Below are positions 1 through 64,000 of a stretch of 64,000 nucleotides of DNA, piece after piece; the stretch's first letter is position 1; each line of letters opens with the position of its first letter. This stretch comes from Microbacterium immunditiarum. Its GTDB lineage: Bacteria; Actinomycetota; Actinomycetes; Actinomycetales; Microbacteriaceae. Made by a program: the position numbers and the translations under genes. Where the stretch lies: contig NZ_JACCBV010000001.1 in assembly GCF_013409785.1 (NCBI RefSeq), positions 372,001-436,000 on the forward strand. Direction: 5' to 3'. Under the pieces are notes generated by a model. That model had not been told where the DNA came from, searched no databases, and saw only the letters and a program-made list of their open reading frames with translations.

Positions 1-432
1 GCCGAACGCGACCCCGGCGACCCCGAAGGCGCCCGATGCCACGCGCGCGTCGGCGGTGATCCCTCGGCGAAACGCCGCGAGCCCCGAGGCGACGCCGTTC
101 AGGATCAGCGCGATCCCGACGACGAGTGCGAGCACGCGCACCGTGAGGCCGGGCCACGCGAGGACGAAGGCGCCCGCGGCGATCCACACTCCTGCGAGCA
201 GGCCCCGCCACCGGGGAGGGCGAGCGCCCGGCTCGACCTCGCCTCCACCCGTCAGCTCGAGGACGCCGGTGAGCACCAGGCCGGCGCCGATGAGCAGCGC
301 GAGCACGCCGAGCGACGTCGTCGGACGGAACGTGATCACGACGCCGAGCGCGATCGTGAGCACTCCGACGGCGACGCGCACCCACGAGGGCAGCCGCGCG
401 AACCAGCGGCGCAGTCCTGCGATCGGATCCAT
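1..432 (-). CDS. HdeD/DUF308-like membrane protein, N-terminal part (runs off left edge)
   Basis: An open frame from an ATG at 432 continues through base 1, giving 144 residues of a longer protein. It begins MDPIAGLRRWFARLP and then alternates hydrophobic helices (VAVGVLTIALGVVITF, LGVLALLIGAGLVLTGVLEL) with short polar turns, the repeated short-helix pattern of the HdeD/DUF308 family. A GGGGGAGAG ribosome site lies just upstream of the ATG. The gene is divergent from the MATE exporter. HdeD-type proteins are membrane proteins of poorly known role, so only the family and membrane location are claimed. Confidence 0.7.
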   Translation of the reverse strand, partial: MDPIAGLRRWFARLPSWVRVAVGVLTIALGVVITFRPTTSLGVLALLIGAGLVLTGVLELTGGGEVEPGARPPRWRGLLAGVWIAAGAFVLAWPGLTVRVLALVVGIALILNGVASGLAAFRRGITADARVASGAFGVAGVAFG

Positions 433-569
433 CTCTCCCCCGGCGAGGTTGAAGGCGAGCACCGACGCGTCGAACCTACCCGCGCTTCAGCCCGCGGCCC
501 GGGTGAAACGGCCGATCGCACCGAAAAGCGGCCGCGCCCGGCGTCCCCGCCCGCCTCTAGGCTCGACGC

Positions 570-1895
570 GTGACGACCCGACCCGCGACGCTGAACCGCG
601 CGATCCTGCGCCTCGCGGTTCCGGCGCTCGGGTCGCTCGTCGCCGAGCCGCTCTTCCTCATCGTCGACTCGGCGCTCGTCGGCCACCTCGGCATCGTGCC
701 GCTCGCGGCGCTCGGCATCGCGTCGGCGGTCCTCCAGACGATCGTCGGCCTCATGGTGTTCCTCGCCTACTCGACCACGCCCGCCGTCGCGCGCCGGTTC
801 GGTGCGGGCGATCCGTCACGCGCCGTGTCGGTCGGCGTCGACGGGCTGTGGCTCGCGCTCGGGCTGGGTGCGATCCTCGCGATCGCCGGCTATCTCGCGA
901 CACCGCTCCTCGTCGGGCTGTTCGGCGCGAACCCCGAGGTCGCCGCCGACGCCGTCACGTACCTCGGCATCTCGATGTGGGGACTGCCGGCGATGCTCAT
1001 CGTGTTCGCCGCGACGGGCCTTCTTCGCGGAATGCAGGACACGGTGACGCCGCTGTGGATCGCGGGCATCGGCTTCGCCGCGAACGCTCTCCTCAACTGG
1101 CTCTTCATCTACGGGCTCGGGTGGGGCATCGCCGGGTCGGCGTTCGGGACCGTGCTCGCGCAGTGGGGAATGGTGGCCGCCTACGCGGTCGTGATCGGGC
1201 GGCTCGCGCGCGAGCACGAGGCATCCGTCCTGCCCCAGAGTCAAGGAGTGCGTGGGTCGGCCCGGTCCGGCGGCTGGCTCTTCCTGCGCACGGTGTCGCT
1301 GCGGCTCGCCCTGCTCGCGACGGTCGCCGTCGCCACGATGCTCGGCACCGAGGAGCTCGCCGGCTGGCAGGTCGCGTTCACGATCTTCTCGACCGCAGCC
1401 TTCGCGCTGGACGCGCTCGCGATCGCCGCGCAGGCGCTCATCGGCAAGGGGCTCGGCGCGCAGGACGCGCCGTTCGTCCGCCGCGTCCTCGGCCGCACGG
1501 TCGCGTGGGGAGTGTGGTTCGGCGTGGTCGTGGGCGCTGCGATCGGAGGCTTCTCCGCACTCATCGGGCTGCTCTTCACGGGCGATCCCACGATCGCGGC
1601 CCTCGTGCAGCCGGCGCTCATCGTGCTCGCCGTCGCGCAGCCGGTGTGCGGCGTCGTGTTCGTGCTCGACGGCGTGCTCATCGGCGCGGGCGACGCGCGC
1701 TACCTCGCGATCGCGGGAGGGCTCAACCTCGTGCCGTTCCTCCCGGCGCTCGTCGTGCTGGCGCTCCTGCACCCGACGGGTGCGGCAGGGCTCGCGTGGC
1801 TCGCGGTCGCCTTCTTCGGCGTGTACATGCTCGCGCGCCTCGCGACGCTCGGCTGGCGCGTGCTTCGACCGGAGTGGATGACCGCCGGAGCGTGA
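570..1895 (+). CDS. MATE family efflux transporter (DinF-like)
   Basis: This 441-residue polytopic membrane protein begins LNRAILRLAVPALGSLVAEP, the usual start of MATE/DinF exporters, and has about 12 hydrophobic segments, with LFLIVDSALVGHLG in the first bundle. MATE proteins export cationic drugs or metabolites using H+ or Na+ gradients; the substrate here cannot be told. The start is GTG at 570. The hexamer TAGGCT ends 6 nt before it and no ribosome site is visible, so a leaderless transcript is likely. It converges on the TrmH-type gene with a 6-base gap. Confidence 0.9.
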   Translation: MTTRPATLNRAILRLAVPALGSLVAEPLFLIVDSALVGHLGIVPLAALGIASAVLQTIVGLMVFLAYSTTPAVARRFGAGDPSRAVSVGVDGLWLALGLGAILAIAGYLATPLLVGLFGANPEVAADAVTYLGISMWGLPAMLIVFAATGLLRGMQDTVTPLWIAGIGFAANALLNWLFIYGLGWGIAGSAFGTVLAQWGMVAAYAVVIGRLAREHEASVLPQSQGVRGSARSGGWLFLRTVSLRLALLATVAVATMLGTEELAGWQVAFTIFSTAAFALDALAIAAQALIGKGLGAQDAPFVRRVLGRTVAWGVWFGVVVGAAIGGFSALIGLLFTGDPTIAALVQPALIVLAVAQPVCGVVFVLDGVLIGAGDARYLAIAGGLNLVPFLPALVVLALLHPTGAAGLAWLAVAFFGVYMLARLATLGWRVLRPEWMTAGA

Positions 1896-1901
1896 GCCGG
1901 C

Positions 1902-2609
1902 TCAGCGCGCCCAGCGGCGACACCACTCGTACATGACGACCGCTGCCGCCGCACTCGCGTTGATCGATCGGGTGGAGCCGTACTGCGTGATCTCGACGAC
2001 GGCGGATGCGGCGGCGAGCGCCTCCGGCGAGAGCCCCGGTCCCTCCTGCCCGAAGAGGAACACGCACCGCTCGGGCACCTCGCCGTGGTCGAGGGGCGCC
2101 GACCCCTCGACGTTGTCCACGGCGATGATCGGGACGGATGCGGCATCCGCCCACTCCTTGAACGCGGATACGTCCTCGTGGTGCCGCACGTGCTGGTACC
2201 GGTCGGTGACCATCGCGCCGCGGCGGTTCCAGCGGCGGCGGCCGATGATGTGCACCTCGGCGGCGAGGAACGCGTTCGCGCTGCGCACGATCGAGCCGAT
2301 GTTCATGTCGTGCTGCCAGTTCTCGATCGCGACGTGGAACCCGTGGCGACGCGTGTCGAGATCGGCGACGATCGCGTCGACCGTCCAGTACCTGTAGGCG
2401 TCGACGACGTTGCGTCGATCGCCGTGCGCGAGGAGCTCGGGGTCGTAGCGCGGGTCGTCGGGCCATGCGGCGGGTCCGCCCGGCCACGGTCCGACGCCGA
2501 CGGGGAGCTGGGGCTCCGGCTCCGGCGGCTCTGCGGCGGTTCTGGCGGGCCCGGCGGAGGGCTCGGGCCCGTCCGGCACGGATCGGTCGGCGTCGGGCGA
2601 GGCGGTCAC
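1902..2609 (-). CDS. TrmH/SpoU family RNA 2'-O-methyltransferase
   Basis: This 235-residue protein has the three SPOUT motifs in order: NIGSIVRSANAF (about residue 104), FLFGQEGPGL (about 186) and GSTRSINASAAAAVVMYEW near the C-terminus. The family uses SAM to methylate a ribose 2'-OH in tRNA or rRNA, with the C-terminal trefoil knot binding SAM. The first 70 residues are rich in Pro, Glu and Gly and are probably flexible. The start is GTG at 2609, with TAATCT on the minus strand (2616-2621) ending 6 nt upstream, so it is probably leaderless. The RNA target is not predictable. Confidence 0.9.
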   Translation of the reverse strand: MTASPDADRSVPDGPEPSAGPARTAAEPPEPEPQLPVGVGPWPGGPAAWPDDPRYDPELLAHGDRRNVVDAYRYWTVDAIVADLDTRRHGFHVAIENWQHDMNIGSIVRSANAFLAAEVHIIGRRRWNRRGAMVTDRYQHVRHHEDVSAFKEWADAASVPIIAVDNVEGSAPLDHGEVPERCVFLFGQEGPGLSPEALAAASAVVEITQYGSTRSINASAAAAVVMYEWCRRWAR

Positions 2610-2649
2610 CGGGCCAGATTACGCGGGCATGCGTGACGGCGCGTCCTCT

Positions 2650-2692
2650 TTTCGGTGTACCGAAATCACGCTATGGTTTCGGTATGCCGAAA
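2650..2692 (+). promoter_or_regulatory. mntH promoter with two copies of a palindromic operator
   Basis: TTTCGGTGTACCGAAA (2650-2665) and TTTCGGTATGCCGAAA (2677-2692) are two copies of one palindrome, 27 bp apart. Between them TATGGT (2672-2677) is a good -10 element, 6 nt before the mntH ATG at 2684. The first copy covers the -35 region. The second covers the predicted start site and the start codon. The arrangement suits metal-dependent repression by the adjacent DtxR-family regulator; that link is inferred. Confidence 0.8.
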
Positions 2693-4060
2693 ACTGCCGC
2701 CCCTGCCAGACAGCGCTCCGGTCGTGCGACCCGCGACGCATTCGAGGGCGGTACGCGCCGGCGTCCCACGATCCCTCGCGTCGCATGGCTCATCGGCCCC
2801 GCGCTCGTCGCCGGGGTGGCCTACCTCGATCCGGGCAACGTCGCCAGCAACATGACGGCGGGTGCACGTTACGGCTACCTCCTCGTGTGGGTCGTCGTGC
2901 TGGGCAACGTCATGGCGTGGCTCATCCAGTACCTCTCCGCCAAGCTCGGCATCGTCACGGGCCGCAGTCTTCCCGAGACGCTCGGCGGGCGCATCCGCAG
3001 CAAGTGGGGTCGGCGCGCCTACTGGCTGCAGGCCGAGCTCGTCGCGATGGCCACCGACATCGCCGAGGTGATCGGAGGCGCGGTCGCCCTCTACCTGCTG
3101 TTCGGCGTGCCGCTGCTGTGGGGCGGCCTCATCACGGGCGCCGTGTCGATCGGACTGCTGCTCGTGCAATCGCACAAGGGCGCGAAGCCGTTCGAGTTCG
3201 TGGTCATCGGGCTCGTGCTCATCATCGCGTTCGGCTTCACCTACGGCGTGTTCGTCGCCCCGCCGGACCCGATCGGCATCGTCGGCGGGCTCGTGCCCCG
3301 CTTCGAGGGCACCGACTCGGTGCTGCTGGCGGCGTCGATCCTGGGTGCGACGATCATGCCGCACGCGATCTACGCGCACAGCGCGCTCGCTCGCGACCGG
3401 TTCGCGCCGACCGGTCCCGCCGCCGCCGCCGCACGGGGGCTCGACCGGCCGCCCGCCGCGGAGCCGCTCACGCGGGGCGTCCCGCTCGAAGACCTGCGCG
3501 GCATCCCGACGACGCGCCTCCTGCGAGCGACGAAGTGGGACGTCACCATCGCGATGGCGATCGCCGGCACCGTGAACCTGTGCATCCTGCTGCTCGCGGC
3601 CGCGAACCTCGACGGCGTGCCGGGCACCGACACTCTCGAGGGCGCCTACGCGGCCCTCGCCACGGGGATCAGCCCGCTCGTCGCGACGCTCTTCGCGGTG
3701 GGCCTGCTCGCGAGCGGCCTGGCCAGCACGTCGGTCGGTGCGTATGCGGGTGCCGAGATCATGCACGGGCTGCTCCACATCCGCGTGCCGCTTCTCGCGA
3801 GGCGCCTCGTCACGCTGATCCCGGCGCTCGCGATCCTCGCGCTCGGCGTCGATCCGACCCTCGCGCTCGTGCTGAGCCAGGTCGTCCTGTCGTTCGGCAT
3901 CCCGTTCGCCCTCATCCCGCTCGTCGCACTGACGGCGAAGCGTGACGTGCTGGGACGATTCCGCAACCGCGTCGCGACGACCGTGGCGGGGGTCGCGGCA
4001 TCCGCCTTCCTCATCGCCCTCAACGGCGTGCTGCTGTGGCTCGTGCTCACGGGCTCATGA
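2684..4060 (+). CDS. mntH: NRAMP family Mn2+/Fe2+ transporter
   Basis: This 458-residue polytopic protein has the NRAMP metal-site motifs: DPGN in the first helix (AYLDPGNVASNM) and MPH in helix 6 (ATIMPHAIYAHSAL). NRAMP proteins import Mn2+ or Fe2+ with protons. The frame is open upstream to 2465, but the ATG at 2684 is chosen because homologous sequence begins soon after it and the -10 hexamer ends 6 nt before it. No ribosome site is present. The mntR-like gene follows 33 bases later. The loop around residues 240-285 (GPAAAARGLDRPP region) is longer than usual. Confidence 0.92.
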   Translation: MPKTAAPARQRSGRATRDAFEGGTRRRPTIPRVAWLIGPALVAGVAYLDPGNVASNMTAGARYGYLLVWVVVLGNVMAWLIQYLSAKLGIVTGRSLPETLGGRIRSKWGRRAYWLQAELVAMATDIAEVIGGAVALYLLFGVPLLWGGLITGAVSIGLLLVQSHKGAKPFEFVVIGLVLIIAFGFTYGVFVAPPDPIGIVGGLVPRFEGTDSVLLAASILGATIMPHAIYAHSALARDRFAPTGPAAAAARGLDRPPAAEPLTRGVPLEDLRGIPTTRLLRATKWDVTIAMAIAGTVNLCILLLAAANLDGVPGTDTLEGAYAALATGISPLVATLFAVGLLASGLASTSVGAYAGAEIMHGLLHIRVPLLARRLVTLIPALAILALGVDPTLALVLSQVVLSFGIPFALIPLVALTAKRDVLGRFRNRVATTVAGVAASAFLIALNGVLLWLVLTGS

Positions 4061-4093
4061 GAGGCGCCGCGCCGCGCCGGGTAGCCTGAACCA

Positions 4094-4729
4094 GTGCCGT
4101 CCCCCGCCATCGACGACTACCTCAAGACCATCTACCACCACACCGAGTGGCAGGACGATCGCATCACGCCGTCGCAGCTCGCGTCGGTGCTGGGGCTCGC
4201 GCCGTCGAGTGTGACCGAGATGGTGCAGAAGCTCGCGGCGCAGGGCCTCGTGACGCACCGCCCGTACGGTCCCGTGTCACTCTCGCCCGCGGGGGAGAGG
4301 CGCGCGGCGAGCGTCATCCGGCGGCACCGCCTCATCGAGACGTGGCTCGTGCGCGAGTTCGGCTACACGTGGGACGAGGTGCACGACGAGGCCGAGATCC
4401 TCGAGCACTCGATCAGCGACCGGCTGCTCGAGCGCATCGACGAGCGGCTGGGGCATCCGCGATTCGATCCGCACGGCGACGCGATTCCGGATGCCGAGGG
4501 CATCGTCCACCGCGAGCCGTTCGTGCTCCTCTCCCGGGCGGACGCGGGCCACGAGGGCCGGGTGCTGCGCGTGAGCGACCGCGATCCCGCGCTGCTGCGA
4601 GCCCTCGAGGACGCGGGGGTCGTCGTAGGGGCGGTCGTGACGGTTGCGGGTGCCTCGGCGATCCGCCTCGACGGGGCCGACGTTGCCCTGCCACCCGATG
4701 CGGCCGACGCCGTGTGGTTGACCGCCTGA
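4094..4729 (+). CDS. mntR: DtxR/MntR family metal-dependent repressor
   Basis: This 211-residue regulator has an N-terminal winged helix (SQLASVLGLAPSSVTEMVQKL), a metal-binding dimer domain (EAEILEHSISDRLLERID) and a C-terminal FeoA/SH3-like domain. The usual CPHG segment of iron-sensing DtxR/IdeR reads DPHG here. Aspartate for the cysteine ligand fits an Mn-sensing MntR rather than an iron regulator (inference). The start is GTG at 4094, with TAGCCT (4082-4087) ending 6 nt before it, so it has its own probably leaderless promoter. The paired operators before mntH are its likely target. Confidence 0.88.
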   Translation: MPSPAIDDYLKTIYHHTEWQDDRITPSQLASVLGLAPSSVTEMVQKLAAQGLVTHRPYGPVSLSPAGERRAASVIRRHRLIETWLVREFGYTWDEVHDEAEILEHSISDRLLERIDERLGHPRFDPHGDAIPDAEGIVHREPFVLLSRADAGHEGRVLRVSDRDPALLRALEDAGVVVGAVVTVAGASAIRLDGADVALPPDAADAVWLTA

Positions 4730-4758
4730 CGCCTCCGCACTCTGGGGTGATCAGGGCG

Positions 4759-5451
4759 TCAGAAGAAGGCCATGCCGGCGAGGTAGCTGATCCCCATCGT
4801 GCCCAGGCCCACGGCGAGACTGCGGATCAGCATCCGCAGTGCCGAGAGCCGGCCGACACCGGCCGCGACGAGCGATGTGAGCGCGAGCGATGCGACCACG
4901 GCGGCGAGGATCGCCCACGTCTCGACGGCGACCGGCGCGAGGAACGTGATGAGCAGCGGCACAGCCGCCCCGATCATGAACGCGATCGCCGTCTCGACGC
5001 CGGCCCACCACGGAGCCGCCGCCCCCATGACCTCTTCGAGTCCGTGCTCGGCGTCGAGCTGCGCGGCGAGCGCGTCGCGCGCGGTGAGCTGCTGGGCGAC
5101 CTCGTGCGCCAGCTCGGGACTCAGGCCGCGCGACTCCCAGTGCGCCGCGAGCTCAGCGAGCTCTCCCGCGGGGTCGGCCTCGATCTCCTCCGCCTCCTCG
5201 CGCGCGACGGTCAGCTGCGCCTCGCGCTCCGCGGCGACCTCCGCCCATTTCGCGCCACCTGCGCTCAGGCCACCGGCGAGCATCGCGCCGATCGCGGTGT
5301 ACATGAGCAGCCGATCGCCCGCGCCGGCGCCGGCGAAGCCCTGGAGCAGGCCCGCGGTCGCGATGATCCCGTCGTTCGCGTCGATCGCCCACGAGGTCTC
5401 GCGGATGCGCTCGATCATGCGCCTCCACAGCGAGCGCTCCTCCGCGGCCAT
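4759..5451 (-). CDS. VIT1/CCC1 family Fe2+/Mn2+ transporter
   Basis: This 230-residue protein starts with an amphipathic segment and the VIT signature SWAIDANDGIIATAGLLQGFAG. A Glu-rich cytoplasmic segment follows (EVAAEREAQLTVAREEAEEIE, then HEVAQQLTARDALAAQLDAEHGLEE), which matches the metal-binding domain of plant VIT1. Three C-terminal membrane helices complete it. The family moves Fe2+ or Mn2+ out of the cytosol. The ATG at 5451 is preceded by GGGAGGT at good spacing. Its place beside mntH/mntR suggests a Mn/Fe homeostasis group, although no TTTCGG-type palindrome is visible at this gene. Confidence 0.85.
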   Translation of the reverse strand: MAAEERSLWRRMIERIRETSWAIDANDGIIATAGLLQGFAGAGAGDRLLMYTAIGAMLAGGLSAGGAKWAEVAAEREAQLTVAREEAEEIEADPAGELAELAAHWESRGLSPELAHEVAQQLTARDALAAQLDAEHGLEEVMGAAAPWWAGVETAIAFMIGAAVPLLITFLAPVAVETWAILAAVVASLALTSLVAAGVGRLSALRMLIRSLAVGLGTMGISYLAGMAFF

Positions 5452-5554
5452 CGGCGACCTCCCGCGGTCATTCTCACACCGCGGATGCCGCCCCCCGCGG
5501 CTCCCCTGCCGTTCCCCGCCGTTCGCGACGAAGCGGAGCGAGCCGGGCGAGAGC

Positions 5555-6520
5555 TCAGCGCGACCGCACCCGCGCCGCGCGGTCGAACGGCCACCGCACA
5601 CCGGTGGCCGCCTCGCACGCGGCCCACAGGCGCTCGGCGATCTGGGCGTCCCGCGTGATGCGCGACGCCCGGGCACGGCGCGGCTCGCCGTGCGTGATGT
5701 ACCTCGGGCCCCAGAACTCGCCGCCCTCGATCGACGGGTCGACGAGCGCTCGCACGAGCGACCACGCGCCGTGCTCCTTCGATTGCGCGATCGCGGCCTG
5801 GAGGTTGTCGACGAAGCGCGTGAGCCGACTGGGCTCGTTGACGCCGATGATCCCCGGCGTTCGGCCGCTGGTCGAGTAGCCCGGATGCGCGACGACGCTC
5901 GTGACGGGGACGCCGGCCTCGCGCAGGCGCCGGTCGGCCTCGAGACCGAGCGCCGTGGTCGCCGTCTTCGACTGGACGTACGCGCGCCACGCGGAGTAGT
6001 CGTCGACGAGCTCGGGGTCGACCGGGTCGTACGGCGTGAGCGACGTCGACATGCTGCCGACCCACACCAGGCGCCCTTCCGACGCGGCGAGCGTGGTCAG
6101 CAGCTCGCCCGCGAGCGCGAAGTGTCCGAGCGCGTTGGTCGCGAAGACGAGCTCGTGCCCGTCGAGAGTCGTCTGCCGCTTCTTCGGCGTGTGGACGATC
6201 CCGGCGTTGAGCAGCACGCCGTCGAGGTGCTTGCGCGAGCGCACGGTCGCGGCGGCCGCGCGCACCGAGCCGAAGTTGCTCGTGTCGAGGATCATCGTGT
6301 CGACGGACGCGCGGAGCGCGGCATCCGGAGCCCTCCGATACACGGCCGCGCGCGCCGCCGACAGCCGGTTCGGATTGCGCCCGGTCATGATGACTCGCGC
6401 CCCCGCGCGGGCGAGCTGCTCCGACGCGAAATAGCCCAATCCGGCGTTCGAGCCGGTCACGAGATAGGTGCGGTCGGCGAGGTCGGGAAGCTCCCTCGGG
6501 TTCCACTCGGCGCGACTCAC
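5555..6520 (-). CDS. Short-chain dehydrogenase/reductase (protochlorophyllide reductase-like branch)
   Basis: This 321-residue oxidoreductase has the Rossmann motif TGSNAGLG near the N-terminus, LNAGI for the NAG motif, and YVQSK as the catalytic YxxxK. Its length and the C-terminal region with HPGYS resemble the retinol dehydrogenase/protochlorophyllide reductase-like SDR branch. TGRNPNRL after the second strand suggests NADP(H). The start is GTG at 6520, with TAGTCT on the minus strand (6527-6532) ending 6 nt upstream. The substrate is unknown and no operon partner helps. Confidence 0.88.
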   Translation of the reverse strand: MSRAEWNPRELPDLADRTYLVTGSNAGLGYFASEQLARAGARVIMTGRNPNRLSAARAAVYRRAPDAALRASVDTMILDTSNFGSVRAAAATVRSRKHLDGVLLNAGIVHTPKKRQTTLDGHELVFATNALGHFALAGELLTTLAASEGRLVWVGSMSTSLTPYDPVDPELVDDYSAWRAYVQSKTATTALGLEADRRLREAGVPVTSVVAHPGYSTSGRTPGIIGVNEPSRLTRFVDNLQAAIAQSKEHGAWSLVRALVDPSIEGGEFWGPRYITHGEPRRARASRITRDAQIAERLWAACEAATGVRWPFDRAARVRSR

Positions 6521-6593
6521 GAGTGAAGACTACGGCGCTTTGCGCGGGCGCAGATGCGGATGCCCCAGCAGGCGGCATCGCTAGGCTGAGCGC

Positions 6594-7403
6594 ATGCGGA
6601 CCCGGGCCGACATCGAGTGCTGGCTGACCGACATGGACGGCGTGCTCGTGCACGAGAGTCGTCCGATTCCGGGGGCGGCCGAGCTCCTCGCGCAGTGGCG
6701 CGACACCGGCGTCCCGTTCCTCGTCCTCACGAACAATCCGATCTTCACGCCGCGCGACCTGAGCGCACGGCTCGCGCGGTCGGGGCTCGACGTGCCGGAG
6801 GACCGCATCTGGACGTCAGCCCTTGCGACGGCCGACTTCCTGCGGTCGCAGCTGCCCGGCGGCACCGCGTACGTGATCGGCGAGGCCGGCCTGACGACGG
6901 CGCTCCACGAGGCCGGGTTCATCATGACCGAGACCCAGCCCGACTACGTCGTGGTCGGCGAGACCCGGCAGTACTCGTTCGAGGCGATCACGAAGGCGAT
7001 CCGCTTCATCAACGCGGGCGCGCGGTTCATCATCACGAATCCGGATGCCACCGGCCCCACTCCCTACGGAGTCGTGCCCGCGACGGGCTCGTTCGCCGCC
7101 CTCATCACGAAGGCGACCGGCAAGGAGCCGTACGTCGTCGGCAAGCCCAACCCGATGATGTTCCGGTCGGCGCTCAACCGCATCGGGGCGCATTCCGAGA
7201 CAACGGGCATGATCGGCGACCGCATGGACACCGACGTCGTCGCCGGGATCGAGGCGGGACTGCACACCGTGCTCGTGCTCACGGGGATCAGCGACCGCGC
7301 GGAGATCGAGAAGTACCCGTTCCGCCCCGACGAGGTGGTCGACTCGGTCGCGGACCTCGTCGTCGGCGACCCGCTCGAGTCGGAGCTCCCCGAGGGTGTC
7401 TGA
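6594..7403 (+). CDS. HAD superfamily IIA phosphatase (NagD-like)
   Basis: This 269-residue protein has HAD motif I as DMDGVLVHE, motif II in LTNN, a type IIA cap, motif III around VGKPNPMMF and motif IV in MIGDRMDTDVVAGIEAG. NagD-like enzymes dephosphorylate small sugar or nucleotide phosphates with Mg2+; the true substrate is not predictable. TAGGCT (6582-6587) ends 6 nt before the ATG and no ribosome site is visible, so it is probably leaderless. Confidence 0.92.
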   Translation: MRTRADIECWLTDMDGVLVHESRPIPGAAELLAQWRDTGVPFLVLTNNPIFTPRDLSARLARSGLDVPEDRIWTSALATADFLRSQLPGGTAYVIGEAGLTTALHEAGFIMTETQPDYVVVGETRQYSFEAITKAIRFINAGARFIITNPDATGPTPYGVVPATGSFAALITKATGKEPYVVGKPNPMMFRSALNRIGAHSETTGMIGDRMDTDVVAGIEAGLHTVLVLTGISDRAEIEKYPFRPDEVVDSVADLVVGDPLESELPEGV

Positions 7404-7453
7404 CCTGCCCGGGCGCCGGTCGGCGTGTCGGTAGTCCGCGCTATCGTCGGGGG

Positions 7454-8026
7454 ATGGGAGCGCTTGATGATGGCGAACGCGTCGAGGCTCCGGATGCCGC
7501 GACCTGGCGCGCCTGGCTCGAAGCGAACCACGCCAGCGCCAAGGGCGTGTGGCTCGTGCGTGCGCGGACCGGCTCCGGCCTGACGCTCGTCGAATACGAG
7601 GACGCGATCCAGCACGCGCTGTGCTTCGGGTGGATCGACGGCCCCACACGCACGTTCGACGACGACCGCGGCGGGCTGTGGTTCGCCCCACGTCGCCCCT
7701 CGAGTGGATGGGCCGCGACGAACAAGGCGCGCGTCGCGAAGCTCGAGGCGGCCGGGCTGCTCGCGCCCGCCGGCATCCGCGCCATCGAGGTCGCGAAGGC
7801 CAACGGAATGTGGACCGTCTTCGACAACGCCGACGCGCTGCGCGAACCCGACGACCTCGCCGCCGCGCTCGATGCGAACGAGACTGCTCGCGCGAACTGG
7901 GACGCGTTCCCGCCGTCGGCGCGCAAGCAGGGCATCGCCGCCGTCGACATGGCCCGCAAGCCCGAGACGCGCGCGGCGCGCATCGCGAAGGTCGTGGCGG
8001 ATGCCACGGAGGGCCGCCGCCCGTGA
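7454..8026 (+). CDS. YdeI/OmdA-associated family protein
   Basis: This 190-residue protein has family hallmarks: KGVWLVRARTGSG, YEDAIQHALCFGWIDG, FAPRRPSSGWAATNK and, at the end, FPPSARKQGIAAVDMARKPETRAARI. YdeI-like proteins are widespread cytosolic proteins of unclear biochemistry; a bacteriocin-protection label exists but is weakly founded. TATCGT (7442-7447) ends 6 nt before the ATG at 7454, so it is probably leaderless. Its stop overlaps the GTG of the next small gene (GTGA), implying translational coupling. Confidence 0.85.
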   Translation: MGALDDGERVEAPDAATWRAWLEANHASAKGVWLVRARTGSGLTLVEYEDAIQHALCFGWIDGPTRTFDDDRGGLWFAPRRPSSGWAATNKARVAKLEAAGLLAPAGIRAIEVAKANGMWTVFDNADALREPDDLAAALDANETARANWDAFPPSARKQGIAAVDMARKPETRAARIAKVVADATEGRRP

Positions 8027-8160
8027 TCAGCGGGTTCGAGCAGGCGCTGCTCTACGGCGTGACGGTCGTGATCCTCGCGGGGACGCTCGTCGTGTGGGTC
8101 GTGGCGTACGTGCGCCGCTACGGCAGGAAGCGGGACCGCGACGACGACCCCAGCACCTGA
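8023..8160 (+). CDS. Small single-span membrane protein (45 aa), unknown function
   Basis: A GTG at 8023 overlaps the preceding stop codon as GTGA and opens a 45-residue frame. One hydrophobic helix (LYGVTVVILAGTLVVWVVAYV) is followed by a strongly charged tail (RRYGRKRDRDDDPST). The helix-then-basic layout predicts a cytoplasmic C-terminus. The overlap with the YdeI-like gene argues that it is translated. I do not recognise a family. Confidence 0.6.
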   Translation: MISGFEQALLYGVTVVILAGTLVVWVVAYVRRYGRKRDRDDDPST

Positions 8161-8171
8161 GGGGTCACGGT

Positions 8172-9059
8172 TCACCGCTCGACCGCGGCCTCCTCGTCGA
8201 CCCGCCCGAGCTTGTCGGGGTTGGCGACCGAGAAGATCCGCGTGACGAGGCCGTCTTCGATCGTGAGGCTCACGACACCCGCGAGGTGACCGTCGACCTC
8301 CAGGCGGATGCCCGGAAGTCCGTTGACCCACGTCGGCTTCGCCACGAGCATGCCCGTGAACTTCGCGAGGCTGCCGGCGAGGTACCGCACGATGTTGTCG
8401 GCGCCGTGCAGCGGACGCCGAGCCGCACCCCTCACCTTGCCGCCACCGTCCGCGACCGACACGACGTCGGGGGCGAGCATGTCCATGAGGTCCTGCACGT
8501 TGCCCGTGTTGAACGCGGCGACGAAGCGCTCGACCACGGCCTCGTGCTCCTCCGGCGCCACCTTCATGCGCGGCCGGCGCGCGGCCACGTGATCCTTCGC
8601 CCGGTGGGCGATCTGCCGCACCGCCGCGGGGGTCTTGCCGACGGCATCCGCGATCTCGTCGTACGGGACGTCGAAGACCTCGCGCAGCACGAAGACCGCG
8701 CGCTCCGCCGGCGAGAGGGTCTCGAGCACCGTGAGCGTCGCGATCGAGAGGCTCTCGGCGAGTTCGACGTCGTCGGCGACATCGGGGCTCGTGAGCAGGG
8801 GCTCGGGGAGCCATTCGCCGATGTAGTCCTCGCGGCGCCGCGACAGCGTACGCAGGTGGTTGAGCGCCTGGCGCGTCACGATGCGCACGAGGTACGCACG
8901 CGGCTCCCGGACCGTGGCGCGGTCCACTGCCGCCCACCGCAGCCACGACTCCTGGAGCACATCCTCCGCGTCGGCAGCCGAGCCGAGCAGCTCGTATGCG
9001 ACCGTGAACAGGAGTCCGCGGTGCGTGACGAACGGGTCCTCGTGGTCGGCGATGCTCAT
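8172..9059 (-). CDS. ECF41-group sigma factor with C-terminal SnoaL-like domain
   Basis: This 295-residue protein has region 2 (LLGSAADAEDVLQESWLRW), the linker word WLPEP, region 4 (LSPAERAVFVLREVFDVPYDEIADAVGKTPAAVRQIAHRA, given in part) and a SnoaL/NTF2-like C-terminal domain. DGGGK and NPDKL in that domain are ECF41 signatures; in this group the extension modulates sigma activity in place of a classical anti-sigma factor. The gene lies 10 bases after its CMD partner. TAGGCT on the minus strand (9067-9072) ends 7 nt before the ATG, so it may also have its own housekeeping promoter. A paralogous pair lies at 27188-28655. Confidence 0.9.
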   Translation of the reverse strand: MSIADHEDPFVTHRGLLFTVAYELLGSAADAEDVLQESWLRWAAVDRATVREPRAYLVRIVTRQALNHLRTLSRRREDYIGEWLPEPLLTSPDVADDVELAESLSIATLTVLETLSPAERAVFVLREVFDVPYDEIADAVGKTPAAVRQIAHRAKDHVAARRPRMKVAPEEHEAVVERFVAAFNTGNVQDLMDMLAPDVVSVADGGGKVRGAARRPLHGADNIVRYLAGSLAKFTGMLVAKPTWVNGLPGIRLEVDGHLAGVVSLTIEDGLVTRIFSVANPDKLGRVDEEAAVER

Positions 9060-9069
9060 CGGCCCGAGC

Positions 9070-9660
9070 CTACGCGGCGTCGCCGACGGGCGTGCGGTCG
9101 GCGAGGGCCGGCATGCCGCACGAGTCCGCGAAGTGCTCCGAGCGGATGCCGAGCGCGATGTTCATGCGGGCCGACATGTTCATGAACGCGACGCGCGCGG
9201 CGAGCTCGACGAGAGCGGGGGCGCCGAGCTGCGCGAGCAGCTCGTTCGAGAGCTCGTCCGTCACCGCGGGCGGGGTCTGGCTCGCCAGCTCGGCGTACTC
9301 CATGACCTGACGCTCGAGCGGGCTGAACAGGTCGGACGAGCGCCACCGCGGAACCTCGCGCACCTTCATCACGTCGAGGCCGCGATGGCGCGACAGGAAG
9401 TAGTTGAGGTCGAGGCAGAAGCTGCAGCCGACCGTCGCCGCCGACGCCATCGCGGCGTAGGTGGCGAGTTCGGGGTCGAGCTCGTCCCACTTCTCGACCT
9501 TCTGGCCGATGCCCATGGCGTCCTTCATGACGCGCTTGTTCTGCCAGAGGACGCCGACGGAGTCGGGCACGCGACCCATCATCTTGCGTGCGAACGTCTT
9601 GACGACCGCGCCGAAGACGCCCGTGATCTCAGCGGCGGGGATGCGGCTGTCGGTGGCCAT
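9070..9660 (-). CDS. Carboxymuconolactone decarboxylase/AhpD-like protein, ECF41 partner
   Basis: This 196-residue all-alpha protein has a CxxC redox pair in TVGCSFCLDLNYF. The histidine that follows this pair in AhpD is absent (Asn at that place), so a plain AhpD reductase is not assured. CMD-type genes are the standard targets and neighbours of ECF41 sigma factors. An in-frame ATG at 9672 exists, but ATGGAGGAAGAC there supplies the ribosome site for the ATG at 9660, which is preferred. An ECF41-type promoter lies upstream at 9703-9729. Confidence 0.85.
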   Translation of the reverse strand: MATDSRIPAAEITGVFGAVVKTFARKMMGRVPDSVGVLWQNKRVMKDAMGIGQKVEKWDELDPELATYAAMASAATVGCSFCLDLNYFLSRHRGLDVMKVREVPRWRSSDLFSPLERQVMEYAELASQTPPAVTDELSNELLAQLGAPALVELAARVAFMNMSARMNIALGIRSEHFADSCGMPALADRTPVGDAA

Positions 9661-9702
9661 GTCTTCCTCCATGTCGTGTCTGTCCTACTCGTTGGACATG
9701 GA

Positions 9703-9729
9703 GACACCGGCCGGTGCCGGCGTGTGACA
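9703..9729 (-). promoter_or_regulatory. Predicted ECF41-type promoter
   Basis: On the minus strand TGTCACA (9723-9729) is followed by a 16-nt spacer and TGTC (9703-9706). The reported ECF41 target promoter, as I recall it, is TGTCACA-n16-CGTC, so this matches with one base changed in the -10. It reads toward the CMD gene and, through it, the sigma factor, which suggests autoregulation. Confidence 0.65.
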
Positions 9730-9740
9730 GGTCGTCCGAT

Positions 9741-10319
9741 CTACTGCGGCTCGAGCCCCAGATCGTCGAGGTCGATCGCGGCGAGCCACTGCAGGCCCTC
9801 GGCCTCGACGGCGGCCTGCGCACCGGTCTTCCGGTCGACGATGACGGCGACCGCGACGGGCTCGGCGCCCGCGCGCCGCAGCGCCTCGACGGCCTTCAGC
9901 GCGGATTGACCCGTGGTCGAGGTGTCTTCGACGACGACGACGCGCTTGCCCGCGACATCCGCCCCCTCGATCTGCCGTCCGCGCCCGTGGTCCTTCGGCT
10001 CCTTGCGCACGACGAACGCGTCGAGCGGCTTATGCGTGCGCGCCGACTCGTGCATGATCGCGTTCGCGATGGGATCGGCCCCGAGCGTGAGGCCGCCGAC
10101 GGCGACGATGTCGTCGACGTCGCGGATGAGGTCGAGCATGATGCGCCCGATCGACGGTGCCGCGCGATGGTCGAGCGTGAGCTTGCGCATGTCGACGTAG
10201 TATGTCGCCTGCTTGCCGCTCGCGAGCGTGAAGTCGCCGTGGAAGACCGCCTCGTCCTGGATGAGGGCGATGAGGTACTGGCGGTCGGCTTCGAGCTCAG
10301 GCGTGGACGCGACGGTCAT
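9741..10319 (-). CDS. pyrE: Orotate phosphoribosyltransferase
   Basis: This 192-residue enzyme joins orotate and PRPP to make orotidine 5'-phosphate, the fifth step of de novo UMP synthesis. The PRPP loop is VVVVEDTSTTGQSA; the N-terminal FTLASGKQATYYVDMRK and VGGLTLGADPI are typical of PyrE. The start ATG at 10319 has TAGACT on the minus strand (10327-10332) ending 7 nt upstream and no ribosome site. It stands alone, with no other pyr gene nearby. Confidence 0.93.
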   Translation of the reverse strand: MTVASTPELEADRQYLIALIQDEAVFHGDFTLASGKQATYYVDMRKLTLDHRAAPSIGRIMLDLIRDVDDIVAVGGLTLGADPIANAIMHESARTHKPLDAFVVRKEPKDHGRGRQIEGADVAGKRVVVVEDTSTTGQSALKAVEALRRAGAEPVAVAVIVDRKTGAQAAVEAEGLQWLAAIDLDDLGLEPQ

Positions 10320-10372
10320 GCGCACGAGTCTAGGCGGGGACGGATGCCGTGACCGCGCGGTTCCGACCCAGA

Positions 10373-10409
10373 CGAGGGGCCGGAGCAAACGCGTCGCCCC
10401 GGCCCCTCG
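10373..10409 (-). terminator. Hairpin terminator after the trypsin-like gene
   Basis: An 11-bp perfect stem (CGAGGGGCCGG at 10373-10383, CCGGCCCCTCG at 10399-10409) has a 15-nt loop. It lies 14 bases past the stop of the protease gene on the minus strand. There is no U tract, as is common in high-G+C actinobacteria. Confidence 0.65.
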
Positions 10410-10423
10410 CCGGCCGTCCTGCG

Positions 10424-11227
10424 TCAGTTCAGGAATCCACCGATGAACGCGAGGTCGTCCGCGCGGTCGATGCGGTACACGCCGCCCGTGCCGGCGCACG
10501 TGACGTTGAGACCGAAGGAGGTCACGCCCGCGAGCTGCAGCGAGTCGCCGATGAACGTCGGCCCGCCCGAGTCACCCGAGCACGTGCCGCCGGTGTGGGC
10601 GTTGTTCGACAGCAGGAGCGAGCCGTCACCCGTGAAGCCCGTGTTGATCTGATTGAGCTTCGGGTGCGAGACCATGCGCAGGCGCTCGGCCTGGTCCTTC
10701 GATGACGCGGCATCCGGGAAGCTCTTCTGCAGGCCGTAGCCGACTGCGGTGAACGTGACGTCCTGCGTGCCCCGCTTCGTCGCGAGGCTGTCGAGCTGGT
10801 CCAGCGCCGGCAGGGTGCCGAAGTACTGCGGGTCGACGTCGACGGGCTCGTCGAGCGCGACCATGCCGAGGTCGTGCAGGTAGAACGCCGCGTCGTCGTA
10901 CTCGGGGTGCGTGTACGGCGTGCCCGAGACGTCGCCCGTGAACGGGTAGCCCGTCGCCGCGGCGTCGCGGAGGTCGTCGTCGAACCACACCTCGACGTGG
11001 TCGGCGCCGAACGTGCAGTGGCCGGCCGTGAGGTAGAGCGTCGGCGAGATCAGCGTTCCACTGCACCGCCAGGCGGGCGCACCGTCCTGGAAGGCCACCA
11101 TGAGCCCGACGGCGGGGTGGCCGTCGCCGTCAGGCACGCCATTGGTGATGGCCTGTGCCGGCGTGCTGATGGACATGAACAGCAATGCCGCCGCTGCAGC
11201 AGCGACAGCGAGCGCGGGTTTGCGCAT
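10424..11227 (-). CDS. Secreted trypsin-like serine protease (S1 family)
   Basis: This 267-residue protein starts with a Sec signal (MRKPALAVAAAAAALLFMS, then AQA) and continues as an S1 protease. The triad is visible: His in LTAGHC, Asp in the YLHDLGMVALDEP region, and Ser in CSGDSGGP. The Gly in GVTSFG, facing the pocket, does not settle specificity. There is almost no propeptide: ITNGVPDGDGHPAVG follows the signal directly, so the N-terminal Ile may activate on signal cleavage. GGAGAGGTG precedes the ATG at 11227. Confidence 0.9.
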   Translation of the reverse strand: MRKPALAVAAAAAALLFMSISTPAQAITNGVPDGDGHPAVGLMVAFQDGAPAWRCSGTLISPTLYLTAGHCTFGADHVEVWFDDDLRDAAATGYPFTGDVSGTPYTHPEYDDAAFYLHDLGMVALDEPVDVDPQYFGTLPALDQLDSLATKRGTQDVTFTAVGYGLQKSFPDAASSKDQAERLRMVSHPKLNQINTGFTGDGSLLLSNNAHTGGTCSGDSGGPTFIGDSLQLAGVTSFGLNVTCAGTGGVYRIDRADDLAFIGGFLN

Positions 11228-11332
11228 AGTCACCTCTCCTTGGTGGGTTTGGAAGAGCATGTCACCGCGCGCGCACCGCGACAAGCGTGAAACGCGGACG
11301 CGGCGTCCGACGCCCGGAATAGGCTTGAGCCC

Positions 11333-12190
11333 ATGCGCCTGGCCACCTGGAATGTGAACTCGATCCGCGCCCGCGTCGACCGCATCATCGGCTTCGCCGT
11401 GCGCGAGCACATCGATGTGCTGGCGATGCAGGAGATCAAGTGCAAGGCCGAGCAGTTCCCCTACGAGGTGTTCGAAGAGGCCGGCTACCACGTCGAGGCG
11501 CACGGCTTCTCACAGTGGAACGGCGTCGCGATCGCGAGCCGTGCGCCGATCGAGAACGTGCGCACGGCGTTCCCGGGCATGCCCGGCTTCGCGAAGGGCC
11601 ACCCTTCGTCAGGCTCAGGGCAGGTGCCGGATGCCCCGCAAGAGGCCCGCGCGATCGGCGCGACGATCGAGGGCGTCGAGGTCTGGAGCCTCTACGTGCC
11701 GAACGGCCGCACGCTGCAGGACCCGCACTACTACTACAAGCTCGATTGGCTCGCCGCCCTCGCGGGCTACACGCGCGAAGCCCTCACAGGGGACCCCGAC
11801 CTTCCGCTCGCATTGGTCGGCGACTTCAACATCGCCCCGACGGATGCCGACAACGGCGACCCCGCCGTCGTGCCCGGCTTCTCCACGCACGTCTCGCCGC
11901 CCGAGCGCGAGGCGTTCGCGGCGCTCGAGGCGGCGGGTGTCTCCGACGTCGTGCGCCCGCTCGTGCCGGCCGGCTACACGTACTGGGACTACAAGCAGCT
12001 CCGCTTCCCGCGCAACCAGGGCATGCGCATCGACTTCATCCTGGGGTCGAAGGCGTTCGCCGACGCGGTCGCCGGCGCGCAGATCCACCGCGACGAGCGC
12101 AAGGGCGAGGCCCCGAGCGATCACGTGCCGGTCGTGGTCGACCTCGATTTCGGCGGACCGGATGACGACGATCGCCCGATGATCTTCTGA
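11333..12190 (+). CDS. xthA: Exodeoxyribonuclease III (AP endonuclease)
   Basis: This 285-residue Mg2+-dependent enzyme cuts at abasic sites and digests duplex DNA from 3' ends. Motifs are MRLATWNVNSIRAR, LAMQEIK (metal-binding Glu), YVPNG, LVGDFNIAPTD and SDHVPVVVDL (catalytic Asp-His at the end). Residues about 88-104 (GHPSSGSGQVPDAPQEA) look inserted between FPGMPGFAK and RAIGATI, where relatives are short. The DNA for that stretch contains a REP-like word, described separately. TAGGCT (11320-11325) ends 7 nt before the ATG. Confidence 0.93.
   Translation: MRLATWNVNSIRARVDRIIGFAVREHIDVLAMQEIKCKAEQFPYEVFEEAGYHVEAHGFSQWNGVAIASRAPIENVRTAFPGMPGFAKGHPSSGSGQVPDAPQEARAIGATIEGVEVWSLYVPNGRTLQDPHYYYKLDWLAALAGYTREALTGDPDLPLALVGDFNIAPTDADNGDPAVVPGFSTHVSPPEREAFAALEAAGVSDVVRPLVPAGYTYWDYKQLRFPRNQGMRIDFILGSKAFADAVAGAQIHRDERKGEAPSDHVPVVVDLDFGGPDDDDRPMIF
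11602..11620 (+). repeat. REP-like palindromic word inside xthA
   Basis: CCCTTCGTCAGGCTCAGGG has the form of the widespread short bacterial repeat CCCTTCGACAGGCTCAGGG. Its CCCT/AGGG ends pair, extended by CACC before and GGTG a few bases after. It is in frame within xthA and supplies the residues SSGSG of a variable loop. This is the only copy I noticed. Confidence 0.6.
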
Positions 12191-12220
12191 CCCGCGGGGC
12201 GCGGCGCGCGGGATTCGCCA

Positions 12221-12781
12221 TCAGTCCGTCGGCATCGGCGTGCAGTGCGGCGGGTCCGACTTGCCGCTGATCGCGAAGTCCTCGCACGTCAGGAAGTGCT
12301 CCTGATTGAGGCCGAGCACGAACGACGCGACGCAGATCCCCAGGATCACGAGGGCGATGAGCCACTTCGTGCTCGTGCGTGTCTCGGAGGCGAAGTCCGG
12401 CCACACGATGCCGATCAGCACCCACAGCGTGAACGGGATGCCCAGCAGCACCGCCAGCAGAGCCACGAGGTCGACGATGACGATCGCGATGTCCGTCGGC
12501 TCGTCGGCGACGGCGAAGTTGAGCACGAGCCACACGGTCGGCAGCAGCAGGAGGAACGCCCGCGCCAGCCGTGCGCCGACCGGGCGCTTCTCCACCAGCA
12601 CGAACACGAAGGCCGCGGTCGATGCCGCCCACAGCGCGAGCACGTCGTCGAAGAAGATCTCACCCCACACCCCGAGCGTGAAGGCGGGCCACCACGCGAT
12701 CGCGGCGATGCCGACCATCACCACGCCGACGGGCACATCCCGTCGGCGCTTCTCCTGGGTGGACGGCGCATCCGCGTGCAC
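12221..12781 (-). CDS. Membrane protein of unknown function
   Basis: This 186-residue protein has a charged N-terminus and about five hydrophobic segments, including VGVVMVGIAAIAWWPAFTLG, FLLLLPTVWLVLNFAVA, DIAIVIVDLVALLAVLLG and WLIALVILGICVASFVLG. It ends in a short tail with two cysteines (LTCEDF, PPHCTPMP). I do not recognise a family. The start is GTG at 12781; TAGCGT on the minus strand (12788-12793) ends 6 nt before it, supporting that start. It converges on xthA. Confidence 0.6.
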   Translation of the reverse strand: MHADAPSTQEKRRRDVPVGVVMVGIAAIAWWPAFTLGVWGEIFFDDVLALWAASTAAFVFVLVEKRPVGARLARAFLLLLPTVWLVLNFAVADEPTDIAIVIVDLVALLAVLLGIPFTLWVLIGIVWPDFASETRTSTKWLIALVILGICVASFVLGLNQEHFLTCEDFAISGKSDPPHCTPMPTD

Positions 12782-12856
12782 AGCCGCACGCTATCGCCTC
12801 GGCGCGCGGCCGCCCCCGATCCACGCCCGGAGCCGGACGATCCGGCTGCCGGCGGA

Positions 12857-13495
12857 TCAGTCCCCGTTTTCGGGCAGCGTCATGTCGCCGGTGCGCAGAG
12901 GGCCGACCGGCCCGTACCGCAGCAGCACCGCCCCGGTGTCGCCGACGAGGGGCGGCGCGAGCAGCTCCAGCGTCGCGGGCTTGGCGCCGTCGGGGAACAC
13001 CTTCTTGCCCTGCCCGATGACGATCGGATGCACCCACAGCAGCAGCTCGTCGTAGGCGTCCTCGGCGAGCAGGGTCTGCACGAAGTCGACGCTCCCGATG
13101 ACATGGATGTTGTCGTGGCGGTCCCGCAGCGCGGCGACCTCGGCCGCGGCATCCGGTCCCAGCAGAGTCGAGCCCCGCCACGCGAGTGTCGGGCGTCCGC
13201 GTGAGGCGACGTACTTCGGGATGGCGTCGAACTTGCGCCCGATGCGCCCCTCGGCGTCGCCCTCGGTGTGCTTCGGCCAGTACGCCGCGAAGATGTCGTA
13301 CGTGCGGCGGCCGAGCACGAGCGCGTCCATGGCCTCGATGCCCTCGCCGATCTGCCGGCCGAGCACCCGGTCAGGGAACGGAGCCTGCCACCCGCCGTAC
13401 GGGAATCCGCCCGACGTGTCTTCATCAGGAGCGCCCGGGGCCTGGGCCACGCCATCGAGGGTTGTGAAGAGGTCGATCGTGATGCGTCCGGTCAT
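12857..13495 (-). CDS. Dihydrofolate reductase/RibD C-terminal family protein
   Basis: This 212-residue protein has the RibD-C/DHFR-like fold: MTGRITIDLFTTLDGVAQAPG, LVLGRRTYDIFAAYWP, KYVASR, and near the end HPIVIGQGKKVFPDG. Stand-alone members such as YwjB/YyaP-like proteins are thought to be NADPH reductases, and a role in folate synthesis is not implied. It is the last gene of a three-gene minus-strand run with the VOC and HxlR genes, 42 bases after the HxlR stop, with GGAAG before its ATG. Confidence 0.85.
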   Translation of the reverse strand: MTGRITIDLFTTLDGVAQAPGAPDEDTSGGFPYGGWQAPFPDRVLGRQIGEGIEAMDALVLGRRTYDIFAAYWPKHTEGDAEGRIGRKFDAIPKYVASRGRPTLAWRGSTLLGPDAAAEVAALRDRHDNIHVIGSVDFVQTLLAEDAYDELLLWVHPIVIGQGKKVFPDGAKPATLELLAPPLVGDTGAVLLRYGPVGPLRTGDMTLPENGD

Positions 13496-13537
13496 GCGGT
13501 CACTTCCTTGTGGGTCGGTGCTTCCTGCGTCCGACGG

Positions 13538-14236
13538 TCACGCGACGAGCGCGACCCCGGGGTCGATGTGGAACGTCGCGGCGAAGCGCTCGAGCAGCGA
13601 GCCGTCGCCGCGCACGACGGCGAGCACGTCCTGGTCGATCGCGTCGGCCGGGGTCAGCTCCCGCGAGATGACGCGACGGATGCCGGGACCCGCCGCGAAC
13701 ACGAGCTCGGGCTCGCCCTCGGGCGCCCGTCCGCCGATGGGCGGCGCCGGCGGGGCGAGCTGGGCGATGCGCAACTCCGTCCCGCCGACCTGCACCCGCA
13801 GCGCGACGTCGCCCACGTGCAGCTCGTAGTCCGCAGGCGGGAGGTCGGCTGCGGCATCCGGGTCGAACGCCGTTCGCAGGGCCATCGTGAGCGAGTCGGC
13901 CGTCACGACGTCGCCGGGCTCGGGCTCGCCCATCTGCTGGAACCCCCACCGGCCCAGCGCGAGAACGATCGGCTCGAGCGCGCGCCCGTACGGCGTGAGC
14001 TCGTATACGAGACCGCAGTTCACCAGCGGCACGCGACGCACCACACCACTCTCCTGCAGCTCCTTGAGCCGCGTGGAGAGGATGTTCGTGGGGATCTTGG
14101 GCAGTCCCTGCTTGAGGTCGGTGTACCGGCGGGGGCCGACGAGCAGATCGCGGACGATGAGCAGTGCCCATCGCTCGCCGATCAGCTCGACAGCCGTCGT
14201 GACCCCGCAGTACTGCCCGTAGCTGCGGGAGGCCAC
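13538..14236 (-). CDS. HxlR family winged-helix transcriptional regulator
   Basis: The first 110 residues are a typical HxlR domain: SYGQYCGVTTAVELIGERWALLIVRDLL (given in part), then TDLKQGLPKIPTNILSTRLKEL. The remaining 120 residues form an extra C-terminal domain, so at 232 residues the protein is about twice the usual length. HxlR proteins often sense electrophiles or oxidants. Its GTG start follows the TAA of the VOC gene with no gap, which suggests coupling. The operator at 14726-14761 is its probable site. Confidence 0.87.
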   Translation of the reverse strand: MASRSYGQYCGVTTAVELIGERWALLIVRDLLVGPRRYTDLKQGLPKIPTNILSTRLKELQESGVVRRVPLVNCGLVYELTPYGRALEPIVLALGRWGFQQMGEPEPGDVVTADSLTMALRTAFDPDAAADLPPADYELHVGDVALRVQVGGTELRIAQLAPPAPPIGGRAPEGEPELVFAAGPGIRRVISRELTPADAIDQDVLAVVRGDGSLLERFAATFHIDPGVALVA

Positions 14237-14677
14237 TTACGCGTTCTGCCCCTGCTCGGCGAGGAACGCATCGGGACCCTGCTCGACCGCCTGCGGCTCC
14301 ATGTAGATGAAGGCGAGGCTGTTGCCGTCGGGGTCGTCGAGGTCGCGGCTGTACATGAACCCGTAGTCCTGCGCCGGACGCGGCTCCGAGCCACCCTTCG
14401 CGAGTCCGGCCTCGACGACCTGGTCGACCGCCTCGCGCGACTCGCGGCTGAGTCCGATCTGCACCTGTGCGGTGGTCTTGGGGTCGGCGATGGCCTTGTC
14501 GGTGAAGGTCGCGAAGTAGTCGCGGCGCAGCACCATCATGAAGACGTTGTCGTCCCACACGATGCAGGCGGCGTTGTCGTCGGTGAACAGCGGATTGATG
14601 CTGGCGCCGAGCGAGGTGTAGAAGGCCTTCGCCCGCTCGAGGTCGTCGGTGGGGACGTTGACGAAGATGTGCGTCAT
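14237..14677 (-). CDS. VOC (glyoxalase/bleomycin-resistance) family protein
   Basis: This 146-residue protein begins MTHIFVNVPTDDLERAKAFY, the usual opening of a VOC domain, and ends with DLDDPDGNSLAFIYMEP, where DPDGN and the Glu of YMEP are family marks. This type (PhnB/DUF-like VOC) includes proteins annotated as lactoylglutathione-lyase-like, and the reaction is not predictable. AAGGAG sits 8 nt before the ATG at 14677. It is the first gene of the VOC-HxlR-reductase operon. Confidence 0.85.
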   Translation of the reverse strand: MTHIFVNVPTDDLERAKAFYTSLGASINPLFTDDNAACIVWDDNVFMMVLRRDYFATFTDKAIADPKTTAQVQIGLSRESREAVDQVVEAGLAKGGSEPRPAQDYGFMYSRDLDDPDGNSLAFIYMEPQAVEQGPDAFLAEQGQNA

Positions 14678-14725
14678 TGCCGTGCTCCTTGTCTGTTGGA
14701 GGCGGCATCCGCCGCCTTCGCCCAT

Positions 14726-14761
14726 ACTTGCAAAAGACAAGTTCGCTTGTCAATAGCAAGT
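14726..14761 (-). promoter_or_regulatory. Nested palindromic operator over the VOC-HxlR promoter
   Basis: ACTTGC (14726-14731) pairs with GCAAGT (14756-14761). Inside it GACAAG (14736-14741) pairs with CTTGTC (14746-14751) around a TTCG centre. The whole is a 36-bp two-layer palindrome. On the minus strand it contains a perfect TTGACA -35 (plus-strand 14748-14753), with AAGTAT 18 nt downstream as a possible -10. A bound regulator would block the promoter. The HxlR product of the same operon is the obvious candidate. Confidence 0.75.
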
Positions 14762-14939
14762 AGGCCGTGCGCGCGCTCTGTCGAAGCGCCGGGCCGGAAC
14801 CGCGTTTCCGGCCCGTGCGCCGCGCGTGCACGCCGATCGAACCCGACGGTTTCACCGCGGCAGCCCGAGACGCCGCCGGCGGCACCGACTCCGTCGTGAG
14901 GCGGATGCCCCCACCGCACCTCCCCCGTACCGTGGAGGC

Positions 14940-16223
14940 ATGTCCGCCTCGACCGCGGCGCCGACGCGCCGCATCCCCGCGACTGCGCGCGAGCGCCGCG
15001 GCGACGTGTGGCTCGCCGCCGGGCTCTTCGTCGCCGCAGTGCTCAGCGCCGCGCTCGGCGCCGTCGCCGGCGTCTACGGTGAGGACACCCCGGGCCTCGA
15101 GTGGGCCCTCGTATACGGCGTCGCCCTCACCGCACCGCTCGCCGTGCGCCGCCGCTCCCCCGCGATCGCGGCGGTCCTCGTCGCGCTCGCGTTCTTCGTC
15201 GCCGGCTCCTTCCGCCTGCCGGAGCTCTACGTCGGCAACATCGCGCTGTTCATCGCCATGTACACGGTCGGCGCGTGGGTCGACGACCGGCGCCGCGCCA
15301 CGATCGTCCGCGCCGTGATCATCGTCGGCATGTTCGCGTGGCTGCTCGTGAACATGTTCCAGGCCGCGACCGCGCCGGGTGACGACGGCTTCTCCCGCGC
15401 CGGCGCGTTCTCGCCGTTCGTCGCGTTCGTGCTCATGCAGCTGCTCGTCAACATCGCCTTCTTCGGTGGCGCGTACTACATGGGAGATCGCGCCTACGCG
15501 GCGGCGCTCCAGCGCGCGGCCCTCGAGCAGCGCACGGCCGAGCTCGAACGCGAGCGCGAGGTGACCGCCGCCCAGGCCGTCGCACTCGACCGCGTGCGCA
15601 TCGCGCGCGAGCTGCACGACGTCGTCGCCCACCACGTGTCGGCGATGGGAGTGCAGGCCGGTGCGGCGCGCGCGGTGCTGGACCGGGATCCGGATGCCGC
15701 GCGCGAAGCGCTGCTCGGGGTCGAGGCATCCGCCCGCTCCGCCCTCGACGAGCTGCGCCAGCTGCTCGAGACGCTGCGCACGCCCTCGGGCGAGACGCCG
15801 GACGCCTCGACCGTGCGCCTCGCCGACATCGAGCAGCTCGTCGAGCACGCGCGCGAGAACGGGCTGCCGACGACCTTCACCGTCGTCGGCGACGCCGTCG
15901 AGGTGCCGGCCGTCGTTCAGGTGAACATGTACCGGGTGGCGCAGGAGGCGCTCACGAACGCGCGCCGGCACGGCGGACCGGATGCCGCGGCTGACGTCCG
16001 CCTGCGCTACGAGCCGGACGCCGTCGAGCTCGAGGTCGCCAACACGGGTCGCTCGGGCGCGCCTGCGCGCGCGGGGCTCGGGATCGTCGGCATGCGCGAG
16101 CGCGCCGCCGTCTCAGGTGGCACGATCGAGGTCGGCCCGCGCTCGCGCGGCGGCTACCTCGTGCGCCTGCGCGTGCCCGTCGAGGAGACGGCCCCGGCCG
16201 TGGGCACGGGGGTCTCGGCGTGA
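14940..16223 (+). CDS. Sensor histidine kinase, NarL-type (HisKA_3)
   Basis: This 427-residue kinase has about five N-terminal membrane helices, a short coiled linker (RTAELEREREVTAAQAVALD), the H-box RIARELHDVVAHHVSAMG with the phosphorylated His, and an ATPase domain with VAQEALTNARRHG and GLGIVGMRERA. The signal is unknown; the membrane bundle has no large outside loop. It overlaps its response regulator by GTGA. TACCGT (14928-14933) ends 6 nt before the ATG at 14940, although GGAGG immediately upstream could also serve ribosomes. Confidence 0.92.
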   Translation: MSASTAAPTRRIPATARERRGDVWLAAGLFVAAVLSAALGAVAGVYGEDTPGLEWALVYGVALTAPLAVRRRSPAIAAVLVALAFFVAGSFRLPELYVGNIALFIAMYTVGAWVDDRRRATIVRAVIIVGMFAWLLVNMFQAATAPGDDGFSRAGAFSPFVAFVLMQLLVNIAFFGGAYYMGDRAYAAALQRAALEQRTAELEREREVTAAQAVALDRVRIARELHDVVAHHVSAMGVQAGAARAVLDRDPDAAREALLGVEASARSALDELRQLLETLRTPSGETPDASTVRLADIEQLVEHARENGLPTTFTVVGDAVEVPAVVQVNMYRVAQEALTNARRHGGPDAAADVRLRYEPDAVELEVANTGRSGAPARAGLGIVGMRERAAVSGGTIEVGPRSRGGYLVRLRVPVEETAPAVGTGVSA

Positions 16224-16960
16224 CGGGCTCCCAGATCCGCGTGCTCCTCGTGGACGACCACGCCGTGATGCGCGCGGGATTCCGCATGATCCTCGAGGCG
16301 GAGGACGGCATCGCGGTGGTCGGCGAGGCCGGGACCGGCGCCGAGGCGGTGGCCGCGGCATCCGCGGTTCGCCCCGACGTCGTGTGCATGGACGTGCAGA
16401 TGCCCGACATGGACGGCATCGAGGCAACGCGTCGCATCGTCGCCGACCCCTCGGTCGACGCGGCGGTCGTCATCGTGACGACGTTCGACCGCGACGACTA
16501 CCTCTTCTCGGCGCTGTCGGCGGGGGCATCCGGGTTCCTGCTGAAGAACGCCGGGCCCGAGGAGCTCGTGTCGGCCGTGCGCGTCGCGGCGGCGGGCGAC
16601 GCGCTGCTCGCGCCGGAGGTGACGCGGCGGGTGATCGAGCGCTTCGCGGCGACGGGGGTGCACAACTCCGGAGACCCGTCGCGCGACGGCGCCGAGGGCC
16701 AGCGTGTCGCGTACGTTCCGCCTGAAACTCCGGCGGTGCGCACGCCCGCCTCGGCGGCGCCGATTGTGATCGAGCTCACCGAACGCGAGCACGAAGTTCT
16801 CCGGCTCGTCGCCGCCGCTCTCAGCAACGCCGAGATCGCGGCGCGCCTGCACATCGGCGAGGCGACCGTGAAGACGCACGTGTCGAACGTGCTGCAGAAG
16901 CTGGGCGTGCGCGATCGCGTCGCGGCGGTCGTCTACGCGCATCGCCACGGGCTCGCCTGA
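16220..16960 (+). CDS. NarL/LuxR-type response regulator
   Basis: This 246-residue regulator has a receiver domain with the acidic pair in VDDHAVMRAGF, the phospho-acceptor Asp in VCMDVQMPDMDG and a conserved Lys in LLKNAGPEEL. The C-terminal LuxR helix-turn-helix is LTEREHEVLRLVAAALSNAE, then VKTHVSNVLQKLG. An unusually long, low-complexity linker of about 40 residues (GVHNSGDPSRDGAEG region) joins the domains. The GTG start overlaps the kinase stop, so the two form one unit. Confidence 0.93.
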   Translation: MTGSQIRVLLVDDHAVMRAGFRMILEAEDGIAVVGEAGTGAEAVAAASAVRPDVVCMDVQMPDMDGIEATRRIVADPSVDAAVVIVTTFDRDDYLFSALSAGASGFLLKNAGPEELVSAVRVAAAGDALLAPEVTRRVIERFAATGVHNSGDPSRDGAEGQRVAYVPPETPAVRTPASAAPIVIELTEREHEVLRLVAAALSNAEIAARLHIGEATVKTHVSNVLQKLGVRDRVAAVVYAHRHGLA

Positions 16961-16976
16961 CGGCGGGTGAAACGAC

Positions 16977-17024
16977 GGATGCCCCGACCCCCGCGCCCAC
17001 GAGGGGTGCCGGGTCGGGGCATCC
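16977..17024. terminator. Bidirectional hairpin terminator
   Basis: A perfect 14-bp stem (GGATGCCCCGACCC at 16977-16990, GGGTCGGGGCATCC at 17011-17024) encloses a 20-nt loop. It lies between the ends of two convergent genes, 17 and 17 bases from their stops. The stem base carries the window-wide word GGATGCC. Confidence 0.8.
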
Positions 17025-17040
17025 GGTCCTTCGCGAAGAC

Positions 17041-17616
17041 TTACGCGGCGACCGCCTCACGCGCGAGGGCGTAGCGGCCGACGAGAGCGAGGAACGCCTC
17101 GAGGTAGGCGCTGAGGAACTCGGCGGTCTGCTCGCTCGTGACCTCGCCGTCCTCGGTGAACAGGCCGGGGGTCGACTGGACGTAGCCCTCGGGCTGACCG
17201 AGCGTGGGGGCGTTGAAGTGGCTGAGGATCGCCTTGAGGTGCTGCTGCGCCGCGGCGGTGGCGATGCCGCCGCCCGACGTGCCGATGACGGCGGTGGGCT
17301 TGCCGTTGAACGAGCCCTGGCCCCACGGGCGGGCGGCCCAGTCGAGGGCGTTCTTGAGCACACCGGGGATCGATCGGCTGTACTCGGGGGTCACGATGAT
17401 GACGCCGTCGACGTCGGCGAGGGCCTGCTTGAAGTCGCGCGCGACCTGCGGATAGTCGGCGTCGTAGTCGGGAGAGTAGAAGGGGAGGTCCTTGATCGGG
17501 ATCTCGACGAGCGTCGTGCCCTCGGGCGCCAGGCGCTCGAGCGCCTTCGCGAGGCGACGATTGATCGAGGTGGACGAGATGCTCCCGACGATGTAGCCGA
17601 TGGTCCGGTCGGTCAT
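17041..17616 (-). CDS. NADPH-dependent FMN reductase (flavodoxin-like)
   Basis: This 191-residue protein is a NADPH-dependent FMN/azoreductase-like flavoprotein: GYIVGSISSTSINRRLAKAL binds the flavin phosphate, and VIIVTPEYSRSIPGVLKNALDW and GKPTAVIGTSGGG are family signatures. Such enzymes reduce flavin or quinones in the cytosol. The ATG at 17616 is chosen because AGAGGAA precedes it; the frame is open 14 codons further. Confidence 0.9.
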   Translation of the reverse strand: MTDRTIGYIVGSISSTSINRRLAKALERLAPEGTTLVEIPIKDLPFYSPDYDADYPQVARDFKQALADVDGVIIVTPEYSRSIPGVLKNALDWAARPWGQGSFNGKPTAVIGTSGGGIATAAAQQHLKAILSHFNAPTLGQPEGYVQSTPGLFTEDGEVTSEQTAEFLSAYLEAFLALVGRYALAREAVAA

Positions 17617-17854
17617 GGTTCCTCTTTCAAGACAACGGGATCCCCGGCGGGGATCCACCGTGGATTTTCCATTCGCGTGAACGTATCTCGCGACGTTATG
17701 TATTCCCCCGAATGAACCCGGCTTCTCCCACTCAACGAGACGCCGAGACCGTCATCCGGAGGACGGCGCGATTTCCGCCTTGCGGGGGAGGTCCGCCGCG
17801 AACGCCGTCCGTAACGTCGAGAGCGATACGGATGCGACGCGAGAGGAAACGCGG

Positions 17855-18739
17855 ATGCTCGAACTGCGAGGCATAACCAAGAGCTACGGCGGACGGCGGG
17901 TGCTCGACGACGTCTCGTTCGACGTGCGACCCGGTCGGCTGACCGGCTTCGTCGGCGGGAACGGCGCCGGCAAGACCACCACGATGCGGATCGTGCTCGG
18001 TGTGCTCGCGAAGGACGCCGGAACGGTCACGCTCGACGGCGCGGAGGTGACCGCCTCCGACCGTCGCCGCTTCGGCTACATGCCCGAGGAGCGGGGGCTC
18101 TACCCGAAGATGAAGGTGCTCGAGCACATCGTGTACCTCGCGCGCCTGCACGGGTTCAGCAAGACGGATGCCACGGCTCGCGCCACCGCCCTGCTCGAGC
18201 GGCTCGGACTCGGCGAGCGTCTGAACGACAACGTCGAGACGCTCTCGCTCGGCAACCAGCAGCGCGCACAGATCGCAGCGGCGCTCGTGCACGACCCGTC
18301 GGTGCTCATCCTCGACGAGCCCTTCTCGGGGCTCGACCCGCTCGCGGTCGACGTCGTAGCCGGAGTGCTGCAGCAGCGCGCGGCGGCCGGTGCGGCGGTG
18401 ATCTTCTCGTCGCACCAGCTCGACGTCGTCGAGCGCCTGTGCGACGACCTCGTCATCATCGCGAACGGCACGATCCGCGCCGCGGGCGCACGCGACCGGC
18501 TCCGCGCCGAGCACTCGAGCCGCCGCTTCGAGCTCGTCTCCGCGGGGGACGCCGGCTGGCTGCGCGAGGAGCCGGGCGTCGAGGTGCTCGACTTCGACGG
18601 CGGCTACGCGGTGTTCGACGCCGACAGCGACGAGACCGCCCAGCGGATCCTGCGGCGGGCAGTCGCGCAGGGTGATGTCGCGAGCTTCGCGCCGCAGCAT
18701 CCGACTCTCGCCCAGATCTTCAAGGAGGTCATCCAGTGA
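17855..18739 (+). CDS. ABC exporter ATP-binding subunit (NatA-like)
   Basis: This 294-residue ATPase has Walker A GGNGAGKTTTM, a Q-loop region near MPEERGLYPKM, the signature LSLGNQQRAQIAAAL, Walker B VLILDEPFSGLDP and the H-loop SSHQLDVVERL. The C-terminal tail of about 80 residues matches NatA/CcmA-type export ATPases. The start at 17855 has GAGAGGAA upstream. The next gene begins at GTGA over its stop. Together they form an ABC-2 exporter whose substrate is unknown. Confidence 0.92.
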   Translation: MLELRGITKSYGGRRVLDDVSFDVRPGRLTGFVGGNGAGKTTTMRIVLGVLAKDAGTVTLDGAEVTASDRRRFGYMPEERGLYPKMKVLEHIVYLARLHGFSKTDATARATALLERLGLGERLNDNVETLSLGNQQRAQIAAALVHDPSVLILDEPFSGLDPLAVDVVAGVLQQRAAAGAAVIFSSHQLDVVERLCDDLVIIANGTIRAAGARDRLRAEHSSRRFELVSAGDAGWLREEPGVEVLDFDGGYAVFDADSDETAQRILRRAVAQGDVASFAPQHPTLAQIFKEVIQ

Positions 18740-19842
18740 GCACGACCACCCCCAGCCCCACGCACGGACTCAGCACCCCGCAGGGCGTCTGGCTCGTCGC
18801 GGAGCGCGAGATCGGCTCGAAGCTGCGCAGCAAGGCGTTCGTCATCTCGACCGCGATCCTCTTCATCGGCGCGCTCGCGCTCGTGATCTGGGGCGGCTTC
18901 CAGGCGGCGTCGTCGTCGGGTACGCCGGTCGCCGTGACGACGGATGCCACGCAGTACGTCGCCGACGCGCAGGGCCTCGACGTGACCGAGGTCGCCGACC
19001 GCGCGGCCGCCGAGTCGCTCGTCGAGTCGGGCGACGTCGATGCGGCGGTCGTCGCGGACTCGTCGTCGCCGCTCGGCTTCACCGTCCTCGCGGACTCGTC
19101 ACCCCCGACGCAGCTGCTCCTTACCCTCGCGCAGGTTCCGCCGGTCGAGCTGCTCAATCCCGATGAGGTCAACGCCGCGCTCGGCTACATCGCCGCGATC
19201 GGGTTCGGGATCGTGTTCCTGCTCGCCGCATCGCTGTTTGGCGGGACGATCGCGCAGAGCGTCGTGGAGGAGAAGCAGACGCGCGTCGTGGAGCTGCTCA
19301 TCTCCGCCATCCCCGTGCGCGTGCTGCTCGCGGGCAAGGTCATCGGCAACACGATCCTCGCGATGGCGCAGATCCTCATCCTCGCGTCGATCGCGATCAT
19401 CGGCCTCACGATCACGGGCCAGACCGAGTTGCTGCAGGGCCTCGGCGTTCCCATCGCGTGGTTCGCGGTGTTCTTCCTGTTCGGCTTCATCCTGCTCGCG
19501 TCGCTGTTCGCGGCTGCGGCGTCGATGGTGTCGCGTCAGGAGGACATCGGGGCGACCACGACGCCGCTGACGATGCTCATCATGGCGCCGTACTTCCTGG
19601 TGATCTTCTTCAACGACAACCCGGTCGTGCTCGGCGTCATGTCGTACGTGCCGTTCTCGGCCCCCGTCGGCATGCCCATGCGGCTGTTCCTCGGCGAGGC
19701 GCAGTGGTGGGAGCCGCTCGTGTCGCTCGTGATCCTCGTGGCCACGTGCGTCGCGGCGATCCTGGTCGGCGCCCGCATCTATCGGAACTCGCTGCTGCGG
19801 ATGGGCGCGCGCGTGAAGCTGTCCGAGGCGCTCAACGGCTGA
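18736..19842 (+). CDS. ABC-2 type permease (NatB-like)
   Basis: This 368-residue membrane partner has one N-terminal helix, an outside domain of about 110 residues (AASSSGTPVAVTTDATQYV onward), then five to six helices with VVEEKQTRVVELLISAIPV, the conserved NatB/ABC-2 motif. NatAB exports Na+ in Bacillus, but most actinobacterial relatives have unknown cargo. It overlaps the ATPase gene by 4 bases. A strong terminator follows within 20 bases. Confidence 0.9.
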   Translation: MSTTTPSPTHGLSTPQGVWLVAEREIGSKLRSKAFVISTAILFIGALALVIWGGFQAASSSGTPVAVTTDATQYVADAQGLDVTEVADRAAAESLVESGDVDAAVVADSSSPLGFTVLADSSPPTQLLLTLAQVPPVELLNPDEVNAALGYIAAIGFGIVFLLAASLFGGTIAQSVVEEKQTRVVELLISAIPVRVLLAGKVIGNTILAMAQILILASIAIIGLTITGQTELLQGLGVPIAWFAVFFLFGFILLASLFAAAASMVSRQEDIGATTTPLTMLIMAPYFLVIFFNDNPVVLGVMSYVPFSAPVGMPMRLFLGEAQWWEPLVSLVILVATCVAAILVGARIYRNSLLRMGARVKLSEALNG

Positions 19843-19857
19843 TCGATGACACGACCC

Positions 19858-19896
19858 GGATGCCTCGCCCCCGGGTGACTCGGGGGCGAGGCATCC
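19858..19896. terminator. Bidirectional hairpin terminator
   Basis: A perfect 16-bp stem (19858-19873 with 19881-19896) has a 7-nt loop, GGTGACT. It separates the ABC exporter from the convergent VOC gene, 4 bases from the VOC stop. The stem base again reads GGATGCC. Confidence 0.85.
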
Positions 19897-19899
19897 GTG

Positions 19900-20310
19900 C
19901 TATTGCCCGATCATGTCGGGCGACATGCGCCCGACCGAGATGACGTTGCCGGCCGGGTCGCGGAACCACGCGATGTCCGGGCCGCCCTCGAACCCGCGCG
20001 AGATGCCCTTCTCATCGGTGCCGTAATCGGGGTCGGTGTAGATCTTGGTCACGACTCCTCGCGCGTTGAGGTCGTCGACGGCCGCCTCGACGTCCTCGAC
20101 GTCGAAGTTGAGGACCGTGAACACGGCCGGCTCGTGATCCTCCTTCGGATACACGAAGATGTGGCCGCCGCCGGGCAGCGCGATCGTGAAGCCGCCGCCC
20201 ATCTCTTCGTAGACCGTGACGGTCATCCCGAGCGTGTCTCGGTAGAACCTGACCGCGGCGTCGACATCGGGAACGGCGAAGCTCGAGAACGGCTTGTCGG
20301 GAGTGAACAT
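19900..20310 (-). CDS. VOC (glyoxalase-like) family protein
   Basis: This 136-residue single VOC domain opens FSSFAVPDVDAAVRFYRDTLG and ends DIAWFRDPAGNVISVGRM, where DPAGN is the family turn. It resembles the small extradiol dioxygenase/glyoxalase-like proteins whose substrates are unknown. The ATG at 20310 has GGAGG 6 nt upstream; an earlier in-frame start at 20346 lacks that support. Confidence 0.85.
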   Translation of the reverse strand: MFTPDKPFSSFAVPDVDAAVRFYRDTLGMTVTVYEEMGGGFTIALPGGGHIFVYPKEDHEPAVFTVLNFDVEDVEAAVDDLNARGVVTKIYTDPDYGTDEKGISRGFEGGPDIAWFRDPAGNVISVGRMSPDMIGQ

Positions 20311-20394
20311 GCTGGCCTCCGTCCGGTTGACCTCCCCCGCAGCCACGATCCTCCGGTCAGTCGCGGTTGTCGAGTGTGCGCTCCCGCGGGGTTG

Positions 20395-20862
20395 TCAGCG
20401 CTCGACGAGGATCCCGTCGGCGTCCGCCCACACGTGGAGCGCGGGGGCGAATCGCACGCCGGCGATGACGACCGGCACGTCGACCTCGCCGATGCCGTCC
20501 TTCGCGCTCTTGCGCGGATTCGAGCCCAAAGCCTTGACACCGAGGGGCAGGCCGGCGATCGCCTCGCGGTCGCGGATCGCGCCGTTGACGATGATCCCCG
20601 CCCACCCGTTGCGCGCCGCCGACCCGGCGATGAGGTCGCCCACGAGCGCGGACTCCAGCGACCCGCCGCCGTCGATGACGAGCACGGCGCCCTCGCCCGG
20701 TGTGGCGAGCACGGCCTTCACCAGGGCGTTGTCGCGGTGGCACCGCACAGTGCGCACCGCGCCGTGGAAGGACGTGCGGCCGCCGAAGTCGTGGAACTGG
20801 AGCGAGAGCGAGTCGAGCTCATCGCCGCGCTCGTCGTAGAGGTCGGCCGTCGCGATCGTCAT
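20395..20862 (-). CDS. RraA-like protein (HMG/CHA aldolase family)
   Basis: This 155-residue protein has the RraA/HMG-aldolase core: LVKAVLATPGEGAVLVIDGG, GSLESALVGDLIAGSAARNGW (given in part), IVNGAIRDREAIAGLPLGV and ALGSNPRKS. Members are either RNase E regulators or 4-hydroxy-4-methyl-2-oxoglutarate/oxaloacetate-type aldolases. RNG..RD-type residues are present, so the aldolase reading is possible. A GTG at 20868 is in frame, but TAGCCT (20869-20874, minus strand) ends exactly 6 nt before the ATG at 20862, which therefore fits the local rule better. Confidence 0.85.
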   Translation of the reverse strand: MTIATADLYDERGDELDSLSLQFHDFGGRTSFHGAVRTVRCHRDNALVKAVLATPGEGAVLVIDGGGSLESALVGDLIAGSAARNGWAGIIVNGAIRDREAIAGLPLGVKALGSNPRKSAKDGIGEVDVPVVIAGVRFAPALHVWADADGILVER

Positions 20863-20953
20863 GGTCACAGGCTAGGCGCGGGCGCGCCCCGCGGTGGCCG
20901 CGCGGGTGCGAGAAGTTCGGGCCGTGTTCACACTCGCGGAAGTCGCGCTCGTC

Positions 20954-21493
20954 TCACGAGCGGCCGGACGGCGGGTTGAGGTCCGGGTGCAGGGCGGTGA
21001 AGAGGGAGTAGGCCTCGCCGTCGGGGTCGGGACCGCGCTCCTTGAACTCCTGCACGAGGTCGTACAGCCGCTGCTCGAGCTCGGCCTTGTGCTCGGCGTT
21101 GAGCTTGAGCCCGAGCCACGTGACGTCGAGCTCGTCGGGGTGCAGGCCCTCGATCTGCTGCAGGAAGACCTCGACGAGCGCGTTCGAGCCCTCGGGCATC
21201 GACGTGCGCCAGGAGAGTCCCGTCGCGCGATACGGCACTTCGCGAGCTCCTTGCGCGCCCGAGCGCTCCGGCTCTGGTGCGAGGTAGCCCGTCTGCACGA
21301 GCGTGCGCACGTGATGGAGCATCGTGCCGGGGTTCACGCCGAGCAGCTCGGCCAGTTCCTTGTTGGTGCGGGACTCGAACGCGCACAGGCGCAGCACCCG
21401 CAGGCGAAGGGGAGAACTCAGCGCCCGCATGCGCGCCTCGGCCTCGGCGTCGCCCGCGTGAAGTTCGACGCGCTCCTCGCGATACTTGACCAC
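20954..21493 (-). CDS. ArsR-type winged-helix transcriptional regulator
   Basis: The protein has 179 residues. The helix-turn-helix is MRALSSPLRLRVLRLCAFES, then TNKELAELLGVNPGTMLHHV, typical of ArsR/HTH_20 regulators. The second half (LVEVFLQQIEGLHPDELDVT onward) is an extra helical domain. TAGGCT (21500-21505, minus strand) ends 6 nt before the GTG at 21493, with TTGAGA 17 nt further up. The gene is divergent from an MFS transporter and shares a palindromic control region with it. Confidence 0.85.
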   Translation of the reverse strand: MVKYREERVELHAGDAEAEARMRALSSPLRLRVLRLCAFESRTNKELAELLGVNPGTMLHHVRTLVQTGYLAPEPERSGAQGAREVPYRATGLSWRTSMPEGSNALVEVFLQQIEGLHPDELDVTWLGLKLNAEHKAELEQRLYDLVQEFKERGPDPDGEAYSLFTALHPDLNPPSGRS

Positions 21494-21499
21494 GGGGTC

Positions 21500-21543
21500 A
21501 GCCTAGAGTGGTGATTGACTTTTCTCAATCGTGCGCGCACACT
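21500..21543. promoter_or_regulatory. Divergent ArsR/MFS control region with shared palindrome
   Basis: GATTGA (21513-21518) and TCAATC (21525-21530) form a palindrome with a 6-nt centre. The plus-strand -35 TTGACT (21515-21520) and the minus-strand -35 TTGAGA (plus coordinates 21523-21528) both lie within it. Each is followed after 17 nt by a -10: CACACT at 21538-21543 toward the transporter, TAGGCT at 21500-21505 toward the regulator. One bound protein could shut both promoters. Confidence 0.75.
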
Positions 21544-21550
21544 GATTGAC

Positions 21551-23008
21551 ATGTCCCAACCGGTCGATCCCGATCCCGCGCCGAACAGTGACCGCGCCCC
21601 CCACGCCGACAGCCTCACGCTCGACGACGGTGTGCTCGCCGAGGCGCGGGCCGAGGCGTCGACGCCCACCTCTCGCGCCGGAGCCGACGAGGCGGTCCTC
21701 GCCGATCACGAAGCGGAGCAGCCGACCACGCCGACCGCGCACAAGCCGTCCCTCTGGCGTGACCGGAACTTCCTCACGATGTGGACGGGCCAGGCGCTCA
21801 GCCAGTTCGGGGCGCAGATCACGGAGCTCGCGATCCCGGTGCTCGCGGTGCTGCTGCTGAACGCGACCGAGTGGCAGGTCGGTGTGCTGGGCGCTGCGCA
21901 GGTCGCGGCCTTCCTCGTCGTGGGCCTTCCGGCCGGCGCGTGGATCGACCGCATGCGCAAGCGACACGTCATGATCATGGCCGACCTCGTGCGCGCGGCC
22001 GCGCTGGCGGCGATTCCCCTGCTCGCCGTGCTGGGCATGCTCGAGATGTGGCACCTCTACATCGTGATGCTCGTCATGGGCATCGCGACGGTGTTCTTCG
22101 ACGTGTCGAACCAGAGCATCGTGCCGTCGCTCGTGCGGGCCGACCAGATCGCCGAGGCGAACGGAAAGCTCCAGTCGACCGAGCAGCTCGCCGGCCTCGC
22201 GGGTCCGGCGGTGGGCGGATGGCTCGTCGGCGTGCTCGCCGCACCGCTCGCGATCCTCGTGACCGTCGGCACGTACATCTCGTCCTTCTTCGCGCTGCTG
22301 TTCACGCGCGACCACGAGCGCCTTCGCAAGCCCGAGGACCACGGGCCGCTGTTGAAGGAGATCGGCGAAGGGCTCGGATGGGTGTTCGGCAACCCGCTGC
22401 TGCGCCGCATCGTGCTGACGACGGGCACGGCGAACTTCTTCGGCACGATCTCGATGACGCTCCTGCCGATCTTCGTGCTGCGCGAGCTCGGTCTCACGCC
22501 TCAGATGCTGGGGATCGTGTTCTCGCTGTCGGCCGTCGGCGGGCTCGTCGGCGCGATCGCCACCCCGCGGATCGTCGCGCGCATCGGCGAGGCCCGCGCG
22601 ATCCCCGTGAGCGGGATCGTGTTCTCGATCGCGCCGTTCCTCCTCCCCATGGTGTCGCTCTTCCCTGCGTTCGCGTTCCCACTGCTCGTGGTCCAGATGT
22701 TCTTCATGAGCTTCACGGTCCTGCTGTACAACATCACGCAGGTGACGTTCCGTCAGCGCATCACGCCGCCGCGTCTGCTCGGCCGTATGAACGCGTCGGT
22801 GCGGTTCGTCGTCTGGGGCGTCATGCCGATCGCGGCGCTCATCGCGGGCGGCCTCGGCACGTGGCTCGGCACCGTCCCGACCATCTGGATCGCCGCAGTC
22901 GGCGAGCTGCTCGCCGGCCTTTTCGTCGTGATCGGACCCTTCTGGACAATGCGCGATCTTCCCGACGCGCACGCCGAGCACACCGACGCCGACGAGGGCC
23001 GACGATAG
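21551..23008 (+). CDS. MFS transporter
   Basis: This 485-residue protein has a polar N-terminal tail of about 60 residues and then the MFS fold: RDRNFLTMWTGQALSQFGAQ, LPAGAWIDRMRKRHVMIMAD (the motif A region) and about 12 helices. The sequence resembles the MFS_3/enterobactin-exporter-like group seen in macrolide or siderophore efflux. The ATG at 21551 follows a CACACT hexamer by 7 nt. A regulator-sensed exporter is the likely role; the substrate is unknown. Confidence 0.88.
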   Translation: MSQPVDPDPAPNSDRAPHADSLTLDDGVLAEARAEASTPTSRAGADEAVLADHEAEQPTTPTAHKPSLWRDRNFLTMWTGQALSQFGAQITELAIPVLAVLLLNATEWQVGVLGAAQVAAFLVVGLPAGAWIDRMRKRHVMIMADLVRAAALAAIPLLAVLGMLEMWHLYIVMLVMGIATVFFDVSNQSIVPSLVRADQIAEANGKLQSTEQLAGLAGPAVGGWLVGVLAAPLAILVTVGTYISSFFALLFTRDHERLRKPEDHGPLLKEIGEGLGWVFGNPLLRRIVLTTGTANFFGTISMTLLPIFVLRELGLTPQMLGIVFSLSAVGGLVGAIATPRIVARIGEARAIPVSGIVFSIAPFLLPMVSLFPAFAFPLLVVQMFFMSFTVLLYNITQVTFRQRITPPRLLGRMNASVRFVVWGVMPIAALIAGGLGTWLGTVPTIWIAAVGELLAGLFVVIGPFWTMRDLPDAHAEHTDADEGRR

Positions 23009-23142
23009 CCGGCTGATGCCTCGGCCTCGCCTATCCTGTGCGGCGGGGCGGGGGCATCCGTTCGTCCTGCCGCTTTCTACGCCCCGCCTGTGAATCTCGC
23101 AAGCCTCCCCCACGAAACCCCTCGGGATGGTTGTGTAGGCGC

Positions 23143-24312
23143 ATGGCCCCTCGCATCGTCTCGGTCGGAACGGCCGTTCCCGCGACGCGCGTGACGCAGG
23201 AGCGGGTGCGCGAGCTGTTCACAGCGCAGCCCGGTGCCGATCGCCTCGCGCAGCGGCGCATCCGCGCGGCCTTCGACGCGGCCGCGATCGAGACCCGCCA
23301 CACGGTGATCGCGGAGCTGGGCGACGGCTTTCCCATCGGGTCGACTTCGGGGTTCCTCGGGCAGGACGGCGTGCTGCGGATGCCGACGACCGGAACGAGG
23401 AACGACGCGTACGTGCGCCTCGCGCCGCCGCTCTCCGCCGAGGCGGCGAGGGCGGCCATGACGGATGCCGCGGCCGAGGCATCCGCGATCACCCATGTCA
23501 TCACGGTGTCGTGCACCGGATTCTTCGCCCCCGGCCCCGACTATCGCCTCGTGCGCGATCTCGGGCTTCCGGCGACCGTCGAGCGCTACCACCTGGGATT
23601 CATCGGGTGCGCCGCCGCCCTGCCCGCACTGAGACTCGCGGCGCGGATCTGCGCGGCGCAGCCGGAGGCCGTCGTGCTCGTCGTGTGCGCCGAGCTGTGC
23701 TCGCTGCACCTCACGACGTCGACCGATCCGCAGCAGATCGTCGCGGCGTCGGTCTTCGCCGACGGGGCCGCGGCGGCCGTCGTCACCGCGGACCCGGGCA
23801 TCGGAGGCGGCGGCGGCCTCGAGCTCGACGCGTTCGCGACCGCGCTCACGTCCGAGGGCGAGGACGACATGGTGTGGCGCATCGGCGACCACGGCTTCGA
23901 GATGGTGCTGTCGGCCGAGGTGCCGCGCATCATCGGGCGCGAGATCCGCGGGGCCGTCGACCGGTTCCTCGAGGGAAGCCCCCCGCCCGACGCGTGGGCC
24001 GTGCATCCGGGCGGACGGAGCGTGCTCGACCGCGTCGAGTCGGGGCTCGAGCTGGATCCCGCGTCGCTCGCGACCTCGCGCGCGGTGCTGCGCGACTACG
24101 GGAACATGTCGAGCGCGACGGTGCTGTTCATCCTGCGCGAGCTGCTGCACGATGAGGCCGTGGGCGAGGGGGCGCGGATCGCGGGGCTCGCGTTCGGACC
24201 GGGGCTCACCGTCGAGTCGGCGCTCATGACCCGGCGGATGCCTCGCACGGCCGTCGTCGCCCTCGATGTCGAGGAGCTCGCGGCGGTGGCCGCTCCGGGG
24301 GTGTCGGCGTGA
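23143..24312 (+). CDS. Type III polyketide synthase (chalcone/alkylresorcinol synthase-like)
   Basis: This 389-residue enzyme has the Cys-His-Asn triad of type III PKS: Cys124 in VITVSCTGFFAPG, His288 in WAVHPGGRSVLD and Asn321 in RDYGNMSSATVLF. It would extend an acyl-CoA starter with malonyl-CoA and cyclise the product to a resorcinol or pyrone. A downstream methyltransferase and an FAD monooxygenase match the srsA-srsB-srsC order of the phenolic lipid operon in Streptomyces griseus. The ATG at 23143 is the first start that keeps the conserved N-terminus; no clear ribosome site is visible. Confidence 0.92.
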   Translation: MAPRIVSVGTAVPATRVTQERVRELFTAQPGADRLAQRRIRAAFDAAAIETRHTVIAELGDGFPIGSTSGFLGQDGVLRMPTTGTRNDAYVRLAPPLSAEAARAAMTDAAAEASAITHVITVSCTGFFAPGPDYRLVRDLGLPATVERYHLGFIGCAAALPALRLAARICAAQPEAVVLVVCAELCSLHLTTSTDPQQIVAASVFADGAAAAVVTADPGIGGGGGLELDAFATALTSEGEDDMVWRIGDHGFEMVLSAEVPRIIGREIRGAVDRFLEGSPPPDAWAVHPGGRSVLDRVESGLELDPASLATSRAVLRDYGNMSSATVLFILRELLHDEAVGEGARIAGLAFGPGLTVESALMTRRMPRTAVVALDVEELAAVAAPGVSA

Positions 24313-25022
24313 CGCTCGCCGTGCGCGCGGTCGAGCTCGAAGAGCTCATGGACGATCCCGCGTGCGACCCGGACCGACTGCGCGCGACGCTGCGCCGGTT
24401 CGAGACGATCAACCGCCTGGTGTCGGGGTGGGGCGTGGTGTACCGCACACGGCTCGCGCCGCACCTCGCAATGCTCGGGCGTCCGGCGCGCGTGCTCGAC
24501 CTCGGGTCGGGCGGCGGCGACCTTCTCGTGCGCCTTGCGGCACTGGCACAGCGGGACGGCCTCGACGTGGAGTGGGTCGGCGCCGACCCCGACCCCCGAG
24601 GACACGAGGTCGCCGCGGCCAGGTCCGCGCCGGCGAACGTGTCGTTCGAGTGCGCCGACGCGGAGAGCCTGCTCGAGCGGAGCGACGTGTTCGACGCGGT
24701 CATCTCGAACCACGTGCTGCATCACATCGGGGCGGATGCCGCCGCCTTCCTCGCCCGCACGCGCGCGCTCTCGCGGGGCGTCGTCCTCCACTCCGACATC
24801 GCACGGAGCCGCCGCGCCTACGCGTTGTACGCGGTGGGCATCACGCCGTTCGCACCGGGGACGTTCCTGCGCACGGACGGCCTCCGCTCGATCCGCCGCA
24901 GCTTCACGCGCGACGAGCTGCGCGACGCGCTCGACCGCGAAGACCCCGGAGCGTGGCGCGTCGAGGCGCCGGTGGCGTTCCGGCTGCTCGCGGCTGCCGA
25001 GGGGACCGCCGCGGATGCCTGA
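24309..25022 (+). CDS. Class I SAM-dependent methyltransferase of the type III PKS cluster
   Basis: This 237-residue enzyme has motif I as VLDLGSGGGDLLVRL and motif II near VGADPDPRGHEVA. VISNHVLHHIGADAAAFL matches motif IV of methyltransferase types 11 and 12. It probably methylates the polyketide product, as the corresponding gene does in srs-type clusters. The GTG start overlaps the PKS stop (GTGA), and its own stop lies inside the next gene. Confidence 0.87.
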   Translation: MTLAVRAVELEELMDDPACDPDRLRATLRRFETINRLVSGWGVVYRTRLAPHLAMLGRPARVLDLGSGGGDLLVRLAALAQRDGLDVEWVGADPDPRGHEVAAARSAPANVSFECADAESLLERSDVFDAVISNHVLHHIGADAAAFLARTRALSRGVVLHSDIARSRRAYALYAVGITPFAPGTFLRTDGLRSIRRSFTRDELRDALDREDPGAWRVEAPVAFRLLAAAEGTAADA

Positions 25023-26157
25023 CGTCCTCGTCGTCGGCGCCGGACCCGTGGGGATGCTCCTCGCGAGCGACCTCGCCCGCCGTGGCATCGACGTCGAGGT
25101 GTACGAGCGGCGGCCGACGCCCGGTGCGGGCTCGCGCGCCATCGGGGTGCACTCGCCCGTGCTCGCCGCACTCGAGCCGTCCGGCGTCACCGAACGCCTC
25201 CTCGCGCACGCCGTGCGGGTGCGGCGAGGCGAAGCACGCTCGGACGGACGCGTGCTCGGTGTCGTCCGCTTCGAGGAGCTCTCGCGCCGGTTCCCGTTCG
25301 TCGCGACCCTGCCGCAGGCCAAGACCGAGGAGGTGCTCGCCGACGGCGCGCCCGAGCCGCTTCGCGGCGCCCGCGTGACGGCCCTCCTTCCGCGCGACGG
25401 CGGAGTGCGCGTGCGCGCCGCGATCGCCGGTCGGCCCATCGAGCTGAACGCGAGGATCGTCGTCGTCGCGACGGGCTCATCGGGCCGCGACCTCGCGTAC
25501 CGCGCGGGTGCGGTGCCGAGCCGCGAGTACCGCGACAGATACCTCATGACGGATGCCGCGACCGGCCCCCACCGCGACGATGCCGTGGCGGTCGTGCACC
25601 TCGACCGCCGCGGCGTGCTCGAGTCGTTCCCGCTGCCCGACGGAAGGCGCCGCTTCGTGGCGTGGGACCACCCGGAGGCCTCGGGCGACCCCGTCGCGCA
25701 GCTCGCTCGCCTTCGCACCGCGCTCATCGCGCGAGGCGAGGCAGCGGCGGCGGAGCACGTCGAGCAGGCGACCGCCTTCGGCGTGCGGCGAGCCGTCGCG
25801 CCGCGCCTGCGCAACGGGCGCATCCTCGTGGTCGGCGACGCCGCGCACGAGGTCAGCCCGATCGGCGGGCAGGGCCTCAACCTCGGGCTGCTCGACGCCG
25901 CGACCCTCGCGCCGCTCCTGGAGTCGTGGGTGCGCTCGAGCGTTGCGCCCGACGAGGAGCTTCGCCGATGGGAGCGCGAGCGCGTGGCATCCGCCCGCAC
26001 CGCCGCCGCCCTCGCGACGATGAACACCTCCCTCGGGCGACCGCTCCCCGGGCCGCTCGATCGCGCGCGACAGGTCGCGCTCCGCGCGATGCTCGCGCCC
26101 GGACCGGGACGCCTCTTCGCGCACGCGTACGCGATGGGCTTCGACCGCTCGGCGTAG
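25015..26157 (+). CDS. FAD-dependent aromatic hydroxylase of the type III PKS cluster
   Basis: This 380-residue flavoprotein has the N-terminal dinucleotide motif VLVVGAGPVGMLLASDLARR, the middle segment VVVATGSSGRDLAYRAGA (position of the DG-type motif) and the second FAD motif ILVVGDAAHEVSPIGGQGLN. This is the PHBH/UbiH-like monooxygenase layout, here shorter than usual. Its likely task is hydroxylation of the phenolic ring toward a hydroquinone or quinone. The ATG at 25015 overlaps the methyltransferase stop by 8 bases. Confidence 0.88.
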   Translation: MPDVLVVGAGPVGMLLASDLARRGIDVEVYERRPTPGAGSRAIGVHSPVLAALEPSGVTERLLAHAVRVRRGEARSDGRVLGVVRFEELSRRFPFVATLPQAKTEEVLADGAPEPLRGARVTALLPRDGGVRVRAAIAGRPIELNARIVVVATGSSGRDLAYRAGAVPSREYRDRYLMTDAATGPHRDDAVAVVHLDRRGVLESFPLPDGRRRFVAWDHPEASGDPVAQLARLRTALIARGEAAAAEHVEQATAFGVRRAVAPRLRNGRILVVGDAAHEVSPIGGQGLNLGLLDAATLAPLLESWVRSSVAPDEELRRWERERVASARTAAALATMNTSLGRPLPGPLDRARQVALRAMLAPGPGRLFAHAYAMGFDRSA

Positions 26158-26172
26158 GCCGTCGACCCCCTC

Positions 26173-26254
26173 GCCGAGTGCACGGCATCGCGTCGAATGC
26201 ACGCCCTGGCGACGCCGCGAAGCCGTGCACTCGACGCGAAGTGGTGCACTCGGC
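26173..26254. repeat. 82-bp palindromic repeat, copy A
   Basis: Outer arms GCCGAGTGCAC (26173-26183) and GTGCACTCGGC (26244-26254) pair perfectly. Inner 15-nt arms (26189-26203 and 26224-26238) pair with one mismatch. Internal loops are 5/5 and the apical loop is 20 nt. The word GAGTGCAC or a one-base variant occurs twice forward and twice inverted, 19 nt apart on each side. It lies between the convergent PKS cluster and the UbiA gene. Copies B and C are at 42375 and 62206. Confidence 0.85.
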
Positions 26255-26263
26255 GCGGTCATC

Positions 26264-27121
26264 TCACCCCGCGAGCGCGCCGCCCGCCGCGACGAGCTGC
26301 ACCGCGAGCAGCAGCGACGACGCCATGACGAGCCGGAACAGCCCACGTCCCGGATGCCCCGCCAGCGCCCACACGACCGTCGCGACCGCGCCCAGCGCCA
26401 CCGCCGCGAAGAACGCCCACGACAGCGCCGGCACCGCCGCGAGGTCTCCCCCGGCCGGGCCGAGCAGCACCGCGAGCGCACCGCCCACGACCGCGATCCC
26501 CGCGATCACCGCCGACGCGCGCGCGCCGAGGCGATGCGGGAGGCCCCTCACTCCGGTCGCCCGGTCGTCCTCGAGGTCGGGCAGCACGTTGGTCAGGTGC
26601 ACCGCGACGCCGAGCGCGGCGCCCGCGATCCACGCCCACACCGCGGCGAACGCCGGATCGGGCGCCGACAGCGGAGCGAACGACGGGAACAGCCCGAAGC
26701 TCACGAGGAACGGCACGACCGAGAACGGCGTCGACTTGAGGCCCGCGTTGTACGCGCCGGCCGATCCCATTGCGAGGGCGTGGGCCGCCAGCATCCGCCA
26801 CCCCAGGACCGCCGACAGCACGAGCGAGAACACGAGCAAGACGGATGCCGCCACCCACGCCGCCGTGCCGCTCGCCTCCCCTCGCGCGAGAGGTTTGTCG
26901 GCGCGCCCCACCGCGCGGTCGCGCGCGAGGTCGAGCGCGTCGTTCGAGATGCCCACCGCGAGCTGCCCCGCGAACACCGCGAGCACGAGGACGACGAGCC
27001 GCCACGGCTCGAGGCCGACCGCGATGCCGAGCGCGAGCGACAACGCCGTCACGACGAGCGTCGGACCGGGATGCGACGATCCCCACAGAGCCCGGACGGT
27101 GCGCACGCTCGATGCTCTCAC
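26264..27121 (-). CDS. UbiA family prenyltransferase
   Basis: This 285-residue membrane protein with about eight helices has both Asp-rich motifs of UbiA enzymes: NDALDLARDRAVGRADKPLA near residue 60 and NVLPDLEDDRATG near 180. Members attach a polyprenyl chain to an aromatic or similar acceptor. Convergent with the type III PKS operon, it may prenylate that product, as proposed for other PKS/UbiA neighbours. The start is probably GTG at 27121, with no strong ribosome site, so the N-terminus is uncertain. Confidence 0.85.
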   Translation of the reverse strand: MRASSVRTVRALWGSSHPGPTLVVTALSLALGIAVGLEPWRLVVLVLAVFAGQLAVGISNDALDLARDRAVGRADKPLARGEASGTAAWVAASVLLVFSLVLSAVLGWRMLAAHALAMGSAGAYNAGLKSTPFSVVPFLVSFGLFPSFAPLSAPDPAFAAVWAWIAGAALGVAVHLTNVLPDLEDDRATGVRGLPHRLGARASAVIAGIAVVGGALAVLLGPAGGDLAAVPALSWAFFAAVALGAVATVVWALAGHPGRGLFRLVMASSLLLAVQLVAAGGALAG

Positions 27122-27128
27122 GCATCCG

Positions 27129-27156
27129 TGTCACGAATCGCGGTGCGAGGGGTGTC
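27129..27156 (+). promoter_or_regulatory. Predicted ECF41-type promoter (second module)
   Basis: TGTCACG (27129-27135) and TGTC (27153-27156) are 17 nt apart, upstream of the CMD gene at 27188. The pair resembles the 9703-9729 promoter (TGTCACA-n16-TGTC), but the -35 differs by one base and the spacer by one. It overlaps the 5' flank of the divergent UbiA gene. Confidence 0.5.
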
Positions 27157-27187
27157 TTCCCAGTGAGACGACTCATGAGGAGGAATC

Positions 27188-27778
27188 ATGGCCCGCATCC
27201 CGCTCGATCACGACCGCGGTCTGTCCGTGCGCGCGCTCCGCGCGCTCAGCCGTCGCCGGTTCGGCAAGGTGATCGACCCCGGCCTCGTCGCCGCGCACCA
27301 CCCCGGCGTCCTGAACACGATGTACCTCACCGAAATGGGCGCCGCGCGCTGGCGGAAGACCGACGCGACTCTGCAGGCGCTCGCGGTCATGCGCACCGCA
27401 GCCGTGATCGGATGCAGCTGGTGCATGGACTTCGGGTACTGGGAGTACCACCACCGCGGCGTCGACCCGGCCAAGCTCCGTGCCGTCCCGGACTGGCAGG
27501 CGAGCACCGTCTTCAGCCCGCTCGAGCGTGCGGTGCTGGAATACGCTGACGCCATGACCGCGACGCCCCCGGCCGTCACCGACGAGCTCGTGGACCGCCT
27601 GCGCGGCGAGCTCACCGACGCGCAGGTCGTCGAGCTGACCGCCCTCATCGCGCTCGAGAACCAGCGTTCGCGCACCAACGCGGCGATGGGGCTCACGAGC
27701 CAGGGTTTCAAGGATCAGTGCGAACTGCCCGCCGCCGCCCCGTCGACGGAAGCCGTCGGAGCAGCCCGTGAGCAATGA
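27188..27778 (+). CDS. Carboxymuconolactone decarboxylase/AhpD-like protein, second ECF41 partner
   Basis: This 196-residue protein belongs to the same family as the product of 9070-9660. The redox pair is in VIGCSWCMDFGYW, and the surrounding FSPLERAVLEYADAMTATPP closely parallels FSPLERQVMEYAELASQTPP of the other copy. A GAGGAGGAA ribosome site precedes the ATG. The stop overlaps the sigma-factor start by 11 bases, tighter than in the first module. Confidence 0.86.
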   Translation: MARIPLDHDRGLSVRALRALSRRRFGKVIDPGLVAAHHPGVLNTMYLTEMGAARWRKTDATLQALAVMRTAAVIGCSWCMDFGYWEYHHRGVDPAKLRAVPDWQASTVFSPLERAVLEYADAMTATPPAVTDELVDRLRGELTDAQVVELTALIALENQRSRTNAAMGLTSQGFKDQCELPAAAPSTEAVGAAREQ

Positions 27779-28655
27779 CCACGCACGCCTGTTCGCCGAG
27801 CACCGGCGGGCGATGACCGGTGCGGCCTACCGCATCCTCGGCAGTCTCGCGGCCGCGGAGGACGCGGTGCAGGAGACATGGCTGCGCTGGGCGGAGGTCG
27901 ATCTCGAGACCGTCCGCAATCCTCGCGCGTACCTCCTGCGTGCCGCGACCCGGCAGGCTCTGAACGCGGTGCGGCACCGGGCGCGGCTGCGCGAGGACTA
28001 CGTGGGACCGTGGCTTCCCGAGCCTGTCGGCGACGTCACAGTGCTCGGCACGCGCGCATCCGGCGACCCCGCCGACGCGGCCGACCTGGCGGAGTCGGTC
28101 TCGCTCGCGATGCTCGTCGTGCTCGAGTCGCTGTCGCCGCTCGAGCGTGCCGCGTTCGTGCTGCGCGAGGTGTTCGGCCTCCCCTTCGGCGAGGTCGCCG
28201 ACACCCTCGGCCGCACGCCGGAGTCGGCGCGGCAACTCGTGCACCGAGCGCGCGACCATGTGCGCGAGCGTGCGCCGCGGCATCCGGTCGACCGCTCGAC
28301 CCACCGCGAGGTGACCGAGCGGTTCCTCGCCGCGGCCGCCGGCGGGTCGATCGAGGACGTCGTGCGGCTGCTGTCGCCGGATGTCGTGCTCGTCACCGAC
28401 GGCGGCGGCAAGCGGCGTGCCGCGCTCAACCCGATCTACGGGGTCGAGAAGGTCACGCGCTTCGGCCTGGGGGTGATGCAACGGCCGGATGCGCCGCCGG
28501 AGCTCCGGCTCGGCGAGGTCAACGGCGAGCCCGCGATCATCATGACGGGTCCGGACGGCGTCGACTCCACGGCCACCCTTGTCGTCGACGGCGGGCTCGT
28601 CACCGCGATCTACCTCGTGCGCAACCCCGACAAGCTCGGACACGTGCTCGCCTGA
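27768..28655 (+). CDS. ECF41-group sigma factor with C-terminal SnoaL-like domain (second copy)
   Basis: This 295-residue protein has the same order as the first copy: region 2 (LGSLAAAEDAVQETWLRW), WLPEP, region 4 (LSPLERAAFVLREVFGLPFG) and an NTF2-like tail with DGGGK and NPDKL. Both copies are exactly 295 residues. The GTG start lies inside the CMD gene, so the two are co-translated. Likely a parallel, self-contained regulatory unit; whether the two sigma factors cross-read promoters is unknown. Confidence 0.9.
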   Translation: MSNDHARLFAEHRRAMTGAAYRILGSLAAAEDAVQETWLRWAEVDLETVRNPRAYLLRAATRQALNAVRHRARLREDYVGPWLPEPVGDVTVLGTRASGDPADAADLAESVSLAMLVVLESLSPLERAAFVLREVFGLPFGEVADTLGRTPESARQLVHRARDHVRERAPRHPVDRSTHREVTERFLAAAAGGSIEDVVRLLSPDVVLVTDGGGKRRAALNPIYGVEKVTRFGLGVMQRPDAPPELRLGEVNGEPAIIMTGPDGVDSTATLVVDGGLVTAIYLVRNPDKLGHVLA

Positions 28656-28690
28656 GCCGCGCGCCGCGCGAGCCGCGGCGAGGGCCGCGC

Positions 28691-29830
28691 CTACCGCGGC
28701 AGCGACCCGAAGAACTCCGCGACGTCGGCGGCGTAGAGGTCGGGCTGCTCGAGGGCCGCGAAGTGCCCGCCGCGGGGCGGCTCGGTGTAGTGCGCGAGGC
28801 GGTAGTGCGGCTCGACCCACCGGCGCGACACGGCGTTGATCTCGCCCGGGAACGCCGCTACCCCGGTGGGAACGTCGGGCATCGGATGCGCGCGCCCCTC
28901 GGGGTCGAGTCGCGACTCGTAGTAGATCATCGCCGACGAGGCGGCCGAGCGCGGCGCCCAGTAGAACATGAGGTTCGTGAGCAGGTCCTCGGCCTGGAAG
29001 ACCCCGAGCCCGCCGTCGCTCCACGCCTCGAACTTCTCGAGCACCCACGCCGCGAGCCCCGCGGGCGAGTCGGTCTGGCCGACCGTGAGCGACTGCGGCT
29101 TGGTCGCCTGGATCATCGCGTAGGCCCGGCCCGTCGCGTCCATCGCGTTCCACCTGTCGAGGGCGGCGCGCTCGCGCTCGGTCGGGTCGTCCTCCCACCA
29201 CGACTGCCGGTGGTTGCTCAGCAGCGGAAGGTTCGTATGGAACCCGATGACTGTCTCCGCGTGCAGCTGCGCGAGCCGCGAACCCACGATCGCGCCCCAG
29301 TCGCCTCCGGCCACGCCGTACCGCTCGTAGCCGAGCTCTTCCGTCATGAGGGTATGGAGCGCGTGCGCGATCCGCGTCGGGCCCCACCCCGGCTCAGCCG
29401 GCTTGCCGCCGAATCCGAACCCGGGAAGCGTCGGCATGACGAGGTCGAACGCCGGGCGCCCCGGAACCGGGTCGACGAGCGGCTCGATGACGTAGCGGAA
29501 CTCGGCCACCGACCCCGGCCACCCGTGCGTGAGCAGCAGAGGGATCGCGCCCTGCCTGCCCGACCACGCCCGGAACACGTGCAGCTCGACCCCGTCGACC
29601 GGGATGAGCACCGGGTCGAGGGCGTTGAGCCGTCCTTCGTGCGGCCGCCAGTCGTACTCGTCGGCCCACACGCGGCACAGCTCGCGAAGCACCGCGAGGT
29701 CGACTCCGGCCTCCCACGGCTCCGCCGGGAGCGGGTCGGGCCACCGCGCGCGGTGCAGGCGCTCGCGCAGATCCTCGAGGTCGGCGTCGGGCACGTGGAT
29801 CGGAGCGGGACGGTGGATCACCTCGGCCAT
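28691..29830 (-). CDS. Epoxide hydrolase (EHN domain, alpha/beta hydrolase)
   Basis: This 379-residue protein has an N-terminal EHN segment (PIHVPDADLEDLRERLHRAR) followed by the hydrolase fold. The oxyanion motif is HGWPG (LLLTHGWPGSVAEF), the nucleophile Asp is in GVAGGDWGAIVG, and the His is in PRGGHFAALEQPD. It hydrolyses epoxides to diols; juvenile hormone and microsomal enzymes belong to this branch, but the bacterial substrate is unknown. CATAAT (minus strand, 29837-29842) ends 6 nt before the ATG. Confidence 0.92.
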   Translation of the reverse strand: MAEVIHRPAPIHVPDADLEDLRERLHRARWPDPLPAEPWEAGVDLAVLRELCRVWADEYDWRPHEGRLNALDPVLIPVDGVELHVFRAWSGRQGAIPLLLTHGWPGSVAEFRYVIEPLVDPVPGRPAFDLVMPTLPGFGFGGKPAEPGWGPTRIAHALHTLMTEELGYERYGVAGGDWGAIVGSRLAQLHAETVIGFHTNLPLLSNHRQSWWEDDPTERERAALDRWNAMDATGRAYAMIQATKPQSLTVGQTDSPAGLAAWVLEKFEAWSDGGLGVFQAEDLLTNLMFYWAPRSAASSAMIYYESRLDPEGRAHPMPDVPTGVAAFPGEINAVSRRWVEPHYRLAHYTEPPRGGHFAALEQPDLYAADVAEFFGSLPR

Positions 29831-29909
29831 GCCCCGATTATGGCGCGGTCGCCCGGCGGCGCCCCCGCGCGCGCAACCCCAGCCCCGCGCCCTGCGACCG
29901 GGTTCCGGC

Positions 29910-32138
<2,229 letters not shown>

Positions 32139-32167
32139 GTGGCTCCTGAGATCTGCGGGACTCGAAA

Positions 32168-32188
32168 CTTGAGTCGATCTGGCTCAAC
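32168..32188 (-). promoter_or_regulatory. HAIR operator (HspR site) before clpB
   Basis: CTTGAGT (32168-32174), a 7-nt spacer and GCTCAAC (32182-32188) match the HAIR consensus CTTGAGT-N7-ACTCAAG at 12 of 14 positions. HspR represses dnaK and clpB in actinobacteria through HAIR. The site lies 30 bases before the clpB ATG. No hspR gene is in the window. Confidence 0.8.
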
Positions 32189-32240
32189 TTTACCAGCGAC
32201 CGGTTCTCGAATCAATGTCACTCGCGGACACCACACGCCC

Positions 32241-32309
32241 GGTTTGGGGCGGGAAAGCGACGTTGGGGCGGAGGACATCCGCCCCAACGTCGGTACACCG
32301 CCCCAAACC
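32241..32309. repeat. 69-bp nested palindrome with the same geometry as the 82-bp repeats
   Basis: Outer 12-bp arms GGTTTGGGGCGG (32241-32252) and CCGCCCCAAACC (32298-32309) pair perfectly. Inner 15-bp arms (32258-32272, 32278-32292) also pair perfectly, with 5/5 internal loops and a 5-nt apical loop. TTGGGGCGG occurs twice forward and twice inverted, 19 nt apart on each side, as GAGTGCAC does in the 82-bp family. It lies downstream of the AraC-type gene, in the clpB upstream region. Confidence 0.8.
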
Positions 32310-32334
32310 CGAGATGGCCGGGAACGCGAGGGCG

Positions 32335-33354
32335 TCAGGCGACCGGCTCGAGCTCCTTCTGGGCGACGGATGCCTCGGCCGCCGCATCCGTCTTCATGTC
32401 GTCGCGCGTGCAGCAGAACCGCGCGCGATACGCCGTCGGTGTGATGCCGAGCACGCGCGAGAAGTTCTGACGCAGCACCGCAGCCGAGCCGAAGCCGCTC
32501 TCGTAGGCGATGCGGTCCAGGCCGAGGTCGGTCTGCTCGAGAAGGCGCTGCGCGTGGATGATGCGCTGCCGCGCGAGCCATGCGGCCGGCGTCGCGCCGT
32601 AGTCCGCCTTGAACCGTCGCGCGAATGTGCGCGGCGACATGTGCGCCTTCGCGGCGAGCTGGTCGACCGTGAGGTCGAGGCGGAGGTTCTCGAGCATCCA
32701 GTCGGTGACCGGCGCGAGCGACAGCGACTGCACCTCGGGCAGCGGCTTCACGATGAACTGGGCCTGGCCCCCGTCGCGCTGCGGCGGGACGACCATGCGG
32801 CGAGCGATGCGGTTCGTCATCTCGGCGCCCAGCTCCTGGCGCAGCAGGTGCAGGCACGCGTCGAGGCCCGCCGCGGTGCCGGCGCTCGTGATGATGCGCC
32901 CGTCCTGCACGTACAGCACGTCGGGGTCGACCTCGATCTTCGGGTACATCTCGGTCATCGCGGGGGCGTACATCCAGTGCGTCGTCGCTCGGCGCCCGTC
33001 GAGCACGCCGGCCGCGGCGAGCACGAACGAGCCGCTGCAGACGCTCAGCACCCACGCATCGCGGGCGACCGCGTCGCGCACGACGTCGAGCACTCGCTCG
33101 TCGATGCGATGCCAGTACTGCCGGGGGGCCGGCGACACCACCACGAGGTCTGCCTCGTAGGCGAACGACAGGTCGTTCTCGACGTTGATCGAGAAGCCCA
33201 TCTTCGATGGGACGACCCCCGGGTCGGGCGTCACGATGCGGAAGTCGAAGTTCGGGATGCCGTCGTCGGACCGGTCGAGTCCGAAGGCCTCGCACGCGAC
33301 GCCGAACTCGAACGGCGCAAACCCCTCGGTGACGATGCAGGCGACCGTCTTCAT
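32335..33354 (-). CDS. FtrA-like AraC regulator with DJ-1/PfpI (GATase1) domain
   Basis: This 339-residue regulator has an N-terminal DJ-1/PfpI domain of about 190 residues (VACIVTEGFAPFEFGVACEA, then the elbow Cys in LSVCSGSFVLAAAG). A C-terminal AraC DNA-binding domain follows (DQLAAKAHMSPRTFARRFKA, then RIAYESGFGSAAVLRQNF). The domain order is that of FtrA and GlxA regulators. The ATG at 33354 is chosen for its GGAGGT. It is divergent from a tiny membrane-protein gene, with four repeated half-sites between them. Confidence 0.9.
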   Translation of the reverse strand: MKTVACIVTEGFAPFEFGVACEAFGLDRSDDGIPNFDFRIVTPDPGVVPSKMGFSINVENDLSFAYEADLVVVSPAPRQYWHRIDERVLDVVRDAVARDAWVLSVCSGSFVLAAAGVLDGRRATTHWMYAPAMTEMYPKIEVDPDVLYVQDGRIITSAGTAAGLDACLHLLRQELGAEMTNRIARRMVVPPQRDGGQAQFIVKPLPEVQSLSLAPVTDWMLENLRLDLTVDQLAAKAHMSPRTFARRFKADYGATPAAWLARQRIIHAQRLLEQTDLGLDRIAYESGFGSAAVLRQNFSRVLGITPTAYRARFCCTRDDMKTDAAAEASVAQKELEPVA

Positions 33355-33373
33355 GAGTACCTCCGGTGCAGAC

Positions 33374-33448
33374 GTGGCAGGATTCGTGCGAACGGTGTCC
33401 ATTCTGCCACTCGTGGCAGGATCATTGCAAGCGTAGCGTTTCTGCCAT
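33374..33448. promoter_or_regulatory. Four-half-site operator between the AraC-type gene and a small gene
   Basis: GTGGCAGGAT occurs at 33374-33383 and 33413-33422. Inverted near-copies are ATTCTGCCAC (33401-33410) and TTTCTGCCAT (33439-33448). The pattern is forward-n17-inverse, 2 bases, forward-n16-inverse, so the module is duplicated with a 39-bp step. TAGCGT (33434-33439) is a likely -10 for the plus-strand gene, and the last half-site overlaps that gene's start codon. An autoregulatory AraC site is the natural reading. Confidence 0.7.
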
Positions 33449-33563
33449 GTTGATCCTCATCGCATTCGGTGCACTCGCAGTCGCCGGAATCGTCGCGACC
33501 TTCGCGCGACTCACGAGCGACGACTTCCACCCGGTCGCCACCGACCGGACTCGCCTGCCCTGA
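33447..33563 (+). CDS. Small single-span membrane protein (38 aa), unknown function
   Basis: The ATG at 33447 begins MLILIAFGALAVAGIVATFA, one membrane helix at the very N-terminus, followed by a polar tail (RLTSDDFHPVATDRTRLP). TAGCGT ends 7 nt before the ATG with no ribosome site. This matches the leaderless pattern of many larger genes here and argues that the ORF is real. A repeated operator overlaps its start, so it is probably controlled by the divergent AraC-type regulator. Confidence 0.6.
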   Translation: MLILIAFGALAVAGIVATFARLTSDDFHPVATDRTRLP

Positions 33564-33591
33564 TCCGCTCGCGCGCGGCGACGGCGGTGGG

Positions 33592-34827
33592 TCAGGACCG
33601 CACGCGGTCGTAGACCTCCACCATCGCCGCCGTGCGCGACGACTGGCGGAAGCGCTCGCGGATGTCCGGGTCCGGCTCCGGAGCGGTTCCCGCCTCGATG
33701 TCGGCGGCAGCCCGGCGCAGCGCCTCCGCCAGTGCGGAGACCTCGGCCGCGGCATCCGCGTCGCCCGCCACCGGCCACAGACCGGACCCCAGCTCGTGCG
33801 CGAGATCGGGATCGCTCACGATCGACGGCGTACCGACGGACGCGGCCTCGAAGATCGTCATCCCCTGCGTCTCGAACCCGATCGACGTCTGCACGACCGC
33901 GTCGGCGCGCTGAATCGTCTGCAGGGTCTCGGGGTAGCTCAACCGGCCGGCGAACGAGACGGATGCCGCCGGCCGCCGCTCCTCGACGATCCGCTGCGCC
34001 GCGCGCAGCTGCGCTCCGCCGCCGACCACCGTGACGTCGGCGGCCACGCCCGACTCGGCCACGGCCTCGAGGAACGGCAGCAGGCGCTTCTCGGGACTCA
34101 TTCGGCCGAGCCACACGAACCGCGGCAGCCCCGGCTCGCGCTCGAGCGCAGCGGTCGCCCGCACCTCGTCGAGCAGGTCGTCGTCGATGCCGTTCCACAC
34201 GACGTCGACGCCCCGCTTCGCGGCGCGCGTGCCACCGGGAACCACGCCGTTCTCTTCGAGGCGCCGTGCGAAGTGCGAGGACGGGACGGTCACGGCATCC
34301 GCCAACTCGGCGAAGCGGCGCTGGTACGTCCACCCGTCCCGTCCCGGCATGCGCAGCGGCCCGGCGACAGCGCGCTGCTGCCACCAGTTGAGCACCGCGA
34401 GCACGAGCGCCGGGAAGGGCGTCGTCGCCTCGACGCCGACGTCGACGCGGTTGTGCATCGTGTGCACGACCGGCAGACCGTGACGCGCCGCGAACCGGTG
34501 GCCGATGAACGCCGCCCAGAAGTCGCCCTGCACGTGGACGAGGTCGACCGGCGGGCGCCCTTCCATCGCCGCGTCGACGAACCGATCCGTGCGCCGGCCG
34601 GGCCACGAGAACGAGTACTCGCGGTCGGGTGTGATCGGGATCGAGGGGAGGTCGACGAGAGCGTCGTCGCCGCCGATGATCCGCTGCCGTGCGGGTCCGT
34701 GCGGAGCAGGCGCCACCACGGTGACGGTGTGACCGGCCCTCTCGAGGAACTTCTTCTGCAGCCGCATCGAGACCTGCGCCCCGCCCAGCGTCGCGAGGTG
34801 CTGGTCGCCGAACATCACGACGTGCAC
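33592..34827 (-). CDS. Glycosyltransferase family 4 protein
   Basis: This 411-residue GT-B enzyme has the N-terminal donor-independent motif GGAQVSMRLQKKFLERAGH, an HVQGDFWAAF stretch, LGRMSPEKRLLPFLEAV at the start of the nucleotide-sugar domain, and FETQGMTIFEAASVGTPSI with an ExxxxxxxG-type motif. Such retaining enzymes use GDP-mannose or UDP-sugars in glycolipid or polysaccharide synthesis. The start is GTG at 34827, 4 bases after the stop of the upstream glycosyltransferase, so the two form an operon. Confidence 0.88.
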   Translation of the reverse strand: MHVVMFGDQHLATLGGAQVSMRLQKKFLERAGHTVTVVAPAPHGPARQRIIGGDDALVDLPSIPITPDREYSFSWPGRRTDRFVDAAMEGRPPVDLVHVQGDFWAAFIGHRFAARHGLPVVHTMHNRVDVGVEATTPFPALVLAVLNWWQQRAVAGPLRMPGRDGWTYQRRFAELADAVTVPSSHFARRLEENGVVPGGTRAAKRGVDVVWNGIDDDLLDEVRATAALEREPGLPRFVWLGRMSPEKRLLPFLEAVAESGVAADVTVVGGGAQLRAAQRIVEERRPAASVSFAGRLSYPETLQTIQRADAVVQTSIGFETQGMTIFEAASVGTPSIVSDPDLAHELGSGLWPVAGDADAAAEVSALAEALRRAAADIEAGTAPEPDPDIRERFRQSSRTAAMVEVYDRVRS

Positions 34828-34831
34828 GTCG

Positions 34832-36076
34832 TCACTCCGGGAGCGGCTCGCCGCGGTACAGCGCCTCGAAGGTTTCCAGCGTGCGGGTCATGTCATGCAC
34901 CTTGACGCCCTCGAGCGACGCCTTCTGCATGCGCCGCCGCTCCTCGGGCGCCTGTGTGAGCACCCTCGTGATGAGCCCCGCGAGTTGGTCCACGTTGCCC
35001 GGCTCGAACAGATACCCGTTCTCGCCCTCGTGCACCAGGTGCGGGAGGGCCACGGCGTTGGCGGCGACGATCGGCAGGCCGGATGCCATCGCCTCCATCG
35101 TCGCGATCGACTGCAGCTCCGCGATCGAGGCGATCACGAAGGCGCTCGCACGAGTCAGCAGCGAGCGCAGCTCCTCGTCGCTCGTATAGCCGTGGAACGT
35201 CACGCGCTCGGCGAGCCCGAGCTTCGCGGTGAGCTGCTCGAGGTTGCGGCGCTGGTCGCCGTTGCCGACGACGTCGAACGTCACGCCGAGCGCCGGGTCG
35301 AGCTTCGCGATCGCGTGCAGGATCACGTCGATCTGCTTCTCGGTCGTGAGCCGGCCGACGAAGATCAGGCGGTGCGCATCGCGCGGGGTGAGGTCGGCGC
35401 GGTAGTTGGAGGCCTCGATTCCGCAGCTGACGGGGATGACGCCGTTGATGTCGATCGTCTTCTCGAGGAAGTCGGCGGCCCTGCGCGTCGGCGTCGTCAC
35501 AGCGCGCGTCATCTTGAACGTGCGCTCGGCGTCCTGCCACGCGAGTCTCACGACCAGGCCGTCGAGGACCGGCGGCAGGGTCGTGAAGTCGACGATGTTC
35601 TCGGCCATCACATGGTTCGTCGCGACGATCGGAATGCCGCGCTTGCGCGCCTCGCGCGCGAGTCCCCGCCCGATCACGATGTGCGACTGGATGTGCACGA
35701 CATCGGGCTCGACCTCGTCGAGCACCTTGCGCGCGTAGTGCTTCGACATCCACGGCAGCACGAACGTGAGCCAGTCATGTGGGTACCAGCGCCACGCGGG
35801 GAGCCTGTGCACGGTCATCTGCTGACCCTCGATCGTCTCGACCAGGGTGCCGTGGTTGCGATGCCCCGCGCTCGGGGCCGAGACATGCACATCGTGCCCG
35901 CGCGCGACGAGCCCCGCCGCCAGGCGCTCCGCGAAACGCGCGGCGCCGTTGACGTGTGGAAGGAACGTGTCGGCGCCGATGAGCACGGTGAGCGGGCGCG
36001 GCGCGGCCGCCTCTGGGTCGGATCGAGGGGGCACGGCGTCGGCGCGGGTGTCGTCGGGCGTCGCGGGATCGGTCAC
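34832..36076 (-). CDS. Glycosyltransferase family 4 protein (MgtA/PimB-like)
   Basis: This GT-B enzyme of about 414 residues has VLIGADTFLPHVNGAARFAE, the segment DVVHIQSHIVIGRGLAREAR, FVGRLTTEKQIDVILHAI and ELQSIATMEAMASGLPIVAA. It resembles actinobacterial mannosyltransferases that act on phosphatidylinositol or diacylglycerol glycolipids (family knowledge; acceptor not shown). The frame is open to 36205. A TACAGT -10 (minus strand, 36124-36129) puts transcription start near 36117, so the GTG at 36076 is preferred over the ATG at 36142. Confidence 0.82.
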   Translation of the reverse strand: MTDPATPDDTRADAVPPRSDPEAAAPRPLTVLIGADTFLPHVNGAARFAERLAAGLVARGHDVHVSAPSAGHRNHGTLVETIEGQQMTVHRLPAWRWYPHDWLTFVLPWMSKHYARKVLDEVEPDVVHIQSHIVIGRGLAREARKRGIPIVATNHVMAENIVDFTTLPPVLDGLVVRLAWQDAERTFKMTRAVTTPTRRAADFLEKTIDINGVIPVSCGIEASNYRADLTPRDAHRLIFVGRLTTEKQIDVILHAIAKLDPALGVTFDVVGNGDQRRNLEQLTAKLGLAERVTFHGYTSDEELRSLLTRASAFVIASIAELQSIATMEAMASGLPIVAANAVALPHLVHEGENGYLFEPGNVDQLAGLITRVLTQAPEERRRMQKASLEGVKVHDMTRTLETFEALYRGEPLPE

Positions 36077-36180
36077 GGGTGAGGGCTGCCAATCTGCTGA
36101 GGCCGGGGCACTGCGGCCAATCAACTGTACCCGAGGGGTCATCCGGACCCCGGGCGCGGCAGGCCATCTAACCTGGATGA

Positions 36181-36771
36181 ATGCCCCGACTGCAGGCCGA
36201 CGCACCCGCCGACCGCTGGGTTCCCGTGACCGGCTCGCTGGGCTTACGCGGCCGACGTCACCGCAAGGCGGCGATACGGATGCTGCTGACCCAGGCCAAT
36301 CGCGCGATGGGCGCGACCGAGCGCCCGGCCAGCGGCGCGATGGCGTGGGTGATGAGCCAGGCCGCCCCGTTCCTCATCCGCCGTGCGGGCGGGCGCGTGC
36401 TCGTCTGGGTGTGGCGCAGCGACCCCGACCTGCTCGTCGCCATGGCCCAGGTGCAGGAGGCGACACCGCACCTGCGCGCCACACGCGCGATGATGCCCAT
36501 CGAGTACGACGACACCGAGGACTTCCGCAACCCGCACCTGGGCATGGGCGAGCGGCTCATGATGCCGCTGCCGAGCGACGGCCGCACGCCCCCGTTCGCG
36601 ACGTACACGTGGGACACCGGGACGCACTTCGTGACCCTGACCGCCGTGTGCAGCGATCGCGAGCGCTTCGGCACGGTGATCGGCGCCGTGGACGACCTCG
36701 CCCGCACGCTGCGCGTCGTCGACGACCTCACGCTCGGCGAGGCGCCGACCGTGCTGCGCATCGAACCCTGA
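36181..36771 (+). CDS. Conserved hypothetical protein
   Basis: This 196-residue protein of unknown function begins with about 35 polar residues, then a mixed region with GAMAWVMSQAAPFLIRRAGG, then a soluble part with PIEYDDTEDFRNPHLGMGER and TWDTGTHFVTLTAVCSDRER. I see no catalytic motif or signal peptide. TAACCT (36169-36174) ends exactly 6 nt before the ATG, which supports this start. The next gene starts 14 bases later and may be cotranscribed. Confidence 0.6.
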   Translation: MPRLQADAPADRWVPVTGSLGLRGRRHRKAAIRMLLTQANRAMGATERPASGAMAWVMSQAAPFLIRRAGGRVLVWVWRSDPDLLVAMAQVQEATPHLRATRAMMPIEYDDTEDFRNPHLGMGERLMMPLPSDGRTPPFATYTWDTGTHFVTLTAVCSDRERFGTVIGAVDDLARTLRVVDDLTLGEAPTVLRIEP

Positions 36772-36785
36772 CAGAGACGGATGCC

Positions 36786-37679
36786 ATGACCCCCACGAGC
36801 ACGAAAACCCACGTTCCCCCGACCACCGCCGAGTCGGCCTCCGGCACGGTGCATCCGGCATCCGGCCGCCCCGTCCGGATCGGCGTGCAGCTGTCGCCCC
36901 AGCACGCGACGATCGGACAGTTCCGCGACGCGGTGCTCCGCGCGGAGGACATCGGCGTGGACGCGGTCTTCAACTGGGACCACTTCTTCCCCCTCACGGC
37001 GCCGTCCGACGGCGAGCACTTCGAGTCGTGGACGGTTCTCGCGGCGATGGCCGAGATGACCGAGCGCGTCGAGTTCGGTCCGCTGGTGAACTGCAGCTCG
37101 TACCGCAACCCCGATCTGCAGGCCGACATGGCTCGCACCGTCGATCACCTGAGTGCGAGGGCGACCGGTACGGGCCGCTTCATCTTCGGCACCGGCTCGG
37201 GCTGGGCGCAGCGCGACTACGACGAGTACGGATACGAGTTCGGCACGGTGGGCTCGCGCCTGGACGCCCTCGCCGAGGACCTCCCGCGCATCCTTCGTCG
37301 CTGGGACGCCCTGAACCCGCCGCCGACCCGCAGGATCCCGGTGCTCATCGGCGGGCAGGGCGAGCGCAAGACGCTTCGACTCGTCGCCCGGTACGCCGAC
37401 ATCTGGCACACGTTCACGCGGCTCGATGACCTGCCTCGCAAGATCGGCGTGCTGCACGACTGGTGCGCGCGCGAGGGCCGCGACCCGGCCGAGATCGAGC
37501 TGTCGACGGGCTACACCGTGCGCGGCTTCGGCCCTCTGCTCGACGGGCGCCTCGAGCGCCTGCACGAGCTCGGCTTCCGGTTCCTCATCCCGGCGATCGA
37601 CGGCCCCGACTACGACCTGAAGCCGCTGAAGCCGCTCCTCGAGTGGCGTGACCGCGTGAACGAGGCCGCGGCCGGCTGA
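36786..37679 (+). CDS. LLM-class (luciferase-like) F420/FMN oxidoreductase
   Basis: This 297-residue TIM-barrel enzyme opens RIGVQLSPQHATIGQFRDAV and has VDAVFNWDHFFPL, GTGSGWAQRDYDEYGYEFGT and IPVLIGGQGERKTLRLVA, all typical of the actinobacterial F420-dependent LLM family. The cofactor may be F420 or FMN; the substrate is unknown. The first 30 residues are a Thr/Pro-rich lead that homologues usually lack, so a later start is conceivable, but ATG 36786 is the first after the upstream stop. Confidence 0.86.
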   Translation: MTPTSTKTHVPPTTAESASGTVHPASGRPVRIGVQLSPQHATIGQFRDAVLRAEDIGVDAVFNWDHFFPLTAPSDGEHFESWTVLAAMAEMTERVEFGPLVNCSSYRNPDLQADMARTVDHLSARATGTGRFIFGTGSGWAQRDYDEYGYEFGTVGSRLDALAEDLPRILRRWDALNPPPTRRIPVLIGGQGERKTLRLVARYADIWHTFTRLDDLPRKIGVLHDWCAREGRDPAEIELSTGYTVRGFGPLLDGRLERLHELGFRFLIPAIDGPDYDLKPLKPLLEWRDRVNEAAAG

Positions 37680-37805
37680 CCTCGGACCGCCCGGAGCCGC
37701 GGCAAACGGACACCCTGGCGCACGCGCGCCCACGCCGCGATACTGAACTCCAACCGGCGATGGGGCGCCGACGGTGTCGTCGGGCTGGGCGAGGAAGGGA
37801 CGAGT

Positions 37806-38270
37806 ATGGCCGAGTTCAGGTACGGACCCGTGGAGCTGTTCGTCATCGGGTTCGAGGGCGAGCGACCGGACCCGAGTGTTCTGTCCGCGCTGTTCGACCT
37901 CGTCGAGAGCGGCACGGTGCGGCTCCTCGACTTCGTCATCGTGAGCAAGTCGGAGAGCGGTGACGTGGAGATCATCGAGATCGAGGAGGAGCTCGACGAG
38001 TACGGGTTGGGGAACTACGAGCTCGCGGCCCTCGGCATCACCGGCGAGGAGGACATCGTGGGCTTCGCCGAACACGTGCCGGCGGGAAGCTCCGCGGCCG
38101 TCGTCGCGATCGAGCTCGCGTTCGTCCGCGAGCTCGCCGGCCGCCTTGCCGAGACCGGGGGGATCGTCCTCACGTCCGAGCGCATCCCCGCGCCGGTCGT
38201 CAACGCCGTCGCCGACCTGGCCGACGCCGAGCTCGAAGCCGCGGTCGCCGAAGCCGCCGCAGAAGACTGA
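37806..38270 (+). CDS. DUF6325-like acidic protein
   Basis: This 154-residue protein (MAEFRYGPVELFVIGFEGER) is very acidic. A hydrophobic stretch near the middle (GSSAAVVAIELAFVRELAGRL) resembles the DUF1269/DUF6325 group, which often neighbours SHOCT proteins. GGAAGGGA precedes the ATG. The SHOCT-domain gene follows 14 bases later with its own AAGGAG, a pairing common in actinobacteria. Function unknown; a role in membrane or stress response is only a guess from neighbourhood. Confidence 0.75.
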   Translation: MAEFRYGPVELFVIGFEGERPDPSVLSALFDLVESGTVRLLDFVIVSKSESGDVEIIEIEEELDEYGLGNYELAALGITGEEDIVGFAEHVPAGSSAAVVAIELAFVRELAGRLAETGGIVLTSERIPAPVVNAVADLADAELEAAVAEAAAED

Positions 38271-38284
38271 TCGAAGGAGCAGAC

Positions 38285-38614
38285 ATGGTCATCCGCAGAA
38301 TCGGGCGTCCTGGACTCGTGGGCCTCGCAGCGCGCACCGCCGTCGTCGCGGGCACCGCGACGGCCGTGAGCGGGAGCATGCAGGCCAAGCAGCAGAAGAA
38401 GGCGCAGGAGCAGCAGCAGCAGTACGAGGCGGCCCAGCAGCAGGCGCAGGCCGCGCAGCAGCAGGCCGCCCCGGCGGCGGCCGCGCCGGCGGCGGCCGCA
38501 CCGGCCGGCGGGGTCGACATCGTGGCCGAGCTTCAGAAGCTCGCCTCGCTCAAGGAGGCGGGCGTGCTCACCGAAGAGGAGTTCGCGTCGGCGAAGGCGA
38601 AGCTGCTCGGCTGA
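38285..38614 (+). CDS. SHOCT-domain protein with Gln/Ala-rich linker
   Basis: This 109-residue protein has a short basic N-terminus, a hydrophobic stretch (GLVGLAARTAVVAGTATAVSG), a Gln-rich linker (QQQQYEAAQQQAQAAQQQ), a Pro/Ala stretch, and a C-terminal SHOCT domain (DIVAELQKLASLKEAGVLTE, then EEFASAKAKLLG). SHOCT is a small helical domain found at the ends of membrane and adaptor proteins. The gene is cotranscribed with the DUF6325-like gene. Confidence 0.85.
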   Translation: MVIRRIGRPGLVGLAARTAVVAGTATAVSGSMQAKQQKKAQEQQQQYEAAQQQAQAAQQQAAPAAAAPAAAAPAGGVDIVAELQKLASLKEAGVLTEEEFASAKAKLLG

Positions 38615-38641
38615 CGCGGCCAGGCGAGGTCGGCCGCGGCG

Positions 38642-39724
38642 TCACGTCGCCGTCGGACGCGGGGGGCGCGCAGCATCCGCATCGCCCGACAGCCAGCGCA
38701 GCCAGCGCGCGTCGGGGTCGCCCTCCAGGACCAGCGCGCGCACCAGGAGCGTGAGCGGGATGGACAGGATCGCGCCGAGCGGCCCGATCACGAAGGTCCA
38801 GAAGATCACCGAGAAGAAGCTCAGCGTGAGGCTCAGGCTGACCGCGTCGCTCACGAACTTCGGCTGGACGAGCACCTGCAGCACGACGTTCACGACGATG
38901 TAGATCGCGATCACGACGAGCATGAGCGGCCACCCGCCGACGACAAGCGCGAGCACCGCGGGCGGGATGAGCCCCAGCACGAAGCCGATGTTCGGGATGA
39001 AGTTCGTCACGAACGCGAGGATCGCCCACACCACCGGCGCGGGCACCCCGACCGCCCACAGTGCGAGGCCGTCGATGATCGCGACGATCGCGCCGAACGA
39101 CGCGTTGACGACGTAGTACCGACGTACGCCCGAGCTGTAGCCCTTGAAGCGCGCGAGCGCCGGGCGCGCCGTCGCCCCGAACGACGACTCCGCACGTGAG
39201 TACCGCGCGGCATCCGCGGCCATGAAGATGACGTACGCGAGCACGAAGAACAGCGCCGTGAGCACGCCCACGACGGTGCCGCTGAGGGACGTGACGAACG
39301 CGATGACGTTGGAGGGGCGAAGGACGGATGCCGTGGCATCCGCCGCCTGCTCGTCCAGGCCGACCGAGTGCAGCCATTCCACGACCGACGCGGCGAAGTC
39401 CTGCAGCTCGTCCTGGAAGTCGACCACGAGGCGCGTGAACTCCACGCCCGCCCAGAAGAGCATGAGCGCGAGGGCCGCGACCACGAGGTACGCGACGACG
39501 ATGACGGCCGTCGTCGCCGCCCACCGGGGCCACCCCCACCGCTCGAGCGGATGCCGGACCGGGTGGCAGATGATCACCAGCACCGCGCCGAGGACGAGCG
39601 GCCCGACGATCTCGCGGGCGAAGAAGAGGCCCGCGAGACCGATCACGGATGCCGCGAGCCCGATGACCACCCGCAGAGCGGGCGAGAGAGCGGGCTGGGC
39701 GGCGGGAGGCTCGGGGCGCTTCAC
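38642..39724 (-). CDS. AI-2E/PerM family transporter
   Basis: This 360-residue polytopic protein has about seven or eight helices. The AI-2E family pattern is clear in VWAILAFVTNFIPNIGFVLG and PPAVLALVVGGWPLMLVVI, with a soluble stretch (DFQDELQDFAASVVEWLHSV) between helices 3 and 4. Family members include autoinducer and Na+/H+ exporters. The frame is open far upstream to 41296. GTG at 39724 is chosen because homology starts there and TAGCCT (39732-39737, minus strand) ends 7 nt before it. Confidence 0.88.
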   Translation of the reverse strand: MKRPEPPAAQPALSPALRVVIGLAASVIGLAGLFFAREIVGPLVLGAVLVIICHPVRHPLERWGWPRWAATTAVIVVAYLVVAALALMLFWAGVEFTRLVVDFQDELQDFAASVVEWLHSVGLDEQAADATASVLRPSNVIAFVTSLSGTVVGVLTALFFVLAYVIFMAADAARYSRAESSFGATARPALARFKGYSSGVRRYYVVNASFGAIVAIIDGLALWAVGVPAPVVWAILAFVTNFIPNIGFVLGLIPPAVLALVVGGWPLMLVVIAIYIVVNVVLQVLVQPKFVSDAVSLSLTLSFFSVIFWTFVIGPLGAILSIPLTLLVRALVLEGDPDARWLRWLSGDADAARPPRPTAT

Positions 39725-39919
39725 GACGCCCAGGCTAGGCCGCACTTTCCGCGTCGACGCGCACGGCACGCGGCGCCGCCACGTCGCGCTCGAGCGCCGC
39801 GGCGTTACGGGGCAGCCCCGGGATCCACGCGTGCACTCGGAGCACGCAGCCGTGTCGTCGGCGCTACCCCGCACGCGTGACGGAATCAATACAGTGATCG
39901 CAGACGTGAGGAGCATGCG

Positions 39920-41263
39920 ATGCAGACCCCGCTTCTTCCCGACCACGGCGCACGTGAGGCCGAGGGCCGCGAGCGCCGACGCGATGTGCCACGCAGCCGG
40001 CTGTCGCGCCTGGGCGACGGTCCGCGCGATCCGATCGGCATCATCCAGGCGCAGAACGCGACGCGCGTGCCGGAGCTCGTGCCGCTGCGGGTCGAGCGCA
40101 TGGCTGCGAGCCCGTTCGCCTTCTACCGGGGCACCGCTGCGCTGATGGCCGCCGACCTCGCCGCGGGCCCCAGCTCGGGCATCATCGTGCCGTCGTGCGG
40201 CGACGCGCACGTCGCGAACTTCGGGTTCTACGCGTCGCCGCAGCGCACGCTCGTCTTCGACCTCAATGACTTCGACGAAGCGGCGTGGGCACCGTGGGAG
40301 TGGGATGTGAAGCGGCTCGTCACGAGCATCGTGATCTCGGGGCAGGCGGTGAACCGCAGCCAGCGCGTGACGGAGGAGGCCGCGCTGTCGGCCGTGCGCA
40401 CCTACGCGCGGCAGATGGCGACGGCCGAGACGACGAGCCCGACGGACCGCTACTACACGCACTTCGACCCGAAGGCGGTCTTCGGCGAGCTCGACCCGGA
40501 GACGCGCCGCACGATGCGGGCGGCCATGCGCGAGGCGAAGCACCGCACGGGCGAGCGTGCGGCGCGCAAGCTCACCGAGCGCGGCGAGGACGGCCGGCTG
40601 CGGTTCGTCGAGGCGCCGCCGACCATGACGCACGTCGACGAGGTCGTCGAGGAGAACATCCTCGAGGCGATACGGCGCTATACGGCGACCGTGAGCGTCG
40701 ACATCCGGCTGCTGCTGCGCCACTACGTCATGACCGACATCGTGCGGCGCGTCGTGGGCGTCGGCAGCGTGGGAACCCAGTGCGTCCTCGTCCTGCTCCA
40801 GGACGGCGACGGCAACGCGCTGCTGCTGCAGGGGAAGGAGGCGGGCCGCAGCGTGCTCATCGAGCACGGCGGGATCGAGCAACCTCCCGAGGTCGCCGCC
40901 TACATCGAGGAGCACGGCGAGGGCGGGCGCGTCGCCGCCCTGCAGCGCATCCTGCAGGCGCTCTCCGACCCGATGCTGGGGCACCTGCGCGCGGTGCGCG
41001 GCATCGACTTCTACGTGCGCCAATTCCGCGACATGAAGGGCGGCGTCGACACCGAGCAGCTCGACGACGTGCCGTTCCGCCACTATGCGGATGCGTGCGC
41101 GGCGGTGCTCGCGCGCGCCCACGCGCAGGCCGTCGTCACCCCCGAGGTGGCCGGCTACATCGGCAACGGCCGGGTGGTGGGCGAGGCGATCCTCGAGTGG
41201 GCGAACGCGTACGCCGAGGTGTCGCGGCGGGATTACGAGCTCTTCCTCCAGGCCGCGGTCTAG
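39920..41263 (+). CDS. DUF2252 family protein
   Basis: This 447-residue protein has the DUF2252 signatures RMAASPFAFYRGTAALMAAD, IVPSCGDAHVANFGFYASPQ and VFDLNDFDEAAWAPWEWDVK. The CGDAHxxNFG and DFNDFDE-type motifs resemble the catalytic and metal loops of kinase-fold phosphotransferases, but activity is unproven. GAGGAG precedes the ATG at 39920; an ATG at 39914 is also in frame. TACAGT near 39889 is a possible -10. Its last 4 bases overlap the convergent MmcQ/YjbR gene. Confidence 0.88.
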   Translation: MQTPLLPDHGAREAEGRERRRDVPRSRLSRLGDGPRDPIGIIQAQNATRVPELVPLRVERMAASPFAFYRGTAALMAADLAAGPSSGIIVPSCGDAHVANFGFYASPQRTLVFDLNDFDEAAWAPWEWDVKRLVTSIVISGQAVNRSQRVTEEAALSAVRTYARQMATAETTSPTDRYYTHFDPKAVFGELDPETRRTMRAAMREAKHRTGERAARKLTERGEDGRLRFVEAPPTMTHVDEVVEENILEAIRRYTATVSVDIRLLLRHYVMTDIVRRVVGVGSVGTQCVLVLLQDGDGNALLLQGKEAGRSVLIEHGGIEQPPEVAAYIEEHGEGGRVAALQRILQALSDPMLGHLRAVRGIDFYVRQFRDMKGGVDTEQLDDVPFRHYADACAAVLARAHAQAVVTPEVAGYIGNGRVVGEAILEWANAYAEVSRRDYELFLQAAV

Positions 41264-41679
41264 TCGCCGGGCTCGATGCCCCGTTGCGCGAGCCACTCGT
41301 CGGCGACGCGCTTGGGCGTCTGGACGATCCAGGCATCCGTCACGAGCTCGATGAGAAGCTCGCGATCGACGGCGTCGAGCCGCACAAGCACGGCCGGGTA
41401 GCCGTCGAAGTGCGGGATCGTGAACAGGACCTCAGGCAGGGACGCGAGCAAGGCTTCTTTCGCCTCGAGGCCGTCGGTGCGGATGCCGATCACCGGGCCC
41501 TCCGGCCACGATCGCCCCTGCGCTTCGAGCTTGCTCAGATCCGCCTTGCTGGGTCCGCGCTCCCATGCGAAGAGCCCCTTGTCGGTGCGCCAGCCGGCGC
41601 CGCCCCGGTGCCCGTCGACCTTCTCGAACGTGCCGGGCAGGCCGAGCGCGATCTCACGGACGTCGTCGAGTGTCGCCAT
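41260..41679 (-). CDS. MmcQ/YjbR family DNA-binding-like protein
   Basis: This 139-residue protein has the family pattern: LDDVREIALGLPGTFEKVDG at the start, FTIPHFDGYPAVLVRLDAVD in the middle, then ELVTDAWIVQTPKRVADEWL. The fold is CyaY/MmcQ-like, and function is generally unknown despite the DNA-binding label. GGGGAG precedes the ATG. CACACT (41686-41691, minus strand) ends 6 nt before it. Confidence 0.85.
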   Translation of the reverse strand: MATLDDVREIALGLPGTFEKVDGHRGGAGWRTDKGLFAWERGPSKADLSKLEAQGRSWPEGPVIGIRTDGLEAKEALLASLPEVLFTIPHFDGYPAVLVRLDAVDRELLIELVTDAWIVQTPKRVADEWLAQRGIEPGD

Positions 41680-41721
41680 CTCCCCAGTGTGCCGGAGGGG
41701 CAGGACACGGGTAAGGCGCCG

Positions 41722-42255
41722 TCACGCCCACTCGGGCCGACGATCCCCCGCCCGTTGCCTGATGAGCAGTTCGGGCGCCCGCGTGACGGCGAGCCACGTC
41801 GGCAGGATCGTGAGGCACAGGATCGGCAGCACCTCGAGGTCGCCCACGAGCGCGATGGCGACGAACATCGCGATCCAGTCGTCGCGCGTCGCGGCGAGGA
41901 TCATGCCCATCGCCGCGCTGGCCACGGCGAGCGAGATCGGGACGCTCGGGAAGAGCTCGTTGACGAGCAGCCCGAACGCGACCGACACGAAGACGATCGG
42001 GAAGATGCGCCCGCCGCGGAAGCCCGCGCCGGCCGCGACGACCAGCGCGAGCAGCTTGACGACGACGAAGAGCGTGAGCTGCGACGCCGAGTAATCGCCC
42101 GGTTTCGCCAGCAGCTCCGCTGCCTGGTCGAGTCCCTTGAACATCGTCATCGGCGTGCCGATCGCTCCGAGGATGCCGAGGATGAGACCGCCGAGCGTCG
42201 TGAAGATCACCGGATGCCGCAGCGCGTGGAACGCGCGATGCACGAAGCGGAACAA
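41722..42255 (-). pseudogene. C-terminal remnant of a ClC chloride channel/antiporter
   Basis: This frame covers only about the last 177 residues of a ClC protein: FTTLGGLILGILGAIGTP, the pore-lining GAGFRGGRIFPIVFVSVAFG (GxFxP-type motif) and MGMILAATRDDWIAMFVAIA. Full ClC proteins exceed 400 residues, so the first half, with its GSGIP and GKxGP motifs, is missing. Upstream the frame stays open without an ATG, GTG or homologous sequence and runs into repeat copy B. The only nearby start is TTG at 42255. A deletion remnant is the simplest reading. Confidence 0.7.
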
Positions 42256-42374
42256 GTCAAGGACGGGGTCGACACGCTCGGCGGGCTCATGCTGGTCCCC
42301 TTCGACGACCGACGCTGAGTGCCCCCAGTGTGCCGCACGGCCCTTCGCCGCGCCCCGGCCCCGTTCGCAGCGCC

Positions 42375-42456
42375 GCCGAGTGCACTGCTTGGCGTCGAGC
42401 GCACGACCTGGCCACGCGGCGAAGCCGTGCGTTCGACGCGACGTCGTGCACTCGCG
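42375..42456. repeat. 82-bp palindromic repeat, copy B
   Basis: It has the same layout as copy A, base for base in length (11-5-15-20-15-5-11). Inner arms pair at 13 of 15 positions. At the tenth inner-arm position copy A has T paired with A and copy B has C paired with G, a compensating change that supports the hairpin. It lies between the ClC remnant and the last gene of the D-arabinan operon. Confidence 0.85.
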
Positions 42457-42472
42457 CGCTGCGCCGAGCGCG

Positions 42473-43432
42473 TCAGGAGTCGAGCGGCTCCACCGAGAAC
42501 GTGAACGCGCGCCCCTGCCGGAACGGCTCGACGAGCTCGAAGTTCTCGAACGCGATGCCGCCGGGGATGGGGTGCTCGCTCATCCAATACGTGTATCGGC
42601 CGTTGACCTGCGCCACGAGCGCCGGATCCGGGTCCTCGGCCCGCCACGTCTGGACGGCGCGGCGCCCGACGTACCGCCAGTGCTCGGCTGTTCCCGGGAC
42701 GTGCTCCGCGGTGTGCGGCGACGGCTCGTCGGGCATGGCCGAGATGACCACGGCGTGGCCCTCGCGCCGCAGCTCGTCCACGCCGAACACCGCGTGCTCG
42801 GCGAAATGGATGTCGCGGTAGTCCGGCCACAGCTCACCCGCCGACATGTCGCGCCCGGCGAGGCTCAGCGTGCGCAGACGCGCCCAGTTGCCCATCGTGG
42901 CGGTGAGCACGCACGCCTCGAGCTCCGCCGACCCGTCCCGGCGGAACGCCGCGACCGACACCTCGTGCGGCCGGTCCGCGCGGAACTCCACACGCACCCA
43001 CACGTCGGCGCCGTTCGCGAACGGCTCGACGAGTACCTCGACGATGAGCCGCTCGACGCCGTCTGCGACCTCGACGCGGCCGCGCGCGGGATCGCGAGGG
43101 TCGCGGGGCGCCGCATCCGTCGGGTCGTCCGTCGTCCACATGCGCAGACCCGGCACGTCGTCGAGCCGGCTGCGCTCGAGCTCCGAGAATCCGCGCGCGG
43201 TCTCGCCCGCGGGGATCGGCTCGACCGCGATGAAGTTCAGCAGACGGTCGCGCGGCTGATCGAGGTACGGCGTGTAGAGGCGAAGCAGCCCTCGCGGTCC
43301 GGACAGCGGATGCAGCCCGAGCTGCATCCCGCCGGGGTGACCCCACCGCGGCTCGCGCGGTCCCGAGCCGGCCGCGGGGCGGAGCCATCCGTCCTTGTCG
43401 ACCGCCTCGGTCCATTCGTTCTCAGAGGCCAT
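42473..43432 (-). CDS. Conserved hypothetical protein, fourth gene of the D-arabinan operon
   Basis: This 319-residue protein has no signal peptide and no motif I can assign. Distinct segments are GLLRLYTPYLDQPRDRLLNF, FIAVEPIPAGETARGFSELE, LTATMGNWARLRTLSLAG and YTYWMSEHPIPGGIAFENFE. The high Trp/Tyr/Phe and beta-strand content suggests a sugar-binding beta-sandwich (inference). The ATG overlaps the isomerase stop by 11 bases, so it is coupled to that operon. A mutarotase-like or accessory lyase role is conceivable but unproven. Confidence 0.7.
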   Translation of the reverse strand: MASENEWTEAVDKDGWLRPAAGSGPREPRWGHPGGMQLGLHPLSGPRGLLRLYTPYLDQPRDRLLNFIAVEPIPAGETARGFSELERSRLDDVPGLRMWTTDDPTDAAPRDPRDPARGRVEVADGVERLIVEVLVEPFANGADVWVRVEFRADRPHEVSVAAFRRDGSAELEACVLTATMGNWARLRTLSLAGRDMSAGELWPDYRDIHFAEHAVFGVDELRREGHAVVISAMPDEPSPHTAEHVPGTAEHWRYVGRRAVQTWRAEDPDPALVAQVNGRYTYWMSEHPIPGGIAFENFELVEPFRQGRAFTFSVEPLDS

Positions 43433-45059
43433 CGATCCGTCCCACGAGGTTCACTTTGATGCCCATGCGGTCGAACATCGCCGCCTTCGCGATGAGCGCC
43501 TTGTCGGCGGTCTCGGCGTCGGGCGCGTAGACGAGCTGCGCGTGATTCGCCTTGTGGCGGGCCATGAATTGGTCGCGCGAGACGTCGTGCAGCACGACGT
43601 GGGCGATCGGCCACTCGGGGTTCGTCGCGTCCTTGCGGCGCTGCGTCTCCTCCTCGGGAAGCTCGACCACCGTGCCGCGGAAGATGTCCGCCTGCAACCT
43701 GCCATCGGCGATGAACACGCGCGACAGCACGACCTCGCCCGGCTTCGAGACGCCGTTGATCGTCGCGCCGCCCGCGGGGAAGAACACGTGGCCCTGACGC
43801 CAGCCCTCTGCCTTGTCCCAGCCCCCCAGGTGCGATGCGGGCACCGAACCCGAGATCTCGTACACCCACACGAACTCGCCGTCGTATTCCTCGCCCCAAC
43901 GCACGTCGTGCAGCGTGTTGTCGGGCACGAGACCCATCGCCGTCCACACCCGGTCGGTCACGAGCGCGTCGACCGCGACGCCCTCGTCGGCCTCGTTGAA
44001 GTGCGGGAACGCCCGGCCGGCGAACAGCTCGCGCGAGCCGTCGCGCGAGAGCACGGGCGGACGCTCGGTCGAGTTGAGGATGCCCTCGGCGAGATCCGAT
44101 GCCGGCACGAGGTCCTTGAGGCCCTGCTGGTACTGGATGCCGACAGCGTCGAGCCCGAAGTCGTCCGCGATGCGCAGGGCGGCGATGTACATCTTGAGCT
44201 GCCACTGCACCTGGTCGCGCGTGAGCTCGGTGGCTGCGTCCTCGCCGTACTGGAACGTCATGCCCCGTTCGACGAGCCAGTCGTACGCGGCGTCGGCCTG
44301 GGCATCCGTCACGTTCAGCATCTCGGCGTACAGCGCCGACTGCGACAGGCGCTCCTTGTAGATCCCCGTGCGGTTGAGCAGCTCGTCGTCGAAAATCGCG
44401 TTGTACATGCCCATGCAGCCCTCGTCGAACACGCCGATGATGGCCTTGTCGGCGAGCAGCTGGTCGCCGAGCGCGCGTCCGAGCTCGACCTCGGGTGTCT
44501 CGGGCAGCGCCGGCAGCGGGCGCACGTGCGACGCGTCGTGCGTGATGCATCCGGTCTCCGTCCACTCGCGGATGCCCTGCGTGAACCACTCGTCGGTGAA
44601 GTCGACCGACCAGATCGTCGCGTACTGCTTGCCCATCTTCGTGAGTCCGGCGTTGAGGCCGAGCAGCCCGACAAGACCCGGCCACTCGCCCGCGAAGTTC
44701 GCGACCGTGAGGATCGGGCCCTCGTGCGTGCGCAGCCCGGCGAGCACGTGGTGGGAGTACTGCCACACCGCCTCGGCGACGATGAGCGGAGCATCCGCCG
44801 GGATCGTCTTGAACACCTCGAGCCCCATGCGCTGGCTCGAGATGAACCCGTGCCCTGTCTCGGGGTCGACCTCGTTCGCCCGGATCACCGACCACCCGAG
44901 CTGTTCGAGCGCGCGCGTCACACCGGCCTCGAGCTCCACCTGGGTGGGCCAGCCCGCCGTGTTCGCCGATTCGCGCAGGTCGCCCGACGCGATCAGGTAC
45001 GCCGTCCTCGGGGGCACCGTGCGGCGCTCGCGTGCAGCGGGAAGGGTGTAGGTACTCAT
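43422..45059 (-). CDS. L-fucose/D-arabinose isomerase family sugar isomerase
   Basis: This 545-residue enzyme resembles L-fucose isomerase-type proteins: TVANFAGEWPGLVGLLGLN, GVFDEGCMGMYNAIFDDELL (a Glu/Asp metal-site region), IQYQQGLKDLVPASDLAEG and RAFPHFNEADEGVAVDALVT. Fucose isomerases also convert D-arabinose to D-ribulose, a known route for D-arabinose use. Next to arabinofuranosidase families this is the best role here. AGGAG precedes the ATG at 45059; the start overlaps the GH116 stop (ATGA). Confidence 0.85.
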   Translation of the reverse strand: MSTYTLPAARERRTVPPRTAYLIASGDLRESANTAGWPTQVELEAGVTRALEQLGWSVIRANEVDPETGHGFISSQRMGLEVFKTIPADAPLIVAEAVWQYSHHVLAGLRTHEGPILTVANFAGEWPGLVGLLGLNAGLTKMGKQYATIWSVDFTDEWFTQGIREWTETGCITHDASHVRPLPALPETPEVELGRALGDQLLADKAIIGVFDEGCMGMYNAIFDDELLNRTGIYKERLSQSALYAEMLNVTDAQADAAYDWLVERGMTFQYGEDAATELTRDQVQWQLKMYIAALRIADDFGLDAVGIQYQQGLKDLVPASDLAEGILNSTERPPVLSRDGSRELFAGRAFPHFNEADEGVAVDALVTDRVWTAMGLVPDNTLHDVRWGEEYDGEFVWVYEISGSVPASHLGGWDKAEGWRQGHVFFPAGGATINGVSKPGEVVLSRVFIADGRLQADIFRGTVVELPEEETQRRKDATNPEWPIAHVVLHDVSRDQFMARHKANHAQLVYAPDAETADKALIAKAAMFDRMGIKVNLVGRIDGL

Positions 45060-47617
45060 GTGGTCTCCTGTGGTGAGTGATCGGTGACGCGGGCGGATGC
45101 GCGGAAGGTCGCGCCCTCTCCCGCGGGAAGGACGAGGGGGCCGGATGCCGCGACACCGCGCAGCACGAGACGATCGAGTGCGAGCGTGCCGCCGTCGACG
45201 CGGAGCGTGAGCTCGTCGCCGTCGATCTCCACGCGCCCCCACGCGTCGCCCGTCGTGAAGAGCGATCGGAAGGGCCGGTCACCCACGGGGTCGAACGCGA
45301 GCGAGCGGGTCGGGGCGTCCCACTGCGCGCCGCTGAACGCGAGGAGCAGCGCCCACGACGCGAGCGAGCGGGCGTAGTGGTTGCCGCACTCGATCTCGTT
45401 CCACGGGCTGCGGTACTCGCCGTCGTAGCGGTCGCGCAGCGTTCGCTCGATCGTGAGGGCGGCGTCGGTGAGTCCGGCGTAGACGAGGGATGCCGCTACC
45501 TGGTGCTCGATGCCGGTCCACACCTCGTCGGAGTAGACGAACGGGATCGCCGGGCGTCCGCCGCGCGGCCACGATGCGAGCAGGAGGCCGCCCTCGTCGT
45601 TGAGCGCGTACACGCGCTGCGTGCTCTCGTGCGCGGAGAGGTCTTCGCGGTGGTTGTGCTCCACGATGGCGGCGAGCGCGCTGCGGAGGCGCTCGCGCGG
45701 CAGCAGGTCGCCGAGGCCGTTCACCCATGCGTGGAACTGCCCGAGCAGCTGATCCGACAGCACACCCTCGCCGTACTGATACCGGTGGGCATCGACGTCG
45801 TCGATGACCTGGCGGTAGTACTCGCCGTTCCACAGCAGCTCGTCCATGCCGGCCGCGACGTGCTCCGCGCGATCGAGCCAGTCCGCCGCGCGCCCGGTCT
45901 CGCCGAGGTGCGCCGCCATGCGGGCTCCTGCGCGCAGCGCCGCGGCGAACATGCCGTTCGCGAGCGGCTCGACCCCGTGGAACTCGATGTCGTACGTGTT
46001 GTGCAGCTCGCTGTCGAGCAGCCCGTCGCCGTCGCGGTCCCACTCGCGGATCGCGTACTCGAGCGATCGAGCCGCCGCGGGCCACGCCTCGCGCAGGAAG
46101 TCGTCGTCGCCCGAGAACCGCCACTCGCGGTGCAGGCGCAAGAGCGTGCCGAGCTGCCCGTCGACGGCCGGGCCCATGAACCAGGGCTCGCCGCCGAAGA
46201 CGCGGTTGCTGCGGAACTTCTGCGCGCCGTCGTCATCCGTCTCGAGCAGCAGCTCGACGCGCCGCGCGCTGCGCTCGAGCGACGGGAACAGCCACGCGAC
46301 GGTCTGCGCGTACGACCACACGTGCGTGCAGGTGCCCTCGCACGAGCCGACGTGGTCGAATGAGCCCTCCCACGCGGCGAACACCGGTCCGTCGCCGAGC
46401 TCGGGGGTGGGGGTCTCGACGACGAACGCGGTCGTCGAGCGCACGGCCGCGATGTTCGCGCCGACGGCGTCGGCGACGACCGGATCGAGCGTGCCGCCGT
46501 AGAGCGCCTCGACGAAAGCGAGCGTCGCGGTCTCGAGCGCGGGGAGCTCGCGGTGCAGGTGCGTCGCGGCCGACCACGCGTCGGGCCACAGGGTGGCGTA
46601 GCGGTTGCGCACGATCCCCGGGTCAGGCCGCTCGTCCGCGACGATGTGCCCGCGCCACGAGCGCGGCCGGTTCGGGAAGCTCCACGCGAGCACGAACTCG
46701 AAGTCGCGGCTCTCTCCGGGCGCGAGCTCGTGCACGATGCCGAGCGAGCCCGTGCGCAGGCGCGGGAGCTTCTCGAAGAGCTCCTCCTCGGTCATGGCGC
46801 CCACGGTGGCGGAATCCGCGAACAGCCCGCGCGGGCGGTCTTCGAGCGTCAGGCGCGGCTCGGGCTCGAGCAGCCCGTCATGTGACAGGTCGTTCCAGAA
46901 GAGGCGGGCGCCGTCGGGCCAGAAGCCGGTCACCCACTGCGATTTCGCGGTGGTCGAGGCATCCGCCGTCGTCAGGCTCAGCGTGCCGTAGCCGAGATCG
47001 TCCTCGGGAAGCCGGATGCCGAAGTCGAGCCCCCGCACGCCCCCCTCGTCGCGCCACCGCACGGTCTGCTGCGCGCGCATGCCGTACGGGCCTTCGCCGC
47101 GGCCCGCGGTATGGCTCACGCTGCCGGCCACCGTCACCGCGACCGGCTGCGCACCCGGATTGGTCACGCGGTAGCGCAGCACCGCCGCGGGGATGCCGGA
47201 CGCGTCGGCGTCGAGCGGCACGAGCGGGGTGAACGCCCGCAGCGACACGTCGACCGGCAGCACATCGTCGTCGAAATCGATGTCGACCACGGGGTACTCG
47301 CCGTGCATGGTCGCGCCGCGCAGGCGCGGAAGCCCCGCCTGCCACTCGAACAGGAAGCCGGCGTCGATGTCGCGTCGGCCCGTGATGCGCGCTTCGAGCA
47401 CTCGTGTCACGGCGTCGCCGCCCTGGCGCGCGGCGTGGATCGCGAAGAACGAGTACGGGTTGATGCGGCCCTTGTCGGGCTGGTTCTCCAGCTCCCAGTC
47501 GCGCAGCTCTCCACGCGCGCCGAGCGACACGTTGCCCGTGCCGATGCCGCCGAGCGGGAAGGCCGCCCGCTGTGCGGTGTGCGGGATGCCGCGGGTGCGA
47601 CGGGTGTCGCCGGTCAC
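45056..47617 (-). CDS. GH116 family glycoside hydrolase, candidate exo-D-arabinofuranosidase
   Basis: This 853-residue protein has the GH116 (GBA2/bile-acid glucosidase-like) plan: an N-terminal beta-sandwich starting AAFPLGGIGTGNVSLGARGE and an (alpha/alpha)6 barrel with CTHVWSYAQTVAWLFPSLER. Near residue 630, HNTYDIEFHGVEPLANGMF holds the family's conserved TYD. Known GH116 enzymes are beta-glucosidases and beta-xylosidases, and an exo-beta-D-arabinofuranosidase was reported from Microbacterium arabinogalactanolyticum. No signal peptide is seen, so it acts inside the cell. GTG overlaps the kinase stop. Confidence 0.87.
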   Translation of the reverse strand: MTGDTRRTRGIPHTAQRAAFPLGGIGTGNVSLGARGELRDWELENQPDKGRINPYSFFAIHAARQGGDAVTRVLEARITGRRDIDAGFLFEWQAGLPRLRGATMHGEYPVVDIDFDDDVLPVDVSLRAFTPLVPLDADASGIPAAVLRYRVTNPGAQPVAVTVAGSVSHTAGRGEGPYGMRAQQTVRWRDEGGVRGLDFGIRLPEDDLGYGTLSLTTADASTTAKSQWVTGFWPDGARLFWNDLSHDGLLEPEPRLTLEDRPRGLFADSATVGAMTEEELFEKLPRLRTGSLGIVHELAPGESRDFEFVLAWSFPNRPRSWRGHIVADERPDPGIVRNRYATLWPDAWSAATHLHRELPALETATLAFVEALYGGTLDPVVADAVGANIAAVRSTTAFVVETPTPELGDGPVFAAWEGSFDHVGSCEGTCTHVWSYAQTVAWLFPSLERSARRVELLLETDDDGAQKFRSNRVFGGEPWFMGPAVDGQLGTLLRLHREWRFSGDDDFLREAWPAAARSLEYAIREWDRDGDGLLDSELHNTYDIEFHGVEPLANGMFAAALRAGARMAAHLGETGRAADWLDRAEHVAAGMDELLWNGEYYRQVIDDVDAHRYQYGEGVLSDQLLGQFHAWVNGLGDLLPRERLRSALAAIVEHNHREDLSAHESTQRVYALNDEGGLLLASWPRGGRPAIPFVYSDEVWTGIEHQVAASLVYAGLTDAALTIERTLRDRYDGEYRSPWNEIECGNHYARSLASWALLLAFSGAQWDAPTRSLAFDPVGDRPFRSLFTTGDAWGRVEIDGDELTLRVDGGTLALDRLVLRGVAASGPLVLPAGEGATFRASARVTDHSPQETT

Positions 47618-49140
47618 GCGGTCACCACCTCCGCCTCGCGGACGCGCTGCGCCGCGGCGAGCTCGTGCACGACGTCCTTCGTCGACGAGTACAGCCGCAG
47701 GTAGCGGTCGTAGAGCTCGTCGTAGACGGGCGTGAGCCGGGGGTCGGGCCGCACGGTGACCGCGACCGGGTTCCAGTCCGCGATGCGGGGTGCATCGCCG
47801 GGTGCGGCGACCGCGGATGCCGCGAGGAAGGCCGCGCCGTAGCTGGCGCCGATCGTGGTGCGCGGCACCTCCTGCGCGAGCCCCGTCGCATCCGACACGA
47901 TCTGCAGCCACAGCGACCCCTGCGTGCCGCCGCCGACCGCGACGATGCGGCGGATGTCGGCGCCCGCTGCACGCATCGTCTCGACGTTGTGCCGCACGCC
48001 GAGCGCGGTGGCCTCGAGCGCGGCGCGGTAGAGGTCGCCGCGCGTGTGCTCGAGCGTGAGCCCCGCCATCACGCCGCGCGCGTCGGGGTCGAGGATCGGC
48101 GTGCGCTCGCCCGCGAAGTACGGGAGCATCACGAGGCCTCGGGCGCCGGGTCCGGACTCCTCCGCCTCGGCGAGCAGCACGGGGTAGTCGGCGCCGGTCA
48201 GGTCCTTGATCCAGGACGTCAGTGCGCCCGACGTGGCGAGTCCTCCCGCGAGGTTCCGGGTCCCGGGGAACGCGCCCACCGTCGTCCACATCGACGGTGT
48301 GCGGAGGGTCTCGGTGCTGGTCGCGATGAGGAACATCGTGGTGCCGTACATGAGCATGAGGTCGCCCGGCTCGTGGGCGCCGACGCTGACGGCCTCGGTC
48401 CAGGCGTCGATCGTGCCGGCGATCACGGGTGTGCCGGCGGGGATCCCAGTGACGGATGCCGCGGCATCCGTCACTTCGCCGACGACGTCACCAGCCCACG
48501 CGAGCGCGGGAGCCTCGATGCCGGGGGCGAAGCGCTGCCACCACGGGTCGTGCCACGCTGCCGCCTCGACGTCGTACAGCGGCGACGTCTGACTCGCGGA
48601 CTGGTGGTCGAGCACGTAGGCCCCGGTGAGCCTGCGGGCGAGCCACGATGCAGGCATGAAGAGGCGGCGCGCCCGCGCGTAGGCCTCGGGCTCTTCGTCT
48701 GCGACCCACGCGATCTTGGGGCCGGCCGCCTGGCTCGTGAGGGTCGAGCCGCCGATGCGCGTGATCTCGTCGACGCCGAGCTCGTCGGTCATGCGCGCGA
48801 TCTGGTCGCCCGAGCGCGTGTCGACGCCGTAAAGGATGGCCGGCCGCACGGGCTCGTCCTCGTCGTCGGCCAGCACGACGCACGGACCCATGCCGCTGAC
48901 GCCCACCGCGACGACGTCGGGCTCGTGCCCCTCGGCTCGGGCGGACTCGAGGAGCTCGCGGCTGAGGGCGACGAACTCGTCCCACCAGATGCGGGCGTCC
49001 ATCTCGACCCAGCCCGAGCGCGGACGCTGCACGTCGTGGGCCACCGTCGCGGCGGCCACGATGCCGCCCGACGCGTCGACGAGCACGCCCTTGCTGCTGG
49101 ACGTGCCGATGTCGACACCGAGCGTGCAGCGGATGGTCAT
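47614..49140 (-). CDS. FGGY family carbohydrate kinase, probable D-ribulose kinase
   Basis: This 508-residue sugar kinase has the N-terminal phosphate motif LGVDIGTSSSKGVLVDASGG, WVEMDARIWWDEF, the sugar-domain GTIDAWTEAVSVGAHEPGDL and the C-terminal FGGY signature region RIVAVGGGTQGSLWLQIVSD. It is xylulokinase-like, and the neighbourhood suggests D-ribulose as substrate, giving D-ribulose 5-phosphate. No aldolase for D-ribulose 1-phosphate is nearby, which favours the 5-phosphate. It is the first gene of the four-gene operon, with AAGGAGG before the ATG. Confidence 0.87.
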   Translation of the reverse strand: MTIRCTLGVDIGTSSSKGVLVDASGGIVAAATVAHDVQRPRSGWVEMDARIWWDEFVALSRELLESARAEGHEPDVVAVGVSGMGPCVVLADDEDEPVRPAILYGVDTRSGDQIARMTDELGVDEITRIGGSTLTSQAAGPKIAWVADEEPEAYARARRLFMPASWLARRLTGAYVLDHQSASQTSPLYDVEAAAWHDPWWQRFAPGIEAPALAWAGDVVGEVTDAAASVTGIPAGTPVIAGTIDAWTEAVSVGAHEPGDLMLMYGTTMFLIATSTETLRTPSMWTTVGAFPGTRNLAGGLATSGALTSWIKDLTGADYPVLLAEAEESGPGARGLVMLPYFAGERTPILDPDARGVMAGLTLEHTRGDLYRAALEATALGVRHNVETMRAAGADIRRIVAVGGGTQGSLWLQIVSDATGLAQEVPRTTIGASYGAAFLAASAVAAPGDAPRIADWNPVAVTVRPDPRLTPVYDELYDRYLRLYSSTKDVVHELAAAQRVREAEVVTA

Positions 49141-49182
49141 CGATCCTCCTTGATCGCGACGAGCGGCGAGACGAATGCGTTC

Positions 49183-49223
49183 ACTCTAGACGAAATCGAT
49201 TTCATGCTCAACCGACGAAATCG
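49183..49223 (-). promoter_or_regulatory. Kinase-operon promoter with LacI-type operator in the spacer
   Basis: On the minus strand TTGAGC (49206-49211) and TAGAGT (49183-49188) are 17 nt apart. The spacer contains the perfect palindrome GAAATCGATTTC (49192-49203). A further half-site GAAATCG is at 49217-49223. A repressor here would block RNA polymerase directly. Distance to the kinase ATG is about 43 bases. Confidence 0.85.
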
Positions 49224-49250
49224 CCGTCGCGGATGAAACGGGAACTCCGC

Positions 49251-50240
49251 TCAGCCGCGAGACGGGACGCGCGCGGCCTGGACCTCGCTGCGCAGGACGA
49301 CCGTGCGCGCAGGCTGGTCGTCGCCGTTGATGCGCTCGAGCAGCATCTTCGCCGCCGTCACGCCCATGTGCCGCGCGGGCAGCCGCACGACGGTCACCAC
49401 GCTCGGCGACAGGGTCGTGAACGGCAGCGAGCCGACCACCGCGACGCCGAGCTTCGGTGGTGTCAGCCCATGCTCGGTGAGCACCTGGATCGCGCCGACG
49501 CCGAGCAGGTTGTTGCCCGCCACGACGGCGTCGGGCGGCTCGGGCAGCGCGAGCAGCTCCTCCATGACCTCGCGCCCGCCGTCGACGCGGAAGGTCGAAT
49601 AGCGCAGCAGGTCGTCGAACTCCTCGTCGGGAAAGTGCCGCGACAGCACGGCCCGCCAGCCCTGGGCCCGCTCATACGCGGTCTCGATGTGCTGCGGTCC
49701 GGTGATGCACGCGACGCGCCGGTAGCCCGCCTGCACGAGATTCTCGGTGGCGGCCTGGCCGGCCGTGCGATTGGCCATGATCACGCCGTCGATGTCGTAC
49801 CCGGTGCCGCGGTCGACCGCGACGATCGGGCGTCCGGCGGCGAGCAGGCCGTCGAGGTTCGTGTGGTCGGATGCCGCGGCCAGGATGACCCCGGCCATGT
49901 GCTCCGAGATCGCGATGTCGAGGTACGTGGCCTCTTTCGCGAGATCGGAGTCGGTGTTGCACAGCACGACCGAGTACCCCGCCTGGGATGCGACGTCTTC
50001 GACGCCGCGGGCCATCTCGGTGAAGTACGGGTTCTCGATGTCGGGGATGACGAGCGCGATGACCTCTGCCGCGCGGCGGCGGAGCGTGCGCGCCGTGCGG
50101 TTGGGTGTGAACTTAAGCTGGCGCGCGGCCTCGCGCACGGCGAGCGTCTTCTCGTCGGAGACGCCCATGCCGTTGAACACGCGCGACACGGTCGCCGGCG
50201 ACACGCCGGCGAGCTTCGCGACCTCGTAGATCGTCGCCAT
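49251..50240 (-). CDS. LacI family regulator of the D-arabinan locus
   Basis: This 329-residue repressor has the LacI headpiece MATIYEVAKLAGVSPATVSR, then VFNGMGVSDEK and the hinge LKFTPNRTARTLRRR. A periplasmic-binding-like sensor domain follows (VIALVIPDIENPYFTEMARG). Effectors in this family are usually sugars or sugar phosphates, here probably a D-arabinose derivative. ATG 50240 is preceded by GAGGGTGAC. It is divergent from the GH172 gene. The palindrome GAAATCGATTTC, repeated through the locus, is its probable operator. Confidence 0.9.
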   Translation of the reverse strand: MATIYEVAKLAGVSPATVSRVFNGMGVSDEKTLAVREAARQLKFTPNRTARTLRRRAAEVIALVIPDIENPYFTEMARGVEDVASQAGYSVVLCNTDSDLAKEATYLDIAISEHMAGVILAAASDHTNLDGLLAAGRPIVAVDRGTGYDIDGVIMANRTAGQAATENLVQAGYRRVACITGPQHIETAYERAQGWRAVLSRHFPDEEFDDLLRYSTFRVDGGREVMEELLALPEPPDAVVAGNNLLGVGAIQVLTEHGLTPPKLGVAVVGSLPFTTLSPSVVTVVRLPARHMGVTAAKMLLERINGDDQPARTVVLRSEVQAARVPSRG

Positions 50241-50270
50241 GTCACCCTCAGTTCCCCGCTGCCACCGACG

Positions 50271-50315
50271 TTGACATTGTCGGTCAGCCAACCCTACAGT
50301 GTTGAAATCGATTCC
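50271..50315 (+). promoter_or_regulatory. GH172-gene promoter with LacI-type operator at the start site
   Basis: TTGACA (50271-50276), an 18-nt spacer and TACAGT (50295-50300) form the best sigma-70-like promoter in the window. GAAATCGATTCC (50304-50315) overlaps the expected transcription start. With its flanks it reads as an 18-bp near-palindrome, GTTGAAATCGATTCCAAC. It drives the plus-strand hydrolase run. Confidence 0.85.
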
Positions 50316-50383
50316 AACAGTACCGTGAATCTCCACGCCTTCGCGCCGCGATCCGGCGCGCCGACACGAGGATGTGCCGTCCG

Positions 50384-51526
50384 ATGACCGCTCCCCAGCT
50401 GCCCTCCCCCGACCTGTCGTCGATCGCCGGACTCCGCCGGCTGCAGACCCGGTCCATCTCACCCGAGAACTTCGACGGCTCGGTGGGGGGCGGCGGCCGC
50501 GCCACCGAGGGCACCGGCGCCTCGTGTGCACGCGACCTCGGCCCGGGCTGGAAGATCTCGCCGAGCGTCGACATCAAGGCCGGTGAGACCTTCGACCTCG
50601 CGAACATCGAGGGCGGCGGCAAGATCACGCACATCTGGATCACGACGCACAAGGACAACTGGCGCACCCTCCTGCTGCGCGCGTACTGGGACGGCGCGGA
50701 CGAGCCCGCCGTCGAGGTCCCGTACGGCGACTTCTTCTGCAACGGCTGGGGCGTGTTCGCCCAGGTGAACTCCCAGGCGATCGCCGCGAACCCCAACGGC
50801 GGCTTCAACTCGTACTGGCCGATGCCCTTCCGCACGGGTGCGCGCCTCACGCTCGAGAACACGTCCGTCGTCGACGTGCGCGTCTACTACCAGATCACGT
50901 ACGAGATCGGCGGCGACTACTCCAACGACGGCTACTTCCACGCGCAGTGGCGCCGCTCGAACCCGCTCGACGAGCTCGTTCCGCACACGATCCTCGAGGG
51001 CATCGAAGGCCAGGGCCAGTACGTCGGCACCTACATCGCGTGGGGCGTGAACTCGAACGGCTGGTGGGGCGAGGGCGAGATCAAGTTCTACATGGACGAC
51101 GACACCGACTACCCCACCATCTGCGGCACCGGCACCGAGGACTACTTCGGCGGAGCCTGGAACTTCGACATCCCCGGCCAGGGTTACACGGAGTTCTCGA
51201 CTCCCTATCTCGGCATGCCCCAGGTGATCCGCCCCGACGGCCTCTACGTCAGCCAGCAGCGGTTCGGCATGTACCGCTGGCACCTGCTCGACCCGATCTT
51301 CTTCACGAAGGGGCTCCCCAAGGTCGACATCCAAGCGCTCGGCTGGCGGAGCGGATGGCGGTACCTCCCGCTCCGCGACGACATCGCGTCGACGGCGTTG
51401 TTCTACCTCGACCGGCCGAGCGCGCACCGCCCGGAGACCCCGAGCGCCGATCACCTCGAGATCCACCTGGGCACCGCGCCCGTGCCCGACGTCGGCGCGA
51501 CGCCTCCGCGGCACCCGCAGGACTGA
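50384..51526 (+). CDS. GH172 (DUF2961) glycoside hydrolase, candidate exo-alpha-D-arabinofuranosidase
   Basis: This 380-residue protein matches DUF2961/GH172: ENFDGSVGGGGRATEGTGAS, GGGKITHIWITTHKDNWR, NGWWGEGEIKFYMDDDTDYP and the hallmark ICGTGTEDYFGGAWNF near residue 250. The Glu residues of WWGEGE and GTGTED are catalytic candidates. GH172 includes fructofuranosidase/arabinofuranosidase and, in M. arabinogalactanolyticum and gut Bacteroidetes, exo-alpha-D-arabinofuranosidases. It has no signal peptide. An ATG at 50372 is also in frame. The gene heads a plus-strand run of four. Confidence 0.9.
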   Translation: MTAPQLPSPDLSSIAGLRRLQTRSISPENFDGSVGGGGRATEGTGASCARDLGPGWKISPSVDIKAGETFDLANIEGGGKITHIWITTHKDNWRTLLLRAYWDGADEPAVEVPYGDFFCNGWGVFAQVNSQAIAANPNGGFNSYWPMPFRTGARLTLENTSVVDVRVYYQITYEIGGDYSNDGYFHAQWRRSNPLDELVPHTILEGIEGQGQYVGTYIAWGVNSNGWWGEGEIKFYMDDDTDYPTICGTGTEDYFGGAWNFDIPGQGYTEFSTPYLGMPQVIRPDGLYVSQQRFGMYRWHLLDPIFFTKGLPKVDIQALGWRSGWRYLPLRDDIASTALFYLDRPSAHRPETPSADHLEIHLGTAPVPDVGATPPRHPQD

Positions 51527-51626
51527 CATGCCCGGTCCGGCGCTCGCCGCGCGGGAAACGCCTTGCGTTCGAAGAGACTCGGGTTCCGCGCCGAGACGCA
51601 CCGGAGGACACAGCGTCTCGGCGCGA

Positions 51627-52790
51627 ATGGCACGTCTGGCGGGAGCAGTGACGTGCGTCGGACTCGTGGCCGGATGCGCGGCGCAGCCGCAGGAGGGCGG
51701 AGTGCCGCAGGGCGCGGCGCTGCGGGGCGAGATCGCGAACGAGGTCACGGCGATCGGCGTCTCCGACGGCGACCTGTGGCCGAGCTGCTGGTCGGACGAC
51801 GACGCCCTCTACGCCGCGAACGGCGACGGCGCCGGTTTCGGGTCGACGATGAGCGACATCGTCGTGAACCGGATCACCGGCTCACCGGCATCCGACGACA
51901 TCGAGGGGATCGGACTCGCGGTGGGCGATGACCTCGGCCAGGTCTGGACCGGCCCGGAGTTCACGCGAAAGCCCACCGGGATGCTGTGCGTGGACGGTGC
52001 GATCTACCTCGCCGTGCAGGATCTGCGCCGGGACTTCAACACGGCCCCCGCGGCGACGATCGCCCGCAGCGACGACCACGGCGAGACATGGTCGTGGGAT
52101 ACCGCGACCCCGATGTTCGACGATGGGGTCTTCACGACGATCTGGTTCTCCGACTACGGCAAGGACGGCGAGCACGCCCCCGACCCCGCCTACGCGTACG
52201 CGTACGGGCTCGACGGCAACTGGCGCGATTCGTTCGACGACTCGGCGCCCGACCCCACGGAGCTGTTCCTCGCCCGCGTCCCCGTCGACGCCGTACAGGA
52301 TGCCGCGGCGTGGGAGTTCTACGTGGGGCGGCCGGGCGACGACGAGCCCACGTGGACCGGCGACATCACCGCGAAGAGGCCGGTCCTCGTCGACGAGCGC
52401 CGTCGGCACCCTTCGGGCGACGACGGTGCAGGAGACTCTGCGGGCACGACTGTCGGCGCGCACGACCTCAGCGTCCTCTCGCAGGGCGGCGTAACCTACC
52501 TCCCGAAGCTCGACCGTTACGTGTACACGTCCTGGACGGAGTACACGTTCGAGTTCTTCGAGGCGCCCCAGCCGTGGGGGCCGTGGGCGCCGTTCCTGTC
52601 GCGCGATTTCGGCCCGTACCCGTGGGACTCGGACGCGTTCGGCGGCTACGGCACCACGATTCCGTCGAAGTTCCTCTCTGACGACAACCGCACCGCGTGG
52701 GTCCAGTCGAACGTGTGCCCGTGCGCCCCGGCGGGCATGTCGTCGTACTGGTTCGGCCTGCGCGAGCTCCGTCTGGACCCGAGCCCCTAG
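51627..52790 (+). CDS. Lipoprotein with five-bladed-propeller-like sequence, DUF4185-like
   Basis: From ATG 51627 the product is 387 residues with a lipoprotein signal (ARLAGAVTCVGLVAGC). Propeller-like strands follow: GVSDGDLWPSCWSDDDALYA, KPTGMLCVDGAIYLAVQDLR, ARSDDHGETWSWDTATP and EYTFEFFEAPQPWGPWAPF. It resembles the product of 54392-56047 more than the two canonical GH183 proteins. An in-frame ATG at 51528, just after the GH172 stop, would add 33 polar residues, unusual before a lipobox. The activity is unknown, but the setting points to D-arabinan binding or cleavage outside the cell. Confidence 0.75.
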   Translation: MARLAGAVTCVGLVAGCAAQPQEGGVPQGAALRGEIANEVTAIGVSDGDLWPSCWSDDDALYAANGDGAGFGSTMSDIVVNRITGSPASDDIEGIGLAVGDDLGQVWTGPEFTRKPTGMLCVDGAIYLAVQDLRRDFNTAPAATIARSDDHGETWSWDTATPMFDDGVFTTIWFSDYGKDGEHAPDPAYAYAYGLDGNWRDSFDDSAPDPTELFLARVPVDAVQDAAAWEFYVGRPGDDEPTWTGDITAKRPVLVDERRRHPSGDDGAGDSAGTTVGAHDLSVLSQGGVTYLPKLDRYVYTSWTEYTFEFFEAPQPWGPWAPFLSRDFGPYPWDSDAFGGYGTTIPSKFLSDDNRTAWVQSNVCPCAPAGMSSYWFGLRELRLDPSP

Positions 52791-52851
52791 ACCAGCACAG
52801 CCGAGATCGAGTGCCCGCCATCCGAGCGGGCCGCTACGGAAGGAGAGTGCG

Positions 52852-54384
52852 ATGACGCACTTCGGAAAGTGGATGGGCGCGGCCGCGGTCGGCGGCCTCG
52901 TCGTCGCCGGGTCCCTCGCCGGCGCGGCAGGTCCGGCGGTGGCGACGACCGCTGCGACGCCGGTCACCGTCGTCGAGAAGCTGACCGGGCCTGACGCCCC
53001 CAACAACACGTGGGGGCGCTGGGACATTAAGGGCACCGACCTCGGCATCATGTGGGACGACGGCAACGGCAAGGTGCTTATGGCGTTCGGCGACACGTTC
53101 GGCAACGCGTGGACCGGACCCGGGGGCGGCTCCGGGCACAACGGCAACTGGCGCAGCAACGTGCTCGTCCGATCGAGCGACCGCGACCTCTCGGACGGCA
53201 TGCTGTTCGAGAGCGCGCCGCAGGCGCCAATGGGCATCGCGAAGGAGCTCATCCCGTCCAGGAAGATCAACGGCGACGAGATGACCACCATCCCCACAGC
53301 TGGGATCGCGGTCGGCAAGCGCCAGTACATGGGCTTCATGTCGGTCAAGCAGTGGGGGGAGCCGGGGTACTGGGACACGAACTACGCAGGCATCGCCTAC
53401 TCCGACGACGATGGGGAAAACTGGACCGTCTCGGACACCCGCTGGGACAACACCCCCGCGGGTGACCATCCGTTCCAGATGCAGGCGTACGCGCGCAAGG
53501 GCGGCGACATCTACGTGTTCGGCACGCAGAACGGCCGGAACGGGCCGGCATCCGTCGCCCGTGTCCCCGAGCGCAAGCTCCTCGACAAGTCGGCGTACCG
53601 CTATTGGGACGGTCACCGCTGGAGCAAGGACGAGGCGGATGCCGTCCCGATCGTCGAAGCGCCGGTGAGCGAGCTGTCGGTGCAGTACGACGCGTACAGC
53701 AAGCGGTTCCTGCTCATGACGCTCTCGGGCGAGGACATCGTGCTGCGCACCGCTAAGAACCCGCAGGGCCCGTGGTCGGCGCCGCAGACGGTCGCGAGCT
53801 CGGCCGACTACCCCGGTTTGTACGGCGGCTACTTCCACCCATGGAGCGAAGCCGGCGAGATCTACTTCGCGATGTCGCAGTGGAGTCCGTACAACGTCTA
53901 CCTCATGCGGATGCAGGTCGACCCGGACGGCCGGATCGTGAACCCGAATCTCGTGTCGAACCCGAGCTTCGAGCGTGCGGACGCGATCGGCGACGGCACG
54001 GGCGGGACGTGGGCGTGCACGCCGAACTGCGGCATCGACACCGCGCCGGCGAGCTCCTTCAGCGGCGACCACAACGCGTTCGTGCGATACAACACGGGCT
54101 GGCGGAACATCTGGCAGGACGTCACGGTCCAGCCGAACACCAGCTATCGCCTGACCGGCTGGGTGCGCACGTCCGTCAACAGCGATGCGGGATTCTTCGG
54201 CGCGCGCACCACAGAGGGGAACGTCGTCTCCGAGGCGCACTTCGTCTCACTCGGCCCGTGGACCAAGCTCACCGTCGACTTCGAGAGTGGACCCCTCAGC
54301 ACCGTGCAGGTCTTCGCGGGGGTGTGGACCAACAGCGGCGACATCTGGCTGCAGGTGGACGACGTCGCCGTCATCCGGCAGTGA
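52852..54384 (+). CDS. Secreted GH183 (DUF4185) endo-D-arabinanase with carbohydrate-binding module
   Basis: This 510-residue protein starts with a Sec signal (GAAAVGGLVVAGSLAGAAG, then PAVA). The DUF4185 propeller follows: VVEKLTGPDAPNNTWGRWDI, GTDLGIMWDDGNGKVLMAFG, GDTFGNAWTG, NGNWRSNVLVRSSDRDLSDG and GDEMTTIPTAGIAVG. Residues about 365-510 form a CBM4/9-like beta-sandwich (NLVSNPSFERADAIGDGTGG). DUF4185 is now GH183, endo-D-arabinanases that cut mycobacterial arabinogalactan and lipoarabinomannan. GGAAGGAGAG precedes the ATG. It would start the breakdown outside the cell. Confidence 0.88.
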   Translation: MTHFGKWMGAAAVGGLVVAGSLAGAAGPAVATTAATPVTVVEKLTGPDAPNNTWGRWDIKGTDLGIMWDDGNGKVLMAFGDTFGNAWTGPGGGSGHNGNWRSNVLVRSSDRDLSDGMLFESAPQAPMGIAKELIPSRKINGDEMTTIPTAGIAVGKRQYMGFMSVKQWGEPGYWDTNYAGIAYSDDDGENWTVSDTRWDNTPAGDHPFQMQAYARKGGDIYVFGTQNGRNGPASVARVPERKLLDKSAYRYWDGHRWSKDEADAVPIVEAPVSELSVQYDAYSKRFLLMTLSGEDIVLRTAKNPQGPWSAPQTVASSADYPGLYGGYFHPWSEAGEIYFAMSQWSPYNVYLMRMQVDPDGRIVNPNLVSNPSFERADAIGDGTGGTWACTPNCGIDTAPASSFSGDHNAFVRYNTGWRNIWQDVTVQPNTSYRLTGWVRTSVNSDAGFFGARTTEGNVVSEAHFVSLGPWTKLTVDFESGPLSTVQVFAGVWTNSGDIWLQVDDVAVIRQ

Positions 54385-54391
54385 CCGCGGG

Positions 54392-56047
54392 ATGACGAAG
54401 ATCCGCATCATGGGCGGGGCGCCGGTGGCATCCGGCGTCCCGCCGCTGCGCCTCCGCGTCGCGCACGTCGACCAGGCCAACACGGTGCTCACGGCGAGCG
54501 ACGGCGACCTGTGGCCGTCCGCGTGGGCAGATGATGGCGCGCTGTATGCGGCCGCCGGCGACGGCACCGGCTTCGCCCGGCACGTCTGGAGCGACATCGT
54601 CGTCAACCGCATCGACGGTCATCCCGAGACGGGGCTGACCGGCGAGCGGCTCAGCGACGGCGATGCGGTCGCGCCGATCTGGCAGCCGGGCTCGTTCAAC
54701 CGGAAGCCGACGGGGATGGTGGCTGTCGACGGCAACGGCGACAGCCGCGACGAGCTGTACCTCGCGGTGCAGGACCTGCGCATGCCGGACGCCGTGGGTG
54801 GCTTCGACGAGGCGCCCACGGCGACGGTGGTGCGATCGGACGACTACGGCCGCACATGGACCTGGCCGCGCGACCCGATGTTCTCAGACCACGTCTTCAC
54901 GACCATCATGTTCCTCGACCTCGGCCAGTCCAACGGGGGCAGCCCGTGGGTGTACGCATACGGCATCGACGGCAACTGGCGCACGTCGTTCGCGAAGCTC
55001 GTCAACGACCCCACACGGCTCTTCCTCGCCCGCGTGCCGGCGGCGTCGGTGCAGGATCGGGCGACCTGGGAGTTCGTGAGCGCCTTCGAGGCCGACGGAA
55101 CGCCGGCGTGGTCACGCGACATCACCCGCCGCATCCCCGTCCTCGTCGACGAGCGCCGCTTCTACCCGACGCCCGCGTTCGGCAACGGCGCTCACGACTT
55201 CACCTGCATCGCGCAGGGCTCGGTCGTGTGGAACCCGGGTCTCGGCCGCTACCTCTACTCGACGTGGAGCGAGTACACGTTCGAGTTCTTCGAGGCACCC
55301 GCACCGTGGGGTCCGTGGCGACTGCTGCACAGCCACGACTTCGGCCACTTCCCGTGGCACGGACCCCGGTCGCCGCTCGCGAAGCACGGCGGCTACGCCC
55401 CGACGATGCCGTCGAAGTTCATCTCGCCCGACGGGCGGGACCTGTGGCTGCAGAGCAACTGGTTCGTGCCGGCGTCGTCGCGGGGCGGACGCGCCTACTG
55501 CTTCGGACTGCGCCGCGTGCGGTTCGATCCCGGCCAAGCCGCCGTCACTGCGGCATCCGGCAACCTCGCCCGCTGCCTCGACGCGTCTCCGCTCGTGTCC
55601 CGCGTGCGCGAGGGACACGAGTCGGTGCTCGCCGACGGCCGGCGCGACATCGCGGAGGACTCGGCGTTCGGTCCGGGCTCGGGTGAGGACGTCTGGGGCT
55701 ACGAGTGGCCATCGCCGCGTCGGTTCGATCGCATCGTGTACGCGCCGGGGCCGCAGGACTCCCTCGGCGGATGGTTCGCGGACGGTCCACGCGTCGAGGT
55801 GCGCGTCGACGGGCGGTGGATGCCCGTGCTTCGCGTGACGGTGAAACCGCCGTACCGCAACGACTTCACAGCACTCGAAGAGGACGAGTATGTCTTCACC
55901 TTCGCCCCGGTGACCGCCGACGGCGTCCGACTCACGGGCACCGCCGGCGGACCGCTGCGCTACACCTCGATCTCCGAGCTGGAGGTGTGGGCGCCCGCGT
56001 CTAGCCCTGCTGGTCGGCCAGGCCCAGATCGCCGATCACCTTCGTGA
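54392..56047 (+). CDS. Propeller protein with C-terminal discoidin-like domain, DUF4185-like, apparently cytoplasmic
   Basis: The first 395 of 551 residues parallel the lipoprotein at 51627 (ASDGDLWPSAWADDGALYAA, NRKPTGMVAVDGNGD, EYTFEFFEAPAPWGPWRL). The remaining 150 residues look like a beta-sandwich of discoidin type (EDSAFGPGSGEDVWGYEWPS, then FADGPRVEVRVDGRWMPVLR). There is no signal peptide. ATG 54392 is 7 bases after the GH183 stop and lacks its own ribosome site, so coupling is likely. Its last 47 bases overlap the convergent binding-protein gene. The reaction is unknown. Confidence 0.72.
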   Translation: MTKIRIMGGAPVASGVPPLRLRVAHVDQANTVLTASDGDLWPSAWADDGALYAAAGDGTGFARHVWSDIVVNRIDGHPETGLTGERLSDGDAVAPIWQPGSFNRKPTGMVAVDGNGDSRDELYLAVQDLRMPDAVGGFDEAPTATVVRSDDYGRTWTWPRDPMFSDHVFTTIMFLDLGQSNGGSPWVYAYGIDGNWRTSFAKLVNDPTRLFLARVPAASVQDRATWEFVSAFEADGTPAWSRDITRRIPVLVDERRFYPTPAFGNGAHDFTCIAQGSVVWNPGLGRYLYSTWSEYTFEFFEAPAPWGPWRLLHSHDFGHFPWHGPRSPLAKHGGYAPTMPSKFISPDGRDLWLQSNWFVPASSRGGRAYCFGLRRVRFDPGQAAVTAASGNLARCLDASPLVSRVREGHESVLADGRRDIAEDSAFGPGSGEDVWGYEWPSPRRFDRIVYAPGPQDSLGGWFADGPRVEVRVDGRWMPVLRVTVKPPYRNDFTALEEDEYVFTFAPVTADGVRLTGTAGGPLRYTSISELEVWAPASSPAGRPGPDRRSPS

Positions 56048-57329
56048 TCGTCGCGCCGGCCTCCGCCTGCGCCTGCGCAATGTCTCCGCCGCGCATCGCC
56101 TTCTCCAGAGCCGTGCCCATCGCAAGGCTCACCTGCCAGTCATACGTCGGCTCGAGGATCGCGGTCTTGGTCGACTCGAGCAGCACGTCGTAGAACGGGT
56201 TCACGGTGCGGTTCGGGTCTGCGGCGAGCTCCTCGGCGAGCGAATTCCGCGGCGAGAGTTTCGTGAACTTCGTGCCGGTGAAGTACGCCTTGGGGACCGA
56301 CGTGCCCTCCGCGAGCATCCAGCTGATGGCGGATGCCGCAGCCTCGACGTTCTTCGACTTCGCGTCGACGCCGATCGTCCAGCCGCCGAGCGTGGAGGTC
56401 GTGCGGCTCGGGTCGCCGTCGACGGTGGGCATGGGGGCGACCGCGAGCTTGTCGATCATCTGCGGATAGTCGGCGAGGAGGAGGCTGATGGCCCACGAGC
56501 CCGACGCCATGCTGGCGAGCTTCCCCTGTCCGAGCGGGGATGCGTCGCCGTATCCGGACAGCGCCTGCTTCGCGAGGATCCCCTTGCCGTACAGGTCCTG
56601 ATAGAACTGGAACAGCGGTTCGTACTTCGCGTCGGTCGCCTCCTCCTCGGACCAGTCCTCCGAGATGGGCAGGTGACCTGCCGTGCCGAACTGGGCGCCC
56701 CACGTCGTCCACGACAGCTCCACCGCGTTCTGCGCGATCTGGAACGGGACGGTCTTGTCGTCGGTCGCCTTGAGCTTCAGGCCGGCGTCGATGAGCTCGT
56801 CCCACGTCTTCGGCGGCGCCGCCGGGTCGAGCCCTGCCGCCTCGTAGAGGTCGGTGCGGTAGAACAGGAGCGCGCTGGGCTCGTAGTAGATCGGGTAGGC
56901 GTACTGCTCGCCGTCGACGGTCACCGCATCGAGGAAGCGCTCGTCGAGATCCTTCCAGCCTTCTTCGGAGATGTGATCCGTGATCGGCGCCAACTGCGCG
57001 TTGCGGGCGTTCATCGGCACAGCCGAATAGTTCATCGTGTACATGTCCGGAGCCTTGCCGGCGGCCTGCGCGGCCTTGAGCTTCTGCTCCCACGCGTCGC
57101 CGGGCACGACGGTGAGCACGACCTTCACGTCGTTCTGGGCGGCGTTGAAATCCTGCACCGCCTTCTTGAACCACGCGTTGTCCTCATTGGAGAACTGGTT
57201 CTGCCAGAACTGCACGGTGGTGACCCCGTCGGCGTCGGCGTCACCGCCCCCTGACCCGCAGGCGGTGGTCATGGCGAGCGTTCCGATGGCGACCGTCGCG
57301 ATCGCCAGGCGTACTGCTGAGTGCTTCAT
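56001..57329 (-). CDS. ABC sugar-binding lipoprotein (first of two paralogues)
   Basis: This 442-residue extracytoplasmic solute-binding protein of the MalE/UgpB type has lipobox TTACG after a signal (VRLAIATVAIGTLAMTTAC), then VTTVQFWQNQFSNEDNAWFK, WEQKLKAAQAAGKAPDMYTM and DEQ-like hinge regions. It is clearly paralogous to the 59294-60643 product (KLKAAQAAGKAPDMY against KMKSAQAAGKAPDIY). It is the last gene of the importer run, 52 bases after the second permease, with GGAGGCGC before the ATG. Confidence 0.9.
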   Translation of the reverse strand: MKHSAVRLAIATVAIGTLAMTTACGSGGGDADADGVTTVQFWQNQFSNEDNAWFKKAVQDFNAAQNDVKVVLTVVPGDAWEQKLKAAQAAGKAPDMYTMNYSAVPMNARNAQLAPITDHISEEGWKDLDERFLDAVTVDGEQYAYPIYYEPSALLFYRTDLYEAAGLDPAAPPKTWDELIDAGLKLKATDDKTVPFQIAQNAVELSWTTWGAQFGTAGHLPISEDWSEEEATDAKYEPLFQFYQDLYGKGILAKQALSGYGDASPLGQGKLASMASGSWAISLLLADYPQMIDKLAVAPMPTVDGDPSRTTSTLGGWTIGVDAKSKNVEAAASAISWMLAEGTSVPKAYFTGTKFTKLSPRNSLAEELAADPNRTVNPFYDVLLESTKTAILEPTYDWQVSLAMGTALEKAMRGGDIAQAQAEAGATITKVIGDLGLADQQG

Positions 57330-57381
57330 TGCGCCTCCTCTTGGTGAACAGGGTGGGAGGTCAGTCGCCCCGGCGACGCCC

Positions 57382-58266
57382 TCACTTGAGACCGGCCATC
57401 TTGATGTTGCCGATGATCTGCCGCTGGAAGATCAGAAAGAGGATGATCACCGGAGCCGCGGCGAGGGCGGATCCCGCCATGAGCAGGCCCAGCTCGGTGC
57501 TGCGCTCCGACCGGAAGGTGGCCAGGTACTGCTGCACGACGAACTGCTCGGGCGTGGTGATGGTCATGATCGGCCACACGTACGAGTTCCAGTACGCGAG
57601 GAAGGCCGTGATGCCCATGACGACGAACGGCGGCTTCGACAGCGGCAGGAACAGGTGCGTGAAGATGCGGAAGCGCCCGCATCCGTCGAGCATCGCGGCC
57701 TCTTCGAGGCTCGATGGGATGCTCAGGTAGAACTGCCGGATGAAGAAGATCATCCCGGCGCTCGCGGCGCCCGGGATGACGAGCACCGCGAGGGTGTCGA
57801 GCATCTGCAGGTTCGTCACGACGATGAAGCTCGTGAGGAGGATCGTCATGCCGGGGATGAACATCGTCGTGATGACGAGCACCCACAGCGTGCGCTTGAA
57901 CCGGAAGTCCAGGCGGGCGAACGCGTAGGCCGCGAGCGAGTTCACGGTGAGCGCGAGGAGCGTGAAGAGCGCGGCGCCGAGGAACGTCCACAGCATGGTC
58001 CGCGTGAACGTCGGGTCGGCGAGGATCTGGACGTAGTTCTCCCAGTGCCACACCTCGGGGAAGAACTGGAACGGCGTCTGGATGACCTCGGTCTTGGACT
58101 TGAAGCCCGCGATCACCATCCACGCGAGCGGGAAGAGCGCCGCCAGAACGAACACGGCTCCGGCGATGGTCTTGCCGATCGCGTAGAGCCACCAGAGGCC
58201 GTCGCGGTGCTTGCGCCGCGTGGGAGCGGGTGCGGAGGTGTGCGCGACGTCGAGAGCGACCGCCAT
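57382..58266 (-). CDS. ABC sugar importer permease, MalG-like
   Basis: This 294-residue inner-membrane protein has six helices. The EAA loop is PSSLEEAAMLDGCGRFRIFT, with the G that contacts the ATPase, followed by HLFLPLSKPPFVVMGI. It pairs with the MalF-like permease encoded 1 base upstream (TGA-C-ATG). No ATPase gene is present. In actinobacteria such importers often share a distant MsiK-type ATPase. Confidence 0.92.
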   Translation of the reverse strand: MAVALDVAHTSAPAPTRRKHRDGLWWLYAIGKTIAGAVFVLAALFPLAWMVIAGFKSKTEVIQTPFQFFPEVWHWENYVQILADPTFTRTMLWTFLGAALFTLLALTVNSLAAYAFARLDFRFKRTLWVLVITTMFIPGMTILLTSFIVVTNLQMLDTLAVLVIPGAASAGMIFFIRQFYLSIPSSLEEAAMLDGCGRFRIFTHLFLPLSKPPFVVMGITAFLAYWNSYVWPIMTITTPEQFVVQQYLATFRSERSTELGLLMAGSALAAAPVIILFLIFQRQIIGNIKMAGLK

Positions 58267-58267
58267 G

Positions 58268-59224
58268 TCAGTCCACCAGCCTCTCGGAGTTGACGAATTT
58301 GAACACGAGCGCCGACACCGTGCCGAGCACGACGAACAGCAGCAGCGCGGCGGCGATCGAGTACCCGACGTTTATGTCGTTGCGGAAGTGGTTGAAGATG
58401 AACAGGTTCGGCAGGGTCGTCGAGTCCAGCGGTCCGCCGCCGGTCATGACCAGGGGAAGCTCGAACTGCTGGATCGCCGCGACGAAGCCGGTGATGAGCA
58501 GGTACAGCCCGACGTTCTTCAGCTGCGGCAGCGTGATGAACGCCGTCTTCTGCCACCAGTTCGCGCCCTCCATCGAGGCCGCCTCGTAGTACTCGGTCGG
58601 GATGTCGATCATCGCGGCGACCATGATGAGCGATGTCAGGCCGAGCCCGAGCCACACCGCCGGCACGGCGATGGCGAGCAGCGCCCACGCCGGGTCTCCG
58701 ATCCACGCGACCGGGTCGATGCCGAAGACGGCGAGCGCCGCGTTGAGCAGACCGCCCGAGTAGTTGTAGATGAGGGCGAAGATGATCGAGGTGATCACCG
58801 ACGAGATGATCGTCGGGATGTAGATGCTCACCTTGAGCGTGCTCGCCGCCCACCGGGACACGCTCACGACGAGGCTCGCGAAGAAGAACGCGAGCAGCAG
58901 CATGACCGGGACGGTCATGAGCACGAACACGAACCCGCGCCCGATCGCCGCCCAGAAGAGCGGGTCGTTGAGCACGTTCGTGAAGTTGCGCCAGCCGACG
59001 AACTCGGGGTCCTTGTAGAAGCTCCAGTCGTGGAACGAGAGGTAGATCGCGTAGATCGCCGGCCAGATGACGAAGATCCCGAGGAGCACGACCGCGGGAA
59101 GGATCAGGAAGTAGGCGATCCGCCCGTCCCGATAGCGGTACTTGGCGTGCTGACGTCGGGCGTGACGGCCGCCGGGCTGAATCATCGGCTTCGTCTCGCT
59201 CATCATCGTCTGCGTCGCGGTCAT
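58268..59224 (-). CDS. ABC sugar importer permease, MalF-like
   Basis: This 318-residue permease has a basic N-terminus and six helices (YFLILPAVVLLGIFVIWPAI first). The EAA loop is PTEYYEAASMEGANWWQKTA, followed by FITLPQLKNVGLYLLI. It forms the channel with the MalG-like partner. A hairpin (59253-59282) separates it from the upstream binding-protein gene, which fits stronger expression of the binding protein. Confidence 0.92.
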   Translation of the reverse strand: MTATQTMMSETKPMIQPGGRHARRQHAKYRYRDGRIAYFLILPAVVLLGIFVIWPAIYAIYLSFHDWSFYKDPEFVGWRNFTNVLNDPLFWAAIGRGFVFVLMTVPVMLLLAFFFASLVVSVSRWAASTLKVSIYIPTIISSVITSIIFALIYNYSGGLLNAALAVFGIDPVAWIGDPAWALLAIAVPAVWLGLGLTSLIMVAAMIDIPTEYYEAASMEGANWWQKTAFITLPQLKNVGLYLLITGFVAAIQQFELPLVMTGGGPLDSTTLPNLFIFNHFRNDINVGYSIAAALLLFVVLGTVSALVFKFVNSERLVD

Positions 59225-59252
59225 GTGCTCACCTCGTTGTGATGCGTGACGG

Positions 59253-59282
59253 ATCCGGGGGCCGGATCACCGACCCCCGGAT
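59253..59282 (-). other. Intercistronic hairpin between binding protein and permease genes
   Basis: ATCCGGGGG (59253-59261) pairs with CCCCCGGAT (59274-59282) around a 12-nt loop, in the 69-base gap between the first two genes of the importer. Hairpins here often protect the binding-protein message or attenuate transcription into the permeases. Confidence 0.55.
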
Positions 59283-59293
59283 GTCATGGGCTG

Positions 59294-60643
59294 TCAGGAC
59301 TTGGGCGCCTTGCTCGGCAGATCGTCACGCTGGATCACCGTGTTGATCGCGTCTTCCGCCGTCTTGATGGCGTCGTCCACCGACGCGGCCCCCTTCATGA
59401 CCGACTCCATCGCGGTGCCCACCGCGAGCGAGATGTCCCACGGGTAGGTGGGCTCGGGGATCGCGGTCGGCGCGATGTCGTTGACGATGATGCCGGACCA
59501 CGGGGCATCCGCCGCTGCGGCGTCAGCCGCCACCGCGTCCTGCACCGACTCGCGCACCGGCACCTTGGTGAACTGCGTGTTCACGAAGAACGGCACGAGG
59601 TTCTCCGGGTCGCCCGCGATCGCCCACTCGAGGAACTTGCCCGCCGCCTCGGCGTTCTTGCTCTTCGCGTCGACGACCCACTTGAAGTTCCCGAGCGTCG
59701 TGGCCGTGTCGCCCTCCGCGTCGTCCGCGTTCGGGAACGCGCCGATGCCCGTCTTGCCGAGCAGGTCGGGGTAGTCCGAGCCGATCTCCGACATCATCCA
59801 CGAGCCCGAGACCTTGAAGGCGGCCTTCTGCTCGCCGAAGTCCTTGCCCTCCACGTATGCGGCGAGAGCCTGCTTGGGCATGTAGTCGTTATCCCACAGC
59901 TCCTTGTAGCTCTCCATGAGCGACTTGTAGCCGGAGTCGTTGATGTCGGGCGCCGTCCAGTCGGAGGTGAGCGCGGTGTGACCCGAGAAGTTGTACTGCT
60001 GGCCGACCGTCGACCACGCGAAGGTGACCGCGTCGCTCGCGGGCGAGATGCAGTACTGGCCGTCCGAGAGCGTCGGCTGGATCTCGGCGCACATGTCGAT
60101 GAGCTCGCCCCACGTCGCGGGTCCGACCTCGGGGTCGAGGCCCGCGGCCGAGAGCATGTCCTTGTTCCAGAAGAGGACCGTCTGGGGCTCGAGCAGGAGC
60201 GGGTAGGCGTAATACGTGTCGCCGACCGCCGAGACGGGCAGCGCGGCGTCGATGATCTCGCCGAGCGCGTCGTCCGAGACGATGCCGTTCAGCTCGTGCA
60301 GCTGTCCCGCGTTCACCGCGTCCTGGATCGAGCCGGGGTGCGTGTAGATGTCGGGGGCCTTGCCGGCGGCCTGCGCGGACTTCATCTTCTGGTCCCACGC
60401 GTCGGCGGGCACCTCGGTGTCGACGACCTTGATCTCGTCCTGCGACTCGTTGAACTTCTTGACGATGTCGGCGTACCACTCGTTCTCGACGGGCGTGAAC
60501 GTGCGGTGCCAGAACTGGATCGTCGTGACGCCGTCGGCGCTGTCGCCCGTGTCGCCTCCGCCCGCGCCGCATCCGGCGAGCAGAGCACCGACGGCTGCGG
60601 TCGCCACGACAGTGACTGCGAGCCTGCTGTACCTCTTGTGCAT
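59294..60643 (-). CDS. ABC sugar-binding lipoprotein (second of two paralogues)
   Basis: This 449-residue solute-binding lipoprotein has the signal RLAVTVVATAAVGALLAGCG with lipobox LAGC, then a Gly-rich tether, VTTIQFWHRTFTPVENEWYA and AWDQKMKSAQAAGKAPDIYT. It is the first gene of the importer run. A promoter with the LacI-type operator lies about 125 bases upstream. Two different binding proteins for one permease pair suggest recognition of more than one arabinan fragment (inference). Confidence 0.92.
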   Translation of the reverse strand: MHKRYSRLAVTVVATAAVGALLAGCGAGGGDTGDSADGVTTIQFWHRTFTPVENEWYADIVKKFNESQDEIKVVDTEVPADAWDQKMKSAQAAGKAPDIYTHPGSIQDAVNAGQLHELNGIVSDDALGEIIDAALPVSAVGDTYYAYPLLLEPQTVLFWNKDMLSAAGLDPEVGPATWGELIDMCAEIQPTLSDGQYCISPASDAVTFAWSTVGQQYNFSGHTALTSDWTAPDINDSGYKSLMESYKELWDNDYMPKQALAAYVEGKDFGEQKAAFKVSGSWMMSEIGSDYPDLLGKTGIGAFPNADDAEGDTATTLGNFKWVVDAKSKNAEAAGKFLEWAIAGDPENLVPFFVNTQFTKVPVRESVQDAVAADAAAADAPWSGIIVNDIAPTAIPEPTYPWDISLAVGTAMESVMKGAASVDDAIKTAEDAINTVIQRDDLPSKAPKS

Positions 60644-60768
60644 TCTTCGTCCCTCCTCAGGAACACGACTCTTCGGTGAGCCGGAGCTGTGGCCGGTCAG
60701 GGGAGCCCGGTCTGATCCGATCGCGCGACCACGCCCTGCGCGGATCGACGTTGATCTCGTCCTGGGTC

Positions 60769-60797
60769 AGAGTAGGCGAAATCGATTTCAAGCGCAA
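60769..60797 (-). promoter_or_regulatory. Importer-operon promoter with LacI-type operator in the spacer
   Basis: On the minus strand TTGCGC (60792-60797) and TACTCT (60769-60774) are exactly 17 nt apart. The perfect palindrome GAAATCGATTTC (60778-60789) sits in the spacer, the same geometry as at the kinase operon. Confidence 0.85.
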
Positions 60798-60918
60798 CGG
60801 TCATGCCGGTCGAGCCTAACCACGCATGACGGATGCCGGGGCCGCGTGGCCGCAGGAAATCGCGCCGCACGGCGGTAGATCTGCCCACGCGGGCGACGAG
60901 TCGGCGTGGCATCCGGTT

Positions 60919-60930
60919 TGTATCGATTTC
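60919..60930. promoter_or_regulatory. Partial LacI-type operator
   Basis: TGTATCGATTTC matches GAAATCGATTTC at 9 of 12 positions, with an intact right half. It lies about 140 bp from the importer operator and could act as an auxiliary site for looping, or it may be chance. Confidence 0.4.
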
Positions 60931-60954
60931 ACAACGAGGCGACGTCGGCCAGCG

Positions 60955-62115
60955 TCAGTCAGCCGCCTTCTCGAGGTCGACCGAGAACCAGAAGACGTTG
61001 TACGGACCCCACAGCGACATCGCGAAGTAGATGCGCCTGCCGCCCTCGTCGACGTAACGCGGATTCATGAACGGGGCGTAGAGACCGGGGTAGTCGGACG
61101 CCCGCACCAGCTCGATGGGGTCGCCCCACGGCCCCCACGGGGTGATCCCCTCGCGGATGTAGGCGTTCCCGGCATCCGAGGACGTCATGATCCAGCGGTC
61201 GAGATACTCCGACCACATGACCGACAGCTCGCCGATCGTGCCCTCGATGACCGTCTCGGCGGCCTCCATGTCGGAGACCCACCGGGGGTTGCCGTCGTCG
61301 TCGGTTCCCGCGAAGTAGGTGTACGCCGCCTGGTCTTCGACGGCTTGTTCGGTCGCCGGCACCCGCATGAGCTGCACGCCGCCGAACCTGCCCGCCGGGA
61401 TCGCCCAGAAGTACAGGTACTCCGTGCCCCCGTCCTCGACCCGCACGGGCGCCACCTGGATGAAGTTCGAGTCGCCCGGCCACCGCGGGCTCTCGAGCGC
61501 GGTCCACGTCTCGCCCCGGTCGGTCGACTTCGCGAGTCCTGCGTGATTCGCGTCCCACGTGCCCGGCTCGCCCCAATACGACACGGACATGTACGAGATG
61601 TAGAGCGTCTCGCCGATCGCGAACCCGTGCGTCGGGATCTTGGTGACCTCGCCGTCGCCGTCGTTGATGTCGTGCTCGCCCTCGACGAGCGCCTGCGCCC
61701 AGCCGAGGTCATCCGCCGGCGCCCATCCGTCGAACGCGATGCCGTCGGACGGGTCGTCGTCGGTCGTCCACGCCGACACGTTCGAGCGCCAGATCCCGCC
61801 CTGGCCGCCCGTCGACTCGGGGGCGCGCTCGCCGAACGTGTCGCCGAAGAAGAAGTACGTGCGGTCGCCGAGGTTCGCCATCGAGCCGAGGTCGGTGCCG
61901 GCGACCGCCGCGGCCTCGGTGTCGTTGATCGCATCCGGACCCGTGAGCTGCGCGATCTCGGTCAGGTTCGAGACCCCGTCCAGCACGAACGGCTTGTCCG
62001 CGCCGCTCTCGACGGACGGCAGCGAGCCCGCGCACGCCGTCATGCCGAGGGCGAGAGCGACGGATGCGGCGACCGCCGCGGCGGCTCGGACGCGGGCACG
62101 GGCTCGTTCGGCCAT
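60955..62115 (-). CDS. GH183 (DUF4185) endo-D-arabinanase, lipoprotein form
   Basis: The 386-residue product has a signal ending ASVALALGMTACAGS (lipobox TAC) and then the DUF4185 domain with no extra module. TGPDAINDTEAAAVAGTDLG, FFFGDTFGERAP, GGIWRSNVSAWTTDDDPSDG and SYWGEPGTWDANHAGLAKST align with the secreted enzyme at 52852. GH183 members cleave D-arabinan internally. Being anchored to the cell surface, it may trim fragments near the importer. ATG 62115 has GAGGAGG; upstream sits a perfect GAAATCGATTTC. Confidence 0.87.
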   Translation of the reverse strand: MAERARARVRAAAAVAASVALALGMTACAGSLPSVESGADKPFVLDGVSNLTEIAQLTGPDAINDTEAAAVAGTDLGSMANLGDRTYFFFGDTFGERAPESTGGQGGIWRSNVSAWTTDDDPSDGIAFDGWAPADDLGWAQALVEGEHDINDGDGEVTKIPTHGFAIGETLYISYMSVSYWGEPGTWDANHAGLAKSTDRGETWTALESPRWPGDSNFIQVAPVRVEDGGTEYLYFWAIPAGRFGGVQLMRVPATEQAVEDQAAYTYFAGTDDDGNPRWVSDMEAAETVIEGTIGELSVMWSEYLDRWIMTSSDAGNAYIREGITPWGPWGDPIELVRASDYPGLYAPFMNPRYVDEGGRRIYFAMSLWGPYNVFWFSVDLEKAAD

Positions 62116-62166
62116 GGATCCTCCTCGATCGACGCGTGCCACGATACGTCGGATCGGATGCCAAGC

Positions 62167-62178
62167 GAAATCGATTTC
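62167..62178 (-). promoter_or_regulatory. LacI-type operator before the GH183 lipoprotein gene
   Basis: A perfect GAAATCGATTTC lies 52 bases before the ATG at 62115. Possible promoter hexamers around it are weak (TATCGT about 25 bases nearer the gene), so the exact promoter is uncertain. Confidence 0.75.
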
Positions 62179-62205
62179 AATCGAGCGAGCGGACTGAGGG
62201 GGAAC

Positions 62206-62287
62206 GCCGAGTGCACGGCTTCGCGTCGAGTGAACGACCCGGATGCGTCGCCACGCCGCGCTTTCGACGCGAAGCCGTGCACTCGCG
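62206..62287. repeat. 82-bp palindromic repeat, copy C
   Basis: It is the same length as copies A and B. Here the 5/5 internal loop is closed (GGCTT opposite AAGCC), so the outer stem becomes 24 nt long with 22 pairs (62206-62229 with 62264-62287), while the apical part differs. It lies 12 bases past the stop of the beta-lactamase-like gene, between that gene and the GH183 control region. Confidence 0.85.
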
Positions 62288-62299
62288 GGAGGCGCCGGG

Positions 62300-63241
62300 T
62301 CAGGCCGGGTACGCGGTCTGCGATTCGCGCAGGTAGTCCGTGGCGATGCGGGCCGCCGTGCCGATCACGCGATCTGCGTCGGGGTTGCGCTGCTCGAGCC
62401 ACGGCTCCTGGAGGAACACGCCGATCGCGAAGCGCTCGCCCGTGGGGTATTCGACGACGCCGGCCTCGTTGCGGACGCCGAAGATCGTGCCGGTCTTGCC
62501 GCTCACCCGGATGCGCGAGTCGGGGAACCCCGCCATGAGGCGGTGCGGCCACGCCTGCTGCCCGAGGATGCGGCGCACCTCGGCGGCGGCATCCGCTCCG
62601 ATCACCTCGTCGCGCCACACCGCGGCGAGCAGGGTCGTGATCTCGCGCGGCGTCGTGCGGTCGGTCGCCGCCGGGTCGCTGCAGCTGAGGCCGCGGATGC
62701 GATCGGCGATGCCCCCCTCGTCGGCCCTCACCGCGGCGTCGAGCTGCTCGAGGCTCATGCCGAGGTCCTCCTCGATGCTGCGGAAGATGCCGCGGCAGTC
62801 CACCTCGACGGTCGTGCGCTCGAGGCCGAAGGTGCGGAGGGTGGCGTTCACGGCGTCGAGGCCGACGAGGTCGGCGATGACGTCGGTCGCGCGGTTGTCG
62901 CTCACCGACATCATGAGGAACGCGAGGTCGCGCAGCGACAGCTCGACATCGTCGAGCATTGGGGCGATGCCGGTCGAGCCCGGCACGACGTACTCTCCGG
63001 CGGCGATGCGGATGCGCTCGACCGGGGTGCGCCGGCCGGTCGTGTACTGGCGGCAGAGCTCGACGAGGATCGGCAGCTTGAAGACGCTCGCGGTGACGAC
63101 GAGCTCGTCGGAGTTCACCCCGATTTCGTGACCCGTGTCGATGTCGACGGCGTGGAGGAGGCCGCGTACTCCGACGACCGCGAACTCGTCGAGGATCGCG
63201 TCACGGGCTGCGGCGAGGTCGCGAACGGTGATGGGGGTCAC
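62300..63241 (-). CDS. Class A beta-lactamase-like serine hydrolase
   Basis: This 313-residue protein has the penicillin-recognising motifs SVFK (SxxK with the catalytic Ser), SDN and KTG in the right order and spacing. No signal peptide is visible, so it may act in the cytosol or be a non-lactamase hydrolase. The Glu of the omega loop is not obvious to me. The frame is open to 63346, but CATACT (minus strand, 63249-63254) ends 7 nt before the GTG at 63241, which is therefore preferred. Confidence 0.83.
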   Translation of the reverse strand: MTPITVRDLAAARDAILDEFAVVGVRGLLHAVDIDTGHEIGVNSDELVVTASVFKLPILVELCRQYTTGRRTPVERIRIAAGEYVVPGSTGIAPMLDDVELSLRDLAFLMMSVSDNRATDVIADLVGLDAVNATLRTFGLERTTVEVDCRGIFRSIEEDLGMSLEQLDAAVRADEGGIADRIRGLSCSDPAATDRTTPREITTLLAAVWRDEVIGADAAAEVRRILGQQAWPHRLMAGFPDSRIRVSGKTGTIFGVRNEAGVVEYPTGERFAIGVFLQEPWLEQRNPDADRVIGTAARIATDYLRESQTAYPA

Positions 63242-63324
63242 GCGTCCAAGTATGGTCAAGGCGTTGTCCACAGCCTTTGGTCGATCGGCCGAATCGGATG
63301 GGCCGCGTATGTACAATCTCGCGA

Positions 63325-64000
63325 ATGCCTGTCTCCCCCGGCTCATCCGCCGTCATAGCCGACGCGCCGAGTCTCGGCACACTGCCCAGCCTCGGCACGC
63401 TCATGGACCGCTTCGGAGCGGGACTGCTCTCCCTCGAATCGGGTCCGCTCGACCGCCGCCGGCGCGTATCCGCCGTGAACCTGTACGACCCCGCCTCGCG
63501 CATCCCGCTCGACGCCGACGCGATCGTGCTCGACATGACGGCGACCGACGCAGAGTCCGCGGTGGCGCGTGTGCGCGAGTGTGCTGCCGCGCGGGCATCC
63601 GCCCTCGTGCTGCGCAGTCCCGTGCCGTCGACGCCCGAGCTCTCGCGCGCCGCGGAGGAAGGGTGCGTCGCCGTCCTCGGCCTCGCCGACGGCGCGTCGT
63701 GGATGCAGATCGCGACGTTCCTCACGCGTGCGCTGCAGATCGACGCGATCGGCACGCCGGAGGCCGCGACCGATCCCGGCACCGACCTCTTCGAACTTGC
63801 GAACTCGCTCGCGTCGCTCGTGCACGCGCCGATCACGATCGAGGACCTGTCGTCGCGCGTGCTCGCGTTTTCGGCCGACCAGGCCGGAACGGACGAGGCG
63901 CGGCGGCTGACGATCCTCGGCCTCCAGGTGCCCGACACGTACAGCGAGACCGTGCGGCAGCGCGGGCTCTTCCGGCAGATCTACACGTCCGATCGTCCGG
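63325..64000 (+). CDS. PucR-type transcriptional regulator, N-terminal part (runs off right edge)
   Basis: About 225 residues are visible. The opening (GTLMDRFGAGLLSLESGPLD, then VSAVNLYDPASRIPLDADAI) is the N-terminal purine-catabolism/PucR sensor domain; LFELANSLASLVHAPITIED, then LSSRVLAFSADQ, starts the middle domain. The C-terminal helix-turn-helix lies outside the window. TACAAT (63312-63317) ends 7 nt before the ATG and no ribosome site is seen. It is divergent from the beta-lactamase-like gene, which it may control. Confidence 0.8.
   Translation, partial: MPVSPGSSAVIADAPSLGTLPSLGTLMDRFGAGLLSLESGPLDRRRRVSAVNLYDPASRIPLDADAIVLDMTATDAESAVARVRECAAARASALVLRSPVPSTPELSRAAEEGCVAVLGLADGASWMQIATFLTRALQIDAIGTPEAATDPGTDLFELANSLASLVHAPITIEDLSSRVLAFSADQAGTDEARRLTILGLQVPDTYSETVRQRGLFRQIYTSDRP

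Follow-up and report, generated by a model that had tools for sequence, protein, structure and literature searches.

A block of genes in Microbacterium immunditiarum combining glycoside hydrolases, transport genes and sugar catabolic genes raises two questions: which glycan it serves, and whether that glycan is taken from outside or belongs to the cell's own wall. We analyzed it within a stretch of 64,000 nucleotides (the window). The best explanation, to which we give a probability of about 0.93, is a D-arabinan utilisation locus under LacI control, a reading that rests on the computed gene content, orthology to assayed enzymes, active-site conservation, operator distribution and lack of an Emb-family match. 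This type of locus is already known from a published and partly characterised example in the close relative M. arabinogalactanolyticum, of which four proteins have been assayed (PMC10509167); the present work adds a likely LacI operator and two gene families linked to the locus, a Gln-bearing clade of GH183-type proteins and a protein named x319.

Gene content and comparison with known loci

Profile matches placed the families named by the initial annotation, intact, where it had put them: GH172, GH116, DUF4185/GH183, an FGGY kinase, LacI, ABC permeases, a solute-binding protein and a fucose-isomerase C-terminal domain. GH183, GH172, GH116, an ABC importer, an isomerase and a kinase were thus found together, in what looks like a complete gene set for cutting, importing and catabolising the D-arabinan polymer of mycobacterial walls. 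The label "mycobacterial" in the same annotation fits the food and not the host, which is a Microbacterium; a mycobacterial host is ruled out by the distribution of related loci, 14 of 15 being from Microbacterium and the other from a Bifidobacteriaceae MAG. A search of the whole window against Rfam at gathering cut-offs gave no matches.

The isomerase-type protein (545 aa; 43422..45059, minus strand) matches the L-fucose isomerase C-terminal family PF02952 at 42.6 bits, with its first N-terminal domain below cut-off, and, over the part compared, is 87% identical to its counterpart in M. arabinogalactanolyticum. A comparison with PDB sequences, with a query that carried 61 extra upstream codons, gave no solved relative; in view of this and of the weak family match, D-arabinose as its substrate is suggested by genomic context. 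The kinase (47614..49140, minus strand), assigned as an FGGY pentulose kinase by profile and orthology, falls under the NCBIfam cut-off for every named kinase. The proposal of an ABC importer holds for the two permeases (57382..58266 and 58268..59224, both minus strand) and a solute-binding protein, but the latter number two, both being lipoproteins encoded on the minus strand (SBP1, 56001..57329; SBP2, 59294..60643, orthologous to MIAR_33310), and no ABC ATPase gene was seen in the locus interval. All four transport proteins were assigned by profile and identity. The single OB_MalK match in the genome lies at 1.73 Mb.

The M. arabinogalactanolyticum locus (strain JCM 9171; PMC10509167) has the same order of isomerase, GH116, kinase, LacI, GH172, MIAR_33220-type, EndoMA1-type, two permeases, solute-binding protein and MIAR_33320-type genes, with 67-89% identity, and carries the same operator as M. 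immunditiarum. The two loci differ in that EndoMA2 (MIAR_33270) is without an orthologue in the M. immunditiarum locus, where its best relatives are about 30% identical, and in that the GH183-fold protein E3 and SBP1 are extra in M. immunditiarum; x319, 60% identical between the two, is located beside the isomerase gene in M. immunditiarum but at the other end, beside the E4-type gene, in M. arabinogalactanolyticum. In the latter species qRT-PCR showed induction of the four DUF4185 genes, the GH116 gene and the solute-binding protein gene, and a milder response of the GH172 gene, by D-arabinose and mycobacterial wall extract (PMC10509167). Putative D-arabinan clusters reported from other Actinobacteria, including other Microbacterium species, likewise bring together GH183, GH172 and GH116 candidates (PMC10509167), and Dysgonomonas gadei (Bacteroidota) shares GH172 and GH183 (PMC10115798) together with a putative GH116 (PMC10509167).

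A putative operator and the protein x319

A pattern search with GAAATCGATTYC identified exactly four sites in the 3,906,867-base genome, all of which are in the locus and one upstream of each transcription unit. Three of these putative operators have the sequence GAAATCGATTTC and lie upstream of the kinase unit (49192..49203), the transporter unit (60778..60789) and E4 (62167..62178), while the fourth, GAAATCGATTCC, is located between lacI (49251..50240, minus strand; profile and orthology) and the GH172 gene (50304..50315). The reversed control pattern had no sites in the genome, and when the window was shuffled 100 times no shuffle gave as many matches as the real sequence; one further near-match, with a single mismatch, is present at 47273 inside the GH116 gene. 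Among the 15 related loci an exact site was found 45-66 bases upstream of the kinase match in all 12 with a kinase start, and a site one mismatch from GAAATCGATTTC was found between lacI and the GH172 gene in all 13 which cover that stretch. LacI would be the protein binding the site, with an inducer probably derived from D-arabinose. The terms LacI, operator, regulator, mutarotase and transcriptional are absent from the main text of PMC10509167, and a literature search, with most subscription papers outside its scope, found no work joining D-arabinose, LacI, operator and Microbacterium.

The leftmost gene (42473..43432, minus strand) had been left unaccounted for by the initial annotation. 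Its product, x319 (319 aa, no signal), had no Pfam or NCBIfam match at the thresholds applied, and its predicted fold is a mutarotase-like supersandwich, for which a fold search fits a mutarotase or a binding domain. Based on this model x319 may speed the anomer or ring exchange of freed D-arabinofuranose. Two of 249 genomes of the bacterial family carry x319, these being M. immunditiarum and one of another genus (G421), where the 19.5 kb examined contained GH172, LacI, permeases, a solute-binding protein and a GH183-type gene and, upstream of the solute-binding protein gene, one operator-like site. Linkage to the locus does not fit in two of 30 x319 genomes, one with x319 on another contig of a fragmented assembly (G038) and one with a weak partial match (G081), and four more are fragments or split (G127, G166, G029, G091). 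Relatives of x319 amounted to 1952 proteins from 7996 scored candidates, and with so many relatives elsewhere the protein has no necessary tie to D-arabinan outside Microbacterium.

The hydrolases and the identity of the substrate

The GH172 protein (50372..51526, plus strand, no signal), an ExoMA1 orthologue of exo-alpha-D-arabinofuranosidase type, scores 289 bits against the GH172/DUF2961 profile, and the GH116 protein (45056..47617, minus strand), an ExoMA2 orthologue of exo-beta-D-arabinofuranosidase type, scores 171 and 147 bits against the GH116 profiles. The comparison with M. arabinogalactanolyticum that had been proposed as a check gave identities of 88.9% for GH172, to an assayed alpha-D-arabinofuranosidase, 74.5% for GH116 and 70.8% for GH183 (E2 to EndoMA1), and thereby upheld the D-arabinan assignment, with conservation of the active-site residues checked. 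A different glycan as substrate, for instance L-arabinan, a fructan or plant arabinogalactan, with D-arabinan as a misannotation, had to be considered, given that the GH172 family also includes the alpha-D-fructofuranosidase alphaFFase1 and that beta-glucosidases are common among GH116. Both proteins are however far from PDB enzymes of other specificity: the best match of GH172 to PDB sequences scored 805 bits and the next, alphaFFase1, 116 bits, and for GH116, with a query lacking the first 18 codons, the values were 1365 and 95 bits. GH172 has also kept Asn253, which is described as the block to fructose, and GH116 has kept Glu431, Asp557, Arg483 and His446, the last two being the residues that differ from beta-glucosidases (PMC10509167). 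On these comparisons and residues another glycan was dropped as the main reading and appears very improbable.

Where two GH183/DUF4185 proteins had been annotated, there are four GH183-type genes, and the four matches to PF13810 (DUF4185) in the genome are all inside the locus. The match is strong for E2 (52852..54384, plus strand; 399 bits), the EndoMA1 orthologue with a C-terminal CBM-like domain, and for E4 (60955..62142, minus strand; 272 bits), the MIAR_33320 orthologue; for E1 (51528..52790, plus strand), the MIAR_33220 orthologue, 40.3 bits is barely above the cut-off of 39.5, and E3 (54392..56047, plus strand), which has a CBM32-like C-terminal domain, is below it at 33.3 bits. E3 is placed among the GH183-type proteins because of its 53% identity to its paralogue E1 and its predicted fold, which is that of EndoMA1. 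Export, which had been proposed for the GH183 proteins, is borne out by eye for E2, with a Sec-type signal, and for E1 and E4, with lipoprotein-type N-termini, but not for E3, which is without a signal. Sequence alignment showed that E2 and E4 keep the nucleophile Asp33, the acid/base Asp51, Arg198 and Glu243 (EndoMA1 numbering), and that E1 and E3 keep Asp33 and Asp51 but, like MIAR_33220, have Gln in place of Glu243, as do all 76 aligned sequences of their clade. Since Glu243 is essential in EndoMA1, where E243Q nearly abolishes activity (PMC10509167), E1 and E3 were classed as GH183-fold proteins and not as endo-D-arabinanases. Their clade, stated in PMC10509167 to be absent from other Microbacterium loci, was in contrast present in 18 of 198 Microbacterium genomes, in all of which the locus GH172 was no more than 4.5 kb away. 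The Gln, together with MIAR_33220 never having been obtained soluble for assay, its role being left unexplained (PMC10509167), makes it possible, if short of an even chance, that E1 and E3 are D-arabinan-binding proteins which retain the fold and are not hydrolases; against this, all of those 76 sequences keep the two catalytic Asp residues and the Arg, which would be needless for pure binding. A more speculative and rather doubtful proposal is that E1 and E3 form a GH183 subfamily which uses two Asp and a Gln and cuts a D-arabinan linkage or branch left by EndoMA1 and EndoMA2, at the surface (E1) and inside (E3), with x319 serving as a mutarotase dedicated to D-arabinofuranose and all under one LacI operator; E1, E3 and x319 would then be previously unassigned steps of D-arabinan catabolism.

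As to the origin of the polymer, GH183 genes are conserved in mycobacteria, for which a role in wall modification has been proposed (PMC10115798), and the locus could by analogy remodel or recycle arabinan of the host's own wall. The genome gave no match to the Emb-type arabinosyltransferase family PF04602, for which the Corynebacterium glutamicum control was positive, and thus the D-arabinan is probably foreign to the host; moreover, the importer, isomerase, kinase and LacI indicate catabolism, and the GH172 type is limited to 47 of 198 Microbacterium genomes. Self-remodelling was dropped as the main reading on the lack of PF04602 and is extremely improbable. A natural food of non-mycobacterial D-arabinan, for example from other Mycobacteriales or from D-arabinan-bearing pili of Pseudomonas aeruginosa, would change nothing in the best explanation except where the polymer comes from, about which the sequence itself decides nothing. 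Wall D-arabinan is general in Corynebacteriales (PMC10509167) and some GH183 enzymes act on pilin oligosaccharides of P. aeruginosa PA7 (PMC10115798), yet enzymes for branched substrates, such as GH116 for beta caps, suit lipoarabinomannan (LAM) and arabinogalactan more than short linear pilin glycans, and this source seems unlikely.

Proposed pathway and significance

We infer the activities and specificities of all the M. immunditiarum enzymes, and the roles of E1, E3, SBP1 and x319, from these relationships. In the D-arabinan utilisation pathway that they suggest, secreted E2 and the lipoprotein E4, joined at the surface by E1, would act outside the cell on mycobacterial-type arabinogalactan and lipoarabinomannan by cutting their D-arabinan. 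The oligosaccharides would then be imported by both binding proteins and the two permeases, with energy from a MalK-type ATPase whose gene lies outside the locus. Inside the cell GH116 would remove beta-linked and GH172 alpha-linked D-arabinofuranose, perhaps assisted by E3; x319 may accelerate anomer or ring exchange of the sugar, which the isomerase would convert to D-ribulose and the kinase to D-ribulose 5-phosphate. LacI bound to GAAATCGATTYC before all four units would be released by the inducer. The order of cutting outside, importing and finishing inside, already put forward by the initial annotation, is that of the discussion and the Figure 10 legend of PMC10509167.

Mycobacterial walls have D-arabinan as their signature polymer, and the enzymes which cut it are tools for the analysis of LAM and arabinogalactan. 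Through the operator the regulon can be tested directly, and x319 and the GH183 clade that carries Gln, both tightly linked to the locus, represent two testable gene families.

Gene content and orthology of the D-arabinan locus

The genome of Microbacterium immunditiarum is a single contig of 3,906,867 bases, and fourteen genes make up the locus at window positions 42473-62142. The leftmost block lies on the minus strand and carries, in order, the gene of a 319-aa protein with a mutarotase-like fold (x319), the isomerase, the exo-beta-D-arabinofuranosidase-type GH116, the FGGY kinase and the LacI regulator; the middle block, on the plus strand, consists of the exo-alpha-type GH172 followed by E1, E2 and E3, while the right block returns to the minus strand with the solute-binding protein SBP1, two permeases, a second solute-binding protein (SBP2) and E4. 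Families were assigned with Pfam and NCBIfam. The initial annotation had described a D-arabinan utilisation locus with two proteins of the endo-D-arabinanase family GH183; the families it named are confirmed and the observation holds, but the gene count has to be revised, as Pfam finds four DUF4185 (GH183) matches in the whole genome, all of them within the locus (E1 to E4). Two of these score strongly, E1 is barely above the cut-off and E3 falls below it.

Searching the GTDB collection gave 15 loci with a close relative of E2, of which 14 are from Microbacterium and one from a Bifidobacteriaceae MAG. The locus of M. arabinogalactanolyticum JCM 9171 (L012) represents the characterised system (PMC10509167), and its genes were given MIAR numbers here by order, size and the text of PMC10509167. 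Identity to the L012 counterparts is 88.9% for GH172, 87.4 and 80.6% for the two permeases, 77.3% for LacI, 76.5% for the kinase, 75.6% for SBP2, 74.5% for GH116, 71.3% for E1 (against MIAR_33220), 70.8% for E2 (against EndoMA1), 66.8% for E4 (against MIAR_33320) and 59.9% for x319, with the isomerase being 87% identical over the part of it that was compared. The gene taken as MIAR_33220 encodes a mature part of 346 aa with a pI of 4.27, to be set against the 300-400 aa and pI 4.3-4.6 given in PMC10509167. The two loci also differ in content: EndoMA2 of M. arabinogalactanolyticum has no orthologue in the window, whereas E3, which belongs with E1 to the MIAR_33220-type clade, and SBP1 are extra relative to L012.

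The closest solved structures all come from the work of PMC10509167, namely 8ic8 for GH172, 8hhv and 8ic1 for E2, and 8ic6 for GH116. Active-site residues are kept in each of the enzymes checked, i.e., E431, D557, R483 and H446 in GH116, N253 in GH172, and the GH183 residues D33, D51, R198 and E243 in both E2 and E4. The comparison with the M. arabinogalactanolyticum enzymes that had been proposed as a check thus came out in favour of the D-arabinan interpretation, which is backed by orthology to assayed enzymes.

Predicted LacI regulon

The whole genome contains the palindromic pattern GAAATCGATTYC four times and its reversed control pattern not once. These four sites lie at window position 49192, 52 bases before the kinase, at 50304 between lacI and GH172, at 60778 before SBP2, and at 62167 before E4, such that all locus genes in the window fall in presumed units behind a site. 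Allowing one mismatch added a single further site to the window, at 47273 inside GH116, which was taken as a chance occurrence. Among the related loci an exact site is found 45-66 bases ahead of the kinase match in 12 of the 12 that contain the kinase start, and it precedes the transporter unit in all nine Microbacterium loci extending that far; where a Microbacterium locus has an E4 match a site is always present (7/7), either before E4 or, in L007 of Microbacterium sp. ASV49, within the first residues of the match. The gap between lacI and GH172 holds a site one mismatch from GAAATCGATTTC in 13 of the 13 loci containing this stretch, as it does in the window, and this conservation strengthens the reading of the pattern as an operator. 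No operator site was found in the Bifidobacteriaceae locus. From the position of the sites and their palindromic nature we infer that LacI is the protein likely to bind them.

Variation and edges of the locus

The GH172 is present in 47 genomes, seven of which have no close GH116 and instead carry a distant one (34-38% identical), and the GH116 of L007 is also of a distant type (31-36% identical). The locus seems to exchange its beta-enzyme. The distant GH116 of L007 (4089-6539) separates LacI from GH172 and has an operator site on either flank. Three other loci (L006, L008 and L017) carry a different importer subtype behind the same operator, with permeases 49-63% and a solute-binding protein 46% identical to those of the window.

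An 80-base palindromic repeat is present at both edges of the locus (42374-42456 and 62205-62290), and a third copy lies in the window at 26172-26255. Scoring 40 of 59 candidates in the genome gave at least 18 distinct copies, which are 73-100% identical. Two of the copies form strong hairpins when folded, and no copy was found in the loci examined from other genomes. The repeat is possibly a REP-like element. Directly outside the left edge, a 177-aa ORF (41722-42255) matches only positions 186-339 of the 346-position ClC chloride channel profile and looks like a truncated channel gene, and directly to the right lies a class A beta-lactamase-like serine hydrolase (62300-63346; PF13354, 180 bits).

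Cellular place of the steps and source of the D-arabinan

Signals were called by eye, without a signal-peptide program. E2 has a signal peptide, and E1, E4, SBP1 and SBP2 have lipoprotein-type N-termini, as do the E1 orthologues examined; no signal was found in the N-termini of GH172, GH116, E3 and x319, nor in those of the E3 orthologues examined. The scheme published in PMC10509167 is to cut outside, import and finish inside. The pattern of predicted signals fits this scheme, with one protein of GH183 fold, E3, apparently inside the cell. No ABC ATPase gene was seen in the locus and OB_MalK has a single match in the genome, at 1.73 Mb, so that the importer is likely served by a shared ATPase.

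The Emb arabinosyltransferase family (PF04602) has no match anywhere in the genome, while it was detected in one of 14 control genomes, that of Corynebacterium glutamicum. On this genomic evidence the D-arabinan would probably be foreign to the host. This kind of system was already published in 2023 and the locus described here is another member, which adds the prediction of a regulon and two candidate gene families, that of E1 and E3 and that of x319.
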